Shown here piece by piece: positions 1-64,000 of a DNA stretch of 64,000 nucleotides. This DNA is from Bradyrhizobium sp. AZCC 2262 (GTDB lineage: Bacteria > Pseudomonadota > Alphaproteobacteria > Rhizobiales > Xanthobacteraceae): positions 1,798,001 through 1,862,000 of the forward strand of contig NZ_JAZHRT010000001.1 of NCBI RefSeq assembly GCF_036924535.1. The letters are read 5' to 3'. The position numbers and the translations under genes were made by a program. Each line of letters begins with the position of its first letter. Within the stretch, counting starts at the first letter, position 1. Under the pieces are notes generated by a model. The model saw only the letters and a list, made by a program, of their open reading frames with translations. It made no database searches and was not told the origin of the DNA.

Positions 1-50
1 CCGGTCTCGTGGCGGTTGCGCTTGATCTGTTCAACTTGGATCGCGGACAT
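1..50 (-). CDS. 5' end of an unidentified gene, cut by the window edge
   Basis: Read on the minus strand, an ATG at 50-48 opens a frame that runs off the window after 16 codons (MSAIQVEQIKRNRHET). The sequence just upstream reads GGTGACAGG before the ATG, a plausible ribosome binding site. I do not recognise the product from 16 residues. The call rests only on the open frame, the RBS-like stretch and the lack of another gene until 661. Confidence 0.35.
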   Translation of the reverse strand, partial: MSAIQVEQIKRNRHET

Positions 51-660
51 CCTGTCACCTGCAATCGGCTCTTTCGATCTGCAGCAAGACTAGGAGAATG
101 GCGACCGCTGCCTCAATCGTACGTAGGTAAGCGGGTGGCATAGAAAGGGATCGCAGGACCATACGGAGGTTTGTTGGCAGGATCACACGATCTGCTTGCA
201 AACGAATCTCCAGTTGAAGGGGGATTGCACGATGGAGAAGAAGCAGACGGCTCACGTCTACCTGGGTGAGGGAGGGGGTGAGGCCAGCGCGAAGCCGTCC
301 GCTCAGCAGCCATGCGCGGGAGGAACGCGACCTATCAGCTTCACGCTAAACTAGGTGCAAAAAGGTGCGGAACAACTAAACGAAGGTTTGGCTCAGCCAA
401 ATTATAGGATAGTGCGATTGCCCTTTGATATGAGTGCCAAGCCGGAAAATCACCGCACACTAGCCGGCTTAACCACTGGCGATCCTGCGCCGATTAGCTC
501 AGAGTTTTGAGTGCCTTCGGCCCCCGGGAACCCCGGCGCCGACCGCGTGGAGGCGATCGAATTGCCGAACTTCTTCAAAATGATCTAATGTCATTCGGAG
601 ACCTTGGACGCTGGGATCGATGCGTAGCCAGACAGTGAATTTCTGGAAATCAGTCGCGTT
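51..660. other. Intergenic stretch with one Tod/Sty-like box
   Basis: No convincing gene. Two short minus-strand frames between 55 and 313 overlap each other and resemble no protein I know. The only structure I can support is the palindrome at 376-391, between the partial gene at the left edge and the kinase gene at 661. Confidence 0.5.
376..391. promoter_or_regulatory. Tod/Sty-like box upstream of the PAS kinase/regulator operon
   Basis: CTAAACGAAGGTTTGG; the right half-site has one mismatch to TTTAG. It ends 269 bp before the GTG of the four-PAS kinase. If functional, it suggests autoregulation of the two-component operon. This is one of the weaker matches. Confidence 0.45.
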
Positions 661-3432
661 GTGATACGGCTCGATTCACGGCGCCAGTTCATCACCTTAG
701 CGGGACGCGCGAGGAGAATGAATAAACTTGATCTCTCACAACGACGGCCAAAGCCGTCTACAAGTTCTCACTACGCAGTGGCGGCGCTATCGGTGGCCGT
801 TGCGATCGCTATTGTAGAGTTTAACACGCGTTTATTGCATGCAGAGGCGATCACATCGTCGATGCTTTGCGCTGTTATCTTCGCTGCGTGGTTCGGTGGC
901 TTCGGCCCGGCACTGTTTGCGATCGCACTCGCCCTTTTGGCCTTCCATTATTACCTGGTGCCTCCAATCAGTTCATTTACCTGGAAGAGTGGTCTGTTCG
1001 CATTGGCCGTTGCGGAGGTGCCCCGTCTACTCCTGTTTTCCATTGTATCGCTGGTCGTTGCATTTCTGATGTCGGCACAGAGAAGAGCAACAGAAATCCT
1101 CCGGCTTTCCCGCAATGATCTGCGAGCGGCGATGGAGGATCAAAGGCGGATTGAAGCCGCACTCCTGCGCAGCGAAATGTATCTGACCGAAGCGCAGAGA
1201 TTGAGCGGCACCGGTAGCTTTGGATGGAATGTCGCCAGCGGAGAGATCGTCTGGTCAGATCAGACTTTCCGAATTTTTGGATGCGACCCGAGGGTTATAC
1301 CGACCGTGGAATTCATCGTTCAGCGTACCCATCCGCAAGATCGCGCTGCCGTGCAGGGGACCGTCGATCGCGCGTCCCGCGACGGAAAGGATTTCGACCA
1401 TGAATATCGATTGCTGATGCCGGATGGGTCGGTGAAGTATATCCAAGCGGTGGCTCGCTCCGTGAGAGATACGTCCGGCAATATCGAGTTTGTGGGCGCG
1501 GTGACGGATGTTACCGTTGCAAAGGAGACGGAGCGGAAGCTGCGACGCAGCGATGCCTATTTGACCGAAACCGAGCGTTTGAGTCGTACAAGCAGTTGGG
1601 CCTGGGATGTACGACGTCGAGAGTGGGCGTATCGGTCGCCCGGAATGTACGGCCTGTTTGGATTCGATTCGGAACAGGGCGATGTGCCGCTGCAGGCGTT
1701 CCGGGATCGCATTCATCCCGAAGACAGGCTTCCGAATGTCGAGGCGGCGGCCCGGGCTATCCAGGAGAAATCTGATTTCGAAGTTGATTTTAGAATAATT
1801 CTTCCAGACGGTTCGATAAAGCACATACATTCCGTAGGGCACACTGTCCTCGGCAGTGAGGGCGACGTGGTTGAGTTAATTGGCACGCATGTGGATGTCA
1901 CCGAACAATACGCTGCAAGGGAGGCGCTGCAAAAGGCATTCGACGAAATCAAGAAGTCCGAAGATCGCTTTCGACTGGTCGTCGACACAATCCCGACGCT
2001 GGTCTGGCGCGCTGGAGCGGACGGGGTTCCCGACTTCCTCAATGAACCAGCCCTTGACTATACCGGCCTTTCCGAAGATCAGATCGAAACCGGCTGGCCT
2101 CGCGCTTTTCATCCCGACGACAAGAAGGGCATGTTGCAGAAGTGGAGTGCAATACGGGAATCCGGCGTGCGTGGCGAGCTTGAAGCTCGGCTCCGGCGCT
2201 TCGATGGTGAGTATCGCTGGTTTTTATTCCGAGCCGAACCCCTGCGCGATGAGTCGGGCAACATTGTCAAATGGTACGGGTCGTCTACCGACATCGAGGA
2301 CCGGAAGCGAGCAGAAAGAAAGTTGCGGCGAAGCGAAGCCAAACTAGTCGAAGCACAACGATTAAGCCTAACCGGCAGCTTTGGCTGGAATGTTTCAACC
2401 GGTGAACGCCATGGATCCGAGGAATTTTTCAGAATTCTCGGATACGACGATCCGCCTTCGCTCACTATGGAGATGGCGCTTCAGCGAGTTCATCCGGAAG
2501 ATCGTGGCTTCGTGGAGCAGACCATCGGCCGCGCGTCCCGTGACGGAACAGACGCCGACTACGAACACCGATTGTTGATGCCGGATGGCTCAATCAAGCA
2601 TGTCCATGTTGTTGCTCGTGCGGTCAGAGATCCAGCTGAACAGTTGGAATTCATCGGCGCCATTATGGATGTTACAGCGACCAAGCGGGCCGAGGATGAG
2701 CTGCGCAAGACGCAGACCGAACTGGCACATGTAACACGCGTGACGATGCTTGGCGAACTGACGGCCTCCATCGCCCACGAAGTGAATCAGCCGCTGGCGG
2801 CTGCGGTGGCCAACGCTGAGGCCGGCCTGCGCTGGCTCGACCGCGAAACTCCAGACATCGCCAAGGCACGCCGCTCGGTGGAATGGGTCATCAATGACAG
2901 CTGCCGGGCCAGCGACGTGATCCGACGGGTCAAAGCGCTGGCGAACAAAGCCGATATTGAAAAGGTGCCGCTCGATATCAACACTATCGTCAGGGAGGTC
3001 ATCGCACTGATGCAGCACGAGTTGATCCGCCATGGCATATCATTCCGAACGGAGTTGGCAACGGCTACGTCCTTGATTCTCGGTGATCGCATCCAGCTGC
3101 AGCAGGTAGTTATCAACCTGGTGATGAATGGCATTGAGGCAATGGAACCGGTCACGGATCGGCCACGCGAGCTGGTGATCCGATCACGTTGTGACGAAGC
3201 GCAGAGTATGATCGTAAGCGTGACGGATTGCGGCGTCGGTATTTCCCGCGATGATGCGAACCGGTTGTTCAAGGCCTTCTTCACCACCAAATCAGGCGGC
3301 ATGGGTATGGGGCTTTCAATCTGCCGTTCCATCGTGGAGGCCCACGGAGGACGTCTGTCAGCTTCCCGCAACGAGGGGCACGGTGCTACATTCCAGTTCG
3401 TCCTGCCCTTCCATCAGGAGGTCACGTTATGA
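661..3432 (+). CDS. DUF4118/multi-PAS sensor histidine kinase
   Basis: A 923-residue membrane-anchored sensor kinase. Residues ~35-140 hold about four hydrophobic helices resembling the DUF4118 (KdpD-type) segment. Four PAS domains follow (~165-290, 295-420, 430-560, 565-690). PAS1 and PAS4 share long stretches such as EYRLLMPDGS/EHRLLMPDGS, so they look like an internal duplication. The HisKA domain carries the phospho-acceptor in [12 protein letters not shown] (His706), and the ATPase domain has its N box (INLVMNGIEAM) and GMGMGLS. The stop overlaps the ATG of the FixJ-type regulator (ATGA), so the two are probably co-translated partners. The start is GTG; an ATG at 718 has a Shine-Dalgarno-like GAGGAG only one base away, too close to prefer. 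The signal sensed is not apparent; PAS domains could bind a small aromatic, haem or redox ligand. Confidence 0.88.
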   Translation: MIRLDSRRQFITLAGRARRMNKLDLSQRRPKPSTSSHYAVAALSVAVAIAIVEFNTRLLHAEAITSSMLCAVIFAAWFGGFGPALFAIALALLAFHYYLVPPISSFTWKSGLFALAVAEVPRLLLFSIVSLVVAFLMSAQRRATEILRLSRNDLRAAMEDQRRIEAALLRSEMYLTEAQRLSGTGSFGWNVASGEIVWSDQTFRIFGCDPRVIPTVEFIVQRTHPQDRAAVQGTVDRASRDGKDFDHEYRLLMPDGSVKYIQAVARSVRDTSGNIEFVGAVTDVTVAKETERKLRRSDAYLTETERLSRTSSWAWDVRRREWAYRSPGMYGLFGFDSEQGDVPLQAFRDRIHPEDRLPNVEAAARAIQEKSDFEVDFRIILPDGSIKHIHSVGHTVLGSEGDVVELIGTHVDVTEQYAAREALQKAFDEIKKSEDRFRLVVDTIPTLVWRAGADGVPDFLNEPALDYTGLSEDQIETGWPRAFHPDDKKGMLQKWSAIRESGVRGELEARLRRFDGEYRWFLFRAEPLRDESGNIVKWYGSSTDIEDRKRAERKLRRSEAKLVEAQRLSLTGSFGWNVSTGERHGSEEFFRILGYDDPPSLTMEMALQRVHPEDRGFVEQTIGRASRDGTDADYEHRLLMPDGSIKHVHVVARAVRDPAEQLEFIGAIMDVTATKRAEDELRKTQTELAHVTRVTMLGELTASIAHEVNQPLAAAVANAEAGLRWLDRETPDIAKARRSVEWVINDSCRASDVIRRVKALANKADIEKVPLDINTIVREVIALMQHELIRHGISFRTELATATSLILGDRIQLQQVVINLVMNGIEAMEPVTDRPRELVIRSRCDEAQSMIVSVTDCGVGISRDDANRLFKAFFTTKSGGMGMGLSICRSIVEAHGGRLSASRNEGHGATFQFVLPFHQEVTL

Positions 3433-4082
3433 ACGAGCGACCAGAATCATCGCATGGGCCCTCAAGCGCCAAGATTGTCTTCGTTGTCGAAGACGATGCC
3501 TCGATGTGCAGAGCGCTCAGCAACCTTTTTGAGTCGGTGGGACTACAGGTCGAGGTGTTCGGTTCCGCGTCCGAAATGCTGCAAGGCAAGCTTCCGGATG
3601 TTGCCAGCTGCCTGGTGCTGGACGTCAGGTTGCCCGGACTGAGTGGCCTGGATTTTCAAACCGAACTGGCCAAAGCGAACATTCACATTCCAATTATCTT
3701 CATGACCGGCCATGGCGACATCCCGATGAGTGTCAGGGCCATGAAGGGAGGAGCGATCGATTTCCTGACCAAACCGTTTCGCGATCAGGAGATGCTCGAC
3801 GCTGTCGTGAAGGCGATCGAACACGATCGGGAGCGGCGTGAGGCCGACAGGATCGTCACGGATGTGCGGACCCTTTTTGAGACCCTGAGTACTCGCGAGC
3901 GGGAGGTTATGGCATTGGTGTCGACCGGCCTGATGAACAAGCAAGTAGCAGCCGAACTTGGACTTGCCGAGATTACCGTGAAGATCCATCGGGGACATGT
4001 CATGAAGAAAATGGGCGCAAGGTCGCTGGCCGATCTGTTGAGACAGGCGGAACTCCTCGGAATTAGTCGCAACAAGCCCTAG
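3429..4082 (+). CDS. FixJ/NodW/StyR-type response regulator
   Basis: 217 residues: an N-terminal receiver (acidic pocket VVEDD, phospho-acceptor Asp65 in LVLDVRLPG, conserved Lys in FLTKPF) and a C-terminal LuxR-type helix-turn-helix (~150-205; LSTREREVMALV...NKQVAAELGLAEITVKIHRGHVMKKM). The length and linker are typical of the FixJ/NodW/TodT/StyR subfamily. It overlaps the kinase gene by four bases and should be its phosphorylation target. Because TodT and StyR bind 16-bp palindromes of the same geometry as the boxes scattered here, this is my first candidate for the regulator of the region. That link is inference; other FixJ-type regulators elsewhere in the genome could do the job. Confidence 0.9.
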   Translation: MNERPESSHGPSSAKIVFVVEDDASMCRALSNLFESVGLQVEVFGSASEMLQGKLPDVASCLVLDVRLPGLSGLDFQTELAKANIHIPIIFMTGHGDIPMSVRAMKGGAIDFLTKPFRDQEMLDAVVKAIEHDRERREADRIVTDVRTLFETLSTREREVMALVSTGLMNKQVAAELGLAEITVKIHRGHVMKKMGARSLADLLRQAELLGISRNKP

Positions 4083-4209
4083 CAGCAAGTTTCATTTAGC
4101 ATCCTGACCCGGAATCCATTTCCGTTTGGCGATGGTGGTATGCATAAGTACTGTACGTATGCCGTCGATTCTTGTCGGCTCAATGCTCCAAGCTATTGGG
4201 TAAACAAAC

Positions 4210-4225
4210 CTAAGTATGATTTTAG
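4210..4225. promoter_or_regulatory. Tod/Sty-like box before the receiver-only gene
   Basis: CTAAGTATGATTTTAG, one mismatch in the left half. It lies 73 bp before the TTG start at 4299. The upstream placement also supports TTG rather than the distant ATG at 4140 as the true start. Confidence 0.6.
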
Positions 4226-4298
4226 AAATCTGATCGGCAGCCCATTTTGGTTGGGGTGTGCTAAAGGACGCTTTGCTCTCGTGTCAGGAAGGTCCGTC

Positions 4299-4682
4299 TT
4301 GTCAACGCTTTCGGTGATTTCCGTCATTGACGACGATGCATCCGTCCGCGCAGGAACCGACAATCTCCTCAGCTCGCATGGATACATGGTACGTACATTT
4401 GCGTCGGCCGAGGACTTCTTGCAATCTGTCCACCCGGGCGAATCCTCGTGTGTCGTTGCGGATGTGCAGATGCCCGGCATGAGCGGTTTGGACCTGCTGA
4501 ATCAGGTGCGTGCTCGGGGTAACGACGTGCCGTTTATTTTTATTACGGCGTTCCCCGATGAGAGTGTCCGCGCCCGGGCGCTGAAGGTCGGAGCCATTTG
4601 CTTCCTGGCCAAACCCTTCACAGGCTCCGTCCTGATCGGCTGCATCGAAACCGCGCTGAATCGCGGCAGTGCAGGCAAGTGA
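4299..4682 (+). CDS. Single-domain response regulator (receiver only)
   Basis: 127 residues comprising one CheY-like receiver of FixJ type: acidic pocket VIDDDAS, phospho-acceptor in VVADVQMPGMSG, Lys in FLAKPF. It has no DNA-binding domain. I chose TTG at 4299 because AGGAAGG sits six bases upstream and the protein then begins directly at the receiver fold; an in-frame ATG at 4140 would add 53 residues unlike any receiver and would run through the palindrome at 4210. Such proteins often act as phosphate sinks or connectors between kinases, which would fit the nearby multi-PAS kinase. Its partner is not shown by the sequence. Confidence 0.8.
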   Translation: MSTLSVISVIDDDASVRAGTDNLLSSHGYMVRTFASAEDFLQSVHPGESSCVVADVQMPGMSGLDLLNQVRARGNDVPFIFITAFPDESVRARALKVGAICFLAKPFTGSVLIGCIETALNRGSAGK

Positions 4683-4988
4683 GGCGACGAACGCCGGCGC
4701 ATTGTCTGTGACATCGGTATGTTTTTGGCTGGAGCGAGCGCTGCCGCGGGTAAACCAAAGTATGGGTCTCGCAAACCAGACGATGTTCCAAGCAACCCTC
4801 TGTAGTATCGAGCCATTTTCTCAATCAGGTTAGGCTGATCCATGACTGGGCCAGGGGAGGCGCCGGACGGGCGCAGGCGAAGCGAGTCAAGGCAAAAGTT
4901 GACGAACTCTGCCGCAAGCTTCGCAGGGATCCCTGAAACCCAGGAAGGAACCTCAAACGCCTCTTAATACTTCCGGCGGGACAACCTG
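4683..4988. other. Intergenic stretch, possible gene remnant
   Basis: No intact gene. An open frame around 4840-4935 (DWARGGAGRAQAKRVKAK, then a short tail and a stop) looks like the basic end of a decayed protein, but I cannot name it and it has no start. No Tod/Sty-like box was found here. Confidence 0.3.
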
Positions 4989-6359
4989 ATGCAATTGCTC
5001 ACGTTCGCGCGCTCGACGACGCTGCGGTGGACTTTGCTGGTGGCAGCGCTATTCACGGGCTTTGTCGTAGCGCTGCTCGGCTTTGTCTACTTGAAAACGA
5101 AATATGACCTGACGACTCGATCCGACCGTATGATCGCCTCGCAGATGAGCGCCTTTGCGGATTTGCCGCCCGAGCGCAGGCTGGACGCGATCGATGAGCA
5201 TCTGAAACAGGATCCGTGGCGCGTTCGGCTTGCGGCATTATTTGACCCGAACGGCCGCAGGATCTCGGGTAACCTGGAAAATCTGCCGCCCGATCTCAAG
5301 ACCGATAACGCCGTGCAAAGCGCTTTGGTCGACAGGAAGGACGAAAGTGGATCGGAAACACAGGCGGTCCGCCTGGTCGCGCGCAGGTTGCCGAATGGCG
5401 ACGTGCTGGCGATCGGACGAAATATCGACGAAGTCGCCGAGATCGCACACGTCGTTGGCGGGGCGTTTGCGCTCGGTGTGGTTCCCGCCGTGCTTCTTTG
5501 CCTTGCGGTCGGTGTGGTACTGAGCGCTCGTGCCCGTCAGCGTATTGTCGATGTCAACGAGCGCGTTCAGCGCATCGTTGCCGGCAATCTGCGCGGACGA
5601 CTCCCGCATCGAAACACCGACGACCCCTTCACCAGACTTGCGATAATCGTCAACGGCATGCTCGATGAGATGGAAACTCTCATCCAATCCCTTGCGGGTG
5701 TCGGCAGTGACATCGCCCATGATCTGCGGACGCCGCTTACCCGCGCGCGCCTGATACTTGAGCGCGGTCGCTCCAATGCCAGGACGCTTGAACAGCTCCA
5801 GGTGGTTGCAGACAGAACGACCGAGGCACTCGATCAGTCGTTATCCACTATTACCGCCATTTTGCGACTAACAGAAATCGAGAAAAGTCAACGATCGGCC
5901 AGCTTTGGCAAAGTAGCCCTCGCGGAACTCATCCGCGAAGTGGCTGATATGTACGAGCCAATAGCGGAGGACAAGGGGATTGCTCTTCTGACTCACTCGC
6001 CACACGAATTAAACGTGCGTGGCGACCGCGATCTGCTGATCGAGGCTGTCGCCAATCTCGTCGACAACGCCATCAAATATACTCCCGCCGGAGGGCAGGT
6101 GGAAATCGGATTACTGCACGGTAACTGCGAAAGTATCGTACGCGTGAGAGATACCGGTTCTGGCATAAACGAACACGAACGTCACGCTGTGCTCCGTCGT
6201 TTCTACCGGTCGGATAAAGTGCGACACACGTCAGGCTTGGGCCTCGGCTTGAACCTCGTGGTCGCGATTGTAAAGTTGCACGACTTCCGATTCACAATCC
6301 GTTCAGGGTCCGGGTGCGTGGTCGAGATCGGTTGTCCATCTGCACCGGCACGGGTGTGA
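4989..6359 (+). CDS. HAMP-domain sensor histidine kinase (orphan)
   Basis: 456 residues with classical transmembrane sensor layout: one membrane helix at ~13-34, a periplasmic loop of ~120 residues, a second helix at ~150-178, HAMP (~178-232), HisKA with His244 in GSDIAHDLRTPLTRARL, then the ATPase domain (VDNAIKYTPAGG N box; DTGSGI; GLGLGLNLV). The kinase core resembles the PmrB/QseC/CreC-like class. No response regulator gene adjoins it: the upstream receiver-only protein is on the same strand 306 bp away, and downstream genes run the other way. The ribosome binding site before 4989 is weak. Confidence 0.85.
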   Translation: MQLLTFARSTTLRWTLLVAALFTGFVVALLGFVYLKTKYDLTTRSDRMIASQMSAFADLPPERRLDAIDEHLKQDPWRVRLAALFDPNGRRISGNLENLPPDLKTDNAVQSALVDRKDESGSETQAVRLVARRLPNGDVLAIGRNIDEVAEIAHVVGGAFALGVVPAVLLCLAVGVVLSARARQRIVDVNERVQRIVAGNLRGRLPHRNTDDPFTRLAIIVNGMLDEMETLIQSLAGVGSDIAHDLRTPLTRARLILERGRSNARTLEQLQVVADRTTEALDQSLSTITAILRLTEIEKSQRSASFGKVALAELIREVADMYEPIAEDKGIALLTHSPHELNVRGDRDLLIEAVANLVDNAIKYTPAGGQVEIGLLHGNCESIVRVRDTGSGINEHERHAVLRRFYRSDKVRHTSGLGLGLNLVVAIVKLHDFRFTIRSGSGCVVEIGCPSAPARV

Positions 6360-6490
6360 AAATGGCAGTACGCACAGATGAATGCGGATATCGGCGCGAT
6401 CCCGTCGAGCATGGCCTGTGACTTCGCCGGATTTGCGTTTGGAATGAGTGGTCCTTGGAAAAGGAGAGGGTTAGGTGCTCTCTTTTTCAC

Positions 6491-7516
6491 CTATTCCGCA
6501 CTGACAGCGATGTTGAATGCTTTGCCGTTGACCGTACGTAGCTCTAATTTGGCCGGCCTATGGTTCCCGATAGTCGCCGCGGCGCTGATCGCGGGCAATT
6601 TGATCGTCGCCATCGCTCCCATCTGCGCCCGTAAGCCGAACTGGCCCGGCGCAAAGCGGTCGTAGGCGAACTCGTTACTGATCGCGGAAGCTGGCAAGTG
6701 ACTGAGCGCAGTACCGTCCCACAGCTCGAGCACGCTGCCATCGTGGGATTTCAGCGCCGCCCTCATTACGTCCAAAGGCGCTGCCGGTGTACCGCCATCG
6801 AGATACGCATGGAATCGCACGGCGCCGCTCGGCAGCACGACGCCATCGGTTAGACTGAGATGATGCTCGCTGGGGCTGACCGGGCCGCCGTGAAACGGCG
6901 TTACCACCGAGCCGCGATAATAGTTGTAGGTAGCGACATTGAAGATCACGGTTGCCGCGAATACCGCCAACGCAAATTTCTGAAAGATGCCGCTCCGCAT
7001 TGGAAGCGGCAAGGCTCCGGAGATCCAGCGGAACCAGCCCCGTTCGGCGAGCGCCGGTTTACGCGCCAGCAGCGCGCTGTCGAGTGAGAAGGCGCCGCTG
7101 CCGCCAAGCATCAGGGTGGCGCCGATCGCCAGATTGCAGGCCGCCATGGTCCATTCATCGATGCAGGTAGCGCCCTGCCATCCGAACGTCAACATAAGAA
7201 CGACTGAGAGCCCGATCGAGACCAGCGCCGCAGCCCGGGTAAGGAAGCCCGCCATTAGGCATAGTCCCGTGATCAGCTCAGCTGCGCTGAACAGGATCAA
7301 CGAGGCATAGAGCAGATAGAAATGATGCAGCAGAAAGGCGATGATATGGTCGGTTCCAAGCAATGCGCCAGGCATCGCCGATTAGAATTTGTTGGCCATC
7401 CAGTTCGCAGCGTTCGGGTCCAGCTTGGCGGGCGCGTAGATGAAGCGGCGCGAACCGCCGCCCCAATAAACGAATCCCTGAATGAAACGGATGGAGAGCA
7501 TGGCAAGTGCGGCCAC
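6491..7516 (-). pseudogene. doxDA: DoxD-DoxA fusion (thiosulfate:quinone oxidoreductase-like), interrupted by a nonsense codon
   Basis: The intact part (294 residues from ATG 7375) has the helices of TQO_small_DoxD, including LLYASLILFSAAELITGLC and GATLMLGGSGAFS, followed by a periplasmic DoxA-like domain (LPSGAVRFHAYLDGG...). The missing N-terminus is present upstream in the same frame: MLSIRFIQGFVYWGGGSRRF, then PNAANWMANKF, then TAA (7384-7382), then SAMPGALLG. A single C-to-T change from CAA (Gln) would create this stop. The ATG nine bases after the stop could allow reinitiation, giving a protein without its first helix. The original start is uncertain (no in-frame ATG before 7501; GTG at 7516 possible). 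In archaea DoxDA oxidises thiosulfate and reduces quinone; that role here is inferred. Confidence 0.75.
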
Positions 7517-7658
7517 GCGCAGGGTGTCTGCCTTGCCGCGCTGAGCGGCTTCGTTGGAGGCTGCCGCTGTGCCGTCGAACGTGCGCGGACATCGATCCTC
7601 GCCGGTTGATTTGCACCCGATACATGAAGGATGGATCTCGTGTGGGATTTTGGCGTTG

Positions 7659-8450
7659 TTATGCGTAGTGAAAACCGACCTGTTGTAGTTCGAGCAGCGT
7701 GCCGCCCGCGCCGGGGATTAGAACGACGCCGTCTACGAGATGATTGGTCAATTCCGCCGCAAGTGCGGCGTGAGAGAGCTTGTCGGGGTTGATGCCTGTT
7801 TTGATGAGGGCAGCTGCCTGTTCCCAAATCGCATTGTGACAGGACATGAAAACAACGCCGCGCCGCATTAGCGCAGGTATGGAAATGTCATCGCCGGAGA
7901 AGGGCCCCGCCGGATCCTCATAGTTCCCGGTATCAGCAGCCGCTTCGTTCCGCTCGATGATCAGCGTATTGGTCCTGAATTCGTCGCCGGCCAAACTCGT
8001 GAGCTGATACTTGTCCCAGATCGTCGGATCGTAGAGCGCAAGATCCGCTGTGCCATGTGTGACCGAGACAGCGAGAAAATCCGGATGCTTGAAGGACCAT
8101 ATCTGCGTGTTGAGCGCATTGCGCATCATGTTCAGCCAGGGTCCTGCAATGTCGGTATTGTCCCATGCCTGCTTGGCCGCAGGCTGGTACGAAAGCACTT
8201 CGGTCAATGCTTCGTGATCCCATTGCTCTGGATGGTCGAGGACCATTGGTACGGTCTTGAAATCGCGACGGCGGGGGGCCTGTGCTAGACGCTTCATCAA
8301 CGCGTTGAGATGCGTGGCACCGGCGGGCGTCAACGCCGACTTGGCGGCTGCTGCAGCCGGCTTGGCCACCGAGGCAAGACCAATCGCGCCGGCGGTCACG
8401 GTCAAAGCGACCGTCCTCAAGACACTCCGTCTGCCAGTGATAATCGTCAT
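7659..8450 (-). CDS. Tat-exported DsrE-like protein
   Basis: 263 residues beginning with a twin-arginine-type signal (GRRSVLRTVALTVTAGAIG...AKPAAA), so probably periplasmic. The C-terminal half has the pattern of DsrE-fold proteins: RRGVVFMSCHNAIWEQAAAL with a conserved-position cysteine, then VVLIPGAGGTLLELQQVGFHY. It precedes the broken doxDA gene on the same strand, which suggests a joint role in sulfur-compound handling. I prefer the ATG at 8450 because it puts the RR motif near the N-terminus; a TTG at 8510 with AAAGGA upstream would add 20 residues. The exact function is not known to me. Confidence 0.65.
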   Translation of the reverse strand: MTIITGRRSVLRTVALTVTAGAIGLASVAKPAAAAAKSALTPAGATHLNALMKRLAQAPRRRDFKTVPMVLDHPEQWDHEALTEVLSYQPAAKQAWDNTDIAGPWLNMMRNALNTQIWSFKHPDFLAVSVTHGTADLALYDPTIWDKYQLTSLAGDEFRTNTLIIERNEAAADTGNYEDPAGPFSGDDISIPALMRRGVVFMSCHNAIWEQAAALIKTGINPDKLSHAALAAELTNHLVDGVVLIPGAGGTLLELQQVGFHYA

Positions 8451-8585
8451 ATCTGGTGTCTCGTGTTTGTTGTACTTTGGGACATAGGCAGCGGATGCGT
8501 CTAGGCCCAATAAATCCTTTTTTATGAAAACCGCTTGGCTGGCGAAACTGCCAGCCGAGGATACACGTCCGCAAGACCGCGTCTT

Positions 8586-8601
8586 GTAAAGCGGAATTTA
8601 A
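8586..8601. promoter_or_regulatory. Tod/Sty-like box between divergent dsrE-like and small secreted genes
   Basis: GTAAAGCGGAATTTAA, one mismatch in the left half. It sits 111 bp before the ATG at 8713 on the plus strand and 135 bp before the ATG at 8450 on the minus strand, so it could serve either gene. Confidence 0.5.
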
Positions 8602-8712
8602 TTGTATCGGTCGATTGAGAACCCCACATCAACGCCACGCGCATGGGCCTTCGAAATGCGGCGATGCGCGTTCCCCGCGATCGGGTATTCTGCACAGCAA
8701 GGAAACAGAACG

Positions 8713-8931
8713 ATGACGAAAAATATCGCTTTGACCGCATCGATAGCGATGCTGATAACGATTTCAGGACAGGCACTGGCCGCGCCGAACGTGTGGTACG
8801 GGCCCGAAGCGACTAGCCCCTCGGCCTGGCAAACGACCTACGCCGGCAACGCTTTCAATGGGACGGCCGCGAGGGAGATACCCCACGCCGATGCGTACCA
8901 TTATCATGGTGGGCCGAAGTTTAACGATTGA
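8713..8931 (+). CDS. Small secreted protein of unknown function
   Basis: 72 residues with a cleavable signal peptide (TKNIALTASIAMLITISGQALA). The short mature part is rich in Tyr, His, Gly and Asn (NVWYGPEATSPSAWQTTY...AYHYHGG). AAGGAAAC lies seven bases before the ATG. It is of the same size and style as the secreted proteins at 59540-59800, 59961-60209 and 60461-60709. No catalytic motif or cysteine is visible. Confidence 0.65.
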   Translation: MTKNIALTASIAMLITISGQALAAPNVWYGPEATSPSAWQTTYAGNAFNGTAAREIPHADAYHYHGGPKFND

Positions 8932-8955
8932 CGCGTAATGTTCTCGACATGGGTT

Positions 8956-8986
8956 CGCGCCGCCAAACCTCCGTTCGGGCGGCGCG
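8956..8986. terminator. GC-rich hairpin between convergent genes
   Basis: CGCGCCGCC at 8956-8964 pairs perfectly with GGCGGCGCG at 8978-8986 across a 13-base loop. It lies between the stop of the small secreted gene (8931) and the end of the AraC gene (9026), which converge. No U-tract follows on either strand, so it is at best a weak or Rho-assisted terminator. Confidence 0.4.
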
Positions 8987-9025
8987 GGCTCAGCGGCCGA
9001 AGATCGGTTTGTGCCTGGGAAGACT

Positions 9026-9934
9026 CTAATCCTCTCGGTGACGGCGATATTCGGTCGGCGTAAGCCCGGTGAAGTTGCGAAATGCCTTCGAAAACGAACT
9101 CGTTTCGCGAAAGCCGATCCGGGCGCCGATTTGCGTCACTGAGAGCGCCGGCCTCTGCAACAAGCCCTTGGCGCGATCCATTCGGCGGGCCATATGGTAA
9201 CGATGCGGAGGCGCGCCGAACGATTGCGTGAAGGCGCGCGCAAAATGATAGAGGCTCAGATCGACGAGCTCTGCGAGGGCCGCCAGCGAAATTTCCTCCG
9301 CGAGATGCTCCTCGATGAATTCGGCCACGCGCTTCTGCTGCCATGCTGGCAAGCCGCCGCGAACCGGTCTCGCCATGGAGGGTGCCGTTCTTTCCAGTCG
9401 AAGGAGCTCATGCATCAGCACAAGGCTCAAGGCCTCCGCATATTCGCGGCTCCACGGGTCGGAATTCCCGACTTCGGCCTTGAGCTTGAGCGCGGTGTCC
9501 CAGACGGCTTGATCGAAGAAGAACAGGCGCGGGCGGATCGCGGGACAGGCGAGGCCGGATTCTTGATCAAACAGCCGATCCGGCAGATCAATATAGATAT
9601 AAGTGACGCGCGTCAGCACCCGCGGCGTCTGCCATCCGTAGAACCGATGGCCGGCGGGCACGAAGCTGAGCCTGCAATTGAATTCGCGCAAGGTCGATTT
9701 TGGCAGACCCTCGATTAGCGTCTCGCCATCATGCCGTTCTGCGCGTTCGTAAGCGATCAGCAAATGTCGTTGTGCTTGAAAGCCATCCTCGAAAGTCTCG
9801 CGCCGGATAATTCTTACGTTGTCAGCTTGTATCCGGCCCCAATTCGCCAGTTGGCGACGTGCGATATCGGGTGGGGAAATGTCAACAATCCGCAGGGGAG
9901 ACGAAGGAACAGTGAGAATGCCGCTTCCACTCAT
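9026..9934 (-). CDS. AraC-family transcriptional regulator
   Basis: 302 residues from the preferred ATG at 9934, which has GGGGAACGC upstream. The C-terminal ~100 residues form the double helix-turn-helix of AraC proteins (KRVAEFIEEHLAEEISLAALAE, LSLYHFARAFTQSFG, then IGARIGFRETSSFSKAFRNFTGLTPTEYRR). The N-terminal ~190 residues have the weak similarity typical of a ligand or cupin-like sensory domain. An in-frame ATG at 10090 would give 354 residues but has no visible ribosome binding site. It is divergent from the dehydrogenase gene at 10342, with a pair of Tod/Sty-like boxes between them. Its target genes and effector are unknown. Confidence 0.85.
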   Translation of the reverse strand: MSGSGILTVPSSPLRIVDISPPDIARRQLANWGRIQADNVRIIRRETFEDGFQAQRHLLIAYERAERHDGETLIEGLPKSTLREFNCRLSFVPAGHRFYGWQTPRVLTRVTYIYIDLPDRLFDQESGLACPAIRPRLFFFDQAVWDTALKLKAEVGNSDPWSREYAEALSLVLMHELLRLERTAPSMARPVRGGLPAWQQKRVAEFIEEHLAEEISLAALAELVDLSLYHFARAFTQSFGAPPHRYHMARRMDRAKGLLQRPALSVTQIGARIGFRETSSFSKAFRNFTGLTPTEYRRHRED

Positions 9935-10107
9935 AGTGCGTTCCCCATGCGGGCATTGACTCGGCAGCATTCTTCCATCCACGGCTAATGATGATGGGAT
10001 CACGTCGTCGTCACCGCCGCTCGCGATTGAAAGAGCGTTCTCCATCTTTGGCGGAGGGTCGTTGCGACAGCCCATCCAAAGAGTAAGCATGTGAATTCAT
10101 GACACCA

Positions 10108-10123
10108 TTAAATTGTCGTTCAG
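10108..10123. promoter_or_regulatory. Tod/Sty-like box, first of a tandem pair
   Basis: TTAAATTGTCGTTCAG. The left half is a full match; the right half has TTCAG, a variant also seen at 16823. It lies 173 bp before the preferred AraC start and 218 bp before 10342. Confidence 0.6.
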
Positions 10124-10126
10124 AAA

Positions 10127-10142
10127 CTAAATTCGATTTTAT
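10127..10142. promoter_or_regulatory. Tod/Sty-like box, second of a tandem pair
   Basis: CTAAATTCGATTTTAT, 19 bp downstream of the first box in register, close to two helical turns. It ends 199 bp before the ATG of the dehydrogenase gene. Confidence 0.65.
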
Positions 10143-10341
10143 TCTTGGCTGGCGTGCACGGTGCTCAAACGCCGAGCGGGGACCTTGTCAAATTGTGCGA
10201 GCCTTTCATGGAATCTAAGCAAGAAAACCCAAGAGCGCGGCAAGTCGAGACAAGGGCAACCAGCGCTCTTCACCAAATGGCGGATATGTCAGTCGGCAGG
10301 TGCGCATCAAAAAGGTGTGTTGAGCCCGGCCAGGAGTCGCC

Positions 10342-11361
10342 ATGTCCAAACACCAGCCAATCTCTCCTCTTGCTGTCTCAAGTTCATCGGGGAATTTACC
10401 TGGCGAGCGAGGCGATGCTGGATTGGCTGGCGTCCAGCCGGACGTGGGCGAAATTGGCTTTGTCGGCCTTGGTCACATGGGATCGGCGATGGCCGCAAAC
10501 CTTGCAGCCAGCGGACGGCGGGTAATCGCCTATGTCCGCCGCTCGGACCAGATCGGCAGGCTTGAGGCACTCGGTCTCAGGCCGACGACCGATATCGGCG
10601 ATCTGCTCGACTGCAAGATCGTCATCAGCATGTTGCCGGACGATGATGCCGTACGCGAGATCGTGTTGGGTCGAGGAGACATCGGCCTCGACGGTCTAGC
10701 CGCGGGCCTGATGCCTGGCGCGATCCACCTGTCGATGAGCACGATTAGCACTGCGGCTGCGTCGCTGCTTGCGAGCGAGCACGCACGCAACGGGCAGGGC
10801 TATGTAGCCGCGCCGGTGTTCGGAAATCCGGATGCCGCCAAGGCGCGCCAGCTGTTCATCATCGCCGCTGGCCGTTCAGCCGATGTCGTGCGCTGCCAGC
10901 CGATCCTGGACAACCTTGGACAAAGGACATTTGTTGTCGGAGCCGACCCGCAAGACGCCAACCTCGTCAAATTGCTCGGCAATATGATGAGCGCCACGGC
11001 ACTGGAGATGCTCGGAGAAGTCGTGGCCGTAGTCCGAAAGCGCGGACTGGATCCACAGCCTTTCGTGGACATCATGACGGCCACGATGTTCGGCGGGCGC
11101 GCGCACAAGATTTACGGTGACAAGATCGCCAGGCAGACCTATGCGCCCGGATTTGTTTTGCCTCTCGTGCTCAAGGACGTGCGTCTGGCGCTGGCGGAAG
11201 CAGAGAAGGCGGGCGTCCCCATGCCGTCAGTGGGCGTTGTCAGGGACCGGTTGATCACGGGAATCGCGCGCGGTTATGGCGACCTTGACTGGACTGCACT
11301 CGCGCTCATCGCCGAGGAGGAGGCGGGCCTCTACACCATATCCTCAGTGAATCCCGACTGA
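10342..11361 (+). CDS. NAD(P)-dependent 3-hydroxyisobutyrate/2-hydroxy-3-oxopropionate dehydrogenase family protein
   Basis: 339 residues of the beta-hydroxyacid dehydrogenase family (HIBADH, tartronate-semialdehyde reductase, GLYR1). The Rossmann fingerprint GFVGLGHMGSAMAANL is at ~38-53; an N-terminal extension of about 35 residues precedes it. The substrate-site region GYVAAPVFGNPDAA and the catalytic lysine in ANLVKLLGNMM are present. It oxidises a beta-hydroxyacid or reduces the semialdehyde with NAD(P); the substrate cannot be read from the sequence. GGAG lies six bases before the ATG. The aldo/keto reductase gene follows after 61 bp on the same strand, so the two probably form an operon for a small carbonyl or sugar-acid route. 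Confidence 0.85.
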   Translation: MSKHQPISPLAVSSSSGNLPGERGDAGLAGVQPDVGEIGFVGLGHMGSAMAANLAASGRRVIAYVRRSDQIGRLEALGLRPTTDIGDLLDCKIVISMLPDDDAVREIVLGRGDIGLDGLAAGLMPGAIHLSMSTISTAAASLLASEHARNGQGYVAAPVFGNPDAAKARQLFIIAAGRSADVVRCQPILDNLGQRTFVVGADPQDANLVKLLGNMMSATALEMLGEVVAVVRKRGLDPQPFVDIMTATMFGGRAHKIYGDKIARQTYAPGFVLPLVLKDVRLALAEAEKAGVPMPSVGVVRDRLITGIARGYGDLDWTALALIAEEEAGLYTISSVNPD

Positions 11362-11422
11362 GTTTGGACTTGTCCGCCGCTCACGCTCCCAAAGGCACAC
11401 GCATTCGAAGAAGGAACAGCAT

Positions 11423-12451
11423 ATGGCCGATCAAGCAGAGACCCTCGAAACGAGAATGAAGTTGACAAGCATTCCCGGCACGTCGCTCAGGGTATCACCG
11501 GTCGCGATCGGTACTTGGGCGATCGGCGGGTGGATGTGGGGCGGAACCGACGAAGCCGAATCCATCGCCACCATCCGGACCGCTTTTGAGCACGGCATCA
11601 ACCTTGTCGATACGGCCCCGGTCTATGGATTTGGCCGCTCCGAAGAAATCGTTGGCAGGGCGATCGCCGAAAGCGGACTACGCTCCAACGTGCTGATTGC
11701 CACCAAGGCCGGACTTCAATGGGAAGGTGGAAAGGTATCACGCAATGCCAGCCGCGCCCGCATCATGTGGGAGGTCGAAGAGTCCTTGCGCAGGCTTCGG
11801 ACCGACTACATTGACATCTATCAGATTCACTGGCCAGATCCGCTGGTTACGATCGAAGAGACCGCGGACGCAATGCACACCCTGTTCGCGCAAGGGAAGA
11901 TTCGCGCCATCGGCGTGAGCAACTTCTCGGTTCTCCAGATGGAGCGGTTTCGCCACATCGCGCCACTGCACGTGCTGCAGCCGCCCTACAATCTGTTCGA
12001 ACGCGGAATCGAGACCGACCTACTGCCCTATTGCCGGAGGAACAAGATCGCGATGCTGGGATATGGCGCGCTGTGCCGAGGCCTGTTGTCGGGACGAATG
12101 CGGGCAGGTACGGTTTTCGGTGGCGACGACCTGAGGCGCACCGATCCGAAATTCCTCGAGCCTCGGTTCGCGCAATATCTGGCAGCTGTCCACCGGCTCG
12201 ATCGGCTCGCTCAGCAGCGTTTCGGCAAGCGCGTCATTCACCTCGCGGTCCGCTGGATGCTCGATCAGGGCATCACCGCCGCCTTGTGGGGGGCTCGCCA
12301 TCCCGATCAGCTGCAGCCGGCCGACGAGGTGACCGGATGGTCGCTCGATGCCTCTGATATGGCTAAAATCGATGAGATCCTTCGCGAAATCATCACCGAT
12401 CCGGTGGGCCCGGAGTTCATGGCGCCGCCGTCACGCAGTGTCGTAGTCTGA
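11423..12451 (+). CDS. Aldo/keto reductase
   Basis: 342 residues with the (beta/alpha)8 aldo/keto reductase signature: NLVDTAPVYGFGRSEEIVGRAI supplies the catalytic Asp and Tyr, ATKAGLQW the Lys, and DIYQIHWPDP the His. RAIGVSNFS and the C-terminal NADPH-site region are in place. Such enzymes reduce aldehydes or sugars with NADPH in the cytoplasm. AAGGAA precedes the ATG. It follows the hydroxyacid dehydrogenase and precedes the bd oxidase genes, from which it is separated by a box at 12556, so it probably ends its own transcription unit. Confidence 0.88.
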   Translation: MADQAETLETRMKLTSIPGTSLRVSPVAIGTWAIGGWMWGGTDEAESIATIRTAFEHGINLVDTAPVYGFGRSEEIVGRAIAESGLRSNVLIATKAGLQWEGGKVSRNASRARIMWEVEESLRRLRTDYIDIYQIHWPDPLVTIEETADAMHTLFAQGKIRAIGVSNFSVLQMERFRHIAPLHVLQPPYNLFERGIETDLLPYCRRNKIAMLGYGALCRGLLSGRMRAGTVFGGDDLRRTDPKFLEPRFAQYLAAVHRLDRLAQQRFGKRVIHLAVRWMLDQGITAALWGARHPDQLQPADEVTGWSLDASDMAKIDEILREIITDPVGPEFMAPPSRSVVV

Positions 12452-12555
12452 CGCAACACCGCTTGGCCTGTCTTGGAACCGGAAAAATGATCGCTTCTTA
12501 GCGAGTTCAATACATTCGCCGAGAGCAATGAACCGCATCACTTTCTGATCCTGCA

Positions 12556-12571
12556 TTAACGGCGAATTTAA
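12556..12571. promoter_or_regulatory. Tod/Sty-like box upstream of the bd oxidase operon
   Basis: TTAACGGCGAATTTAA, a single mismatch in the left half-site. It ends 65 bp before the ATG of the oxidase subunit I gene, a typical activator distance. Confidence 0.55.
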
Positions 12572-12636
12572 TAGCTCTCGGTTGTGACGTTACTACGTTC
12601 AGGTTCGTTGATCGCATCCTGGGCAGGGAAACTACA

Positions 12637-14052
12637 ATGGACATCACGGCACTTCTTCTCTCCAGAATTCAATTCGCCTTTACCATCACGTTTCATATCA
12701 TCTTTCCATCCTTCACGATCGGGTTGGCAGCCTGGCTCACCGTCCTCGAGGCCCTGGGGCTTTCCACGGGCCGACCCGTCTATCGCGTGATCTTCGAGTT
12801 CTGGCTGAAGATATTCGGTGTGGCATTCGGCTTGGGTGTGGTGTCCGGGATCGTCATGGCATTCCAGTTCGGCACCAACTGGAGCGTGCTGTCCAAGGTG
12901 TCCGGGCCGATCCAGGGCCCGCTCCTGATGTACGAAACCTTTACCGCATTCATGCTCGAGGCCAGTTTCTTCGGCGTCCTCATCTTTGGCCGCAGCCGAG
13001 TGCCGCCATGGTTCTACCTGTTTTCGACTGCGATGGTCGCGCTGGGAACCACTTTTTCGGCGTTCTGGATCATGGTCAATAACAGCTGGATGCAGGTGCC
13101 ATCAGGCTATGTCATGGAGAATGGCAGCTTTGTTCCCAATGACTGGACCAAGATCATCTTCAATTCGGTCGTTTGGTCGCGATTCCCGCACATGTTGCTT
13201 GCCTCCTACCTTACCGGTGCCTTCTGCGTCGCCGCGACCGGGGCATGGTACGTGCTGCGAAAGGAATACCATGCTGAGTCCCGCATCATGCTGCGCATGG
13301 GCCTTGGTCTCGCCGCCGTGCTGATGCCGATCCAGCTGTTCTTCGGGCATCTAAACGGCATCTATGTCAATACTTATCAACCATCCAAGATGGCTGCGAT
13401 CGAGGGACGCTGGAATGATGAAAAACCGGGGTCTGAAGTGCTGTTCGCATGGCCGGATGTGAAGAACCGGCGCAACCTGTTCGCGATTACGCTGCCGCCA
13501 CCCTTCGGCAGCCTGATCGATTCCGATAGTCTCACTGCAGGGGAAACAGGACTCAACAGCATCCCTCCGGAGAACTGGCCGCCAGTGGTCATCCCGTTCT
13601 TCGCATTCCGGATCATGGTCGGATGTGGTCTGCTGATGCTGGGGCTCGCCTGGCTCGGCAGCTATCTGAGTTACAGGCACCGCCTAGCGTACAATCGCCC
13701 GCTGCTTTGGCTGACCTTCCTGAGCTTTCCGCTGCCCTTCGTCGCGATCATTACCGGCTGGTTCACCGCTGAAGTCGGCCGCCAGCCCTGGGTGGTTTAT
13801 GGCGTGCTGCGAACCGCGGATGCCGTGACGCCGTTCCTGACGGCGCGCGAAGCGACGATTTCACTGGCGATCTTCTGTTCGGTCTACGCCTTCATCTTTC
13901 TGTTCGGCACGTTTTACATCTATCGGCTCATCCGCATTGGTCCTGCGAGAAAGTCGTTCGAGGTTCCGCATCTCGTGGTTCCGAACCGACCGATGTCACT
14001 CGCCGAGGAAGAGCCAACCTCCGTATCCAACTCCATCGTCGCCGGAGAGTAG
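12637..14052 (+). CDS. cydA: Cytochrome bd-type (cyanide-insensitive) quinol oxidase subunit I
   Basis: 471 residues with the multi-helix fold of CydA/CioA. The N-terminal RIQFAFTITFHIIFPSFTIG carries the haem-ligand His, and GRQPWVVYGVLRTADAVTP is the hallmark of the Q-loop region. The Q loop is short, as in CioA proteins, rather than long as in E. coli CydA. The enzyme oxidises quinol and reduces oxygen to water without proton pumping, and in relatives it tolerates low oxygen, NO, cyanide or sulfide. It is the first gene of a cydA-cydB-DUF1275 unit under the box at 12556. Confidence 0.93.
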   Translation: MDITALLLSRIQFAFTITFHIIFPSFTIGLAAWLTVLEALGLSTGRPVYRVIFEFWLKIFGVAFGLGVVSGIVMAFQFGTNWSVLSKVSGPIQGPLLMYETFTAFMLEASFFGVLIFGRSRVPPWFYLFSTAMVALGTTFSAFWIMVNNSWMQVPSGYVMENGSFVPNDWTKIIFNSVVWSRFPHMLLASYLTGAFCVAATGAWYVLRKEYHAESRIMLRMGLGLAAVLMPIQLFFGHLNGIYVNTYQPSKMAAIEGRWNDEKPGSEVLFAWPDVKNRRNLFAITLPPPFGSLIDSDSLTAGETGLNSIPPENWPPVVIPFFAFRIMVGCGLLMLGLAWLGSYLSYRHRLAYNRPLLWLTFLSFPLPFVAIITGWFTAEVGRQPWVVYGVLRTADAVTPFLTAREATISLAIFCSVYAFIFLFGTFYIYRLIRIGPARKSFEVPHLVVPNRPMSLAEEEPTSVSNSIVAGE

Positions 14053-14054
14053 CC

Positions 14055-15044
14055 ATGATCATGTTCTGGGTTTTGCTTTTGGCCATCAGCATCTTGCTCT
14101 ATGTGCTGCTTGACGGTGTCGATCTCGGCGTCGGCTTGTTGTTCGGACTGTCGAACGGCGAAGCCAGGCGTAGTACGATGCTGAGCGCCGTCGCGCCGAT
14201 CTGGGACGGCAACGAGACCTGGCTGGTGGTCACCGCGGTGATCCTGTGGGGAGCCTTCCCGCTGGTCTATGCGACGTTGCTGTCGGCTTTCTACCTTCCT
14301 CTTATTGTCATGCTCGCCGGCTTGATCCTGCGCGGTGTGGCATTCGAGTTTCGCTACAAAACGCAACGGCTGCGGTGGATCTGGGATTTGAGCTTCGCCG
14401 GCGGATCCCTGATCGCGACATTTATACAAGGCATGACGGTCGGCGCCGTGGTCGAAGGACTGCAGTTCACCAACGGCGAATATTCCGGCGGTGCGGTCGG
14501 CTGGCTCACGCCGTTTGCGGTCCTTTGCGGCATCGGCCTGTGTCTTGGCTACGCGCTTCTTGGCGCTTGCTGGCTGATAAGGAAATGCGAGGGCCAAGTT
14601 CGCGACGTTGCGCGCCGCCAGATTCCCGTACTTGCGGTCGGCGTACTGGCGTTCCTCGTGGTTGTGTTCGCTTACGCGTTGGCCGAAAATCTTCCAATCC
14701 TGCATCGCTGGATCGACCGGCCATATCTGTTTGTGTTTCCGGCGATTGGCGCGATCGCGGCGGCAGTACTCGCGCTCAGTATCCTGAACCACAACGATTA
14801 CTTGCCATTCCACATGGTCGCGCTGGTCTTCATGTCGGCGTTCGGCACGCTGGCGCTGTCCTTCTGGCCATACATGATCCCTTCCGTCATCACCGTCGAC
14901 CAGGCTGCCGCACCGCAATCGAGCCTGGTGTTCATGTTCTGGGGGTGCGGGGTGATCGTCTTTCCACTGATGTTGATCTACACGCTGGTGAGCTACAGTG
15001 TGTTCAGGGGAAAAGTCCGGGCGAGCGGCGGGTACGGGCACTAG
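14055..15044 (+). CDS. cydB: Cytochrome bd-type quinol oxidase subunit II
   Basis: 329 residues, begins two bases after the subunit I stop. It has the CydB pattern of eight to nine helices, including LYVLLDGVDLGVGLLFGL near the N-terminus and PIWDGNETWLVVTAVILWGAFP. It forms the structural partner of subunit I. No cydX-sized frame was noticed after it, and CydX is usually absent in the Cio group. The next gene starts nine bases downstream. Confidence 0.93.
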   Translation: MIMFWVLLLAISILLYVLLDGVDLGVGLLFGLSNGEARRSTMLSAVAPIWDGNETWLVVTAVILWGAFPLVYATLLSAFYLPLIVMLAGLILRGVAFEFRYKTQRLRWIWDLSFAGGSLIATFIQGMTVGAVVEGLQFTNGEYSGGAVGWLTPFAVLCGIGLCLGYALLGACWLIRKCEGQVRDVARRQIPVLAVGVLAFLVVVFAYALAENLPILHRWIDRPYLFVFPAIGAIAAAVLALSILNHNDYLPFHMVALVFMSAFGTLALSFWPYMIPSVITVDQAAAPQSSLVFMFWGCGVIVFPLMLIYTLVSYSVFRGKVRASGGYGH

Positions 15045-15053
15045 ATTGTCTTC

Positions 15054-15755
15054 ATGGCGATCGCGCTCAATGCGAAAATGCTGCCGACCGTGCTCAGCAT
15101 TATCGCGGGAAGCGTGGACGCAATCAGCTTTCTCGGACTTGGCGGCCTGTTCACCGCCCATGTCACGGGCAATCTTGTTGTCCTTGTCGCGCATCTGGCC
15201 GCTGGGAGCCGCGCGCCTGTAGCGAACATTCTATCGGTCCCGGTGTTCGTGGCGGCGCTCGGGTTGACCAGATTGCTGGCCAGCGTCCTGGAGAGGATCG
15301 GATTCGCCTCGCTCCGACCGCTTCTTCTGCTGCAATTGCTATTGCTCGTTGGCTTCCTCGCCCTGTGTGCTTCCGCCGGCGCAAGAGTGGACCCGCACGC
15401 AGCGAGGGCGATCCTTGCGGGAATGTTCGGTGTCTCGGCGATGGCCGTGCAAAATGCGCTCGTGCAGATTTCGCTGAAAGGCGTGCCGTCGACCGCGGTC
15501 ATGACGACCAACATCACACATTTCATGATGGATATCGGCGAGGTGCTGTTCGGTCGCAAGCTATCTGACGTCGCCAAGGCGCGCGCCCGGGCGCTGCTGA
15601 CCTGGCCGGCGATCGTCGGTTTTGCCGCTGGCTGCGGCCTTGGAGCGACATGCGAGGCAGCAATTGGCCTTACGTCCTTGGCTTTACCTGTGGGCCTCGC
15701 TGTGCTCGCGGTTGCTATGGGGATGAACGCGAACACCGCGAAAACCCGGGATTGA
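15054..15755 (+). CDS. DUF1275 (YoaK-family) membrane protein
   Basis: 233 residues, about six hydrophobic segments. SIIAGSVDAISFLGLGGLFTAHVTGNLV is the typical DUF1275 opening, and MFGVSAMAVQNALVQ...STAVMTTNITHFMMDIGE is the conserved second half. The family has no proven function. It starts nine bases after cydB, so it is very likely co-transcribed with the oxidase. That linkage is the only clue to a role here. Confidence 0.85.
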   Translation: MAIALNAKMLPTVLSIIAGSVDAISFLGLGGLFTAHVTGNLVVLVAHLAAGSRAPVANILSVPVFVAALGLTRLLASVLERIGFASLRPLLLLQLLLLVGFLALCASAGARVDPHAARAILAGMFGVSAMAVQNALVQISLKGVPSTAVMTTNITHFMMDIGEVLFGRKLSDVAKARARALLTWPAIVGFAAGCGLGATCEAAIGLTSLALPVGLAVLAVAMGMNANTAKTRD

Positions 15756-15832
15756 TCAGCCGGGCTGGCCTTGAGCCACAAGGTCCGCTCAAACCTGCCG
15801 GGCTGTCACGGCATTGGGCTATGGTGATCGGG

Positions 15833-15860
15833 GTCCCGATAGCGCAGCGCTGTCGGGATC
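15833..15860. terminator. Hairpin between convergent genes
   Basis: GTCCCGATAGCGC and AGCGCTGTCGGGATC can pair over about 13 bases with wobbles. It sits between the DUF1275 stop (15755, plus) and the thioesterase stop (15864, minus), as expected for a shared terminator, though no T-run is present on either side. Confidence 0.45.
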
Positions 15861-15863
15861 TCA

Positions 15864-16280
15864 TCAATCCGGGCTCATGGTGGCTCGCCTCACGTCGAAC
15901 CGCCTCTCAAACTCCACTACATTGACGACCCCACGGCGATGGGTGCCGTCACCGATCTTGCGGTCGCCATCCCAGGCCTCGAGCTTAAACACCACGCTCT
16001 TGCGGTCGACCTCAATCACCCGCGAAATGGCACGGACCGTGCGGCCGACCGGCGTTGCGGCGAGATGACGGACTTTCACGTCCATGCCAACGCTGACGAA
16101 GCCTTTCGGCAAATGCGAGGCGATCGCGGAGCCTGATGCCATTTCCATATGAAGAATCATCATCGGCGTGGCGTAGACCGACGGCATGTCCGCCACAAAA
16201 TGACCCACCGTCATCTCGGGAGTCACGATGATGGTCTTCTCGGCGGTCATGCCAGTCGTGACATCGTTGAGGGCGTCCAT
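15864..16280 (-). CDS. Thioesterase-fold protein (fluoroacetyl-CoA thioesterase-like)
   Basis: 138 residues with a hot-dog fold pattern: VTPEMTVGHFVADMPSVYATPMMILHMEMAS (the FlK-type active-site helix with Thr and Glu positions), KGFVSVGMDVKVRHLAATPVG, and VVFKLEAWDGDRKIGDGTHRRGVVN. Members hydrolyse acyl-CoA thioesters in the cytoplasm; the true substrate is unknown, and fluoroacetyl-CoA should not be assumed. A perfect 15-bp hairpin lies 22 bases before the start. It stands between the cio operon and a cupin pseudogene. Confidence 0.75.
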   Translation of the reverse strand: MDALNDVTTGMTAEKTIIVTPEMTVGHFVADMPSVYATPMMILHMEMASGSAIASHLPKGFVSVGMDVKVRHLAATPVGRTVRAISRVIEVDRKSVVFKLEAWDGDRKIGDGTHRRGVVNVVEFERRFDVRRATMSPD

Positions 16281-16301
16281 ATTCTCCTCGTCCGTGATTC
16301 C

Positions 16302-16335
16302 CTCGTGATCCAGCGGATGACCGCTGGATCACGAG
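16302..16335 (+). terminator. Perfect 15-bp hairpin followed by T-rich sequence
   Basis: CTCGTGATCCAGCGG (16302-16316) pairs perfectly with CCGCTGGATCACGAG (16321-16335) around an ATGA loop and is followed by TTTTCTTGTTTG on the plus strand, which is the form of an intrinsic terminator. Both flanking genes run on the minus strand, so it would stop antisense reading from the plus strand, or shape the 5' leader of the thioesterase mRNA. Confidence 0.6.
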
Positions 16336-16376
16336 TTTTCTTGTTTGTGTCCGAAATCCGTCCGTGACTTCGCGAT

Positions 16377-16765
16377 CTACGACTTGGGCATCACGCCGGG
16401 GCCGTTATCGGGCCACTTCGCAATGGCTGCCTCGTCGACATTCAGATGCTGGGCGACGAGTGATGGTGGGGTGTGCGTCAGCCAATTGGAGAGGGAAACC
16501 TCTTCATAGCGGGAAGCCTTGAAGACTCCGATAAACTGCAGGTCAGTGTCTCCGACGTTCTCGACGTAATGTCCGAGATTGCGCCTGACGTAGCCGATGT
16601 CTCGGGCATTGCAGTCCATCGTCATCGCATTGGGCCGGTATTGAACACCGTCATGCGTGCCGTGCCCTTGATATAGTACTGCCATTCGTCGGCATTCGGA
16701 GCCGCGCCTGCAACAGCGCCTGCAGCAGCCACCGCCAGCACATTCCGTCTTGAAAGCATGATCAT
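16377..16765 (-). pseudogene. Degenerate bicupin (oxalate decarboxylase-like) with internal deletion and frameshift
   Basis: The N-terminus (MLSRRNVLAVAAAGAVAG) is a Tat-like signal as in the intact bicupin at 22295-23563. It is joined directly to PNADEWQYYIKG from the middle of that protein's second cupin; roughly 290 residues, including the first cupin, are missing. The frame reads to FNTGP, then loses one base (near 16633-16637) and continues in another frame as NAMTMDCNARDIGYVRRNLGHY to the normal C-terminus. Both lesions are visible by comparison with the paralogue. GGAG lies eight bases before the second ATG (16759). It still has a Tod/Sty-like box at 16823. Confidence 0.8.
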
Positions 16766-16822
16766 CGCTCCGTTGAAAGATCGAGTGCAGATCAAAGATA
16801 GCTTCACGAATATCGTGATCCA

Positions 16823-16838
16823 TTAAATTGGGATTCAG
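16823..16838. promoter_or_regulatory. Tod/Sty-like box upstream of the cupin pseudogene
   Basis: TTAAATTGGGATTCAG, 57 bp before the ATG at 16765. The intact bicupin has a box 69 bp from its start, so the promoter was probably duplicated with the gene. Confidence 0.6.
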
Positions 16839-16875
16839 AATTGCCTCGAGGACTGATCAGGTGGCAGGCGGGGTG

Positions 16876-17418
16876 TTATTTCCCCGACGAGCTATTGATG
16901 TTCAAATCCGACGCGGGTGTCCGACTCGGTACGCGGACTTCGACCACGCTGTGGTCGAGAACCTGATGACATGAATTGCATGCGGCGGTCAGATCGGCAT
17001 AGGCCTTGGCGAATCCGGTGCCGTCTTTGGATTGGATCGCGCTGTTGAGTTTCTTGAACGGTTGCGCCGTAACGGAAGTGATCATGTCCGGGAAGGAGAT
17101 GTCGTGAACGCTGGGGTGAGCGCGCCCGAGTCGATCGAAGGCGCCGCGAAGGTTTCCGAGCTCGTAGGCCGCAAGCTGCCAGTTTCCATCCTGCTCAGCC
17201 TGCCAGAGGCGCTCATGCCGTGGTTGAATTGTCGCAATCATCAGGTCGCTGATGCTCGGCAGATATTCGATGGCATGAGGTGAGGGCGTCGCTTCTGGTC
17301 CTGCGGCAGCGCTGCGCGAGGCCGCAAGACAGATCGCCAGGATGGCGCTTGCGGTAACTGCGATCGCCGCAACCATGAACGGGCGGCGCCGGATGCCTGT
17401 TTCTTCTGGCCCGATCAT
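16876..17418 (-). CDS. c-type cytochrome of the aldehyde dehydrogenase-like operon
   Basis: 180 residues with an N-terminal signal-anchor (PFMVAAIAVTASAILAICLAASRSAAA) and one haem motif CNSCH near the C-terminus. The middle (ISDLMIATIQPRHERLWQAEQDGNWQLAAYELGNL) resembles cytochromes that accompany molybdo-hydroxylases. Its ATG (17418) overlaps the stop of the Mo subunit gene as ATGA, so it is translationally coupled. It probably passes electrons from the periplasmic Mo/FeS/FAD enzyme to the respiratory chain. Confidence 0.8.
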   Translation of the reverse strand: MIGPEETGIRRRPFMVAAIAVTASAILAICLAASRSAAAGPEATPSPHAIEYLPSISDLMIATIQPRHERLWQAEQDGNWQLAAYELGNLRGAFDRLGRAHPSVHDISFPDMITSVTAQPFKKLNSAIQSKDGTGFAKAYADLTAACNSCHQVLDHSVVEVRVPSRTPASDLNINSSSGK

Positions 17419-19616
17419 GTGCGCATCGGCAGCCCGGAAAGCAGCTTGTCGAGTGTGATCGGGTAATCCCGAACCCGGACGCCGCATGCATTGTAAACTG
17501 CATTGGCAATCGAGGCGCCGGCGCCGCAGATTCCGAGTTCGCCGACGCCCTTGCTTTTGAGCGGGTTGGATCTGTCGTCCAGCTCGGGAAGGAAGATGGC
17601 TTCAATGGCTGGAATATCGGCATGCACCGGCACGTGGTATTCGGCGAGATCGTGATTGACGAAAAAGCCGAAACGCGGATCGAGCGCCATTTCTTCGTGC
17701 AGCGCTGCGCCTACACCGAACACCATTCCGCCCATCGCCTGCGAGCGCGCCGTCTTTGCGTTGAGAACACGGCCGGCGGTGAATACGCCGAGCATGCGCC
17801 GCAGGCTCACCTCACCCGTATCCGCGTCGACGCCTACTTCGGCGAAATGCGCGCCATAGGATTGCTGTGAAAAATCCTTGTTGTTGCGGCCGGGCCTGAT
17901 TTCGCCGTCGGCGTCCATCCCGGCGCCCAAAAGGTCCGTCAGCTTCCTGGACTGTTCGCCGGATGCGATGCTGCCGTTGGCGAACCTTGCGGTTGCCGGA
18001 TTCATGCCGGCGGTCCGTGCCAGCTTTTCGCGCAGCGCATTGCACGCCTCGAACAGGGCCGAGCCCGAGCTGCCCGCGCCCCATGAGCCGCCCGAACCTG
18101 CCGCCTGCGGAAAGCTGGTATCGCCGAGTTTGACCTGGACGCGTTCGGTCCGCAGGCCGAGCATCTCCGCTGCGATCTGCGAAAGGATGGTGTAGGTCCC
18201 GGTTCCTATGTCGGTCATCGCCATTCGCACGGTGCAGGTACCGTCGGGATCCAGCCGGACATTGGCCTTGGAAAGCTGAAGCGGGTTGCCGCGTGTCGCC
18301 GCAGCCATGCCGATTCCCACCAGCCATCGTCCGTCGCGAAGCTGGCCTGGCTTTGGATTGCGCTTGTCCCATCCAAATCGGCGTGCGCCTTCCTGCATGC
18401 AAGCGATCAGGTGGCGGCTCGAGTAGGGGATATGCTTTTCCGGATCCTCGCTCGGCTCGTTTCGAATGCGCAATTCGATCGGGTCGAGATTGAGTTTCTC
18501 GGCAAGCTCGTCCATCGCACATTCAAGAGCCATCAGTCCGACCGACTCGCCGGGAGCCCGCATCGACGACGCCACCGGAATATCCAGTGGCGCCAGACGA
18601 TGTCGCGTCAACCGATTGGGCCCGGCATAGAGCGTGCGGGTCTGGAGGGCGGCGCCCTCGTAAGTTTGCTCGCTGGGCAAATTGCCGGAGAACACATCGT
18701 GGCCGATCGCGAGAATACGGCCCTCCCGATCGGTCCCCAGACGAACACGCTGGATTGTGTCCGAGCGGTGGGTCGTGACGTGAAAGATCTGCTGCCGGGT
18801 CAGTGCGATTTTCACCGGCCGCTTGAGTTGCCGTGATGCGATCGCCGCCAGGATCGCATCGGCGTTGACCCAGAGCTTGCCGCCGAACCCGCCACCGATG
18901 AACGGGCTAATCAGGCGGATGTTCTCGACGGGAATTTTCAGGGTTGTCGCGATGACCTTTTGACCCTGGTTGAGCATCTGGTTCGCCGTGTGCAGGATCA
19001 ACTTGTCGCCGTCCCACATCGCGAGCGTGGCATGGGGTTCCATCATCGCGTGACTTTGCAATGGGGTGGTATAGGTCACGTCGAGTTGCACCGGGGCGCC
19101 GGCAAATGCGCCTGCGAAATCGCCCACCGCGCTGTCGGCTGTCGGAGCGTCACTTGGCCTTGGAACGCGAGCCTCATTGAGGTTGGCACGGAGCGCGTAT
19201 TTTCCGTTTGACCGATCATACTTCACGTTGACGAGGTAAGCCGCCGCCCGGGCCTCCTCGAAGCTCCTGGCAACCACGAAGGCAACCGGTTGGCCGTAGC
19301 CCGTCACTTCCGGCCCGGTGAGTACGGGATGCGCTTTGCGGTGATTGCCGGTGCCCTGTGCGGGTGTGTTGCGATGGGTGAGAACCAGCGCCACGCCCGG
19401 CGCCTTCTCCGCCGCCCGCGTGTCAAGCGATCTGATCCTTCCTTTTCCGATCGAGGCCTCGACCACAAAACCATACAGCACGTTGTCCTGCTGCATCTCA
19501 TAGGCGTAGCGCGCGCCGCCGGTGACCTTCAATGGACCGTCCACGCGGTCGAGTGGCTTGCCCACGATGCCCTCCGCATCGAGGGCATTGGGGCCGACGG
19601 GTGAATTCATTTCCAT
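17415..19616 (-). CDS. Molybdopterin-binding subunit of a PaoC-like aldehyde/xanthine oxidoreductase
   Basis: 733 residues of the xanthine oxidase family. IVGKPLDRVDGPLKVTGGARYAYE opens the aldehyde oxidase a/b hammerhead domain. FIGGGFGGK, ASSMRAPGESVGLMALECAMDE and AAGSGGSWGAGSSG are molybdenum-cofactor contacts, and the C-terminal KGVGELGICGAG contains the catalytic glutamate. No signal peptide is visible; export would depend on the Tat signal of the FeS subunit, as in PaoABC. The substrate is probably an aldehyde. Its start lies 13 bp after the FAD subunit stop. Confidence 0.88.
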   Translation of the reverse strand: MEMNSPVGPNALDAEGIVGKPLDRVDGPLKVTGGARYAYEMQQDNVLYGFVVEASIGKGRIRSLDTRAAEKAPGVALVLTHRNTPAQGTGNHRKAHPVLTGPEVTGYGQPVAFVVARSFEEARAAAYLVNVKYDRSNGKYALRANLNEARVPRPSDAPTADSAVGDFAGAFAGAPVQLDVTYTTPLQSHAMMEPHATLAMWDGDKLILHTANQMLNQGQKVIATTLKIPVENIRLISPFIGGGFGGKLWVNADAILAAIASRQLKRPVKIALTRQQIFHVTTHRSDTIQRVRLGTDREGRILAIGHDVFSGNLPSEQTYEGAALQTRTLYAGPNRLTRHRLAPLDIPVASSMRAPGESVGLMALECAMDELAEKLNLDPIELRIRNEPSEDPEKHIPYSSRHLIACMQEGARRFGWDKRNPKPGQLRDGRWLVGIGMAAATRGNPLQLSKANVRLDPDGTCTVRMAMTDIGTGTYTILSQIAAEMLGLRTERVQVKLGDTSFPQAAGSGGSWGAGSSGSALFEACNALREKLARTAGMNPATARFANGSIASGEQSRKLTDLLGAGMDADGEIRPGRNNKDFSQQSYGAHFAEVGVDADTGEVSLRRMLGVFTAGRVLNAKTARSQAMGGMVFGVGAALHEEMALDPRFGFFVNHDLAEYHVPVHADIPAIEAIFLPELDDRSNPLKSKGVGELGICGAGASIANAVYNACGVRVRDYPITLDKLLSGLPMRT

Positions 19617-19629
19617 AGGTTCGCTCCCC

Positions 19630-20610
19630 TCAAGTCTGGGTTGTCTCTGCCAGCACGCTGTGCAGCGTGCGCCGCGTCAGGGGCATCTTGAAATCGTTAC
19701 CGCCAAATCCGCGCGCGCCTTCGAGAACAGCATCTGCAGCCACGCTGAAAGTGGTCGTGCTTGCAGTTGCGTTGACCAACCTCTGCTCGGCCTGCGCCAC
19801 CCGCCACGGCCTATGCGCCAACCCGCCGAAGGCCAGCCGGGCCGCGCGGATCTGGCCTCGCGTGCTGTCGACGATTGCAGCAACGGACACCAGCGCAAAG
19901 GCGTAGGAAGCGCGATCGCGGACCTTGCGGTAAACCTGCACACCCGGGGGCGGCGGAGGCAGCGTCACCGCAGTGATGAGTTCACCCGGCTTGAGCGACG
20001 TCTCAATCTCGGGAGTGTTGCCGGGAAGACGATAAAACTCCGCGATCGGAATCACCTTGGTTTCGCCCTGGCGATTGATCGTCTCCACCCTGGCGTCGAG
20101 CGCCTGCATCGCCACAGCCATATCCGACGGATGGGTCGCAATGCAGTGCTCGCTGGTGCCCAGGATCGCGTGAATGCGGTTGAAGCCGGCGAGCGCTGCA
20201 CAACCGGAGCCGGGGTTGCGCTTGTTGCAGGGTTTTGTGATGTCATAGAAATAGTAGCAGCGGGTTCGCTGCAGCAGATTGCCGCCAGTCGTGGCCTTGT
20301 TGCGCAACTGCGCACTGGCGCCAGCCAGCAGCGCGCGGCTCAGCACGCCGTAACGCTGGCGCACACGCGGGTCTGCGGCGAGCTCGCTGTTGCGAACCAG
20401 CGTACCGATACGCAAGCCCCCGTCGGAAGTTTCTTCGATCTTGTCGAGCGGCAGGCGGTTGATATCGACAAGATTCGAGGGTGTCTCGACCTGCAATTTC
20501 ATCAGGTCGAGCAAATTGGTGCCGCCGGCGATGATTTTCGCACCGGGCTTGACGGCAGCGGCGGCCGCCTGCGCCGCCGAGTCGGCGCGTTGGTAGGTAA
20601 AGGCTTTCAT
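19630..20610 (-). CDS. FAD-binding subunit of a PaoB-like oxidoreductase, with [4Fe-4S] insert
   Basis: 326 residues from the ATG at 20610, which overlaps the stop of the FeS subunit gene (ATGA). [16 protein letters not shown] is the usual opening, [12 protein letters not shown] binds FAD, and [21 protein letters not shown] with [12 protein letters not shown] holds the cysteine cluster that in PaoB binds an extra [4Fe-4S] centre. The C-terminal CO dehydrogenase flavoprotein domain is complete. It transfers electrons between the molybdenum and haem partners. Confidence 0.88.
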
Positions 20611-21281
20611 GTCGGCATTCCTGCGGCTTGTTTGATAGCGGCCACGATGTTGGGGTAGGCTGCGCAGCGACAGATGTTGCCGCTCATTCTCTCGCGGATT
20701 TCCACATCGGTGAGTTCGGCGGCCGACTTCGTCAAATCCTCGGTCACATAGCTCGGCATGCCCGACTGGCTTTCGGCCAGCATTCCGATGGCCGAGCAGA
20801 TCTGGCCGGAGGTGCAGTAACCGCACTGGAAGCCGTCATGCTCGACGAAGGCTGTCTGCAATGGATGCAAATTCGTGCCTTGGGCGAGCCCCTCGATCGT
20901 GGTGACGGATTGGCCGTCGTGCATAACCGCAAGCGTCAGGCAGGAGTTGATGCGGCGTCCTTCGATCAGCACCGTGCACGCGCCACATTGGCCGTGATCG
21001 CAACCCTTTTTCGAGCCGGTCAGGGTGAGGTGCTCCCGCAAAGCATCGAGCAATGTCGTGCGGGGATCGAGGGGCAGCGAATGCGAACGGCCGTTGATCT
21101 GAAGTATGACGCTCACTGATGGCGGGGTCGGCTCTTTGTTGTCGACGGACCCGGCGGCAACAGCGGCGCGTGGAAGCCCTGTCAACAGCAGCGCGGTGGT
21201 CCCGGTCTCGACGACGGTGCGGCGGGTAACCTCAAATCGAATTGGTGCATCCGGCGCTCTGTTGGATTCGTGGTCGTCCAT
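20607..21281 (-). CDS. [2Fe-2S] subunit of a PaoA-like oxidoreductase, Tat-exported
   Basis: 224 residues. A twin-arginine signal ([21 protein letters not shown]) precedes two [2Fe-2S] domains: [14 protein letters not shown] with its distal Cys in RRINSCLTL, and [11 protein letters not shown] with GNICRCAAY. In PaoA this subunit pulls the folded complex through the Tat system. GGAG lies six bases before the ATG. It is the first gene of a four-gene coupled set (FeS, FAD, Mo, cytochrome c); a paoD-type chaperone is not present nearby. The small cupin gene 97 bp upstream may lead the same operon. Confidence 0.88.
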
Positions 21282-21378
21282 GATTGCTCCATGTTCGCAA
21301 GGTCCGTGAAGGCTGGTTGCAGGAAGGCATCGGGCTTACGGCCTGGTGCCACCCTGCGTTCTGCAGGAAGACACCCGC

Positions 21379-21780
21379 TTACGGCCAGGTGTCGTCCGGA
21401 AGGTTGACGACGATGGGTGTCGCGGTGCTGCGCACGACCACCCATCGAAATGGTTCGAGTTTTGAGGGGTTGATTTCCATGTGGGGCAGAAAGGCGGGAA
21501 CATGAATGAAGTCGCCGGCCTCGGCGCGCGCAACCGATTCACCGCTTATGCCCCAGCGGATTTCGCAGACTCCAGAGAGCACGTAGGCGATCGTTTCCTG
21601 CTCTCCGTGATGATGAATTCCTGTTCGCGATCCCGGCTCTACTTCGAACAGGCCGCCCCAGATGGCTGACGCAATGCCGAGTGCAGGTGCGATCGCGGCG
21701 CGACGTTCGGAGCCTGAAGTCTGTGCGGTTCCTCGATCGAATTCAGCCGGGCTGACGATGCGGATTGCAGAAGCGCTCAT
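21379..21780 (-). CDS. Single-domain cupin protein
   Basis: 133 residues with one cupin: GSRTGIHHHGEQETIAYVLSG provides the His-His-Glu metal ligands and FIHVPAFLPHMEIN the last His. No signal peptide is evident, so it is cytoplasmic. Such proteins bind a metal and may be dioxygenases, isomerases or sensors; nothing decides between these. It precedes the PaoABC-like genes on the same strand and has a box 63 bp before its start, so that box may drive the whole set. Confidence 0.78.
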   Translation of the reverse strand: MSASAIRIVSPAEFDRGTAQTSGSERRAAIAPALGIASAIWGGLFEVEPGSRTGIHHHGEQETIAYVLSGVCEIRWGISGESVARAEAGDFIHVPAFLPHMEINPSKLEPFRWVVVRSTATPIVVNLPDDTWP

Positions 21781-21843
21781 GGTGTCCCCGATTCAATTTG
21801 GGTCTTCAACCACGGAGTTAAGCAGCGGCTGATGAGAAAGTGA

Positions 21844-21859
21844 CTAAATTGGAGTTTAT
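21844..21859. promoter_or_regulatory. Tod/Sty-like box upstream of the cupin-pao gene set
   Basis: CTAAATTGGAGTTTAT, both half-sites well matched. It lies 63 bp before the cupin ATG (minus strand). Confidence 0.65.
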
Positions 21860-21939
21860 AGAGTTCACTTACAATTGAGCCCGCATTCTCTTGGCGAGGA
21901 AATGGTGCTGGCTTTTTCAAGTCGGTCGTCCAAATGATA

Positions 21940-22143
21940 TCATTGCCCCAAAGAGCGCTGGATGGAGGTCGGAGCCGGTGGCACGAAACGGCGCTTCGCC
22001 ATGTCGACCGCTTGCTGCCCTAACACCATTCCGAACAGGCCGACGAGGGCGATCATCGGCGGCGCCGGAGAGCGGACATGGACGAGCCCGTAGGCCGCGC
22101 CCACTACCAGCCCCATAAACAGGGACACGAGATACCCAGTCAT
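21940..22143 (-). CDS. XapX-domain (DUF1427) small membrane protein
   Basis: 67 residues with two hydrophobic segments (GYLVSLFMGLVVGAAYGLV and MIALVGLFGMVLGQQ) joined by a Pro-rich turn containing RSPAPP. The pattern matches the short XapX family, whose function is unproven. AGGAG is six bases before the ATG at 22143 (a GTG at 22146 is too close). It lies between two cupin genes. Confidence 0.75.
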   Translation of the reverse strand: MTGYLVSLFMGLVVGAAYGLVHVRSPAPPMIALVGLFGMVLGQQAVDMAKRRFVPPAPTSIQRSLGQ

Positions 22144-22294
22144 CACGGACTCCTATTTCTGCGGCCGCAACGGACCGGCGGAATCACAAGTCGCTTTGGC
22201 CGTTCGATTCGATCCAGCGCTCACGGTTGTCGAGGCTATGCGCGGGCACCTGCCGAGGAAGATTTCTTCGGCAGGCGCCCGGCCCAGGATTCGA

Positions 22295-23563
22295 TCACAG
22301 CGGCATGATTTCCGGCTTGTTGTTCGGGAATTTTGCGATGGTCGCCTTGCTGACGTTTATGTGCTGCGCCACCATCGCCGGTGGCGTGCGGGTGATCCAA
22401 TCGGACAGGGAGACGTCGGCGAAATACGGCGCTCTGAAGACTTCAAGGAACTGCAGATCGGTGTCGCCTGTGTTCTTGATATAGTGTCCGAGGTTCTTCT
22501 TGACGTAGCCGACGTCGCCTGCATTGAAGTCCATCGTGACAGCGTTCGGGCCGGTGTTGAAGATCGTCATCTGTCCCTTGCCCTTGATCCAGTACTGCCA
22601 TTCGTCGGCGTTGGGATGCCAGTGCATCTCCCGCATGCCGCCGGGACGCACCGTCACCAGCGCGGCGGCGACGGTGGTCGAGACGGTGAAGTTGCGGCTG
22701 TCGGCAATGTGCACCGTACCGCCGTTGGTCTCGCGCGCCGGGGCTCCCGATCCGAGCGAGAAGGTGAAAGGATGCGGCGGTGCGCCGCGTCCGCTCACTG
22801 CAGCGCGGTCCGCGGCCAGGTCGCCGGGCAACTCACCTTGGAAGATGTAGAGGTCGCGAAGCGGAATATCCTTGAACGTGTCGGCCGGAACGCCGAAATT
22901 TTGAGCCAGGATATCCGGCGGCGTATGCGTGAACCATTCCGACACCAGGAGGGTAGTAAACTCGGAGGCCTTGCCTTCATCGAAGCAGATGATGAACTCG
23001 CACCCGTCCGGGCCAAGGCCCTGCAGCGAATGCGGCAGGCCGGCGGGGAAATACCAGAGGTCGCCTTCCTTCACGTCGGCGATATAAGGCCGGCCCAGTT
23101 CGTCAAGCGTGGTGATGCGGCAAGTGCCGTACGTCATGTAGGCCCATTCCGCAAACTGGTGCCAGTGCATCTCGCGGATGCCGCCGGCGGTCAGCCGCAT
23201 GTTGACGCCGGAGATGGTATCGGCAACCGCGAAGGAGTCCTGCGTCACCTGACGCGCCCAGCCGCCATTTTGAATGCGGCGCGGTGCATTGTTGAATGAC
23301 GCCCAGCTCAGCGGCATGCTGCCAACGTCGGTCGCCGGCGGCGAAAATGCTCCCGGAAACTGGTCCCTGATCGCCGGATTCTGCGGACCGGGGTCGCTGG
23401 TGCTCCTCGGATTCTTGGCGTTGACCGCACCTTGAGGCGGATCGTTCGGATTGCCGAAGGTGATATCGCTCTTCACCGGCGTGGCATCCGCCGTGGTTAT
23501 CGTCGCGGCTGCCATTGCCCCACTTGCGGCTGTCGCTGCCAACATGTCACGCCTCGAGAACAT
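22295..23563 (-). CDS. Tat-exported bicupin, oxalate decarboxylase family
   Basis: 422 residues. A twin-arginine-type signal (FSRRDMLAATAASGAMAAAT) is followed by two cupin domains, each with a full Mn-binding set: REMHWHQFAEWAYM plus GLPHSLQG, and REMHWHPNADEWQYW plus NLGHYIKN. In the oxalate decarboxylases I know, the first-domain lid reads SENST; here the equivalent stretch is KASEFTT, so the activity could be decarboxylation, oxidation, or binding of another acid. It is probably periplasmic. A box lies 69 bp before its start, and a decayed copy sits at 16377-16765. Confidence 0.85.
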   Translation of the reverse strand: MFSRRDMLAATAASGAMAAATITTADATPVKSDITFGNPNDPPQGAVNAKNPRSTSDPGPQNPAIRDQFPGAFSPPATDVGSMPLSWASFNNAPRRIQNGGWARQVTQDSFAVADTISGVNMRLTAGGIREMHWHQFAEWAYMTYGTCRITTLDELGRPYIADVKEGDLWYFPAGLPHSLQGLGPDGCEFIICFDEGKASEFTTLLVSEWFTHTPPDILAQNFGVPADTFKDIPLRDLYIFQGELPGDLAADRAAVSGRGAPPHPFTFSLGSGAPARETNGGTVHIADSRNFTVSTTVAAALVTVRPGGMREMHWHPNADEWQYWIKGKGQMTIFNTGPNAVTMDFNAGDVGYVKKNLGHYIKNTGDTDLQFLEVFRAPYFADVSLSDWITRTPPAMVAQHINVSKATIAKFPNNKPEIMPL

Positions 23564-23869
23564 TGCTTGTCACTCCTGCTGAGGGATGAAGTCTGAACGG
23601 TTCGGATATCGTGGTGAGCTCTTCCAAAGCCATTAAATTGGCGTTTAGAAAGGCCGGCCCGCGTTCGATCGCAGCGACAAGTGCCGGTGTCAGGAGCGGC
23701 GGCCATACTCGATCGTTCGACCGATTGGACCGCCATGGATTTGTTCAGACCTCGCACTTGCATGCGGAGTCGATACTTTAGGCAGAGCTTCACGATCGTC
23801 GCGAGGATGTCTTCCGCAGTTGCCGCGTCCGCCCAACAAATTCTGGCGCCACCGGGGACTGTTACATCC
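23564..23869. other. Intergenic stretch with one box
   Basis: Between the bicupin start and the RND pump stop, both on the minus strand. It holds the box at 23633-23648; I see no gene or clear terminator in the remainder. Confidence 0.5.
23633..23648. promoter_or_regulatory. Tod/Sty-like box upstream of the bicupin gene
   Basis: TTAAATTGGCGTTTAG, a full match to both half-sites, 69 bp before the ATG at 23563. Confidence 0.7.
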
Positions 23870-26800
23870 TCATTCGGCTGGCGTCAGCTTCGCTTCATCG
23901 GAGGCTGTCTGCTTTTTCTTTTCGCCGAACAGCTTCGTCTGCAGCCGGTCCAGGTAGATATAGACGACCGGTGTTGTATAGAGAGTGAGAATTTGCGACA
24001 GGGCCAAACCGCCGACGATGGCGTAGCCGAGCGGCTGACGAATCTCCGAGCCGACTCCCGTCCCCACCATCATCGGCACGGCGCCAAGCAGTGCCGCCAT
24101 CGTCGTCATCAGAATGGGGCGAAAGCGCTTAATGCAGGCCTGATAGATCGACTCCTCAGTCGTTAGGCCCTCGTTCTGCTCCGCCTGCAAGGCGAAGTCC
24201 ACCAGCATGATGCCGTTTTTCTTGACGATGCCGATGAGCAGTATGATGCCGACGATTGCAATCACGCTCAGATCATAGTGGGCCGCCATCAGCAATAGCA
24301 GCGCGCCCACGCCGGCCGAAGGCAGGGTAGAGATGATGGTGATCGGGTGGATCACGCTTTCGTACAGCACGCCGAGAATGATATAGATCACGAAGAGCGA
24401 GGCTAGGATGAGGATCGGCGTGCTCGACAAGGACGCTCCGAATGCCTGCGCGTTGCCTTGGAAGCTGGTTTGCAACGAGAGGGGAGGATGCAGCTCCTTT
24501 TCGACCGCCTGAATGGCGCTGACCGCCTGACCGATCGCGGTGCCCGGCGCGAGATTGAACGAGATCGTCACCGACGGGAACTGGCCCGTGTGGTTGATCA
24601 CGAGTGGCGCGACTTTCACAACCGAGTCGACCAGCGTTGACAGGGGCACCTGCTGCCCACTCGATGATTTGACGTAGATGCCGTTGAGCGCTTCGGGTCC
24701 GTACTGGAATTTCGGATTCACCTCCAGAATGACGTGGTATTGCTGCAGCGTGGTGTACATGGTCGAGACGATGCGCTGGCCAAAGGCGTCGTCAAGCGTG
24801 TTGTCGATCGTGTACGGCAGGATGCCATAGCTTGAGGCGACTTCGCGTTTGATCGTGATGTCGAGCAGTGGCCCGGAGTTGAGCTGGTCGGTGGCCACGT
24901 CGGTGATGCCGGGAACCGACTTGAACTTGTCGAGGAACAGCGCCGCCCAATGGCTGAGCTCGCCGGGGTCGGCGTCGTTCAGCGTGTACTGGAACTGGGT
25001 CTTGTTCAGGCGCGCCCCGACCGTGATGTCCTGGGCCGCCTGCATGTAGAGCGTGATGCCCTGGATCTTGGCCAGATTGGTGCGCAGCCTGGCCATCACC
25101 TTCTCGATCGGTTCACGCTGGTTGGCGGGCTTGAGCTGAATGAAGACACGGCCATCGTTAAGTGTGTAGCTGCCGCCGCCGGCACCGACGGCCGAGCCGA
25201 TTGTCGCCACGGCCGGATCCCTCGTAATGGCGTCGAGCATGGCTTGCTGGCGCTCTTTCATCGCCTGGAAAGAAATATCCTGCGCCGCCTCGGACTGGCC
25301 GATGATCAATCCGGTATCCTGCTGGGGGAAGAAACCCTTTGGAATGACAACGTAGAGGTAACCGGTCAACGCAACCGTTCCCAGCATCACCATCAGCGTG
25401 GTGAAGCGGTGGCGCAGCACGATCTTGAGGCCGGCCTCATACGCGTAGAGCAGGCCATCGAAGCCACGCTCGGACATCCGGTAGAGCCACCCGTGTTGCT
25501 CGCTCTCCGGCTTGAGCAGGTATGCGCACATCATCGGCGTGAGCGTTCGCGAGATGATCAGCGACAGAACGAGCGCGACGCTCACTGTTATCGCGAACTC
25601 GCGGAACAGCAAGCCGACATAGCCGCTCATCAGGAACAATGGAATAAACACGGCAATCAGCGAGAACGTGATCGCCATGACGGTGAATCCGATCTCGCCT
25701 GACCCCCTGAGCGCCGCGTCATACGGCGACATGCCGTCCTCTATATGTCGCGTGATGTTCTCGATCTCGACGACGGCGTCGTCGACCACGAATCCGACTG
25801 CGATGGACAAGGCCATGAGCGAAAGGTTGTCCAGGCTATAGCCCATTTCGTAGAGGACCGCGAAAGTGCCGATCAACGACAACGGCACGGTGACGGCCGG
25901 GATAATGGTCGCCCAGAGATTGCGCAGGAATATGAAGATGACCATGACGACGAGTGCAACGGTCAGCAGCAGGGTAAACTGCACGTCGGCGACCGCTGCG
26001 CGGATGGTCTGGGTCCGATCGGAAATGACATTTATCTTGACGGCGGCCGGGATCGAGGCCTCAAGCACAGGCATCATCGCCTTGACCCGGCTCACCGTTT
26101 CGATGACGTTGGCGCCGGGCTGACGCTGGATCGCCAGAATGATCGCCCGCCTGTTGTTGTACCAGCCGGCGATCAGCTCATTCTCTCCCGCGCTGATGGC
26201 GCGACCGATGTCGCGGACGCGGACCGGCGATCCATTGCGATAGGCGATGACGAGGTCAGCGTATTGATCGGGTTTGAACAGCTGATCATTGGTGTTTAGC
26301 GTGAAGGTCTGGCGCGGGCTGTTGAGCGTACCCTTAGGGAGGTCGACGTTCGCTTGCCCAAGCACCGTTCGCACGTCCTCGAGGTTGATGCCGCGAGCTG
26401 CCAGTGCCTCAGGGTCGACCTGGACGCGGACGGTCGGCTGCTGTGTACCTCCGATGCCGACGAGGCCGACGCCGGATACCTGCGAGATCTTTTGCAGCAG
26501 AATATTTTGCGCATAGGCGTCGACAACGGTCAGCGGCAAGCTGTCCGAGGTGATGCCCAGAACTAAAATCGGTGTGTCTGCCGGGTTAACTTTGCGGATC
26601 AGTGGCGGATAGGGCAAGCCGGCCGGCAAATAGGCGTTCGCGGCGTTGATGGCCGACAGCGTGTCGCTGACTGCGCCGTCGATCTGGCGGTTCAACTCGA
26701 ACTGCAGGGTGATCTGGGTGTAGCCGAGCGCGCTGGCGGACGTCATCTGGGTGAGACCCGGGATCTCCCCGAATTGCAGTTCGAGTGGCGAAGCGACCGT

Positions 26801-26983
26801 GGAGGCCATGGTCTGCGGATCGGCGCCCGGGAGCTGCGCGGTGACGGTGAGCGTCGGGTAGTTGACGTTCGGCAGTGCCGCTACCGGCAACAGCGGATAG
26901 GCGACCAGACCGCCCACCAACAACGCGACCATCAGCAGCGCGGTCGCGATCGGCCGATAGATAAAGGGTGCGGAAATGTTCAT
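23870..26983 (-). CDS. RND multidrug efflux pump (MdtB/MdtC-like)
   Basis: 1037 residues, standard length for a hydrophobe/amphiphile efflux RND transporter. It has the N-terminal helix (APFIYRPIATALLMVALLVGG), large periplasmic loops after TM1 and TM7, and TM4 with the proton-relay aspartate pair in VGFVVDDAVVEIENI. The sequence resembles MdtB/MdtC more than AcrB. Its ATG overlaps the stop of the membrane-fusion gene (ATGA). No outer-membrane TolC-type gene is nearby, so it must borrow one. Substrates are unknown. Confidence 0.92.
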   Translation of the reverse strand: MNISAPFIYRPIATALLMVALLVGGLVAYPLLPVAALPNVNYPTLTVTAQLPGADPQTMASTVASPLELQFGEIPGLTQMTSASALGYTQITLQFELNRQIDGAVSDTLSAINAANAYLPAGLPYPPLIRKVNPADTPILVLGITSDSLPLTVVDAYAQNILLQKISQVSGVGLVGIGGTQQPTVRVQVDPEALAARGINLEDVRTVLGQANVDLPKGTLNSPRQTFTLNTNDQLFKPDQYADLVIAYRNGSPVRVRDIGRAISAGENELIAGWYNNRRAIILAIQRQPGANVIETVSRVKAMMPVLEASIPAAVKINVISDRTQTIRAAVADVQFTLLLTVALVVMVIFIFLRNLWATIIPAVTVPLSLIGTFAVLYEMGYSLDNLSLMALSIAVGFVVDDAVVEIENITRHIEDGMSPYDAALRGSGEIGFTVMAITFSLIAVFIPLFLMSGYVGLLFREFAITVSVALVLSLIISRTLTPMMCAYLLKPESEQHGWLYRMSERGFDGLLYAYEAGLKIVLRHRFTTLMVMLGTVALTGYLYVVIPKGFFPQQDTGLIIGQSEAAQDISFQAMKERQQAMLDAITRDPAVATIGSAVGAGGGSYTLNDGRVFIQLKPANQREPIEKVMARLRTNLAKIQGITLYMQAAQDITVGARLNKTQFQYTLNDADPGELSHWAALFLDKFKSVPGITDVATDQLNSGPLLDITIKREVASSYGILPYTIDNTLDDAFGQRIVSTMYTTLQQYHVILEVNPKFQYGPEALNGIYVKSSSGQQVPLSTLVDSVVKVAPLVINHTGQFPSVTISFNLAPGTAIGQAVSAIQAVEKELHPPLSLQTSFQGNAQAFGASLSSTPILILASLFVIYIILGVLYESVIHPITIISTLPSAGVGALLLLMAAHYDLSVIAIVGIILLIGIVKKNGIMLVDFALQAEQNEGLTTEESIYQACIKRFRPILMTTMAALLGAVPMMVGTGVGSEIRQPLGYAIVGGLALSQILTLYTTPVVYIYLDRLQTKLFGEKKKQTASDEAKLTPAE

Positions 26984-28161
26984 GGGATGGGCGCCTGCAG
27001 GGCGTCCTGTGCAGCTTCTTCCTGTGCTGCCTTGCCGTGCAGCATCGTGACATGCGCCCCCGGCTGTAGTTTGTACTGCCCGTCGACCACGACCTGCTCG
27101 TTGGCGTGCAGGCCAGAATCAATCAGCGCCTGTCCGTCGCTGATTTGCGCGACCTTGATTTGGCGGATCGCGACGGTGTTGTCCGGATTGACCACGTAGG
27201 CGTAGGGGCCGGTCGAGCCTTGCTGCACGACGCCCGCGGGAACGGTCAAGCCGTTGTGCCGCGTGTCGACCAGCAGCCGCGCGTTGACGAGTTGACCAGG
27301 CCAGAGCCGGCGCGACTTGTTGGAAAAGTTCGCCTTGAGCTGGATTGAGCCGGTAGTCTGCAGGATCTCATTGTTGACGAGTCCGAGCACGCCTTCATCC
27401 AATTTGACGGCATTATCCTGGCTGTAGGCGAGAACCGGGAGCGGGGTTTTGGTTTGTTGCTGCTGTTGCTGGATTTGCGGCAGGACCGTCTCCGGTAACG
27501 TGAAGATCAGCGAAATCGGGTCGAGCTGCGTGACGACGACGAGGCCGTTCGCAGTCGACGGACTGATGATGTTGCCCACGTCGATCTGACGGATTCCTAC
27601 CACTCCGTCGATCGGCGAAGTCAGGCGCGTGAAGCTGAGCTGCACCTTCGCGGCGTCGATCAACGCCTGATCGGCCTTGATGGCCGCCTGCAGCTCGCCG
27701 ACCTGCGCCTTTTGTGTTTCGAGCAATTGCGGAGTAGCCCAACCCTTCTCCCCCAATGTGGTGTAACGGGTGAGGTTGGCCTGGGCGTTGACGAGTTGGG
27801 CCTGATCGCGCTCCAGATTGCCCGTGTACTGATCAATCAGGGCCTGGTAGGGGCGCGGATCGATCTGCGCGAGCAGGTCGCCAGCATGTACGGTTTGGCC
27901 TTCGGTGAAGTTGATGCTGATGATCTGCCCCTGGATCTGGGCGCGCACGACGTCGGTGTTGTACGCTATCACTGTGCCTACGCCCGTAAGATAGATCGGC
28001 ACGTCGTGCTGCGCGACCGTCGTGGCGACGATCGGCACCGTCGGGGGAGTGGGCGCCGCAGCGGCCTTTTCCAACGCGTGAATATGCGCAAAGTACGACA
28101 AGCTACCGGCTGCAAGCACGGCAATCAGCGCAACAGCCGGCACAACAACTTTCTTATTCAT
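26980..28161 (-). CDS. Membrane-fusion (periplasmic adaptor) protein of the RND pump
   Basis: 393 residues: N-terminal membrane anchor (KKVVVPAVALIAVLAAGSLSYF), lipoyl-like halves around GVGTVIAYNTDVVRAQIQGQI and GVVGIRQIDVGNII, and an alpha-helical hairpin (~120-190, Gln/Ala-rich coiled coil). The pattern matches MdtA-type adaptors. I chose the ATG at 28161; an upstream in-frame start at 28239 would overlap the preceding gene. It is followed by the pump gene with a four-base overlap and preceded 32 bp upstream by the Ser/Thr-rich secreted protein gene. Confidence 0.9.
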   Translation of the reverse strand: MNKKVVVPAVALIAVLAAGSLSYFAHIHALEKAAAAPTPPTVPIVATTVAQHDVPIYLTGVGTVIAYNTDVVRAQIQGQIISINFTEGQTVHAGDLLAQIDPRPYQALIDQYTGNLERDQAQLVNAQANLTRYTTLGEKGWATPQLLETQKAQVGELQAAIKADQALIDAAKVQLSFTRLTSPIDGVVGIRQIDVGNIISPSTANGLVVVTQLDPISLIFTLPETVLPQIQQQQQQTKTPLPVLAYSQDNAVKLDEGVLGLVNNEILQTTGSIQLKANFSNKSRRLWPGQLVNARLLVDTRHNGLTVPAGVVQQGSTGPYAYVVNPDNTVAIRQIKVAQISDGQALIDSGLHANEQVVVDGQYKLQPGAHVTMLHGKAAQEEAAQDALQAPIP

Positions 28162-28193
28162 AGCGGTTCTCGCTTGAGGATAACGAATTTTGT

Positions 28194-29003
28194 CTAGCAG
28201 CCAGTGGCAGAGCTTGCGGTCGCCCCTGGGGTCAGACACGGGAAAAGGTTTGTTGTCGTAGGTGAAGTAGTGGATGGAGCAGCAAGTGTGGGGAGTGTTG
28301 GTAGCGCTACGCTCGGCCCCACCGTACCCACAACGGGCGATACGGTCGGCGTCGGCACCGCAGGCGTGCCACTGATCCCAAGATTGCCAATCTCAGTCGA
28401 ACCAAACGGAATTCCGGTTCGGGCGACGCCTCCAGGCACAGTGGGCGTCGTTGAGGTTGGAGTCGACGATGACGCAACGCTGCTTGAGCCGGAACCGCAC
28501 ATTCCAGACATTCCCGCCGTGTCCAGCGTTCCTGAGGTGGTCGATACTCCCGACGTGCTCAAGGGCTCGGAAGAGTTCGAGATCCCCGATGACGCTGACG
28601 ATCCCGACATTGCCGTGCTGCCAGACATCGCCCCGCTGGCCGTCCCCGCAGTGGCGGGCGCTCCGGTTCCAACTCCCATTCCCATTCCGCCGCCATCGAA
28701 GCTCGTGGTGGATCCGAACATTGTTGATGGTGAAGTTCCCACGGTCGAGCATGCCGTGCCGCTGCTCGTGCTCGGAATTGTAATTGTGCCGGTCACGCCA
28801 GTGGGCGCTGGACTAAGTCCTCCTGAGATGATCTCGGTAGACCCAAGCGGGATGCCGGTCGGTCCGACTGACGTGCCGGGGCCCGCTCCGAGCGGCGAGG
28901 TCACACCAAGGGTAGGGGTTGTCGGCAATGTGCCAACCTGAGCGATCGCGCCGTTGCAGGCAAAGAGCGCCGGAAGCACTGCAGCAATCAATGCGTATCT
29001 CAT
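28194..29003 (-). CDS. Ser/Thr/Gly-rich secreted protein with internal repeats
   Basis: 269 residues. A signal peptide (RYALIAAVLPALFACNGAIAQ) is followed by low-complexity sequence rich in Ser, Thr, Gly and Pro. Two related motifs, PTGIPLGSTEIISGGLSPAP near the N-terminus and RTGIPFGSTEIGNLGISGTP near the C-terminus, frame the disordered middle. GAGGG is eight bases before ATG 29003. It begins the strand that continues into the RND genes, so it may be their first gene. No function is recognised. Confidence 0.7.
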   Translation of the reverse strand: MRYALIAAVLPALFACNGAIAQVGTLPTTPTLGVTSPLGAGPGTSVGPTGIPLGSTEIISGGLSPAPTGVTGTITIPSTSSGTACSTVGTSPSTMFGSTTSFDGGGMGMGVGTGAPATAGTASGAMSGSTAMSGSSASSGISNSSEPLSTSGVSTTSGTLDTAGMSGMCGSGSSSVASSSTPTSTTPTVPGGVARTGIPFGSTEIGNLGISGTPAVPTPTVSPVVGTVGPSVALPTLPTLAAPSTTSPTTTNLFPCLTPGATASSATGC

Positions 29004-29130
29004 TGTCATTCCCTCTCGAAACCCGTGACGTCGTGGCGAGAACTGTCGGTATCGGGAGCGAGTACGTTTCCGCAAGGCGCTGCCGGTTTAGGCTTCGATC
29101 AGTAAGTGGCTGGCGTCCCAATCGGTGCAA

Positions 29131-29146
29131 TTAAATACGCGTTTAT
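29131..29146. promoter_or_regulatory. Tod/Sty-like box between efflux operon and FdhF-like gene
   Basis: TTAAATACGCGTTTAT; both half-sites match. It is 127 bp before the Ser/Thr-rich gene start (minus) and 186 bp before the molybdoenzyme ATG at 29333 (plus), so it could act on both. Confidence 0.65.
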
Positions 29147-29332
29147 TCTCTGACGCAGACCCGCTTCGGGTTGTCGCTGATGAATGGTCCGATCGAGACA
29201 GACCTCTCAACGCTAAATCTTTTTTTAATTGAGCATGTCGAGCTCGGTGCCGACGTTCATGATCTCAGAGGGAAGCTCGTTCCAACACCAAAATTACCTT
29301 TCGGCCACATCGCTGCGATTACGGAGAGCACA

Positions 29333-31624
29333 ATGAGCGACGACGATGTCGTAGGCGTCCGCGAATACGATGGAGCTGCGGCGGGGTGGGGCGCCCTGAA
29401 GGCCGTGGCGGACGCGGTGCGCGGTCAGATGGCCATTGTGAAGGAGACCCACGGTCTCCTCAGCATGAACCAGCCGCATGGGTTTGATTGCCCGGGCTGC
29501 GCCTGGCCCGATCCCAAACATACCTCCTCGTTCGAGTTTTGCGAGAACGGCGCCAAAGCTGTCGCCTGGGAGGCAACCGCCAAACGGACGACGCCCGAAT
29601 TCTTTGCAGCGCATACGGTCAGCGAACTCTGGAATTGGCAAGATTTCGACCTCGAGAACGAGGGGCGCTTGACTCACCCAATGGTCTACGATCAGGCAAC
29701 GGACAAATACCTGCCGATTTCTTGGGACGAGGCGCTGGCGAGGATCGGCGCCGCGCTCCGCGAGTTACCGCATCCCGACATGGCGGAGTTTTATACGTCC
29801 GGCCGCGCATCCAATGAGGCGGCCTTTCTCTATCAGCTGTTCGTGCGGGAATACGGAACCAACAATTTTCCCGACTGCTCGAATATGTGCCATGAGGCGA
29901 CGAGCGTCGGTCTGCCGGAATCAATTGGTGTCGGCAAGGGAACCGTGACCCTGGAGGATTTCGATCATTGCGACGCGCTTTTCTGTATCGGCCATAATCC
30001 TGGGACCAATCATCCCCGTATGCTGACGACGCTGCGCGCAGTCTCGAAGCGGGGAGTGCCGATTATCGCCTTCAATCCGCTGCACGAGCGCGGACTGGAA
30101 CGGTTCACGTCGCCGCAACACCCTGTCGAAATGTTGACGCTGAGCTCGACGCCGATCGCCTCGACCTACTATCTGGTGAAGGTTGGCGGAGATATCGCGG
30201 TACTGAAGGGGATCATGAAGACCCTCGTGGCGCTCGATGCTAAAAGCCTTGCCGAAGGCGGTTCCGGCGTTCTCGACCGGAATTTCATCAGAGATCATAC
30301 GACCGGAATCGATGAACTGCTGGCTGACCTCGATGCGACCTCCTGGGATTCGATTGAGGAAGCTTCGGGTCTATCACGATCCGATATCGAGGCCGTCGGC
30401 GAAATCTACGCCAAGGCCGAGCGCGTCATCATCAATTACGGCATGGGGATCACCCAGCATCGCCACGGCACTGGCAATGTTCAGCAGATCGCCAATCTGT
30501 TGATGCTCCGCGGCAATATCGGGCGCAAGGGCGCGGGCATCTCTCCGTTGCGCGGCCATTCGAACGTGCAGGGTGATCGCACGGTCGGGATCACCGAGAT
30601 TCCGAACAATGCGCTTCTGGACGGGCTGGCCCGCGTGTTTGGATTCGAGCCGCCGCGCCACAAGGGCCACAACGCGGTCGAAGCCATCGAAGCGATCCGG
30701 GATGGGCGATCGAAGGCGTTGGTTTGCCTCGGCGGCAACCTGGCCGTTGCCATGTCGGATCCGGAAGTCACATTCAAGGCAATGCGGAAGCTCGATCTCG
30801 CGGTGCACATCGCCACCAAGCTCAATCGCACCCATCTGCTGGTCGCAAAGCAATCTTTCATTCTACCCTGTCTGGGACGCACCGAGATTGATATTCAGGC
30901 CACTGGTCGCCAGTCGGTCACTGTGGAAGATTCAATGTCGATGGTCCATGCTTCGCGCGGCGGCCTGAAGCCGGCGTCCGAGCATCTCAAGTCGGAGCCG
31001 GCGATTATCGCGGAAATCGCGCTGGCAACATTGCCGAACACACGCGTCAAATGGGCCGAGCTGGTTTCCGATTACGGAAAGATTCGCGATTGCATCGAGG
31101 CGATCTTTCCGGAATTCGCCGATTTCAACAACCGGATCAAGAAGCCGGGTGGATTTCGGCTCTATGTTGCAGCATCAGAGCGTGATTGGTGGACGCCGAC
31201 GAAGAGGGCCAATTTCATCATCTATCCCGGAACAGATGAGGATCCGCGGGTGGCCGATCGTGAAGCTCTCACGCTCACAACGATCAGAAGTCACGACCAG
31301 TACAATACAACGATCTATGGCATGAACGATCGCTATCGCGGAATTACGGGGCGGCGCGACGTTGTGTTCGTCAATGAGCACGACCTCGCCAGCCGCGGCC
31401 TGAAGCATGGCGATCTCGTCGATATCACCGTCGTGCCCGATGCCGGATCGAAAGCGGGCGAGCGGGTCATGCGCAACCTGACGGCGGTCGCCTACCATAT
31501 CGCGCAGGGTTCGATCGCGGCCTATTATCCGGAGGCGAATGTCCTGGTTGCGCTCGATCACTACGACGCAAAATCCGGAACGCCTTCCTACAAGTCGACT
31601 CCGGTTCTGATCCGCGCTTCGTGA
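29333..31624 (+). CDS. FdhF/YdeP-like molybdopterin oxidoreductase
   Basis: 763 residues of the bis-MGD oxidoreductase family, YdeP-like branch. The N-terminal MNQPHGFDCPGCAWPD supplies two closely spaced cysteines; the later SNMCHEATSVGL, FNPLHERGLERF and LRGNIGRKGAGISPLRGHSNVQG are molybdopterin contacts; the C-terminal dinucleotide-binding domain has TIRSHDQYNTTIYG. I chose ATG 29333, with GGAG seven bases upstream; the in-frame upstream start at 29171 adds 54 unrelated residues. The natural substrate is not established; relatives are called 'formate dehydrogenase-like' and some are linked to acid resistance. fdhD at 53732, needed for sulfuration of such enzymes, also has a box. Confidence 0.88.
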   Translation: MSDDDVVGVREYDGAAAGWGALKAVADAVRGQMAIVKETHGLLSMNQPHGFDCPGCAWPDPKHTSSFEFCENGAKAVAWEATAKRTTPEFFAAHTVSELWNWQDFDLENEGRLTHPMVYDQATDKYLPISWDEALARIGAALRELPHPDMAEFYTSGRASNEAAFLYQLFVREYGTNNFPDCSNMCHEATSVGLPESIGVGKGTVTLEDFDHCDALFCIGHNPGTNHPRMLTTLRAVSKRGVPIIAFNPLHERGLERFTSPQHPVEMLTLSSTPIASTYYLVKVGGDIAVLKGIMKTLVALDAKSLAEGGSGVLDRNFIRDHTTGIDELLADLDATSWDSIEEASGLSRSDIEAVGEIYAKAERVIINYGMGITQHRHGTGNVQQIANLLMLRGNIGRKGAGISPLRGHSNVQGDRTVGITEIPNNALLDGLARVFGFEPPRHKGHNAVEAIEAIRDGRSKALVCLGGNLAVAMSDPEVTFKAMRKLDLAVHIATKLNRTHLLVAKQSFILPCLGRTEIDIQATGRQSVTVEDSMSMVHASRGGLKPASEHLKSEPAIIAEIALATLPNTRVKWAELVSDYGKIRDCIEAIFPEFADFNNRIKKPGGFRLYVAASERDWWTPTKRANFIIYPGTDEDPRVADREALTLTTIRSHDQYNTTIYGMNDRYRGITGRRDVVFVNEHDLASRGLKHGDLVDITVVPDAGSKAGERVMRNLTAVAYHIAQGSIAAYYPEANVLVALDHYDAKSGTPSYKSTPVLIRAS

Positions 31625-31755
31625 AAACCAGACGTGGAATGCGCGCGAACGTGCGGGAACCAACCTCTAAGGATCTGACCAGTGCAATGCTCTAGGCGAG
31701 CGGACCGATCTGCGGATTAACGGTTGGAATCTGAAACGCGGGTCGGAACCTGGGT

Positions 31756-32688
31756 TCAGTCCGCCCAAGCCTGCTCAACCGCAGCCGGTGCTTGCACGAC
31801 GAGGTTCTTTGTCGCCTTTCGCACTTTCTCGAACGCGCGCGCCTCGATTTGCCGTATGCGTTCACGCGAGACGTTGAAGTCCGCCGCCAGATCTTCAAGC
31901 GTCAGTGGTTCGTCGACCAAGTGTCGCGCCTCGAAGATGCGGCGTTCGCGGTCATCCAGGACATCGATCGCGGCGACCAATGCCTTGAGCCGACGCTCCT
32001 TTTCGTCCTGTTCGACCACGATGGCTTCCGGAGAGGGGGACTGATCAACGAGATGGTCCTGCCATTCGCCGGAATCAGCGCGATTATACATCGGCACATT
32101 GATAGATTTGTCACCGCCCAGCCGTCGATTCATGTCGACAACATCTTCGCTCGTGACATCAAGGTCCTTTGCGATCAACGCGACCTGATCGGGGTGAAGG
32201 TCGCCGGTTTCCAATGCGGCGATTTTGCTTTTCGCGGAGCGTAGTTTGAAGAACAGCTTCTTTTGGTTCGCGGTGGTGCCGATCTTCACAAGCGACCAAG
32301 AACGCAGGATGTAATCGTGTATGGAAGCCCTGATCCACCACATCGCGTAGGTGGCAAAGCGAAAGCCTTTTTCAGGCTCAAAGCGGTTCAAGGCCTGCAT
32401 CAGGCCGACGTTCCCTTCGGCGATGATTTCCGAAACGGGCAGACCGTAGCCGCGGTAACCCATGGCGATCTTGACGGCGAGACGCAGATGACTTGTAACG
32501 AGCTGATTCGCAGCATTGCGGTCGCCGTGCTCGCGCCAACGTTTGGCGAGGTTATATTCCTGGTCTCTTTCCAGCATCGCGAAACGCCTGATGTCGTCGA
32601 GATAGCCCCGGCCGCGCCCGCTTTTGGCGAGCGCTGGTCCGCGCCGTGTTCGAACCGAGAGGCCTGCGAATTGTCCCTCAATGTCCAT
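31756..32688 (-). CDS. rpoH: RNA polymerase sigma-32-type factor (RpoH paralogue)
   Basis: 310 residues from ATG 32688 (GGAG eight bases upstream). Region 2 shows HLRLAVKIAMGYRGYGLPVSEIIAEGNVGLMQAL and EKGFRFATYAMWWIRASI; the RpoH box is QKKLFFKLRSAK; region 4 has LTLEDLAADFNVSRERIRQIEARAF. It directs polymerase to heat-shock-type promoters. Rhizobia carry several rpoH copies, and this one is linked to redox genes rather than to cell-division genes. It converges with the molybdoenzyme gene. Two boxes in tandem lie 91 bp upstream, suggesting that the two-component pathway feeds into a sigma-32 regulon. Confidence 0.92.
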   Translation of the reverse strand: MDIEGQFAGLSVRTRRGPALAKSGRGRGYLDDIRRFAMLERDQEYNLAKRWREHGDRNAANQLVTSHLRLAVKIAMGYRGYGLPVSEIIAEGNVGLMQALNRFEPEKGFRFATYAMWWIRASIHDYILRSWSLVKIGTTANQKKLFFKLRSAKSKIAALETGDLHPDQVALIAKDLDVTSEDVVDMNRRLGGDKSINVPMYNRADSGEWQDHLVDQSPSPEAIVVEQDEKERRLKALVAAIDVLDDRERRIFEARHLVDEPLTLEDLAADFNVSRERIRQIEARAFEKVRKATKNLVVQAPAAVEQAWAD

Positions 32689-32779
32689 ATCAGTCGCTCC
32701 GTTGTGGTAAGCTGGAAATCTTCCGCCGCCGAAAGTCGAGCGGATCACCAGATGATAGGCGCTGCGCGCGGACGACCTA

Positions 32780-32795
32780 TTAAATTGAGGTTTAG
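32780..32795. promoter_or_regulatory. Tod/Sty-like box, rpoH-proximal copy
   Basis: TTAAATTGAGGTTTAG; both half-sites match. It is 91 bp before the rpoH ATG (minus strand). Confidence 0.7.
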
Positions 32796-32799
32796 GACA

Positions 32800-32815
32800 T
32801 TAAATTCGAATTCAA
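32800..32815. promoter_or_regulatory. Tod/Sty-like box, rpoH-distal copy
   Basis: TTAAATTCGAATTCAA, 20 bp from the proximal copy in register. Its centre TTCGAA is itself palindromic and identical to that of the box at 33547. Confidence 0.6.
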
Positions 32816-33033
32816 CTGCAAGGCTCGATCAGGGTCCGCTTGCATGGTGAAACCGGCCGTTCGGCGGCTTCCTGTCGGAGCGCCGTCCCGATTCGCTTCA
32901 ACAATGGCGTGAGGCCGTTACTCTTAGTGGCGCTCACCCGGCAGGGCTGGCGTTCTGCGTTTCGCCAACTCTCCCAGGTGAGCCGTTAGGGGTCGAAAGC
33001 CCGCGCGTTCGCGGCTTCGGATCCGTCTACCGT

Positions 33034-33426
33034 TCAGTAGTCGCAGTAGTAGGGATAGCTGTATGTGTAGGTTGGATAGTACGGACAACCAAGGCCGTAG
33101 TCGTCGTAATAGCCGCCGCCAGCGAAGCGGTGCCGTCCGCCGCCGAAGCGGCCGTGGCCGACGTGCGCGATGCGACCTGCGCCCAAGCCACCGACGCGGC
33201 CGGCGCCAAAGCCACCCATGCCTCCGCCGAAGCCGCCCATGTGGCCCCCGCCAAAGCCGCCCATGTGACCTCCGCCAAAGCCACCGCCCATATGGCCTCC
33301 GCCAAAGCCGCCGCCACCGCCATGACCGCCGCCACCACCGCCGCCGCCGCGGGCTTGGGCACCAGTAGCCAGCAGGCTCCCGGCGAGCACTGCGCTCGCC
33401 AAAATCATCATCACTCGTCCTCTCAT
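33034..33426 (-). CDS. Glycine/histidine-rich secreted protein
   Basis: 130 residues. A signal peptide (MMILASAVLAGSLLATGAQA) is followed by a long Gly-rich tract with repeated GGGHMGGFGGG-type units (~30-90) and a Tyr-rich tail (YDDYGLGCPYYPTYTYSYPYYCDY). AAAGGAGA is seven bases before ATG 33426. His/Met-containing Gly repeats can bind metals, but this is only a possibility. A box lies 120 bp upstream. Confidence 0.75.
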   Translation of the reverse strand: MRGRVMMILASAVLAGSLLATGAQARGGGGGGGGHGGGGGFGGGHMGGGFGGGHMGGFGGGHMGGFGGGMGGFGAGRVGGLGAGRIAHVGHGRFGGGRHRFAGGGYYDDYGLGCPYYPTYTYSYPYYCDY

Positions 33427-33546
33427 GACATTCTCCTTTGGGATGGGCGGACTGTCCGCCACAGGTTTTCTCAGACGCCGGCATAGCCGAAGGCAAACGC
33501 TAACGTCGTCATGGAGGGAAGATGGGGATGCTTTGCCTCGTCTCTA

Positions 33547-33562
33547 TTAAATTCGAATTCAT
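33547..33562. promoter_or_regulatory. Tod/Sty-like box upstream of the glycine-rich protein gene
   Basis: TTAAATTCGAATTCAT, 120 bp before the ATG at 33426 on the minus strand. Confidence 0.6.
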
Positions 33563-33834
33563 ATGGCTCGAGGACGAAATAGGTTCACGGCATGTCGCGC
33601 CAGAACGCCGCCGGCCGATATGCAGACCAACTCGCGCGGAGATTGATCGCGGCTGTAGGCGCGCCGCTACTCCAAGGAAAAATCGGACGGCGCGCGTCTC
33701 GCCTCGGGCAGGGAGGAGGGATATAGGGCGTGGCGCGCGCCGTCCGCCGAACAACCGCATGATAAACGCCGCGGGGGACAAGCGTGGCGCGGCTGTTCCG
33801 ACCATGAGCTAGGCCCCGAGAACGGATTGCGCCA

Positions 33835-33850
33835 TTAAATATTGGTTTAG
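33835..33850. promoter_or_regulatory. Tod/Sty-like box without an obvious target
   Basis: TTAAATATTGGTTTAG, a full match to both half-sites. The nearest gene starts are 408 bp away on the left (33426, minus); the gene to the right (34092-34478) points toward it. It may drive an unrecognised small RNA or peptide, or mark a lost gene. Confidence 0.55.
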
Positions 33851-34091
33851 TAATCGTCCCGCACCGTTCTCGGTGATCGGATCAGGGCGCGACTCGTAAA
33901 CCGAGCTTGATTGGTGAGGCTTGATCGATGTCCGCCAGGCCCCGATAGCAACCAAATCCTGCAGCACTGCGAAATGATGCGATGTGCCACCAACTGGCAT
34001 CCATCATTAAGTTGTGTACTCAAGCTCCGGCCGCCGCAGAAGCAGCCGAGCATATCATCAAGACTTGAGCATGCGGTCGAGCATTCCGAGT

Positions 34092-34478
34092 TCACTTGCG
34101 CAGATTGGCGAGGGAATCCGGCTCGCGCGGCGAGGTCGCGCTCGGATATTCGTTGAACGCATCCATCACGCGTGCAGAGTAGACAAGCGCAGCCCCGGCG
34201 TTGACGGTCATGGCGACCCCCAAAGCTTCCGCAATTTCTTCCCTGGTCGCGCCGCGTTTGATTGCGGCCTCAGTATGCACCGTAATGCAACCGTCGCATC
34301 GCAGCGTGACGGCCACCGCGAGAGCGATGAGCTCTCGGACTTTTGCGCCAAGCAGATCCGTCTTTTGGCCAGCCGCGCTGAGCGCCATGTATCCCTTGAT
34401 CGTATCGGGGCTGAGCTGGCCGATTTCTTTCACGCCGGCCGCCAGTTGTTTGCGATAATCATTCCAATCGAGCATCAT
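34092..34478 (-). CDS. AhpD/carboxymuconolactone decarboxylase-family protein
   Basis: 128 residues from ATG 34478 (AAGGA upstream). LRCDGCITVHTEAAIKRGATREEIAEAL contains the CxxC-xxxH redox motif typical of AhpD-like peroxidase partners. No signal peptide. It follows the multicopper oxidase gene on the same strand after 64 bp. A role in peroxide or electrophile detoxification is likely, but the partner is unknown. Confidence 0.85.
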   Translation of the reverse strand: MMLDWNDYRKQLAAGVKEIGQLSPDTIKGYMALSAAGQKTDLLGAKVRELIALAVAVTLRCDGCITVHTEAAIKRGATREEIAEALGVAMTVNAGAALVYSARVMDAFNEYPSATSPREPDSLANLRK

Positions 34479-34542
34479 GTCGGCATCCTTCACATCGAAC
34501 AGTTCGCAAAGACCATTGACGGCATGGGGACGGATCAGATCG

Positions 34543-36057
34543 TCAAAAGTCGATCCCCTGATATCTGAATTCCGTCATCATGCCGGTGACCATGTGGTAG
34601 AGATTGTGACAGTGCAGCGCCCATCGTCCCGGATTGTCGGCGTCGAAAGCAATCCGGACGCGACCCATCGGCATCACCAAAACAGTGTCGCGCACGGCGC
34701 CCTGGACCGGTCGCCCGTCAATTGCGATCACCTGGAACACGTGGCCGTGTAAATGGATCGGATGCGCCATCATGGTGCGGTTCAACAGATCGATCTCGAC
34801 GCGTTGTCCCTTTGTCAGCATGAGCGGCGAGACCTGCGGCCAATACTCGCCGTTCAGGGACCAGGCGTAAGGCTTCATTCCGCCGCCGAGAACGATGGCT
34901 TGAACGATGTCCGCGGAGCGCGGCGGCAGCGGCTCAACTGCCATAAGCCGGGCCTCCAGCGACAGGTCGGCCGGCGGTGCGGCTTCTGCGCTCTCGGCGA
35001 CCCGCGAAACCGGCGCATCTGCCGTTGCGAGAACGATTCCGGTCTGCCGACTTCCGCCCTCTAGGCGGGCAAGGATCGGAAACGCCCCGGCGCCCGGTAA
35101 ATCGATCAGGATGTCGAGGCGCTGGGCCATCGCGAGCGGGAAACGGTTGCTCGCCACCGGATGAACGAGATGGCCGTCGGTCGCAACCACGCGGCCGGCG
35201 AGATCACCAAGGTCGAGCCAAAACTGACTTGAGGACGCACCGTTAATGACCCGCAGGCGGATGCGACCACCGCGTTCGACGCGCACGATCTCTGGATCCG
35301 CCAAGGTTCGATCGTTGGCAAGGAATGCGTCGTATTCAACATCATTCAAATCCATTTGCATGCTGCTCGGCCCTGACATGGTCATTCCCGGCATGGCCAT
35401 ACTTGGTGCACGGGCAGCCATTCCCACGATGCGTGGTTTGGGTATACCGGCGTCGTCCTTGTCAGCCGGGGCCTCCTCGGTCTTTCGCGCCATGGCCTGT
35501 GCAGCGGCTACACTCGTGCCGGTGAGACCGGCGAGCACCTCTTCCGGCGTTCGGAAGGTGAAGTCGTGCAGCATGAGGACGACTTCCTGACGGTCTTCGT
35601 GAAGCTCAGCGGCGCTACTGACGATAAGGGGCGCGGTCATCAGGCTCTGTTCCTGCATGTCGTGATGCGAGTGCATCCAGTACGTGCCGGGAATCGGAGC
35701 ATAGTCATAAGCTTGAACAGCGCCGTTCGCGATCGGCGGGGTCTGCGGCCAGGGGAAACCGTCCTGCGTCCAAGGTGGAAGCTGCCCATGCCAGTGGACA
35801 AGGGTTCGTGCGCCGGATTCGTTGGCAAGATCCACGCGGAATCGTTCGCCTGCAGCAAGGTGAATACCGGGACGCCCGTCGGGGCCTGTCAGCCCGAAGA
35901 TTTTGGCTGGTCGGCCGTTCACTTCCAACACGCGCGTTCCCGCGACAAGACGCTTGGGAGCAGGCGCAGTCCCGCGCGCTGCATCGGGTAAGATAGGCAC
36001 TACGCTCGCAGCAAGCGCAGTGTGCAGAAATCGGCGGCGAGAGAAGGGCTTACTCAC
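34543..36057 (-). CDS. Tat-exported multicopper oxidase
   Basis: 504 residues. The twin-arginine signal FSRRRFLHTALAASVV directs export. Copper ligands are complete: HWHG and HSHH in domain 1, HPIHLHGH and HCHNLYHM in domain 3. A Met-rich insert (SMAMPGMTMSGPSSMQM, ~230-250), as in CopA/CueO-type oxidases, suggests Cu(I) or metal oxidation rather than phenol oxidation. The GTG start overlaps the stop of the small membrane protein gene upstream. With pqqA and that gene it may form one unit under the box at 36637. Confidence 0.9.
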   Translation of the reverse strand: MSKPFSRRRFLHTALAASVVPILPDAARGTAPAPKRLVAGTRVLEVNGRPAKIFGLTGPDGRPGIHLAAGERFRVDLANESGARTLVHWHGQLPPWTQDGFPWPQTPPIANGAVQAYDYAPIPGTYWMHSHHDMQEQSLMTAPLIVSSAAELHEDRQEVVLMLHDFTFRTPEEVLAGLTGTSVAAAQAMARKTEEAPADKDDAGIPKPRIVGMAARAPSMAMPGMTMSGPSSMQMDLNDVEYDAFLANDRTLADPEIVRVERGGRIRLRVINGASSSQFWLDLGDLAGRVVATDGHLVHPVASNRFPLAMAQRLDILIDLPGAGAFPILARLEGGSRQTGIVLATADAPVSRVAESAEAAPPADLSLEARLMAVEPLPPRSADIVQAIVLGGGMKPYAWSLNGEYWPQVSPLMLTKGQRVEIDLLNRTMMAHPIHLHGHVFQVIAIDGRPVQGAVRDTVLVMPMGRVRIAFDADNPGRWALHCHNLYHMVTGMMTEFRYQGIDF

Positions 36058-36368
36058 GACCTCGCTCCTTCGTCGTCAGCGCGGGGAGGACTGGAGAACA
36101 GCAGCACCGCCAGTCCAATGCTAAAGCCCAGGGTCGCGACGACGTCGATCGCGTGTGCGACATAACTCTGGCGATCCAAACTGCTATCCGTGATTTCATT
36201 GGAGATGGTGGCGCGGGTCACGATAGCCACGACCAGTAATGCGAGCAGCGTAACAGCAACAATCACATCATGGGTGCGTGACGACCCATGGCGTCTCGCG
36301 AAGAGCTTGCCGGTGTCCCGATCCTTTGTAATTTTGCGATGGTGAACGAAGTTAGGATTACGTTTCAT
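36054..36368 (-). CDS. Small membrane protein of unknown function
   Basis: 104 residues with two likely membrane helices (DVIVAVTLLALLVVAIVTRA and HAIDVVATLGFSIGLAVLLF) after a basic N-terminus (KRNPNFVHHRKITKDRDTGK). Its stop overlaps the GTG start of the multicopper oxidase, so the two are coupled. I do not recognise a family. Confidence 0.65.
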   Translation of the reverse strand: MKRNPNFVHHRKITKDRDTGKLFARRHGSSRTHDVIVAVTLLALLVVAIVTRATISNEITDSSLDRQSYVAHAIDVVATLGFSIGLAVLLFSSPPRADDEGARS

Positions 36369-36476
36369 GGCGGTAAGCGACGACTGCGTTGGATGCAGCC
36401 GCACCTTCTTTGAGGGACGAACTCCACGACCCTCGGGAACCATACCCGGTGCTCGACCTAACGGGTGTTATCGAAG

Positions 36477-36557
36477 CTACTTATGCGCCGCGCAGGCGTA
36501 CATGTTGATTTCCATGCCAACCGGAACTTCAACGATCTTCGGTGTTTTCCAGGCCAT
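36477..36557 (-). CDS. pqqA: PQQ precursor peptide PqqA
   Basis: A 26-codon gene, MAWKTPKIVEVPVGMEINMY then ACAAHK. It carries the Glu16 and Tyr20 that PqqE crosslinks and that become the PQQ skeleton; the EVPVGMEINMYACA core is the family signature. AAGGAG lies nine bases before the ATG. No pqqB, C, D or E is adjacent; the next genes are the small membrane protein and the multicopper oxidase on the same strand. A perfect Tod/Sty-like box lies 79 bp upstream. The peptide would need processing enzymes encoded elsewhere. Quinoprotein-like dehydrogenases and a methanol-type cytochrome c next door are possible users. Confidence 0.9.
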   Translation of the reverse strand: MAWKTPKIVEVPVGMEINMYACAAHK

Positions 36558-36636
36558 TTTTAGAACTCCTTAAATCCGCGGCGCGATTGCCGCCGTCATC
36601 ACCTCCTCTATGTAGCGACGTGCTGCGGGCCCCCAA

Positions 36637-36652
36637 CTAAATTCGCGTTTAG
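36637..36652. promoter_or_regulatory. Tod/Sty-like box upstream of pqqA
   Basis: CTAAATTCGCGTTTAG with flanking A and T gives a perfect ACTAAA-N6-TTTAGT inverted repeat, the best palindrome of the set. It is 79 bp before the pqqA ATG. Confidence 0.75.
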
Positions 36653-36771
36653 TGTTGTGAGGCCTCGGATCGCTGACGAACAGGTTTCGGTTTGTCATCC
36701 TGATCGCGGGCAGGGCCCTTGCGGTTCTACCGTCTGTCGTTCACTCAATCGTTCGGGCGGTTCAGGAAAAA

Positions 36772-36787
36772 CTAAACCCGAATTTAA
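36772..36787. promoter_or_regulatory. Tod/Sty-like box upstream of DUF2231/sorbosone dehydrogenase copy 1
   Basis: CTAAACCCGAATTTAA, 131 bp before the ATG at 36919. The second copy of the gene pair has a box at nearly the same distance (127 bp). Confidence 0.65.
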
Positions 36788-36918
36788 AGGACGCATGCGC
36801 GAGTAGAGTCAATATTGGAGCATCGGCCGATGCTTTCGAGTCGCCGATGGAACTTGGAGATCAATCGCGTCCCCCTCCCGAGAAATTCGGATGCGCGGGA
36901 TCGCTATGAGGATTGAAC

Positions 36919-37392
36919 ATGCAGCAGCACGCTACGATCACGGAAGCGAGTTTCACACGCGATGCCGATTTGAGACCAGCGCGGAGGCCGCGTGGACGAC
37001 CGATCCACCGGATGCTGGTGTCGTTTTCCGCCGCCTATTTCGCGGGCGCTCTGGTCACAGATCTTGTCTATTGGCAGGCGCCCGATGTGATGTGGGAGAG
37101 GTTCTCCATCTGGCTGATCACCGCCGGTCTGATCATGGCGGCTCTGGCCACTATCGCATACGTGATCGATCTGGCGGGTCGCAGGCGAATCGACAGGCCG
37201 GCCTTGCCCCGCGCGATTGGCTACGCGATCGCGGTCTTGCTGGCGTTCACTAACGCCTTCGTTCACAGCCGCGACGGTTACACAGCAGTGGTACCGACCG
37301 GCCTGATGCTTTCGGCGCTTGTCGTCATCGTTCTCGTGTTGACGGCCCTCGTTGCCAGCGCCCTGAGAAATCGCCGTCGGTTTGGAGTATAA
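36919..37392 (+). CDS. DUF2231 membrane protein, copy 1
   Basis: 157 residues with about four helices. GRPIHRMLVSFSAAYFAGALVTDLVYW is the typical DUF2231 opening with a conserved His. I start at ATG 36919, six bases after GAGGA; the TTG at 36913 is too close. The dehydrogenase gene begins three bases after its stop, so it may be the membrane partner of that quinoprotein-like enzyme. A very similar copy is at 58637-59110 (about 17 differences by eye). Confidence 0.82.
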   Translation: MQQHATITEASFTRDADLRPARRPRGRPIHRMLVSFSAAYFAGALVTDLVYWQAPDVMWERFSIWLITAGLIMAALATIAYVIDLAGRRRIDRPALPRAIGYAIAVLLAFTNAFVHSRDGYTAVVPTGLMLSALVVIVLVLTALVASALRNRRRFGV

Positions 37393-37394
37393 TC

Positions 37395-38753
37395 ATGATG
37401 CACATCCTCAAGAATGCACGTTCGGCCAAACTGCCGCGTCTTGCCGCTCTCCTTGTCGGCGTCGCCGGACTCGGACTCGCCGGCTGTAATTATGAGGGCG
37501 GCGACCCGAGGAAAGAAATCGGTGCCAATCCTCCGCTGCCCGCGCTGCAGCAGTATTTGGTACCGCCGATACAGATCGCGAGAGTCGCCGCATGGGGCAA
37601 TGAAACTCCGGCGGTGCCTCAGGAATTGCAGGTCCACGCATTGGCCACCGGCTTTGAGCATCCAAGGTCGCTCTACGTCCTTCCGAACGGGGACGTGTTG
37701 GTGGTCGAGAGCAATGGCCCGAAACCGCCGATCAACCGGCCCAAGGACATCCTCACTGACTGGGTAACGTGGTTCGCCGGCGCCGCAGCCAAGGGCGGAA
37801 ACCGCATCACGCTGCTGCGCGACAGCAATGGTGATGGCATTCCCGATCTGCGAACTGTCTTCCTGGACCACCTCAATTCGCCGTTTGGCGTCGCTTTGGT
37901 CGGCAACGATCTTTATGTCGCCAATACCGACGCCATCATCCGCTATCCCTATCAGGAAGGGCAAACCAGCATCACGGCCCCCGGCACCAAGCTGACCGAC
38001 CTTCCTGGCGGCCCGATTGATCATCACTGGACCAAGGCTTTGTTGGCCAGCCCGGATGGCTCCAAGCTCTATGTCGGTGTCGGATCCAACAGCAACATCA
38101 CCGAAAACGGAATTGGAGCCGAGTATGAACGAGCCGCGATCTGGGAGGTCGACCGAGCATCGGGCGCCCATCGCATCTTCGCCAGCGGCACGCGCAATCC
38201 CACGGGCCTCGCGTGGGAGCCTGAGACCCGCAAACTCTGGGCCGTCGTCAACGAACGCGATGAGATCGGCCCCGATCTGGTTCCGGACTATCTGTCCTCT
38301 GTACAGGACGGCGGTTTCTATGGCTGGCCCTATAGCTATTACGGCCGGCATCTCGACCCGCGGGTCCAGCCTCAACGCCCCGATCTAGTGGCTAAGGCAA
38401 TTGTACCGGACTACGTGCTGAGCTCCCACGTCGCGCCCTTGGGGGTAGCCATGTACACAGGCACCGAGCTTCCGGCAAACTATCGCAGCGGCGCGTTTGT
38501 CAGTGAACACGGAAGCTGGGATCGAACGCCTCTCAACGGCTACAAGGTAGTGTTCGTGCCGTTCAGTGGCGGAAAACCGAGCGGCCCGGCGCAGGACGTC
38601 GTCACCGGCTTCCTCGATGCAAACAATCACGCGCGCGGAAGGCCGGTTGGTCTGGCAGTCGATCGGACGGGCGGACTGCTGATCGCCGACGACGTTGGAG
38701 ACACCGTGTGGCGGGTGTCATCGAGTAATCCCCATTCTGCGTCGAACAATTGA
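37395..38753 (+). CDS. Sorbosone/glucose dehydrogenase-family lipoprotein, copy 1
   Basis: 452 residues. The lipobox (GLGLAGC, Cys ~31) makes it a likely periplasmic lipoprotein. The body is a beta-propeller of the soluble quinoprotein glucose/sorbosone dehydrogenase fold: TGFEHPRSLYVLPNGDVLVVES, DGIPDLRTVFLDHLNSPFGVAL, ASGTRNPTGLAWEP and GSWDRTPLNGYKVVF (catalytic-blade regions). PQQ dependence is expected for the family but must be tested. It lies two bases after the DUF2231 gene and close to pqqA. The substrate is unknown. Confidence 0.87.
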   Translation: MMHILKNARSAKLPRLAALLVGVAGLGLAGCNYEGGDPRKEIGANPPLPALQQYLVPPIQIARVAAWGNETPAVPQELQVHALATGFEHPRSLYVLPNGDVLVVESNGPKPPINRPKDILTDWVTWFAGAAAKGGNRITLLRDSNGDGIPDLRTVFLDHLNSPFGVALVGNDLYVANTDAIIRYPYQEGQTSITAPGTKLTDLPGGPIDHHWTKALLASPDGSKLYVGVGSNSNITENGIGAEYERAAIWEVDRASGAHRIFASGTRNPTGLAWEPETRKLWAVVNERDEIGPDLVPDYLSSVQDGGFYGWPYSYYGRHLDPRVQPQRPDLVAKAIVPDYVLSSHVAPLGVAMYTGTELPANYRSGAFVSEHGSWDRTPLNGYKVVFVPFSGGKPSGPAQDVVTGFLDANNHARGRPVGLAVDRTGGLLIADDVGDTVWRVSSSNPHSASNN

Positions 38754-38840
38754 CGTAGCGGACGCATCGAACGGCATCGTTTCCATTGAGTTGGACGAAA
38801 CGGCGCGACCAGACCGGGCCGTGCTAAATACCGAACGGAA

Positions 38841-38867
38841 GCTGCACGTTGCAGCGCAACGTGCAGC
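38841..38867. terminator. Perfect 11-bp hairpin after copy 1 of the dehydrogenase gene
   Basis: GCTGCACGTTG and CAACGTGCAGC pair perfectly around CAGCG, 88 bp after the stop. No T-run follows, so it may be a Rho-assisted end or a processing stem rather than a simple terminator. Confidence 0.5.
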
Positions 38868-39010
38868 GGCACAAGGCGTGACCCCGGGGCGGCGGACGCA
38901 ACGATAGCTGGACGAAACGCTCCGGGTTGCAATATGATACCAGCGCATTGAACGAGCGCATCCAGAAGTACGGCCGATGGTGCCGCCAACCAGCTGGAAA
39001 GGCGGCCAGG

Positions 39011-40330
39011 ATGCCTGCACAGTCAGCCGCGATATGGGATAGGCGAGGCCTCGCTGCCAGACCTGTTCTTCTAGCTGTGGGTCTGTGTGTCTTCGGGAGC
39101 CCGGCTTACTCCCAGACCGGTGAGGGCAAAACGTCGAGTTGCCCTGGCAACTACGACCTACGTGTAGGTTCTCAATCTCATTTGTTGGGGGACTGGTGCG
39201 GCGAGCGAACACGCCTGGAGCAGCGTGGCGTCGTATTTGACTTCCAGTATGTCAGCGACACCTTCGGGGGCTTCAAGACTCAGCAGAACTCGAAATTTGA
39301 CTCATGGGGCCGCTTCCGCGCGACCGTCGACGTCGATTTTGGCAAGCTGTCCGGGGAGGACGGGTTGTATTTCCATGCGACCGGACTCTCGCAAGGCGGA
39401 GGCAACATGGGAGTGGATCTCGGGCTTCTGACCGGGCCTAGCAGCCTGGTCAGCTTCGGCACGACCCGCCTCGATTCGTGGTGGATCGAGAAGCGATGGC
39501 TGGACGATCGTATCGCTGTACGCGTGGGACAGTTTGCCGGCCAGGATTTCTACGGGAACGCTCAGTACGGAGAGTCCTTCATCAACGGGCCAATGGGCTA
39601 TGCGTTGGGCAATTTGGGTACGACCTTCGAGACCGCCAATCCCTTCGCGACTCCGGCTGCGGAAATTCGTATCGTACCGATCGACCACCTTTATCTGAAA
39701 TCGATGGTGATGGCTGGCGATCCATCGCCCCTTACGAGCAACCCGACCGGCCTGGTTCCGACGTTCCGTGGGGATCCAGTCCTTGTTTCGGAGATTGGGT
39801 TCACCCCGGGTCGGAACGCAACATCGGGCACCGTTGACAACGTCGAGAGCCGGAAAGGATATTCCGGCCTCTATCAGTTCGGAGTGGCCTACAATCCCGG
39901 AGACTTCACGGCGCCCTTGAGCCCAACACCCGTGTCGGGTAACTATCTCCTGTATTGGAAGGCGAGCCAGGCTCTCTGGCGCATTGACCCGAAGGAAGCA
40001 CTTGGACTGGATGCAATATTTGCGATCGACTGGAGTCCGCCGAATGTCAACCGCAACTTCATGCAGCTCACGGCGGGGCTGCGCTTCAACGAGCCGCTGC
40101 CTTTGGGTTTTCACAACTCCATATCGCTGGGCTATGTGAGAAACAGTCTGAGTTCCGATTTCCTCCCACCGGGCATGGTTCCCTGGAAGATCGAGCACGG
40201 CGTCGAGTTGAACGTATTGTTGAATTACGGACCGTTCCTGGTCCAACCGGTTGTTCAGTATTATGCCAATGTGGGCGGCATTGGAGGGCGTGCTGTCGTT
40301 GCCGGGTTAAGAACGAAGATAGATTTTTAA
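39011..40330 (+). CDS. Carbohydrate-selective porin, OprB family
   Basis: 439 residues. The signal peptide (LAARPVLLAVGLCVFGSPAYSQ) precedes a beta-barrel of OprB type: LLGDWCGERTRLEQRGVVFDFQYVSDTFGG at the N-terminus, alternating strands, and a final AVVAGLRTKIDF ending in Phe as outer-membrane barrels do. I start at ATG 39011; an earlier in-frame ATG (38927) adds 28 unlikely residues. It would admit sugars for the neighbouring periplasmic dehydrogenase. A remnant of a related porin tail is at 45991-46043. Confidence 0.85.
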   Translation: MPAQSAAIWDRRGLAARPVLLAVGLCVFGSPAYSQTGEGKTSSCPGNYDLRVGSQSHLLGDWCGERTRLEQRGVVFDFQYVSDTFGGFKTQQNSKFDSWGRFRATVDVDFGKLSGEDGLYFHATGLSQGGGNMGVDLGLLTGPSSLVSFGTTRLDSWWIEKRWLDDRIAVRVGQFAGQDFYGNAQYGESFINGPMGYALGNLGTTFETANPFATPAAEIRIVPIDHLYLKSMVMAGDPSPLTSNPTGLVPTFRGDPVLVSEIGFTPGRNATSGTVDNVESRKGYSGLYQFGVAYNPGDFTAPLSPTPVSGNYLLYWKASQALWRIDPKEALGLDAIFAIDWSPPNVNRNFMQLTAGLRFNEPLPLGFHNSISLGYVRNSLSSDFLPPGMVPWKIEHGVELNVLLNYGPFLVQPVVQYYANVGGIGGRAVVAGLRTKIDF

Positions 40331-40672
40331 ACAGCCGCACGGACCTGCCTTTCTTGAATGAAAGCGCGGTTGCTCGAGCGTGCATCTACCATTCGTGTTC
40401 GCGAATATAGCGGCGCGTCTGTCGTCACAGCCGATGGCGCCGCCAAGCCCTCCTGAGCGAGGAAGGAGATCGCATCATAGGAAGCGGGAGAGTTATCCGC
40501 AGGGAGAGTACTGAGGGCGCCTCCCGTAGAGCGCGTACTTGCAGCAACAATACGCCAATGTCAGCAATCGCGGCCAAGCACCAAACGGGATTGGTGAATA
40601 GTTGGCTGGACGGTATCGCGTCTCTGACGACGCCGTCGAACAACGTGCCAATTCGCGGCAAGGAGCCACATC
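40331..40672. other. Intergenic stretch, nothing recognised
   Basis: 342 bp between the porin and the cytochrome gene. I found no box matching the palindrome, no hairpin of note and no likely small gene. Confidence 0.45.
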
Positions 40673-41191
40673 ATGACATCCATCTCGCAAACCGCCGGGG
40701 CCGTCGCGTTGATTCTGCTCTTTACTGCAGGCATTGCCCACACCGATGGAGCGGGCGACCCCAAAGCCGTTAGCTCCCGGGAGGGGGAATATCTCGACAA
40801 GGACGGCAATCCGACCTTCAAGGTCGCCAACGATGGCACCGTCGACTGGTACACCTACGCCGGATATTTGAGGTACGGTGCCAACTGCTTGCAATGCCAC
40901 GGGCCCGACGGGCTCGGTTCCAGCTATGCACCATCGCTGGTCGATTCCCTGAAAACGCTCAGCTACGGCGACTTCGTTTCGACCGTCGTGTCCGGCAAGA
41001 AGGAGGTCAACACTGCGCAGCAGCAGGTGATGCCGTCCTTCGGCACGAACAAGAATGTGATGTGCTACATTGATGCGATCTATGTCTATCTGCGGGCCAG
41101 GTCTGACGGAGCGCTCAGCCGTCAACGTCCGGAAAAGCACGCGCCTAAGACGGACGCGTACACAACAGCCGAGGACTCTTGCATGGGCTGA
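40673..41191 (+). CDS. c-type cytochrome, methanol metabolism-related family
   Basis: 172 residues, signal peptide at 1-22. It has one haem motif, NCLQCHGPDG, in GTVDWYTYAGYLRYGANC, and exactly two further cysteines (VMCYID and EDSCMG), matching the 'four-cysteine' cytochrome family found with PQQ alcohol dehydrogenases. AAGGAG precedes the ATG. It would accept electrons from a periplasmic quinoprotein; no mxaF/xoxF-type gene lies in the window, so the partner may be the sorbosone dehydrogenase-like proteins or a distant enzyme. Confidence 0.85.
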   Translation: MTSISQTAGAVALILLFTAGIAHTDGAGDPKAVSSREGEYLDKDGNPTFKVANDGTVDWYTYAGYLRYGANCLQCHGPDGLGSSYAPSLVDSLKTLSYGDFVSTVVSGKKEVNTAQQQVMPSFGTNKNVMCYIDAIYVYLRARSDGALSRQRPEKHAPKTDAYTTAEDSCMG

Positions 41192-41547
41192 GCCGGGGTT
41201 GCGGCGCTCGCGCAATGGCGTTCAAGAGCCCCTCCGGCCAGCTTGGTGTCGAACCTCGGCCGCGAATTCGTTTGCTTTGGGTCCAGAGATGCAGTTGACG
41301 GCATTCATCTCGACCAGACCCTTCGGCCCTCGACATCGCCTGCCCACTTTTCGATGCGAGGTTGATGGACGGTGTCTGGATCGGGGATCTACCCTGGTGG
41401 TAGAATCAATCACGCGCATGTCCTGAACGAGATTCGGCCGGAGCGGTCCAAGATATTGCTGTGCTTCGTGCATTGCTGGCACGCGGTTGGAACGGCGGCA
41501 ACTAAGGCATATTTGTTTTGCAGCTTCCGCAAAGAGGAGTGCTGCAG
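41192..41547. other. Leader region of the first mini membrane gene
   Basis: No gene. Its last ~90 bp (from 41458) recur before the second mini gene (from 41819), including CTTCCGCAAAGAGGAGTGCTG around the ribosome binding site. Nothing was identified in the first 260 bp. Confidence 0.5.
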
Positions 41548-41667
41548 ATGCGTATCCACACCGATAGGAAACAGCTTGATGGAGCGGCAATCGCCTTTGT
41601 CGTGATCATCCTCTTAACCATCGTCGCCCTGGAGATCCTGCTCAGCCGCCTGAACGCTTTTTTTTGA
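41548..41667 (+). CDS. 39-residue membrane protein (mini gene A)
   Basis: Starts MRIHTDRKQLDGAAIAFVVI and continues as one hydrophobic helix to SRLNAFF. GAGGAG lies eight to nine bases before the ATG. The N-terminus is short, charged and nearly identical to that of mini gene B, followed by one membrane span. Conservation between the copies in both coding sequence and leader argues that it is a real gene. I do not recognise the family. Confidence 0.65.
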   Translation: MRIHTDRKQLDGAAIAFVVIILLTIVALEILLSRLNAFF

Positions 41668-41911
41668 AGCGAATGACATGGCGGGCGAAGACCGCCAGAC
41701 CGAACCGATCTCCGTCGGGCATTGAAATGCCGACGATCAGGAGCGGATGGGATCGTACTTCCTTGGGGGTTTCCAGATACGAATTTGGACCGCGCAGCTG
41801 CAGCGTAACCAAAGTGCTGCTGTGCTTCGCGCATTGCTGGCGCGTTGTTGTAACGGCAGCAGCTGAGGCCTATTGTTTCATTGTAGCTTCCGCAAAGAGG
41901 AGTGCTGTTCG

Positions 41912-42004
41912 ATGCGTGTCCACATCGATAGGAAACAGCTTGATGGAGATGCGATCGCTTTCGTTGTGATCCTGCTCTTGATCGCCATCGCGTTCGCCTA
42001 CTAA
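41912..42004 (+). CDS. 30-residue membrane protein (mini gene B)
   Basis: Starts MRVHIDRKQLDGDAIAFVVI and ends LLLIAIAFAY. It differs from mini gene A mainly after the shared DRKQLDG(A/D)AIAFVVI core and lacks A's C-terminal tail. The same GAGGAG-containing leader precedes it. Function unknown. Confidence 0.65.
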   Translation: MRVHIDRKQLDGDAIAFVVILLLIAIAFAY

Positions 42005-42312
42005 GGCCGTCCGCAATCGACCACTTGCGCGCATCTCGCGATGCGATGGTCAGTTTGCGTGGCGTTACTTTTTCGCATGCGCGAGTTCATTCGCCATGAA
42101 AACGCGATTGCGATCTTGTCTTCTGCCGCGGCCGTCGTGCTTCGGCAACTCCTCATTTCCACCGAAATTGCTGATCAAGGCGGCTGGCCCTTTCTAAAAT
42201 TGAATTTAATGGTCCCGGCCGGCTGCCAACCTACAATTACGTGGCGCACTCAGAATGGCAGAGCCTGCCGAATTCGGACTGGCCGGCCGTGAACCCGCCG
42301 ATCGGCAGTCAT
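42005..42312. other. Promoter region of the MFS gene
   Basis: 308 bp with the box at 42194. The end (42241-42312) is open in frame with the transporter from a GTG and could be coding if that start is used. Confidence 0.45.
42194..42209. promoter_or_regulatory. Tod/Sty-like box upstream of the MFS gene
   Basis: CTAAAATTGAATTTAA; both half-sites match, but the base after the left half is A rather than T/C. It ends 103 bp before ATG 42313. Confidence 0.6.
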
Positions 42313-43629
42313 ATGGACGCTGTAGAAATCCGCACTATCGCAAAAGTCACGAGGCGGATCGTACCGTTCCTCATCGTCTGCTACTTCGTCGCGTATCTGG
42401 ACCGCGTGAACGTAGGTTTCGCCGCGCTTTCGATGAACCAGGACCTCGGTTTGTCGCAGACCGCGTTCGGTCTCGGCGCCGGCATCTTCTTCATCGCGTA
42501 TTTCATCTTCGAGGTGCCATCCAACCTGTTGCTCGAGCGATTCGGTGCTCGCAAGTGGATCGCCCGGATCATGCTGAGTTGGGGGATTCTGTCGGGTACC
42601 ATGGCATTTATCCCCGCCATCGCTCACACCACCGGGCTCGGCAACGAGAACACCTTCTACCTCCTTCGCGTACTGCTTGGCGCAGCCGAGGCCGGCTTCT
42701 TCCCCGGTATCATCTTTTATCTGACATTGTGGTTTCCGGCACAGTACCGGGCGCGCATTGTCGGCTACTTCATGGCCGCCATTCCGCTCTCGACGGTCAT
42801 CGGCGCGCCGATCTCCGGTGTGCTGCTTTATTTGCACGGCGGTCTCGGTCTTGCCGGTTGGCAGTGGCTATTCATCATCGAGGCCGTGCCTGCCATTATC
42901 CTCGCAGGCATGGTATTTTTCTATCTTACTGATTGGCCTGCCGAAGCGGCATGGCTCGCGCCTGACGAGCGCACGTGGCTCGCCAGTCGACTGGAACTGG
43001 AGCAGCGCCAGCGTCAGACAGCGCGTGACTTCTCGGTGCGACAATCGCTGGTGAACCCGCGAGTCCTCGGGCTGAGCCTAGTGTATTTCGGCGCTGTAGC
43101 GACAAATTACGGGCTGAGTTTCTTCCTGCCGCAAATCGTCAAGGCTTTCGGCCTCAACACTCTTCTAACAACGCTGGTCTCTGCAACACCTTACGCTGTT
43201 GGTCTGATCGGCATGGTGTGGTGGGGCCGGCGCTCCGATCGCGTCGTCGAGCGGCGATTCCATGTCGCATTCCCTCTGTTTATTGCGGCTGCTGGAATCG
43301 CCGTCTCCACGGCGCTCGATAACCCCACGCTCAAGATGATTTCGCTTTGTGTGGCGGGCTTCGGCATCTTCGCCAACCTGCCGGTGTTCTGGGCATTACC
43401 CACCGCCTTCCTCTCCGGCGCCGCGGCCGCTGCCGGGATCGCCGTGATAAATTCGATCGGAAACCTTGCGGGATTCGCAGGTCCTTTTGCGATGGGCTGG
43501 ACCAAGGACCATACCGGCAGCTATGCCGGCGGTCTGCTGCTGCTGGCGGCGCTCGGCATTATTGCCATGGGAGTGGTACTGATGCTTGGCCAAGACGATG
43601 TGGCCGAACACACCGCCCCAGCCGAATAA
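42313..43629 (+). CDS. MFS transporter, anion:cation symporter (ACS) type
   Basis: 438 residues with 12 predicted helices. FLIVCYFVAYLDRVNVGFAALSMN is the typical ACS-family TM1 motif (as in phthalate, tartrate and hexuronate carriers), and EVPSNLLLERFGARKWIARIMLSWG is motif A. It imports an organic anion with protons; the substrate is not readable. The start is uncertain: ATG 42313 has a weak ribosome binding site, and a GTG at 42241 would add 24 residues. Confidence 0.85.
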   Translation: MDAVEIRTIAKVTRRIVPFLIVCYFVAYLDRVNVGFAALSMNQDLGLSQTAFGLGAGIFFIAYFIFEVPSNLLLERFGARKWIARIMLSWGILSGTMAFIPAIAHTTGLGNENTFYLLRVLLGAAEAGFFPGIIFYLTLWFPAQYRARIVGYFMAAIPLSTVIGAPISGVLLYLHGGLGLAGWQWLFIIEAVPAIILAGMVFFYLTDWPAEAAWLAPDERTWLASRLELEQRQRQTARDFSVRQSLVNPRVLGLSLVYFGAVATNYGLSFFLPQIVKAFGLNTLLTTLVSATPYAVGLIGMVWWGRRSDRVVERRFHVAFPLFIAAAGIAVSTALDNPTLKMISLCVAGFGIFANLPVFWALPTAFLSGAAAAAGIAVINSIGNLAGFAGPFAMGWTKDHTGSYAGGLLLLAALGIIAMGVVLMLGQDDVAEHTAPAE

Positions 43630-43706
43630 GCGCCAGCATCGTTAGCCTCAGCACTAAGCGTGATCAGACCTATTGCGCTCGGCGCTATCCGTACACAGGC
43701 GATCTC

Positions 43707-43722
43707 TTAAACTCGAATTTAT
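43707..43722. promoter_or_regulatory. Tod/Sty-like box upstream of the kup region
   Basis: TTAAACTCGAATTTAT, 157 bp before the small gene at 43880 and 318 bp before the kup ATG. Confidence 0.6.
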
Positions 43723-43879
43723 CCTTCCGAAGCTCCAATCTTATGGTCCGGACAGATCGTGGACCTACATTACGTCGGATAGGCCATCTGACCCTGGCGC
43801 TCACGGTCTTGCCGCGTGAAGGACAGCCCTTGATGTGCGCTGGCATGACACTCCAGGTTGGTCGCGTGAGGAAGGCTCA

Positions 43880-44044
43880 ATGAGCGCTAACCACACCGAG
43901 CTGCGAACGAGCAGGATACACACCAGCCTGGCCGTGCCAGCATTCGGATTTCTTCTCTTCAAGCTGGACATCCTGGTTGATGCGATGGGTGGCGGAAGCT
44001 TGCCGCATCTTGCTGCAGAAGAGGGGAGAATGCTGAAAAGATGA
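43880..44044 (+). CDS. 54-residue protein coupled to kup
   Basis: Starts MSANHTELRTSRIHTS, has one hydrophobic stretch (LAVPAFGFLLFKLDILVDAMG) and ends LPHLAAEEGRMLKR. GGAAGG is a few bases before the ATG, and its TGA overlaps the kup start (ATGATG). The overlap suggests a leader gene for translational coupling or a small subunit. I know no family for it. Confidence 0.5.
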   Translation: MSANHTELRTSRIHTSLAVPAFGFLLFKLDILVDAMGGGSLPHLAAEEGRMLKR

Positions 44045-45965
44045 TGTCAACATCTACTGCTTCCGCACTGAATACTCCGGCGGTTCTTGCCGGGGGCGAT
44101 CAAGAGAGGCTTGCACGGCCTGCGACCGTATCGGCTGGGCTTATGGCGCTCGGCATTGTCTACGGCGACCTCGGGACCAGCCCTCTCTATACCTTGCAAA
44201 CGATTATGCACATCATGGGAGATCAATTCACGCCGGAAGCTGCTCTTGGCTCGCTGTCCCTCGTCTTTTGGGCGCTGATCATCACGATATCGATCAAGTA
44301 CTGTCTTCTTGTCATGCGCGCCGACAATCATGGTGAAGGCGGGATACTCGCGCTAATGACATTGACCAGTGCCCGCTGGGTTGGTCGTGGTCAGTGGCTC
44401 ATTATCATGGGCTTGTTTGGTGCAGCTCTCATCTACGGAGACGGAATTGTTACGCCGGCAATCTCGGTCCTGAGCGCGGTAGAAGGTTTAAACGTCGCGA
44501 CGGGTATATTCAAACCGTACACGATGCCGTTTGCCCTTGTCATTCTGGTCGGCCTATTTGCGATCCAGAATCGTTGGACCGGGACCGTTGGAAAGACCTT
44601 CGGACCGATCATGTTCGTGTGGTTTGCCGCAATCGCGATTCTTGGCGTTGTCGGTATTGCGCATCATCCGCATGTTCTGGCTGCGATAAATCCCATTCAT
44701 GGCGCCGAACTCGTGATGGGGCACGGATTTGTCGGGTTCACCCTACTGGGTGGTGTATTCCTCGCGCTGACGGGTGGTGAAGCGCTCTACGCTGACATGG
44801 GCCACATCGGACCAAACCCAATCCGCGCTGCATGGTATTGCGTGGTGCTGCCGGCTCTCGTCCTCAATTACGCTGGCCAGATCGGGAATTTCCTGGACGC
44901 TCCCGACCTGGAAGCAAACCCGTTTTTCAAGCTTGCGCCCAACTGGTCGATTTACCCGATGGTCGCGCTCGCAACGCTCGCTACCATCATCGCCAGCCAG
45001 GCCATCATCACCGGTGCGTTCTCCATGACGAGGCAGGCGATGCAACTCGGCTGGTTCCCGGATGTCCGGATCAGTCAGACCTCGGCGGACGAACACGGAC
45101 AGATCTACGTACCATTCCGTCAATTGGACCATTATGGCGTTTACGGTCGCCCTGACTGCAGGGTTCGGAAGTTCCGATCGCCTTGCCGGCGCCTACGGGA
45201 CCGCTGTATCGACCACCATGGTCTTAACAACGGCGCTGCTCTACCATGTGATGCGCAATCGGTGGCAGTGGTCCCTCTGTCAAGCAGCCGCCATCACGAG
45301 CATCTTGTTGGCAGTCGATCTTGCCTTCTTCTCGGCGAACCTTCTGAAGATACTGGACGGCGGCTGGATCCCGCTGACATTCGGCGCCCTCGTCTTCACC
45401 ATCATGACGACCTGGCATTACGGCGTTGAGGCAATGCATCGCCGCAACGCGGCAGTATCTCAACAGCCGGCCGAGTTCTTTGCTCGTCTTCGCAGCGACA
45501 ACGTCGCAAGAGTTCGCGGCACTGCGGTATTTCTCACACGCCTTCGCGAGACCATACCGCCCATCATCGTCATCAACTACGTGAAGCGCGTCGGATCACT
45601 GCAAAGGACGGTCATTTGTCTGACGGTCAGCTTCGAGACGTTCCTCGCATTCGATCAAAAGACCGCGTCCGCATAGAACAACTCGACGATGGTTTTGGCA
45701 CGTAGCTGTTCACTTTGGTTTCGTCGAAGTCCCTGACCTTCCCGCTGTCCTCGCGCTTGCGAAAGAGGACGGAGTGCCGGTCATGGACGAAGCAAGCTGT
45801 TACATCGAGCGAGGGGATTTCCGTAGCCGCCAACATCGAAATGCCCTGTCGCGATGTCGCATCGCATTGTTTTCGTTCATGTCGCGCAATTCCGCGCATG
45901 CCATCGACCGGTTCAAGATACCTGCGAGCGCATTGATCGAAATAGGCCGAAGGATCGAGTTGTAA
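44041..45965 (+). pseudogene. kup: Kup potassium uptake protein, three frameshifts
   Basis: The first ~360 residues are a normal Kup transporter (GIVYGDLGTSPLYTLQTI, LIYGDGIVTPAISVLSAVEGL, GGEALYADMGHIGPNPI). At 45117-45118 an extra C changes the frame after GQIYVPF; the next frame continues VNWTIMAFTVALTAGFGSS to about SFET, where one base is lost (~45640). The third frame continues IRSKDRVRIEQLDDG until another base is lost in GGTTTTGG (~45692), after which WHVAVHFGFVEVPDLPAVLA runs to the natural end at 45963-45965. All parts align in order, so the gene was complete recently. The product would be a truncated transporter. Sequencing error is possible, as the breaks lie in short base runs. 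Confidence 0.85.
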
Positions 45966-45990
45966 CAAGCGGATAGACTCAGCGGATAGA

Positions 45991-46043
45991 CTCATTGGAG
46001 AGCATGCTGTCGCTGCCGGGCTAGAACGAAGATGGATTCTTAG
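45991..46043 (+). pseudogene. 3' remnant of an OprB-type porin gene
   Basis: ATTGGAGAGCATGCTGTCGC and the following ~30 bases align with the last 54 bases of the porin gene (40276-40330), which encode IGGRAVVAGLRTKIDF. One base is missing at CTAGAACG (porin: TTAAGAACG), and the stop is TAG instead of TAA. Only the tail survives, so a paralogous porin once lay here or a recombination joined this end. Confidence 0.65.
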
Positions 46044-46407
46044 GAGGAAAATCGAGCTCCGCGAAACGGTGGAACGGGTTCCCCGTGGCCCGATGGGTGA
46101 GGGGAGTTTCGCTCTCCGAGTTCCGACATGGGTCCAATTCACTTGGGCTGGGCTAAGATTGGCGGATGTCCGATTTGACCCGGCACCCAATGAACCAACA
46201 GAGCGCGAACGTCACTTCCGAAACGTCCCAAAACCGGAAGTCAGTAAATTTCAACAAGCATCTCCAATTCGTGAGCTTAGGGCCATGCGGCTCTCGTCAC
46301 CGTCTTGCCATTATATCGCACCGATTGTGACGCGACCGCCGCTTTCGCGCCCGTTTTTGAATTGACTGGCGGTGGCAAACGTAACCTAATCAACGTACTA
46401 AAGCAGT

Positions 46408-46422
46408 CCTCCTGTCAGGAGG
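46408..46422 (+). promoter_or_regulatory. Inverted repeat covering the ribosome binding site of the giant kinase
   Basis: CCTCCTGTCAGGAGG is an exact palindrome around one T. CCTCC can pair with GGAGG over a TGTCA loop, hiding the Shine-Dalgarno AGGAGG, which lies five bases before the GTG at 46428. This could limit translation, or serve as a protein-binding site. Confidence 0.5.
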
Positions 46423-46427
46423 CTCTC

Positions 46428-49400
46428 GTGAACGATCTCTCGAGCTACGCATTCTCTCCTCTGAGAGAGGGAGACATCGCTCTCTACCGGGGCTCCGGCA
46501 ACGGCTTGGCGCCAATCCTGCTCGTTACCGCGGAAGGAAGCTCACCCGGTTGCGTCGAGCGACTCGAGCACGAATATGCACTCAAGGCCGAACTTGACGC
46601 TGAGTGGGCGGCGCGACCAGTCGCGCTGACACACTACAACGACCGTATGACGCTGGTGCTTGAAGATCCCGGCGGCGCACCACTCGATCGACTGCTTGGC
46701 CAGCCACTGGACGTATCGCATTCCTTGGCCATCGCGATTTCGCTCGCCGGGAAGCTTCGCCAAATGCATGAGCGAGGCCTTGTTCACAAGGACATCAAGC
46801 CGGCAAATATCCTGGTGAACGCGGCCAACGGCGGTGTGTGGCTGACGGGGTTCGGCATTGCCTCGCGTTTGCCGCGCGAGCGCCAAGCCCCCGGGCCGCC
46901 CGAGTCGATCGCGGGCACGCTCGCTTATATGGCGCCAGAACAGACCGGAAGAATGAACCGCTCGATCGGCGCCCGCAGCGACCTCTACGCCCTCGGCGTC
47001 ACGCTGTACCAGATGCTCACAGGTTCACTACCGTTTACCGCAGCCGATCCCATGGAGTGGGTCCACTGCCATATCGCTAGAAAGCCGATTCCGCCAAGCG
47101 AGCGGCTGGAGACGGTCCCGGCCGCGGTCTCCGCCCTCATCCTGAAGCTGCTCGCCAAGACGGCCGAGGAACGCTACCAGACCGCTGCCGGCTTGGAGCG
47201 CGACCTCCGGTGCTGCCTTGCTGCGTGGAAGGATCATCGCCGGATCGACGCCTTTCCGCTGGGCAAACACGACACGCCCGACCGGCTTTTGATTCCCGAG
47301 AAACTGTACGGGCGGGAACGCGAGATCGAGACCCTGCTCGCCGCCTTCGACCGCGTCGTCACCCGCGGCCGACGAGAGCTGGTGCTGGTCTCCGGATATT
47401 CCGGTATCGGCAAGTCCGCCGTCGTCAATGAGCTGCACAAAGCGCTGCTGCCGGCGCGCGGCCTTTTTGCCTCCGGCAAGTTCGACCAGTACAAGCGCGA
47501 CATTCCTTATGCGACGCTCGCGCAAGCTTTTCAGAGCCTGATCCGCCCGCTTCTGGGCAAGAGCGACGCTGAGCTGGCCGGCTGGCGCGACGCTCTGCGC
47601 GAGGCACTGGGCTCAAACGGGCAGCTCATGATCAGCGTTATCCCCGAGCTGAAGCTTCTCATCGGAGAACAACCGCCGGTCCCGGGGCTTCCGCCGCAGC
47701 AGGCACAAAGCCGTCTCCAGCTGGTGTTCGGGCGGTTTATCGGCGTCTTCGCTCGGCCTGAACATCCCCTGGCGCTTTTTCTCGACGATTTGCAATGGCT
47801 CGACGCGGCGACGCTCGATCTGCTCGCCGACCTGTTGACCCAGGCAGACGTGCAGCCGTTGCTGGTGATCGGGGCTTACCGGGACAATGAAGTCGATTCC
47901 GCCCATCCCCTGATGCGGAAGCTCGATGCTATCCGCAAGGCGGGAGCGTTCGTGCAGGAGATCAGTCTTGCGCCGCTCGCCCGAGCCGACTTGGGGCGGC
48001 TCATTGCGGATACGCTTAGCTGCACGCCGCGCCGTGCCGCCGCGCTGGCGCGGCTAGTGCATGAGAAGACGGCTGGCAATCCGTTCTTCACGATTCAGTT
48101 CATTTCTGCGCTCGCCGAAGAGGGGCTGCTCCGCTTCGATCATGACGCGGCGGGCTGGCGCTGGGAGCTCGGTCGCATTCACGCCAAGGGGTATACCGAC
48201 AATGTGGTGGACCTCATGGTCGGAAAGTTAACCCGCCTGCCTGTCGAAACCCAGGCGACGTTGCAGCAGCTCGCCTGCCTCGGCAACGTCGCCGAGATCA
48301 CGATGCTTTCGATCGTTCAGGGGAAATCGAACGACGAAGTCCGTTCGGATCTCCGTAGTGCCGTTCATCTCGAACTGGTCGAGCAATTGGGGGACTCATA
48401 CAAGTTCATCCACGATCGTGTCCGAGAAGCTGCCTATTCACTCATACCGGAACAGCTTCGCGCCGAGGCGCACCTTCTGATCGGAAGGTTGCTTGCGGTG
48501 CATACTCCTGCGGAAAAACGCGAAGACGCTATCTTCGAAATCGTCAATCAGCTCAACCGCGGCGCCGCCTTGATCACATCACCAGACGAACGAGAGCAGC
48601 TGGCAGAGTTCAACCTGCTCGCAGGCCAGCGCGCCAAAGCCACTACAGCTTACGCCTCGGCGCTTACCTATCTCGCCGCCGGTGCGGCCGTGTTGCCGGA
48701 CGATTCTTGGGACCGCCGGCAAGAACTCAGCTTTGCTCTGGAGCTGCACCGGGCTGAATGCGAATTTCTCACCGGCGCGCTGGCGGAAGCGGAGCAACGC
48801 CTGAATGTGCTTTCGACCCGCACCGCAAGTACGCTGGAACGAGCCAACGTTGTGTGCTTGTACGCCGACCTGTACACGACCGTCGGTCAGAACGCGCGCG
48901 CCATTACCGTCGGTCTGGACTACCTCCGGCACGTGGGCATCCACTGGTCGCCACATCCAACAGAAGAGGAAGCGCGGCGAGAATATGATCGGATATGGTC
49001 GCAACTTGGGAGTCGACCGATCGACGAGCTCGTTGATCTGCCCCTGATGACGGACCTGGCTTCGTTGGCGACTCTGGATGTTCTCGCCAAGGTGTTTGCT
49101 GCAGCTATGTACACAGAGGCCAACCTGGCCTGCCTGGTGATCTGTAGGGCCGTCAATCTCAGCATCGAGCGCGGCAACTGTGACGGATCGACCTTCGCAT
49201 ATGTCATGCTTGGCGCTATCGCCGGCGCGCGTTTTGGCGATTACAGGGGCGGTTTTCGCCTCGGCCAGCTTGGTTATGAGCTCGTCGAACAACGTCGACT
49301 GACGGGTTCCCAAGCCAGAGTCTATAATCAGTACGGAACTCACGTCCTGCCTTGGACGAGGCATTTCAAAGCCGGTCGCGATCTGCTGCGCCGGGCGTTC

Positions 49401-51932
49401 GAGGTTGCGAACAAGAACGGCGACCCGACCTTCAGCGCGTACAGTTGTCACGCTTTGAGCACGAACCTTCTTGCAGTGGGCGACCCGCTTCCCGATGTGC
49501 AGCGCCAAGCGGAGCATGGTCTCGCGTTTGCAGAGAGGACACGTTTCAGGGTGGCTATTGATCTCATCACCATCCAGCTTGGGCTGATCCGGACCCTCCG
49601 AGGACTTACGCCGAAGTTCGGCTCGTTTAACGATGCGCAGTTTGATGAGAGTCAGATCGAGCATCGTTTAGCTGATAACCCAGGTCTGGCACGTGCCGAG
49701 TTCTCCTATTGGACTCGCAAGCTGCAGGCGCGCTTTCTCGCCGGCGACTATATGTCAGCCGCGCATGCCGCATCGAGGGCTCAATCGCTGTTCTGGATAG
49801 CGAACTACACTGTGGAAGCGGCGGAGTATCAGTTGTACGCCGCGCTTTGCCACGCCGCAATCTGCGGCACCGCTGCGCCCGGCCAATGCCAGCAGCACGT
49901 CGCGGCTCTGGATGCTCATCACCGGCAACTCGAAGTCTGGGCGGTGAACTGCCCCGAAAATTTCGACAATCGCGCCGCGCTGGTCGGTGCCGAGATCGCT
50001 CGCATCGAAGGCCGCGACGTTGACGCAATGCGCCTCTACGAACAGGCCATCCGTTCGGCTCGCGCAAACGGGTTTATTCATAATGAGGCACTAGCCAATG
50101 AAGTCGCCTCCCGCTTCTACGCGGCGGGTGGCTTCGAGAAGATTGCCCGTATGTATTTGCAGGACGCCCGCCATGGCTATCTGCGTTGGGGAGCCGACGG
50201 CAAGGTGCGGCAACTCGAACAACTTCATCCGCATCTTCGCGACACAACAGACCCTGGATTTCCCGCGACTACCATTGGTGGGGCCGTCGAGCAGCTCGAC
50301 GTCGGGACCGTTGTCAAGGCTTCGCACCGGGTCTCGAGCGAGATCGAACTCGGCAAGCTTATAGAAACGCTTTTGCGAATCGCGGTCGAGCATGCTGGCG
50401 CCGAACGCGGCCTGCTCATCCTGTTCCGGGACGGCGACGAGCCACGCATCGCAGCGGAGGCGACGACCGGCCGAGGGCAAGTTGAGGTTACGCTGCGTCA
50501 GACCGCCGTATCGCCCATTGAGCTTCCCGAATCCGTGCTCCATTACATGATCCGGACTCGCGGAAGCGTAATCCTTGATGACGCCATGGTGCAGAATCTG
50601 TTCACGTCGGATGAGTACATCCGTCAGAAGCACACCCGGTCAGTCCTCTGCCTGCCCCTGGTGAAGCAGGCCAAGTTGATCGGGGCGCTTTATCTCGAGA
50701 ACAAACTGGCATCGTACGTATTCACGCCTGCGCGGATTTCGGTACTCGAACTGCTGGCGTCGCAAGCGGCGATTTCTCTGGAGAACGCCCGTCTGTACAG
50801 CGATCTCGGGGAACGGGAGGCCAGGATCCGCCGCCTCGTCGAGGCCAACATCATCGGAATCATGATCGGGGATGCTCGGGGCCGGATCATCGAGGCCAAT
50901 GATGCGTTTCTCGACTTGTTGGGCTACGGCCGCGAAGACCTTGTCTCGGGTCGGATACGGTGGACGAAGCTGACGCCTGTCGAGTGGGCCGCCGCCGACC
51001 AGGATGCAATCGGCCAGCTCAGCGAGACCGGGACCTGCAAGCCTTACGAGAAGGAATATTTCCGCAAGGATGGTAGTCGCGTGCCGGTTCTGGTCGGCGG
51101 AGCCTTTTTCGAACAGGAGCGAGACGAGGGAGTTGTCTTCGTCATCGACATGACGGAGCGCAAGCGAGCGGAGAACAAGCTGCGCGCCAGCGAACAGCGC
51201 TTGCTCGATGCCCAAATGGAGCTCGCGCACGTCAATCGCGTTTCCACGATGGGGCAGCTTGCGACCTCCATCGCCCATGAAGTAAACCAGCCGCTCGCGG
51301 CCGTCATAGCTAACGCCGAGGCCTGTCTGCGCTGGCTCGACCGCGGGAATCCCAACCTGAGCGCGGCGCGCCGCTCGGTTGAATGGATCATCGACGACGG
51401 CACTCGGGCGAGTGAGGTAATCCGGCGAGTCCGGACGCTCGCGAACAAGACCAGCAATGAGAAGGTGCCGCTCAAGGTCAATGACGTCATTGGGGAGACT
51501 ATCACGCTGGTGCAGCGTGAGCTGAGCAGCCACCGGGTGGCGCTGCGGACGGAGTTGGCACCGGCTCTACCCGCGATCCTGGGTGATCGGATCCAACTGC
51601 AGCAGGTAGTTATTAACCTGGTGATGAACGGCCTGGAGGCAATGCAGTCGGTTACAGATCGACCGCGCGAGCTGGTAATCCGATCGGACCAGGACGGAGC
51701 ACAGCTGGTGCTGGTCACCGTGACGGACTCTGGAGCGGGGATCTCTGCCGAGAACGCGGACCGGCTGTTCAACGCCTTCTTCACCACCAAATCCAGTGGC
51801 ATGGGTATGGGACTCTCGATCTGCCGTTCGATCATCGAAGCTCACGGGGGCCGGATGTCGGCCGTCAACAATGTGGGGCCGGGCGCCAAGTTTCAGTTTA
51901 CATTGCCATTGTATCAAGAGGACACGTTGTGA
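46428..51932 (+). CDS. Ser/Thr kinase-like / AAA ATPase / GAF / PAS / histidine kinase fusion
   Basis: 1834 residues. Order: protein-kinase domain (~10-270; [29 protein letters not shown]), large ATPase module (Walker A GYSGIGKS ~325, Walker [13 protein letters not shown]), a long helical TPR-like region, GAF (~1300-1450), PAS (~1465-1590), HisKA with His1617 in [12 protein letters not shown], and HATPase. In the kinase domain the DFG motif reads LTGFGIA: Gly141 replaces the metal-binding Asp, so Ser/Thr kinase activity is doubtful. I chose GTG 46428 because AGGAGG is five bases away. The last ~230 residues are close to those of the kinase at 661-3432, suggesting shared partners. No regulator gene follows. 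Confidence 0.9.
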
Positions 51933-51956
51933 CCGGCTCATCATGGAGGGAATGCC

Positions 51957-53294
51957 ATGTCTCCGAGGCAGCTTTCTCGACGGCGATTTGTCGCTGCCAC
52001 TATTTCGTCCGCGGCGCTGTTGACCGTACCATATGTCCGAACGGCACATGCGGCCGGCAAACTCGAGATCGGCTTTTGGGATCACTGGGTGCCTGGAGCC
52101 AACAGGGCTAGCACCGAACTCGTCAATGAGTGGGCCGTCAAGGAGAACGTCGATGTTTCGATCGACTACATCAATAGTCAGGCCAACAAGGACGTGGTGA
52201 CCATCGCCGCCGAGGCTCAGGCGAAATCCGGCCATGACGTTCTTGCAATGCCGACCTGGTGGCCGCATGCCCAGGCTGACCTGCTCGAACCCATGAACGA
52301 TGTTGTCGAGCCGCTCATTAAGCTGAACGGTGAAGTCAATGGCACCGTCAAATACCTCGGCAAGGCCGGAGACAAATGGCTGGGCGCTCCCGCCAGTATC
52401 GGTAGCCAGATCAAGAGCCCTTGCTCACGCATCGATCTGATGAAAAAATTCGCCAACATTGACGTTCAGGAAATGTATCCGGCCGGCGCACCGCCCAGGG
52501 CCGAGAAATGGACGACGGAAACGTTCCTGAAAGCGGCGGAGGCCTGCCATAAGGGCGGCTTTCCCTTCGGCATCGGTGTCGGACAAACAGCCGACTCCGT
52601 CGATGCCGTCGGCGCGTTCTTCCAGGCCTTTGGTGCCGAGGTTGTAGATGCCAGGGGAAACGTCACCGTCAGAAACGACAATGTGCGGCAGGTTCTCGAT
52701 TACTTCAGGAAGTTGATGGCGTTCCTTCCGCCAGACGTGCCGGCGTGGGACGATGCCTCTAACAACAAATGGCTGATCTCGGGCAAGGGCACGCTGATCC
52801 TGAACCCGCCGAGCGCATGGGCTGTCGCCAAACGCGATGCGCCGGAGGTCGCGGAGCAGTGCTGGACTCACGGCTTCCCGGTGGGGCCGAAGGGCCGTTT
52901 TGCACCGTTTGTCCCTTATTTCTGGACGGTGTGGAGTTTCTCAAAGAATAAACAGGCGGCAAAGAGCCTGCTGCTACATTTGTCACAACCCGCAGCGGTG
53001 GAGAAACTGGTGGCAGCGAGCGGCGGTTACGATCTGCCGGCGTTCGAGAAATTGACCACCCTGAAGACGTGGGCAGAACAAGGCCCCCCGAAGGGAACAC
53101 TTTATCACTACCCGAACCCGCACAAGCACCAGATCCTTTCGATCTCGGCATCGCCGGCGCCGCCGAAGATCGCTCAGCAGATCTATGCCCAGGCGATATT
53201 GACCAAGATGTGCGTGCGCTTCTACCAGGGCGAAGCCATGGAGAAGACGTTGGCCTGGGCCGAAAGCGAACTCGAAGGTCTCAGGCGGAGCTGA
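51957..53294 (+). CDS. ABC transporter solute-binding protein (family 1), orphan
   Basis: 445 residues with a Tat-type signal (SRRRFVAATISSAALLTVP...AHA). The body is an extracellular solute-binding protein of the sugar/glycerol-3-phosphate type (KLEIGFWDHWVPGANRASTEL, HDVLAMPTWWPHAQADLLEP, WLISGKGTLILNPPSAWAVA). GGAGGG lies before the ATG. No permease or ATPase gene is present. It starts 24 bp after the giant kinase stop, in the place where a regulator gene follows the other kinase, so it could also be a sensory binding protein. Confidence 0.85.
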   Translation: MSPRQLSRRRFVAATISSAALLTVPYVRTAHAAGKLEIGFWDHWVPGANRASTELVNEWAVKENVDVSIDYINSQANKDVVTIAAEAQAKSGHDVLAMPTWWPHAQADLLEPMNDVVEPLIKLNGEVNGTVKYLGKAGDKWLGAPASIGSQIKSPCSRIDLMKKFANIDVQEMYPAGAPPRAEKWTTETFLKAAEACHKGGFPFGIGVGQTADSVDAVGAFFQAFGAEVVDARGNVTVRNDNVRQVLDYFRKLMAFLPPDVPAWDDASNNKWLISGKGTLILNPPSAWAVAKRDAPEVAEQCWTHGFPVGPKGRFAPFVPYFWTVWSFSKNKQAAKSLLLHLSQPAAVEKLVAASGGYDLPAFEKLTTLKTWAEQGPPKGTLYHYPNPHKHQILSISASPAPPKIAQQIYAQAILTKMCVRFYQGEAMEKTLAWAESELEGLRRS

Positions 53295-53731
53295 AGCGAA
53301 GGAAGCGGCTCCCAATCTGATGCGCGGCCGTGCGCGCTTGCGTTGACGGACTGCAGGGGGAGGTACATCACCGCGCAGGGGCCCGCTCTAGGTCAAAAGC
53401 GCGTTTCGAGCGCGCGCCGATCATCTCCAAACTATCTCGGCAAGCGGACAATTTGCAGTCCGTCAGCGTGTCTCAAAGGCGCTAAGGACAGACGCGCTTA
53501 TAGGAATGCTTGCTCTGCATCCCCTTGGTTCTCGCCCTCACCAAATATCTAAAGGCTAAACTTATTTTTAGTTGAGAAGCCGTGTCAGACACATGATGTG
53601 TACGTCTGATCGCTGTTTCGTGCGGACAATCAGCAAGTTTGCTGGAAGGTGTTCGGCTATGAGCCGCCGGGAGGTTATGGGAATCTGTTCGCAATTTACG
53701 CCGCGGAATTCTCCGAACGGAGCAATGCAAA
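53295..53731. other. Intergenic stretch with one box
   Basis: 437 bp between the solute-binding protein and fdhD. It contains the box at 53556-53571; I see no other gene or hairpin. Confidence 0.5.
53556..53571. promoter_or_regulatory. Tod/Sty-like box upstream of fdhD
   Basis: CTAAACTTATTTTTAG; both half-sites match. It ends 160 bp before the fdhD ATG. Confidence 0.65.
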
Positions 53732-54538
53732 ATGGAACCGGCCCGAACCGTTCACCGCCAGAGTTGGCGGGTAGGCACTCCGAGTTCGGGCCGTCGTTCG
53801 ATTCCGGAAGAGACCGCGGTAGCGGTCACATACAACGGCGGCACCTATGCCGTAATGATGACGACGCCCCAGGATTTGGAAGATTTCGCGCTTGGCTTCA
53901 GCCTGAGCGAAGGCGTCATCGACTCTGCTGCTGATATCGACTCGTTAGACATCGTGCACCTCGATGACGGGGTCGAATTGCGGATGTGGCTCAGTCAGCC
54001 GAGAGCCGATCGCCTGAAGGAACGACGGCGGCGTATGGCAGGACCGACGGGTTGTGGATTGTGCGGCATCGAATCAATCGCGGAAGCGATGCGTCCGACC
54101 GCCACTATCCGTCATGGAGGGCAATTCTCGCCGGAACAGATCATGGCTGCCATGGAGGGCCTGCCATCGCGTCAAAGACTCAATATCGAGACGCGCGCCG
54201 TTCACGCGGCGGCCCTCTGGAACGTTACGAGCGGTATCGTTGCGTTGCGGGAGGACGTCGGCCGTCACAATGCGCTCGATAAGCTTTCTGGTGCTCTGGC
54301 TCAGGCGTCCATTGTGGCGAGCGAGGGTATCGTACTTCTCACCAGCCGGGTGTCGGTGGAGATGGTGCAGAAAACCGCCGCGATTGGAGCACCTGCGATG
54401 GTGTCGGTCTCGGCTCCGACCGCGCTGGCTGTTCGTATGGCGGATGCAGCGGGGATCACACTTGTCGCCATCGCGCGCAAGGACGGATTCGAAGTGTTCA
54501 CCCATCCATGTAGAATTTCTCGGGAGTCGTTGCGGTAG
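53732..54538 (+). CDS. fdhD: Formate dehydrogenase accessory sulfurtransferase FdhD
   Basis: 268 residues. The MAGPTGCGLCGIESIAEAM stretch holds the CxxC pair that accepts sulfur from IscS, and GIVALREDVGRHNALDKL is the FdhD nucleotide/Mo-cofactor-binding signature. It delivers sulfur to bis-MGD enzymes of the formate dehydrogenase group. The likely client in this window is the FdhF/YdeP-like enzyme 22 kb away, which also has an upstream box. GGAG lies nine bases before the ATG. Confidence 0.92.
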   Translation: MEPARTVHRQSWRVGTPSSGRRSIPEETAVAVTYNGGTYAVMMTTPQDLEDFALGFSLSEGVIDSAADIDSLDIVHLDDGVELRMWLSQPRADRLKERRRRMAGPTGCGLCGIESIAEAMRPTATIRHGGQFSPEQIMAAMEGLPSRQRLNIETRAVHAAALWNVTSGIVALREDVGRHNALDKLSGALAQASIVASEGIVLLTSRVSVEMVQKTAAIGAPAMVSVSAPTALAVRMADAAGITLVAIARKDGFEVFTHPCRISRESLR

Positions 54539-54726
54539 TGACGCGATTGTTATCAGCAATGGCATGCTGCGATATTATCTCATCCAGTGACAAGGCGATC
54601 CGCTGGCGAGCAGAGTCCGTCCAATGAGCGCGAGGGGCGATGCGATCTCGGCTCTCACTTATTGACCGGCTGCCGCATCAACAGGCGTGTCGAAGCCTTT
54701 CACTCGCACCGTGCAAGGAGCGCAAT

Positions 54727-55032
54727 ATGCGAAAACTCATCATAGCGACCCTCGTGTTCTTGCTCGCCGGGCTCTCCGCCAGTTATGCCCGCGGCGGTAT
54801 GCACGGGGGAGGAATGCGTGGAGGAGAGATGCAGGGCCTGATGGCTCCTGCGAATCCAACCGTCCCGCCCTCACTGACGCCAGATTCCCGCCTCACCGGA
54901 ACTGCGCCGCTTCCGCCGCATCATCAGCCAACATCGGCTGACGTTCCTTCGGTCCCAGACGCCATGCTCAAGCCGACCCATGAAGAGGCCGCCGTCGATC
55001 GAGCGATCGGAAACATCTGCCGCGGCTGTTGA
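54727..55032 (+). CDS. Small secreted Gly/Met/Pro-rich protein
   Basis: 101 residues: signal peptide (RKLIIATLVFLLAGLSASYA), then GGMHGGGMRGGEMQGLM and a Pro-rich middle (LTGTAPLPPHHQPT), ending in a pair of cysteines (NICRGC). AAGGAG is eight bases before ATG 54727. The Met/His/Cys content would allow metal binding, but nothing proves it. It converges with the cytochrome c gene. Confidence 0.65.
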   Translation: MRKLIIATLVFLLAGLSASYARGGMHGGGMRGGEMQGLMAPANPTVPPSLTPDSRLTGTAPLPPHHQPTSADVPSVPDAMLKPTHEEAAVDRAIGNICRGC

Positions 55033-55080
55033 GCGCAAGCCATGCCCACCGCATAAGGGAGACTCTGACGCCGCAAACCG

Positions 55081-55476
55081 TCATTTCGGCAGCGTCTTCA
55101 GATAGGCGATCACGTCCTGCCGATCCTTCTCGTCCGGCACGGAGTAAATCATCTTCGTGCCCTTGGCGAACTTGCTGGGACCCTGCAGCCATTCGTTCAG
55201 GTTTGTTTCATCCCAGGTTACGTTCAGTCCCCTGACTGCCGAGGAATAGCTATAGCCGGGTTCTGTTCCGCTCTTGCGGTCGAAGACGCCGGCCAGTGAC
55301 GGTCCGACTTTGTTTTCGCCCGGCTTGGTCGAATGGCAGGGGGCGCAGTGAGCGAAAATCTTTTCGCCGGCCGCGGCATCGCCCTCTGCGTGCGCCGCAA
55401 GCGGGACTGAAAGCGTCACGCTGCACGCCAGCATCATCGAGCAGATAGCAACACGGATCCTGGTGACGGTGCGCAT
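55081..55476 (-). CDS. Class I cytochrome c (c2/c550-like)
   Basis: 131 residues with a signal peptide (ICSMMLACSVTLSVPLAAHA), haem motif CAPCHSTKPGENKVGPSLAGVF, and axial-ligand region KMIYSVPDEKDRQDVIAYLKTL. It is a soluble periplasmic electron carrier. AGGAG is six bases before the ATG. The cytochrome b561 gene lies 52 bp upstream on the same strand, so the peroxidase, b561 and this cytochrome probably form one electron-transfer operon. Confidence 0.9.
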   Translation of the reverse strand: MRTVTRIRVAICSMMLACSVTLSVPLAAHAEGDAAAGEKIFAHCAPCHSTKPGENKVGPSLAGVFDRKSGTEPGYSYSSAVRGLNVTWDETNLNEWLQGPSKFAKGTKMIYSVPDEKDRQDVIAYLKTLPK

Positions 55477-55528
55477 GTGCGACTCCTAGGTTTCAGGCGT
55501 CTGCGTTGAATTCTGTATCAACGCGAGG

Positions 55529-56083
55529 TTAGTCCTCGCAAATTGCGTTGATCCTTGTTCCCAGGATGCTCCCGAACACGCCGTCGCGCCGGATGAGGCC
55601 GTGGTAAAGCGCGGCGCCGAAATGCGCGAGGAAGGTCGCGAACAGCAGGTAGGCGAGGCCGGTATGGAGGTCGCGGAGCCAGGCATAGAGGGTCAAATCA
55701 TGCGGCAAAATCGGCGGTAGCCACACCGGGCCGTAGAGCACGATCGGATAGCGCGCCGCCGACAGCATGCCCCAGCCGACCAGCGGCAAGATGAGCATGA
55801 GCGCATAGAGCGCGATATGCGATGCCTTGGCGGCGAAACGCTGCAGGGATGGAACCGTGTCGGGCAAACCTGGCGGCGGATTGATGAAGCGGTTGACGAT
55901 CCGCGCCACGCACAAGACCAGGATCGCAATTCCGAGCGGCCGGTGGATCGAGACCAGAAGGTCGTAACGTCGGGAGACCGAAGCGGCCATGCCGACGCCG
56001 ATGAACAGCATCGCGATGATCATGGGCGCCATCAGCCAGTGCAGAAGCCGGGACGCAGCAGCGAAGCGGACCTGGGTAGTCAT
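55529..56083 (-). CDS. Cytochrome b561-type membrane protein
   Basis: 184 residues, four helices with the haem-ligand histidines of the b561 family (SRLLHWLMAPMII, VSIHRPLGIAI, SHIALYALMLILPLVGWGML, DLHTGLAYLLFATFLAHFGAALYHGLI). It transfers electrons between quinol and periplasmic partners. Its ATG overlaps the stop of the peroxidase gene (ATGA), so they are coupled. Confidence 0.9.
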   Translation of the reverse strand: MTTQVRFAAASRLLHWLMAPMIIAMLFIGVGMAASVSRRYDLLVSIHRPLGIAILVLCVARIVNRFINPPPGLPDTVPSLQRFAAKASHIALYALMLILPLVGWGMLSAARYPIVLYGPVWLPPILPHDLTLYAWLRDLHTGLAYLLFATFLAHFGAALYHGLIRRDGVFGSILGTRINAICED

Positions 56084-57189
56084 AGCTTGCCTCCCGCTTG
56101 CACATCCTGTGGCGTGACTGCGCTGGGCGGCTTTTCGTGATCCTCTTCGGCCCGCAGGGTGAACGAGCGCGCATAGACCGCCGAGCGGGCGCTCAGCAAC
56201 GGATCGTCGGATGGCTCGATGCCGGCTGGCAGCACCAGAGGATCGTAGTTGACGGCAGTGCAGCGCCCAGCGTCTTCACTCGAGGCCCGATCGATGGTCA
56301 CCGTGCCGGCGTCGACCTGCTGGCGGCCCTCCGGCCAGGCCTGCGTCGCATCGTTGGTCGGGTCGCCAGCTTGCCCGATGGTCACGATCAGCTGCCACTG
56401 CCGTGGATGTTGCGCGATTTGGGCGATCAGGTCATCAAAGAGATAGTTCTCGTTACCTGCCTCCGTTTGCTCTGCCGCGTCGGCCGCGACGGGTTGCACC
56501 GGCACTGCGGACCAACGAACCGCCGTAGGGGCGCCGGCTGCATCGACGAAGCGGAAGGCGTTGAGACTATTGAAGGTGGAGTTTGCGAAACCGGAAGTGA
56601 CCTGGCGTTTCTTGATCAGGGCGAGTGCCCGTGCGGCTTCTTGATGAGCAGCCAGGAACGCTTTTATTTTCGCTGGATCAGGCTTGCCGGTCGCCGGATC
56701 GGGGCTGAAGGCGAGCAACTGCTCGTAAAAGCCGCGCGCCGAATTCACCGGAAAAACCGGAATGTTGTTCATGCCCGTGCGCCATTCCTCGCCGCCGGGC
56801 GGCACAAGGCGCAGTGCCATGCTGCGCACGGTGTTGGGTGCGTCCGGCTGAAACGGCATCCCGCCGGCGAGCGCGAAGCGGCCAACCACCGGGACGCGGC
56901 CGGGTTTGAAGACAGCGGCTTTTGATATCGCTGCTGCCTGCCCGTTGCTTTCGAACCAGCCGGTGACGCAAACTCCCTTGGCGTGGTTGCGGCGGAAGCC
57001 GACGTGGGTGCCGTTGGCTTCGCGGAAGGCTGCCATCATCCGGTCCTGCGTCAGCCGCACTGGCGAGAGCCAACCACCCGTGTAAGCGAATGCCGCGATT
57101 ACGCTCAGCAATACCGCGCCGATCGCGCCCAGCCGGACCAGTAGTCCTGGATTGGTCGCGATAGCCGCTTTGAACCAGAGTGGTTTCAT
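56080..57189 (-). CDS. Catalase-related haem peroxidase (SrpA-like), membrane-anchored
   Basis: 369 residues. An N-terminal anchor (LVRLGAIGAVLLSVIAAFAY) leads a catalase-like domain: GFRRNHAKGVCVTGWFES with the distal His, MALRLVPPGGEEWRTGMN, and the proximal region SARSAVYARSF with the haem Tyr. Such 'catalase family peroxidases' usually use an electron donor instead of dismutating peroxide. The donor here could be the coupled cytochrome b561 or the cytochrome c. Confidence 0.88.
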   Translation of the reverse strand: MKPLWFKAAIATNPGLLVRLGAIGAVLLSVIAAFAYTGGWLSPVRLTQDRMMAAFREANGTHVGFRRNHAKGVCVTGWFESNGQAAAISKAAVFKPGRVPVVGRFALAGGMPFQPDAPNTVRSMALRLVPPGGEEWRTGMNNIPVFPVNSARGFYEQLLAFSPDPATGKPDPAKIKAFLAAHQEAARALALIKKRQVTSGFANSTFNSLNAFRFVDAAGAPTAVRWSAVPVQPVAADAAEQTEAGNENYLFDDLIAQIAQHPRQWQLIVTIGQAGDPTNDATQAWPEGRQQVDAGTVTIDRASSEDAGRCTAVNYDPLVLPAGIEPSDDPLLSARSAVYARSFTLRAEEDHEKPPSAVTPQDVQAGGKL

Positions 57190-57287
57190 ATTCGGTGCAT
57201 CCAGACGTTCGGCGAGCGCAGCCCGCTTGGTTCTTTTTCTGCGTTATGCGGGCCGTTTACTCGATCATTGGCTAGGGGTGAGATCCA

Positions 57288-58634
57288 CTAACTGGCAGGC
57301 TTCGGCGCGGAGCCAGACACCCACCAAACCGTGTTTCCGACGTCGTCAGCAATCAACAATGCGCCATTCTTGTCGACTGCCAGACCGACCGGCCGTCCTC
57401 GCGCGTGATTGTTCGCATCGAGGAAGCCTGTAACGACATCCTGCGCCGGGCCGCTGGGCTTTCCGCCGCTGAACGGCACAAACACCACTTTGTAGCCGTT
57501 AAGCGGCGTTCGATTCCAGCTTCCGTGCTCGCCGACGAACGCACCGCCGCGATAGTTTGCGGGAAGCCCGGTGCCTGTGTACATCGCCAATCCCAGCGGC
57601 GCGACGTGAGAGCTCAGCGAATAGTCCGGCGCAATGGCTGTCGCCACCAGATCGGGCCGCTGCGGCATGATGCGCGGGTCTGGGTGTTGGCCGTAATAGC
57701 TGTAGGGCCAGCCATAGAAGCCTCCATCCTTTACCGAGGTCAGATAATCTGGAACCAGGTCGGGGCCGATCTCATCGCGTTCGTTGGCGATGGCCCAGAG
57801 CTTGCCGGTCTCCGGTTCCCATTGCAGGCCGGTGGGATTGCGTACGCCGCTGGCGAAGATGCGATGCGCGCCCGACGCAACGTCGACCTCCCAGATCGCG
57901 GCCCGCTCATATTCGGCTCCGATTCCGTTTTCGCCTACGTTGCTGTTGGATCCGACTCCGACATAGAGCTTGGAGCCATCCGGACTGGCCAACAGCGACT
58001 TGGTCCAGTGATGATCGATCGGGCCGCCGGGAAGATCCGTGAGCTTGGTGCCTGCCGCGGTGATACTGGTCTGTCCATCCTGATATGGATAGCGGACGAT
58101 GGCATCGGTGTTCGCAATATAGAGATCGTGACCAACAAGGGCGACGCCGAATGGCGAGTTGAGATGATCCAGAAACACGGTTCGTACTTCGGGAATGCCG
58201 TCACCATTGGTGTCGCGCAGCAGCGTGATCCGGTTTGCGTCCTTTGCCTTGGCACCGGCAAATGACTGCACCCAGCCGGTAATGATGTCCTTGGGCCGGT
58301 GGATCGGCGCTTTTGGTCCATTGCTCTCGACCACCAGTACGTCTCCATTGGGAAGGACGTAGAGGGATCGTGGATGCTGGAAGCCGGTCGCCAGTGCATG
58401 AACCTGCAGTCCCTCCGGCACGGTGGGAGTTTCCTTGCCCCATCCTACGACCTCTGCGATGCGCATCGGCGGCATCAAATACTGCTGCAACGCGGGCAGC
58501 TGAGGATTGGCGCCGATCTGCATTTTTGGGTCGCCAGCATGGTCGTCACAGCCGGCGAGTCCGAGGCCGGCGACAAGAAGAGCGGCGAGACGCGGCAGTT
58601 TGGCCGAACGTGCATTCTTGAGGATGTGCATCAT
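57288..58634 (-). CDS. Sorbosone/glucose dehydrogenase-family lipoprotein, copy 2
   Basis: 448 residues, close paralogue of the protein at 37395-38753, with the same lipobox (GLGLAGC) and beta-propeller motifs (ASGVRNPTGLQWEP, GSWNRTPLNGYKVVF). Differences include DDHAGDPKMQIGANPQLP after the lipobox and a shorter N-terminus. It starts two bases after the DUF2231 copy 2. Substrate unknown; PQQ dependence is inferred from the family. Confidence 0.87.
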   Translation of the reverse strand: MMHILKNARSAKLPRLAALLVAGLGLAGCDDHAGDPKMQIGANPQLPALQQYLMPPMRIAEVVGWGKETPTVPEGLQVHALATGFQHPRSLYVLPNGDVLVVESNGPKAPIHRPKDIITGWVQSFAGAKAKDANRITLLRDTNGDGIPEVRTVFLDHLNSPFGVALVGHDLYIANTDAIVRYPYQDGQTSITAAGTKLTDLPGGPIDHHWTKSLLASPDGSKLYVGVGSNSNVGENGIGAEYERAAIWEVDVASGAHRIFASGVRNPTGLQWEPETGKLWAIANERDEIGPDLVPDYLTSVKDGGFYGWPYSYYGQHPDPRIMPQRPDLVATAIAPDYSLSSHVAPLGLAMYTGTGLPANYRGGAFVGEHGSWNRTPLNGYKVVFVPFSGGKPSGPAQDVVTGFLDANNHARGRPVGLAVDKNGALLIADDVGNTVWWVSGSAPKPAS

Positions 58635-58636
58635 GA

Positions 58637-59110
58637 TTATGCTCCAAACCGATGGCGATTTGTCAGGGCTCTGGCAACGAGGGCCGTCAACACGAGAACG
58701 ATGACGACAAGCGCTGAAAGGGTCAGGCCGGCCGGTACCACAGCGGTATAACCGTCGCGGCTGTGAACGAAGGCGTTGGTGAGCGCGAGCAAGACCGTGA
58801 TCGCGTAGCCAATCGCGCGAGGCCAGCCCGGCCTGTCGATTCGCCTGCGGGCTGCAAGGTCAATCACGTACGCGACAGCAGCCAGACCCGCCATGATCAG
58901 ACCGGCGGTGATCAGCCAGATGGAGAACCTCTCCCACATCACATCGGGCATCTGCCAATAGACGAGATCCGTGACCAGCGCGCCTGTGAAGTAGGCGGCG
59001 GAAAACGACACCAGCATCCGGTGGATCGGTCGTCCACGCGGCCTCCGGGCTGGTCTCAAATCGGCATCGCGTGTGAAGCTCGCTTCCGCGATCGTAGCGT
59101 GCTGCTGCAT
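58637..59110 (-). CDS. DUF2231 membrane protein, copy 2
   Basis: 157 residues, nearly the same as copy 1 (GRPIHRMLVSFSAAYFTGALVTDLVYW; differences mostly conservative). AGGAGA precedes ATG 59110. The dehydrogenase gene follows directly, and a box lies 127 bp upstream. Confidence 0.82.
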   Translation of the reverse strand: MQQHATIAEASFTRDADLRPARRPRGRPIHRMLVSFSAAYFTGALVTDLVYWQMPDVMWERFSIWLITAGLIMAGLAAVAYVIDLAARRRIDRPGWPRAIGYAITVLLALTNAFVHSRDGYTAVVPAGLTLSALVVIVLVLTALVARALTNRHRFGA

Positions 59111-59539
59111 GTTCAAATTCTCCTGACGGACGTTGCGCGCATCTCTGCCTCCGGGCCGCTTGATCCCTCTGTCCTGATCGCCGGCGTGAAGATCTGGGCC
59201 GACAATCCAATATTGACATTGCGCGGGCGCGAGTCCTCTAAATTCTGTTTTAGTTTTCGGGACGGGTTCGAACATGCCGCTCGGGAGTTCTACCGCTGCA
59301 TTTGCATGAGCTGATCTATCGGCGTCATGTTGTGGTTGAGGTTCGCCATGACGACACCGCGTCGGCAGGATGATCGCCAACATGATCGCAAGTGATATCG
59401 ATCAGGATGGCTCTTTCGGCGACCGCGATCGACCCCTGTGGGTCAAGGATACTCATCGCCGAAAAATCGAACCGATCACGCAGATCTCATTGAGGCAGAC
59501 CGCTGACGCAACCGTGTGAAGTCGCGCGGTCTCTTCGCC
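59111..59539. other. Intergenic stretch with one box
   Basis: 429 bp between DUF2231 copy 2 and the small secreted gene at 59540, both on the minus strand. Only the box at 59238 stands out. Confidence 0.5.
59238..59253. promoter_or_regulatory. Tod/Sty-like box upstream of DUF2231/sorbosone dehydrogenase copy 2
   Basis: CTAAATTCTGTTTTAG; both half-sites match. It is 127 bp before ATG 59110. Confidence 0.7.
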
Positions 59540-59800
59540 TTACTTGAAGCGCGGAACCACCGGGACGGTGATATGCGGAGGCGGCAGCGGAGCCATCCTG
59601 GATGCGTTACCGATCCCGCTGGGATCGACCGTCACATTATTCAGTCCACCGACATTTGCCGGGCCCGGCGGAATACCACTGATCGGTATATTGCCGGATC
59701 CCGCGGCGCCTGCGGTCCGCGCTGCCTGCGCAAATGAAGCGGCCGGGGTGGCCAGGGACAGCAACAATGCGAAAGCGATTTTTGCCGTGGTATTGGACAT
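59540..59800 (-). CDS. Small secreted Pro/Gly-rich protein
   Basis: 86 residues: signal peptide (KIAFALLLSLATPAASFAQA), then Gly/Pro-rich sequence (ISGIPPGPANVGGLNNVTVDP) and PPPHITVPVVPRFK at the end. No cysteines or catalytic motif. It shares a divergent promoter region and a box with the gene at 59961. Confidence 0.6.
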   Translation of the reverse strand: MSNTTAKIAFALLLSLATPAASFAQAARTAGAAGSGNIPISGIPPGPANVGGLNNVTVDPSGIGNASRMAPLPPPHITVPVVPRFK

Positions 59801-59873
59801 GATGAAGCTCCGTTGCTTGACGAAAGCGTTTGCGTAGCTGCAGCTGATCTAGGTCTGTCCAGCCGTCGCGCCA

Positions 59874-59889
59874 TTAAATTGAATTTTAG
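59874..59889. promoter_or_regulatory. Tod/Sty-like box between two divergent small secreted genes
   Basis: TTAAATTGAATTTTAG, a full match. It is 73 bp before the gene on the left and 71 bp before the one on the right, an almost symmetrical placement that suggests control of both. Confidence 0.7.
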
Positions 59890-59960
59890 AGTATTGGCAG
59901 AACGCGCCCGCGTTCCCATTTTTCTTCATCCTATCAGGGAGAACCAACCAGGAGACCAAG

Positions 59961-60209
59961 ATGAAATTCGCATTGATTGGCGCCGCCGCTCTCGTTACGG
60001 CAGCTTTCGCAACTCCCGCACTGGCACAGCCCGTTATTTCAAATCCCGGCTATTGCGCGCAGTTCTACCCGAACGCAAATTGCCAGAACCTGGGGCCTGG
60101 CAATCCGTACACCGATGGCGGCTACTATCGGAACAACTGGCAGAACAGCAACGCGTCGATCGAGCATCATCGGCGACTGCAACGTCATCATGAGACGCAC
60201 CACCGCTAA
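59961..60209 (+). CDS. Small secreted protein with Tyr/Asn/His-rich mature part
   Basis: 82 residues: signal peptide (KFALIGAAALVTAAFATPALA), then NPGYCAQFYPNANCQNLGPG with two cysteines, GGYYRNNWQNSNAS, and a His/Arg-rich tail (EHHRRLQRHHETHHR). AGGAG is seven bases before the ATG. The FYPN motif recurs as FYYPNND in the protein at 60461. Function unknown; the tail could bind metal or polyanions. Confidence 0.7.
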   Translation: MKFALIGAAALVTAAFATPALAQPVISNPGYCAQFYPNANCQNLGPGNPYTDGGYYRNNWQNSNASIEHHRRLQRHHETHHR

Positions 60210-60263
60210 GGTGGCTGCGTCCAGCCCCCGAGCTTGACGCTTTCGATCAAACTGGAAATGAGA

Positions 60264-60304
60264 ATATTGAGGCGGCCTGGCATGCGTCATGGCCGCCTCA
60301 ATAT
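60264..60304 (+). terminator. Perfect 14-bp hairpin after the small secreted gene
   Basis: ATATTGAGGCGGCC (60264-60277) pairs perfectly with GGCCGCCTCAATAT (60291-60304) across a 13-base loop, 55 bp after the stop at 60209. Only a short T-run follows (GCTTTC), but the stem is strong and well placed for a terminator. Confidence 0.65.
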
Positions 60305-60338
60305 GCTTTCGTCCGCATGAAGGGGCGGAGCATCGATA

Positions 60339-60354
60339 TATAAACTCAATTTAG
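60339..60354. promoter_or_regulatory. Degenerate Tod/Sty-like box, first of a tandem pair
   Basis: TATAAACTCAATTTAG; the right half is exact, the left half matches at three of five positions. It is called mainly because it sits exactly 20 bp from the next site. Confidence 0.4.
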
Positions 60355-60358
60355 CTTC

Positions 60359-60374
60359 CTGAAGCCCAATTTAG
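60359..60374. promoter_or_regulatory. Tod/Sty-like box, second of a tandem pair
   Basis: CTGAAGCCCAATTTAG; the right half is exact, the left has one mismatch. It ends 86 bp before the ATG at 60461. Confidence 0.5.
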
Positions 60375-60460
60375 TGGGACAGGCAGCCTTTCGGCTTACC
60401 TCCGTTGTGACGTCCTGAGCTTCAGGGCCGATGTTACTAATCGATACACGGAGAAAGACG

Positions 60461-60709
60461 ATGAACAGACTCAAGATTTTCACTGCGGCAGCGATTCTGT
60501 CGCTGATGTTCGCAACGCCGGTTTTCGCGCAGGCAGCTATCCAGGAGCCGGGTGCGTTCGCGTTCTACTATCCCAATAACGATGTCCTGAATGGCGGCCG
60601 GCCCACGCCGGCGGCGGGCCCGCACGCCATGACACCGGAGCTGTTCGGCAGCGGAGGCCCGGTCATCCCGAGTCCGCGGATACACGATCGCCGGCACGCG
60701 TGGAAGTAA
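60461..60709 (+). CDS. Small secreted protein, FYYPN-type
   Basis: 82 residues: signal peptide (RLKIFTAAAILSLMFATPVFAQA), then EPGAFAFYYPNNDVLNGGRP and a Pro/Gly/His-rich tail (PSPRIHDRRHAWK). GGAGAAAG precedes the ATG. It resembles the neighbour at 59961 in length, signal and the FY(Y)PN motif, so the two are probably distant paralogues. Function unknown. Confidence 0.68.
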   Translation: MNRLKIFTAAAILSLMFATPVFAQAAIQEPGAFAFYYPNNDVLNGGRPTPAAGPHAMTPELFGSGGPVIPSPRIHDRRHAWK

Positions 60710-60759
60710 GCTGACGCCAAGCATCTACGCCGGCCCGAATTCGGGCGCGGCAAATCGAG

Positions 60760-60790
60760 AAAAGGCCGCATCGGAATGACGCGGCCTTTT
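60760..60790. terminator. Intrinsic terminator
   Basis: AAAAGGCCGC (60760-60769) and GCGGCCTTTT (60781-60790) pair perfectly around an 11-base loop. A-run and T-run flank the GC stem, the classic bidirectional form. It separates the small secreted gene from the sulfite dehydrogenase genes. Confidence 0.85.
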
Positions 60791-60982
60791 CCATATCTGA
60801 GCGGGAAGGGGCAAACCTTAGGAATTCCTGTCCACCCTGTTGGAGCGGCAAGAGCGGATAAGGCGCAGCAATCCTCGGCAAGCACCGCCGCGCTTTGTGA
60901 TTACCATCAAGATGCCTTCCGGGACAGGGCGGAGCTTCGCCAAGGTTATTCCAGGCACACCGATTTCGCGCGGAGGACAAGG

Positions 60983-62272
60983 ATGACCAAGCCAACCGAC
61001 ATCGACAGGAATGTTGCCTCCGGATCCCGGCGGCGATTTCTGAGGGAAGGTAGCGCCTTATTGGGCGGGGCCGTCATTGCTGGTGGCCTCGCCGGAAGTG
61101 AAGCGCGCGCCGCGGCCGAAAATACGGGCAACCTCCCTCCCAACGTGCCGGAATGGATGAAGACGCCCGGCGATCCCATGGGGACCCAGCCCTACGGCGC
61201 GCCGTCTCCGTTCGAAAAAGACGTCATCAAGAACATCTCGAAGACTCTGCCGCAGTATTTGTCGGCATCTGGACGCACGCCGTTGCAGGACCTCGACGGC
61301 ATCATTACGCCGAACGGTCTGTTCTACGAGCGCCATCATAGTGGCGTTCCCACCATTGATCCGGGGCTGCACCGGCTGATGCTCCATGGCCTCGTCGACA
61401 GGCCCCTGATCTTCACTATGGACGATATCCGGCGCTTTCCCTCGGAGTCTCACATCTATTTCCTCGAATGCTCGGGCAACCCGGAATACAAAAAGCCCTA
61501 TGGCAAGACCGCTTCCGATCTTGTCGGCCTGCTGAGTTGCGCCGAATGGACCGGGGTCAGCCTGAAGCTGGTGTTGCAGGAAGCCGGCCTGCAGCCGGGC
61601 GCAAAATGGGTTGTCGCCGAAGGCGCCGATTCCGCGGCAATGACCCGGAGTATTCCGATCGAGAAATGCCTCGATGACGCGATGCTGGCGTACAGCCAGA
61701 ACGGCGAGCGGTTGCGCCCGCAGCAGGGCTATCCGCTTCGCCTGCTGGTGCCGGGCTTTGAAGGCAATATGAATGTGAAGTGGCTGCGCCGCCTGCAAGT
61801 CACTGCGGAGCCGGCTTACTCGCGCGATGAGACCTCGAAATACACCGACCCAATGCCCAACGGTACGGCACGCGAATTCACATTCTACATGGAAGCCAAA
61901 TCCATCATCACCCGGCCGTCGGGCGGCCAGCGGCTGTCGGCGCCGGGTTTCCACGAAATCAGCGGCATCGCCTGGACCGGACGCGGAAAAGTCAGGCGTG
62001 TCGACGTATCCGTCGATGACGGCAAGAGCTGGCAGGAGGCGCAACTGCAGGAGCCGGTGCTGACCCGCGCGCTGACCCGCTTCCGCTTGCCGTGGCATTG
62101 GGACGGCAAGCCGGCGGTGATCCAGAGCCGAGCTATCGACGAGACCGGCTACGTGCAGCCGACGCTGGACGAACTGCTCGCGGTGCGCGGCGATAATTAC
62201 GTCTACCATAACAACGCGATCTGGCCGTGGCGTATCGCTGGAAACGGCGAGGTGACCAATGCCCACGCGTAG
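60983..62272 (+). CDS. soxC: Sulfite dehydrogenase molybdopterin subunit, SoxC-like
   Basis: 429 residues. A twin-arginine signal (SGSRRRFLREGSALLGGAVIAG) precedes a sulfite-oxidase-type domain with the molybdenum-ligand Cys163 in YFLECSGNPEY and the C-terminal dimerisation domain (GRGKVRRVDVSVDDGKSWQEAQL). I start at ATG 60983 (AGGACAAGG just upstream); the longer in-frame version would run through the terminator at 60760. SoxC oxidises sulfur intermediates or sulfite in the periplasm and passes electrons to SoxD, whose gene overlaps this one by 14 bases. Other sox genes are absent from the window. Confidence 0.88.
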   Translation: MTKPTDIDRNVASGSRRRFLREGSALLGGAVIAGGLAGSEARAAAENTGNLPPNVPEWMKTPGDPMGTQPYGAPSPFEKDVIKNISKTLPQYLSASGRTPLQDLDGIITPNGLFYERHHSGVPTIDPGLHRLMLHGLVDRPLIFTMDDIRRFPSESHIYFLECSGNPEYKKPYGKTASDLVGLLSCAEWTGVSLKLVLQEAGLQPGAKWVVAEGADSAAMTRSIPIEKCLDDAMLAYSQNGERLRPQQGYPLRLLVPGFEGNMNVKWLRRLQVTAEPAYSRDETSKYTDPMPNGTAREFTFYMEAKSIITRPSGGQRLSAPGFHEISGIAWTGRGKVRRVDVSVDDGKSWQEAQLQEPVLTRALTRFRLPWHWDGKPAVIQSRAIDETGYVQPTLDELLAVRGDNYVYHNNAIWPWRIAGNGEVTNAHA

Positions 62273-62822
62273 GCTTGAATTCGCGGCGCTGGCTGTTGCT
62301 ACTCTGCTGTGCGTGACGAGCGTGAAGGCCCAAAGCCCGTATGGCATCGGCCGGGTCGCGACGACTGCGGAGATCGCGGGTTGGAACATCGATGTCGGTG
62401 GCGACGGTAGCAACCTGCCGCCGGGAAGCGGCAGTGTCAGTCACGGGAGCGAAGTATTCGGTCAGCAATGCGCCGCTTGTCACGGCGCAAAGGGCGAGGG
62501 CGGCGTCGGCGACCGGCTCGTCGGCGGGCAGGGCACGCTCGGAACGCCAAAGCCGGTGCGTACCGTCGGAAGCTATTGGCCATACGCGCCGACGTTGTTC
62601 GATTACATCCGGCGCGCCATGCCGCAGAACGCACCGCAATCGCTCAGCAACGACGACGTCTATGCGGTGTCTGCCTATATTCTTAGCCTCAACGGTCTGC
62701 TGCCGGCGGATGCGACGCTTGATGCCAAGTCGCTTGCCGCGATCAAGATGCCAAATCGCAACATGTTCGTTGGCGATCCCAGGCCTGACGTCAAGACCCC
62801 GGAATGCATGTCGGGTTGCTGA
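62259..62822 (+). CDS. soxD: SoxD-like cytochrome c subunit of sulfite dehydrogenase
   Basis: 187 residues: signal peptide (LEFAALAVATLLCVTSVKAQ), then SPYGIGRVATTAEIAGWNIDV, one haem motif QQCAACHGAKGEGGVGDRLVGG, and the typical PKPVRTVGSYWPYAPTLFDYIRRAMPQNAPQSL. A third segment ends in TPECMSGC. It overlaps soxC by 14 bases. It is a single-haem form, shorter than the two-haem SoxD of Paracoccus. Confidence 0.88.
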   Translation: MPTRRLEFAALAVATLLCVTSVKAQSPYGIGRVATTAEIAGWNIDVGGDGSNLPPGSGSVSHGSEVFGQQCAACHGAKGEGGVGDRLVGGQGTLGTPKPVRTVGSYWPYAPTLFDYIRRAMPQNAPQSLSNDDVYAVSAYILSLNGLLPADATLDAKSLAAIKMPNRNMFVGDPRPDVKTPECMSGC

Positions 62823-62989
62823 CGTCGCTTGTTGTTCGGCCGCAATAACGCGCCAACGGCAGCAATATCGGACAAGCGATTACAAGTGTGCGTCATAGAT
62901 TTAAAGTGTGCACCGGACGCTTGCGTGCGAGCAACCGGTCAGCATCGGTCCTCGAGTCGAGGCGGTGCAGTATCTCAATGAGGTCATCA

Positions 62990-63271
62990 ATGTTGCGCAA
63001 GACCATGGTTGTTATTGCAATTGTCTTTCTCGGAAGCTCCGGGCTTTCCACAGGCGCGTTTGCCCGAAGCGGCGGCCATGGTGGCGGTGGCGGAGGTGAT
63101 AGCTTTCGCGGCAATCACCTTCGCGGCGGCTTCGGTGGTATTCGCGCTGACAGCTTTGGCGTTTACGGTAACCGCACTGGCGGTTCACGTAACGGATTGC
63201 TTGGGTACGGGAACCGCGATGTGTGGGGCCACTGGGGCGCCTACTACGGGCCCATGATTCCCGCGATTTGA
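62990..63271 (+). CDS. Glycine-rich secreted protein
   Basis: 93 residues from ATG 62990 (GAGG upstream): signal peptide (MVVIAIVFLGSSGLSTGAFA), then a Gly-rich region (GGHGGGGGGDSFRGNHLRGG, then FGVYGNRTGG) and a Tyr/Trp-containing end (VWGHWGAYYGPMIPAI). It resembles the Gly-rich protein at 33034 in type but not in detail. Function unknown. No box was found upstream. Confidence 0.65.
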   Translation: MLRKTMVVIAIVFLGSSGLSTGAFARSGGHGGGGGGDSFRGNHLRGGFGGIRADSFGVYGNRTGGSRNGLLGYGNRDVWGHWGAYYGPMIPAI

Positions 63272-63319
63272 ACCGAGAGTCGTATGGTCGCATAAGACGT
63301 CATGCTGGAGTCCTCCCTG

Positions 63320-63889
63320 ATGCCTCAATTCCGACTGCTCGGCCTCTCCGGCAGCCTGCGCCGCGCCTCCAACAGCACCGCGGTGCTTCGTGGCCTTCAG
63401 GACGCGCTTGGGCTCCGGGCTGCGCTCGACATTTTCCCGCTGCATGCGATTCCGCTCTACAATGAGGATGATGACGCCGAGCACGCCCCCGAATCCGTGC
63501 GTGCCCTGCGTTCGGCGATCGATGCCAGCGATGGCGTGATCATAATCTCGCCCGAATACAATCATGGCATGTCGGGCGTCCTGAAGAACGCGCTCGACTG
63601 GGCCTCGCGGCCGTACGGGTTGTCGGTGCTGAAAAGAAAGCCGGTACTGACGATGACGGCCTCGCCCGCGTTCATCGGCGGTGTGCGCGCGCAGCAGCAG
63701 ATGAACGAGACGCTCGCATCGATACCGGCACGTCCTGTTTTTCGGCCCCAGATCGTGATCGGCGGCGTGCATGAGAAGGTGCGCGAAGGGCGCCTCATCG
63801 ACGAAGCTGCGCTCAGCTTCGCACTTGCGGGTGTTGATGATCTCATCGAGGAGATCAGGGCAGTTCGCTCCGTCCGAAAGGCGGCATGA
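63320..63889 (+). CDS. NAD(P)H-dependent FMN reductase
   Basis: 189 residues of the flavodoxin-like NADPH:FMN reductase family: LLGLSGSLRRASNSTAVLRGL binds the FMN phosphate, and ISPEYNHGMSGVLKNALDWASRP is the family signature. It is cytoplasmic; members reduce flavins, quinones, chromate or azo dyes. I prefer ATG 63320, with GGAG eight bases upstream, over ATG 63302. Confidence 0.88.
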   Translation: MPQFRLLGLSGSLRRASNSTAVLRGLQDALGLRAALDIFPLHAIPLYNEDDDAEHAPESVRALRSAIDASDGVIIISPEYNHGMSGVLKNALDWASRPYGLSVLKRKPVLTMTASPAFIGGVRAQQQMNETLASIPARPVFRPQIVIGGVHEKVREGRLIDEAALSFALAGVDDLIEEIRAVRSVRKAA

Positions 63890-64000
63890 ACGTCACGGCC
63901 GCTGCATGAGGGGGCAGGGAACGACAATTGGAAACTCAAGCTGCGCTTCGGGGTGTCGTACCAAAACGAATGACGCACATCCCGCCAGTTGTCGCAGCGA

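Follow-up and report, generated by a model that had tools for sequence, protein, structure and literature searches.

Members of the genus Bradyrhizobium live as plant symbionts and in soil. In Bradyrhizobium sp. AZCC 2262, a 16-bp palindrome recurs between the genes of a 64,000-nucleotide stretch (the window, to which unlabeled positions of up to five digits refer), raising the question of whether these genes form one regulon and, if so, which protein reads the palindrome. A sequence-only reading had listed 23 copies and assigned them to the FixJ/StyR-type response regulator encoded at 3429-4082. We confirm the palindrome as a real repeated element, which very probably serves as the switch of a single large set of stress-response genes on a transferable chromosome segment. 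As its reader, a CopR-like regulator encoded to the left of the window is the better candidate.

The pattern YTAAAN6TTYAD, searched on both strands, gives 29 matches that fall at 19 separate window positions, whereas 100 dinucleotide shuffles of the window give a mean of 0.20 and a maximum of 2; written out, the consensus is YTAAAT-TSSA-ATTTAR. When four related islands are pooled, 154 of 165 weight-matrix sites (score of 10 or more) are intergenic and 11 lie in called genes, i.e., 11.0 per 10 kb between genes vs 0.27 in coding DNA. Sites are also conserved before orthologues in 39 of 52 pairs, compared with 4 of 80 for site-less genes (P 9e-18). The motif thus exceeds its shuffled and coding background, and the earlier suggestion that it marks one large regulon is supported, with sites kept upstream of orthologues. 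The claim that no copy in the window lies inside an intact gene has a possible exception at 4210, where placement depends on the start codon. As for the 23 listed coordinates, 18 are exact, four have one mismatch (376, 4210, 8586 and 12556) and 60339 has two; the weight matrix scores two of them low (376 at 7.1 and 60339 at 5.6), and a further site at 29213 had been missed.

Much of the proposed gene content is supported as well, namely the bd oxidase, cupins, a YdeP/FdhF-like enzyme, fdhD, pqqA, a multicopper oxidase, rpoH, an MFS transporter, kup and small secreted proteins. At the left end, the weak box (376..391) is not clearly tied to the operon at 661, which encodes a PAS sensor histidine kinase (661..3432, plus strand; DUF4118, several PAS, HisKA and HATPase domains) and its presumed partner, the FixJ/StyR-type regulator (3429..4082, plus strand; kept in all four islands read). 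The box at 4210..4225 precedes a single receiver-domain protein and a CopS-like sensor kinase (4989..6359, plus strand) with 62% identity to the kinase adjoining the CopR-like regulator outside the window; counted from its first start codon, ORF 4140-4682 would include this box, though the receiver domain starts later. Next, 8586..8601 precedes 7659-8405, a secreted protein by reading for which Pfam gave no match. Tandem boxes 19 bp apart (10108..10142) lie between a divergent AraC gene and a dehydrogenase/aldo-keto reductase, and 12556..12571 (plus strand) precedes the cytochrome bd oxidase genes 12637-15044, a site that is present in G137 too and was not called in G019.

Three minus-strand boxes follow: before a cupin-like fragment (16823..16838; ORF 16377-16823, named by reading), upstream of a cupin by reading (21844..21859; 21379-21780, without a match in NCBIfam) and then aldehyde-oxidase-type genes, and before a bicupin oxalate decarboxylase (23633..23648; 22295-23563). 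The FdhF/YdeP-family oxidoreductase has two plus-strand boxes, 29131..29146, found in G137 and G015 too, and the newly added 29213..29228, which sits just past an ORF start probably placed too far upstream. A tandem pair with 20-bp spacing (32780..32815, minus strand) precedes the rpoH-like sigma factor gene 31756-32748. Further minus-strand boxes precede a small low-complexity gene within 32924-33496 (33547..33562) and a pqqA-like 26-aa peptide on the minus strand at ~36569 (36637..36652), beyond which lies the multicopper oxidase gene 34543-36057; another (33835..33850, minus strand) comes with a minus-strand promoter-like sequence. On the plus strand, 36772..36787 lies upstream of 36891 and a glucose/sorbosone-dehydrogenase-like gene (37395-38753), 42194..42209, with a full promoter-like sequence, before an MFS transporter (42241-43629), 43707..43722 at 318 bp before the kup-like gene at 44041, and 53556..53571 before fdhD (53732-54538; in G137 too). 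At the right end, 59238..59253 (minus strand) precedes 58637 (DUF2231) and a sorbosone-dehydrogenase-like gene, 59874..59889 precedes a small secreted protein at 59961, and the plus-strand pair 60339..60374, a weak upstream box and a good one (60359) 20 bp apart, precedes a small secreted protein and a sulfite-oxidase-type molybdoenzyme gene. The G019 counterpart of this pair (3719299/3719319) scores 20.0 and 15.8. The sites at 10108, 23633, 32780, 59238 and 59874 recur in all four islands.

The strict palindrome has 26 copies in the whole 9.48-Mb genome, and 21 of these are carried by one 145-kb low-GC element (58-61% vs 60-65% in its surroundings) at a tRNA-Arg gene, thus making the palindrome a feature of the element more than of the chromosome. 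Integrase domains beside the tRNA (1899759-1899835) and a direct repeat of its 3' end at the far end (1754459, 28 bp identical) point to an integrative island. In G005, G008 and G010, backbone corresponding to 1.704-1.716 Mb and 1.8999 Mb flanks the tRNA-Arg, leaving ~184 kb extra in the present genome; relatives have the DNA directly left of the element at another location, so that none showed an empty site of exactly 145 kb. The tRNA-Arg is inverted in G005 and G008.

Next to the box, 43 non-redundant sites share TGG (53-77% per base), 17 bases and then CCTA(A/T)NTTC (35-51%), so that the box keeps a constant spacing to a -10-like element and overlaps the -35 region. From this spacing we infer that the box centre lies at ~-41.5 relative to the start site. 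For 23 oriented sites of G052, a genome left out of promoter training (some of its promoters are homologous to training promoters), the promoter score is 4.27 facing vs -1.00 reverse (P 1.3e-4) and -0.93 shifted (P 1.1e-7). Tandem boxes are spaced 19-21 bp apart in 18 of 38 close pairs, orthologous pairs included. The fixed -10 spacing and the frequent 20-bp tandems, read against predicted start sites, suggest the anatomy of a class II activator.

An OmpR-family CopR-like regulator and a CopS-like kinase are encoded ~6 kb left of the window, on the same island (G000:C1:1791499-1793607). The regulator (L028:11499-12176) consists of a receiver and a Trans_reg_C winged helix; its best-scoring model, TIGR01387 (CopR subfamily), reaches 215.6 bits, below the NCBIfam cut-off of 279.2, and we therefore call it CopR-like instead of filing it as a subfamily member. 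The adjacent kinase scores best with TIGR01386 (CopS), at 177.6 bits and below the curated cut-off of 292.55. A box scoring 12 or more precedes the CopR-like gene at 30 of 30 loci and then at 36 of 40 further loci, in total 66 of 70 loci and 62 of 65 genomes; twenty base shuffles per upstream gave means of -2.9 to 2.8 and a highest single score of 12.3. Three of the other four loci carry variants (11.9, 10.1 and 9.8) at the same distance, and the one without a box belongs to a 74% paralogue. Homologues of both regulators were sought among the best 20 first-look candidates per genome, and absences are not absolute. On that basis, of the 21 genomes that have 5 or more strict sites, 20 encode a CopR-like protein, and 1 of 80 genomes without a CopR-like match among these candidates reaches 5 (Fisher 2.7e-7); in G077, with 7 sites, none of the best 20 candidates scored matches the CopR-like protein at E <= 1e-90. 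The presence of the regulator leaves richness unexplained, as 46 of the 66 genomes that carry it stay below 5 strict sites. Judged from sequence, the palindrome is probably the operator of this CopR/AgrR-like protein of the OmpR family, with a CopS-like partner.

Characterized systems offer a comparison. AgrR of Cupriavidus metallidurans, also of the OmpR family, has the 16-bp inverted repeat ATKACANNNNTGTMAT and is reported to be an apparent type II activator with positive autoregulation, agrR, prsQ2 and copA2-copR2 being the targets named (PMC7380067). The present system resembles it in its 16-bp inverted repeat (6-4-6), its predicted type II position and predicted positive autoregulation, and extra half-sites beside the box; the half-sites differ (ATKACA vs YTAAAT here). 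An inverted repeat of 16 bp, a predicted class II position and a box at the regulator's own gene, as in the CopR/AgrR types, favor the CopR-like over the StyR-type protein. CusR, CopR and CzcR of Pseudomonas and E. coli CusR similarly combine a regulator-kinase pair with a palindrome at their own promoter (PMC11195947), and the P. aeruginosa CopR half-site CTGACA is the outer half in 6 of 40 CopR-like upstreams of the second set. Unlike in these systems, the box here precedes dozens of genes; the regulon of CusR, described as very restrictive (PMC11195947), rather resembles the site-poor Bradyrhizobium genomes.

What, then, of the FixJ/StyR-type regulator? TodT, a regulator of the FixJ type, has a 16-bp palindromic DNA box. 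The protein at 3429-4082 has a receiver and a GerE domain, StyR comes closest to it among solved structures (E 3e-59), and both share the recognition-helix core TVK-x-HR; the main StyR site lies near -40 (PMC2442086). A tree of StyR-type proteins contains a site-rich clade. All nine genomes whose homologues are closest (E <= 1e-102) carry 6 or more strict sites vs 11 of 137 others, and five named genomes picked for a close homologue have 28, 18, 19, 28 and 23 sites, compared with 0-9 in 15 genomes picked for lower-identity ones. The 144.6 kb around 7 close homologues hold 12 strong sites (6 of 7 loci), the 1.35 Mb around 73 others none. Strict sites lie near the StyR-type gene in G137 (11/11), G019 (20/21) and G015 (9/16); in G015, that gene is inside the site cluster and the CopR-like gene (7543722) ~0.7 Mb away. 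As predictors of the richest genomes (10 or more sites), the StyR-type and CopR-like proteins do equally well (AUC 0.998 vs 0.995). However, any gene riding on the same island would be expected to co-occur with the sites. The StyR-type operon has no site scoring 10 or more upstream in the four islands, whereas the box before the CopR-like gene is kept in many site-poor genomes, including G032 (a strong box, 21.3) and, as the 9.8 variant, G063, both without a StyR-type match at E <= 1e-40 among the best 20 candidates. Moreover, G131 and G102 have 6 strict sites each, with best StyR-type matches among 20 candidates of only 1.8e-42 (G131) and of 73% (G102). Hence, the earlier assignment was right about the StyR-like nature of the protein, whose clade tracks site-rich genomes, probably as island cargo; it is unlikely to be the protein that, once phosphorylated by the PAS kinase (661-3432), recognizes the palindrome and switches on the regulon.

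Other readings fare no better. The CopR-like regulator might bind as a promoter-blocking repressor, which would act at the -35 region too, and in Pseudomonas CopR limits one promoter by competition with CusR (PMC11195947); yet a constant distance to the -10-like element, with no consensus -35, is what class II activation, the apparent mode of AgrR (PMC7380067), should produce, and we consider repression quite improbable. The AraC-type protein (9026) and the RpoH-like sigma factor (31756) are encoded in all four islands, both with upstream boxes, but are very improbable readers of the box: the AraC orthologue is not close in the site-rich G052 (best 44%) or G025 (54%) and has no match at E <= 1e-30 in G072, G080 and G102, and sigma factors read -35/-10 elements, not 16-bp palindromes. 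RpoH might instead be the holoenzyme partner at box promoters. Chance or composition, to which the low GC of the element could point, is refuted by the shuffles (0.2 matches expected in the window), the neighboring 38 kb of similar GC with zero strict copies, the intergenic placement and the conservation before orthologues, leaving it a negligible probability.

For the CopR-like regulator, we propose that a phosphorylated dimer would bind the box at ~-41.5, often joined by a second dimer at ~-61.5, and would activate transcription by making up for the missing -35 element. Its targets would be dozens of genes for metal, redox, acid and envelope stress, along with its own gene, the second CopS-like kinase (4989-6359) and the RpoH-type sigma factor. 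Most regulator-bearing genomes have few boxes, which may do little more than control the regulator itself; on the island, and in dispersed form in some relatives, the box would have spread to a large regulon. Tentatively, a normally narrow, self-regulating CopRS-like system could thus have expanded into a mobile, self-contained stress regulon, i.e., an island that brings its own master regulator together with two or three CopS-like sensors and a private RpoH-type sigma factor, running some 30-40 promoters from one portable cassette (the operator replacing -35, then TGG, 17 bases and the -10-like element). In relatives (e.g., G052 and G025), this cassette and these gene families are found scattered over the chromosome, so that genes would join or leave the regulon together with the cassette.

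In contrast to the restrictive regulon of CusR, dozens of promoters on a transferable Bradyrhizobium island seem to be under the control of a related CopRS-like system. If true, a natural series is at hand from one or few boxes per genome to the 38 strict ones of G052, in which regulon growth, mobile-element location and dispersal become traceable and testable. It would also predict which of the uncharacterised oxidoreductases, efflux pumps and secreted proteins cooperate in metal, acid or redox stress. In content, the gene set overlaps with the EvgA acid-resistance regulon of E. coli (ydeP, oxalate-linked acid tolerance and efflux pumps; PMC3720670, PMC5573083), which differs in using other oxalate enzymes, namely a CoA-transferase route (PMC3720670).

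The sequence-only reading had described a palindrome repeated across the window, and this is borne out: YTAAAN6TTYAD has 29 matches there, at 19 places, far above the 0.2 obtained from dinucleotide shuffles. Of the 23 positions it listed, 18 fit the pattern exactly, four carry one mismatch, and one carries two. The strict form of this box, YTAAAN6TTTAR, occurs 26 times in the 9.48-Mb query chromosome, with 21 of these copies lying within 1,758,058-1,883,338. A literature search (titles and abstract openings) returned no account of this box or regulon.

The stretch rich in strict sites sits in a low-GC element (58-61% GC), which ends at a tRNA-Arg gene adjoining a tyrosine-integrase gene; a direct repeat of the tRNA-Arg 3' end is found at 1,754,459. 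In three related genomes (G005, G008, and G010), this tRNA-Arg (inverted in two of them) has the 1.704-1.716 Mb backbone on one side and the DNA of 1.8999 Mb on the other, and the query genome thus holds about 184 kb of extra DNA. Outside the window, the leftmost part of this DNA (G000:C1:1716043-1754459) consists of ~38 kb of lower-GC sequence to the left of the 145-kb element; at 1716043, 17 bp match the central part of tRNA-Arg. These 38 kb contain no strict site and a searched piece of them is found elsewhere in relatives, so they may represent relocated chromosome, the alternative being a second insertion. They carry pyruvate-formate-lyase and acetate-kinase type genes (named by reading).

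Related islands were read in three further genomes (G019, G137, and G015), and a weight matrix from all four islands yields YTAAATTSSAATTTAR. With this matrix, trained on the same four islands from seeds picked by sequence only, and with gene calls from a home-made caller, 154 of the 165 sites scoring at least 10 are intergenic, where the sequence-only reading had placed them. When 56 sites are oriented to a single downstream gene, TGG directly follows the box and a -10-like CCTA(A/T)NTTC lies 17 bases on. A set of 43 non-redundant promoters still shows this element, with 35-51% agreement per base. Taking this element as the -10 puts the box centre at about -41.5, with the inner half overlapping the -35. 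The promoter model was also applied to G052, a genome outside the training set with 38 strict sites in total; the 20 regions fetched from it gave 34 sites, 23 of them singly oriented. Here, it scores 4.27 in the facing direction versus -1.00 in reverse (P = 1.3e-4) and -0.93 when shifted (P = 1.1e-7), some of these promoters being homologous to training promoters. By eye, G025 has the same promoter cassette. Neighbouring sites at most 150 bp apart form 38 pairs (orthologous ones included), 18 of which are spaced by 19-21 bp and 14 by exactly 20 bp, which would place another dimer two turns of the helix further upstream, at about -61.5. Extended to YTAAAN6TTTARTGG, the motif was sought in 397 genomes of the order: beyond the genus, each has 0-4 matches, near the reversed-pattern control, and among the 15 from the own genus the query genome has 14, G137 five, G102 and G513 two each, and the other 11 none.

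The box is kept along with the genes it precedes. For box genes, 39 of the 52 orthologue pairs have it upstream as well, versus 4/80 for box-free island genes (P = 9e-18), so that conservation upstream of orthologues is clear. Common to the four islands are boxes before an AraC/dehydrogenase divergent pair, a bicupin oxalate decarboxylase, rpoH, a DUF2231/sorbosone-dehydrogenase unit, and a small secreted protein. In G052 and G025, the sites are dispersed, and island homologues at >=50% identity make up 26/46 box-adjacent genes versus 39/215 other genes of the same fetched stretches; the gene set thus tends to travel with the box. Genes with a box upstream include those for bd oxidase, oxalate decarboxylase, a YdeP-like enzyme, RpoH, and an MFS transporter, as well as fdhD and kup; genes for a multicopper oxidase, RND pumps, and a catalase are located in the same island.

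Which protein reads the box? The initial candidate was the FixJ-type regulator at 3429-4082, which has receiver and GerE domains, shares the helix core TVK-x-HR with StyR, and has StyR as its nearest solved structure. This StyR-type regulator co-occurs very strongly with the motif. Among 146 genomes, all nine with its closest homologues have six or more strict sites versus 11 of the 137 others (P = 2.6e-9), and leaving out the query genome gives 8/8 (P = 1.9e-8). Named genomes, the nearest of which are Bradyrhizobium as judged by this regulator, show the same trend: 18-28 sites in five picked for the StyR-type regulator and 0-9 in 15 picked for lower-identity homologues (by the best entry among 80 loci kept of 235). 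Strains with many sites include B. valentinum LmjM3 and B. cenepequi CNPSo 4026. This sample seems to overlap the survey in part, as G537 looks identical to G028 by counts, and G541 and G544 to G138 and G049, respectively, by coordinates. The tree was read only for rows whose genome had a site count (46 distinct rows out of 110 loci); 22 of these form a site-rich clade and 24 a site-poor one, separated with full support. Exceptions in the former are five rows whose genomes hold 6-9 sites and L165, whose genome has a single site; in the latter, the genomes behind three rows hold a copy of the site-rich clade as well, and L119 belongs to a 9-site genome. Bradyrhizobium erythrophlei GAS478 has three copies of the site-rich-clade regulator (L112, L113, and L118) and 28 strict sites. 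A rule in which His versus Tyr in the recognition helix predicts sites was dropped because the G025 protein has Tyr yet falls in the site-rich clade, and many His-type homologues lack nearby sites. Autoregulation of the 661-4082 operon was likewise rejected, site 376 being weak and the three other islands having no site scoring at least 10 there. An AraC-type regulator was discarded as box binder since G052 and others lack a close orthologue.

The second candidate is an OmpR-family, CopR-like regulator (Trans_reg_C) encoded at 1,791,499-1,792,176, in the island ~6 kb left of the window and beside a CopS-like kinase; its best-scoring model is CopR-type, with a score below the cut-off. It was present in 20/20 site-bearing genomes tried, several of them without a close StyR-type homologue. 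The genus survey finds it in 66/146 genomes, including 20 of the 21 with five or more strict sites; the exception, G077, has seven strict sites and no CopR-like match at E <= 1e-90. Of the 80 genomes without the regulator, one reaches five. For the richest genomes the two candidates are equally good predictors (AUC 0.995 for CopR-like, 0.998 for StyR-type), as expected because both ride on the island. What sets them apart is the CopR-like gene's own upstream region: box and promoter precede it at 30/30 loci from 30 genomes and then in 36 of 40 further stretches (a partial match in G026 and a second copy in G102 being left out), most of them in site-poor genomes. The box also stands there in G032, for which no StyR-type match reached 1e-40, and a weaker variant (9.8) occupies the same place in G063, again with no StyR-type match; as the best 20 candidates per genome were scored, these absences are likely, not absolute. 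The earlier claim that the regulator at 3429 controls the regulon is therefore not favoured, and that it binds the palindrome and activates these genes now appears unlikely, although part or even all of the box promoters may still answer to it. On its side, G015 has the StyR-type gene inside the site cluster and the CopR-like gene (7,543,722) ~0.7 Mb away, which counts against the latter. Overall, we consider it probable from these sequence comparisons that the box is the operator of the CopR-like regulator, with class II activation. Since the box is scarce in most genomes with this regulator, its ancestral role may be little beyond self-control. A second, chromosomal CopR-like regulator (G000:C1:5167843-5168511) is 87% identical and has its own box, which makes the island-borne regulator a duplicate of a core system.

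Under class II activation, a phosphorylated CopR-like dimer would bind at about -41.5 and activate promoters without a -35. A further input probably comes from the second kinase of the window (4989-6359), which is 62% identical to the CopR-like regulator's own kinase; G019 carries three kinases of this type. Published CopR-type regulators fit such a system: for AgrR, binding to the 16-bp inverted repeat ATKACANNNNTGTMAT, apparent type II activation, and autoregulation are described (PMC7380067). Repression from the box by the CopR-like regulator, instead of activation, seems improbable beside this precedent. According to another study, Pseudomonas CusR, CopR, and CzcR share one palindrome at the cusR promoter, Escherichia coli CusR prefers the palindrome between its two divergent operons, and the Pseudomonas aeruginosa CopR half-site is CTGACA (PMC11195947), which equals the outer half of the box in 6/40 further CopR-like upstreams. 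The acid-resistance targets of E. coli EvgA (PMC3720670) overlap the box-preceded genes (ydeP, oxalate), from which acid or metal stress might be guessed as the signal.

Several other island genes deserve mention. Two loci, window 54640-55032 and G000:C1:1762154-1762438, encode small secreted proteins that are rich in Gly and Met and terminate in (N/S)ICRGC; the second locus has an upstream box, present also in G019 and G015. A pqqA-like 26-aa peptide lies at window ~36569 on the minus strand. The kup-like gene at window 44041-45676 is apparently split, as the K_trans match ends early and a different frame carries on in an overlapping ORF. Finally, window 46305-51932 encodes an 1875-aa protein with Ser/Thr-kinase, AAA, GAF, PAS, and histidine-kinase parts.
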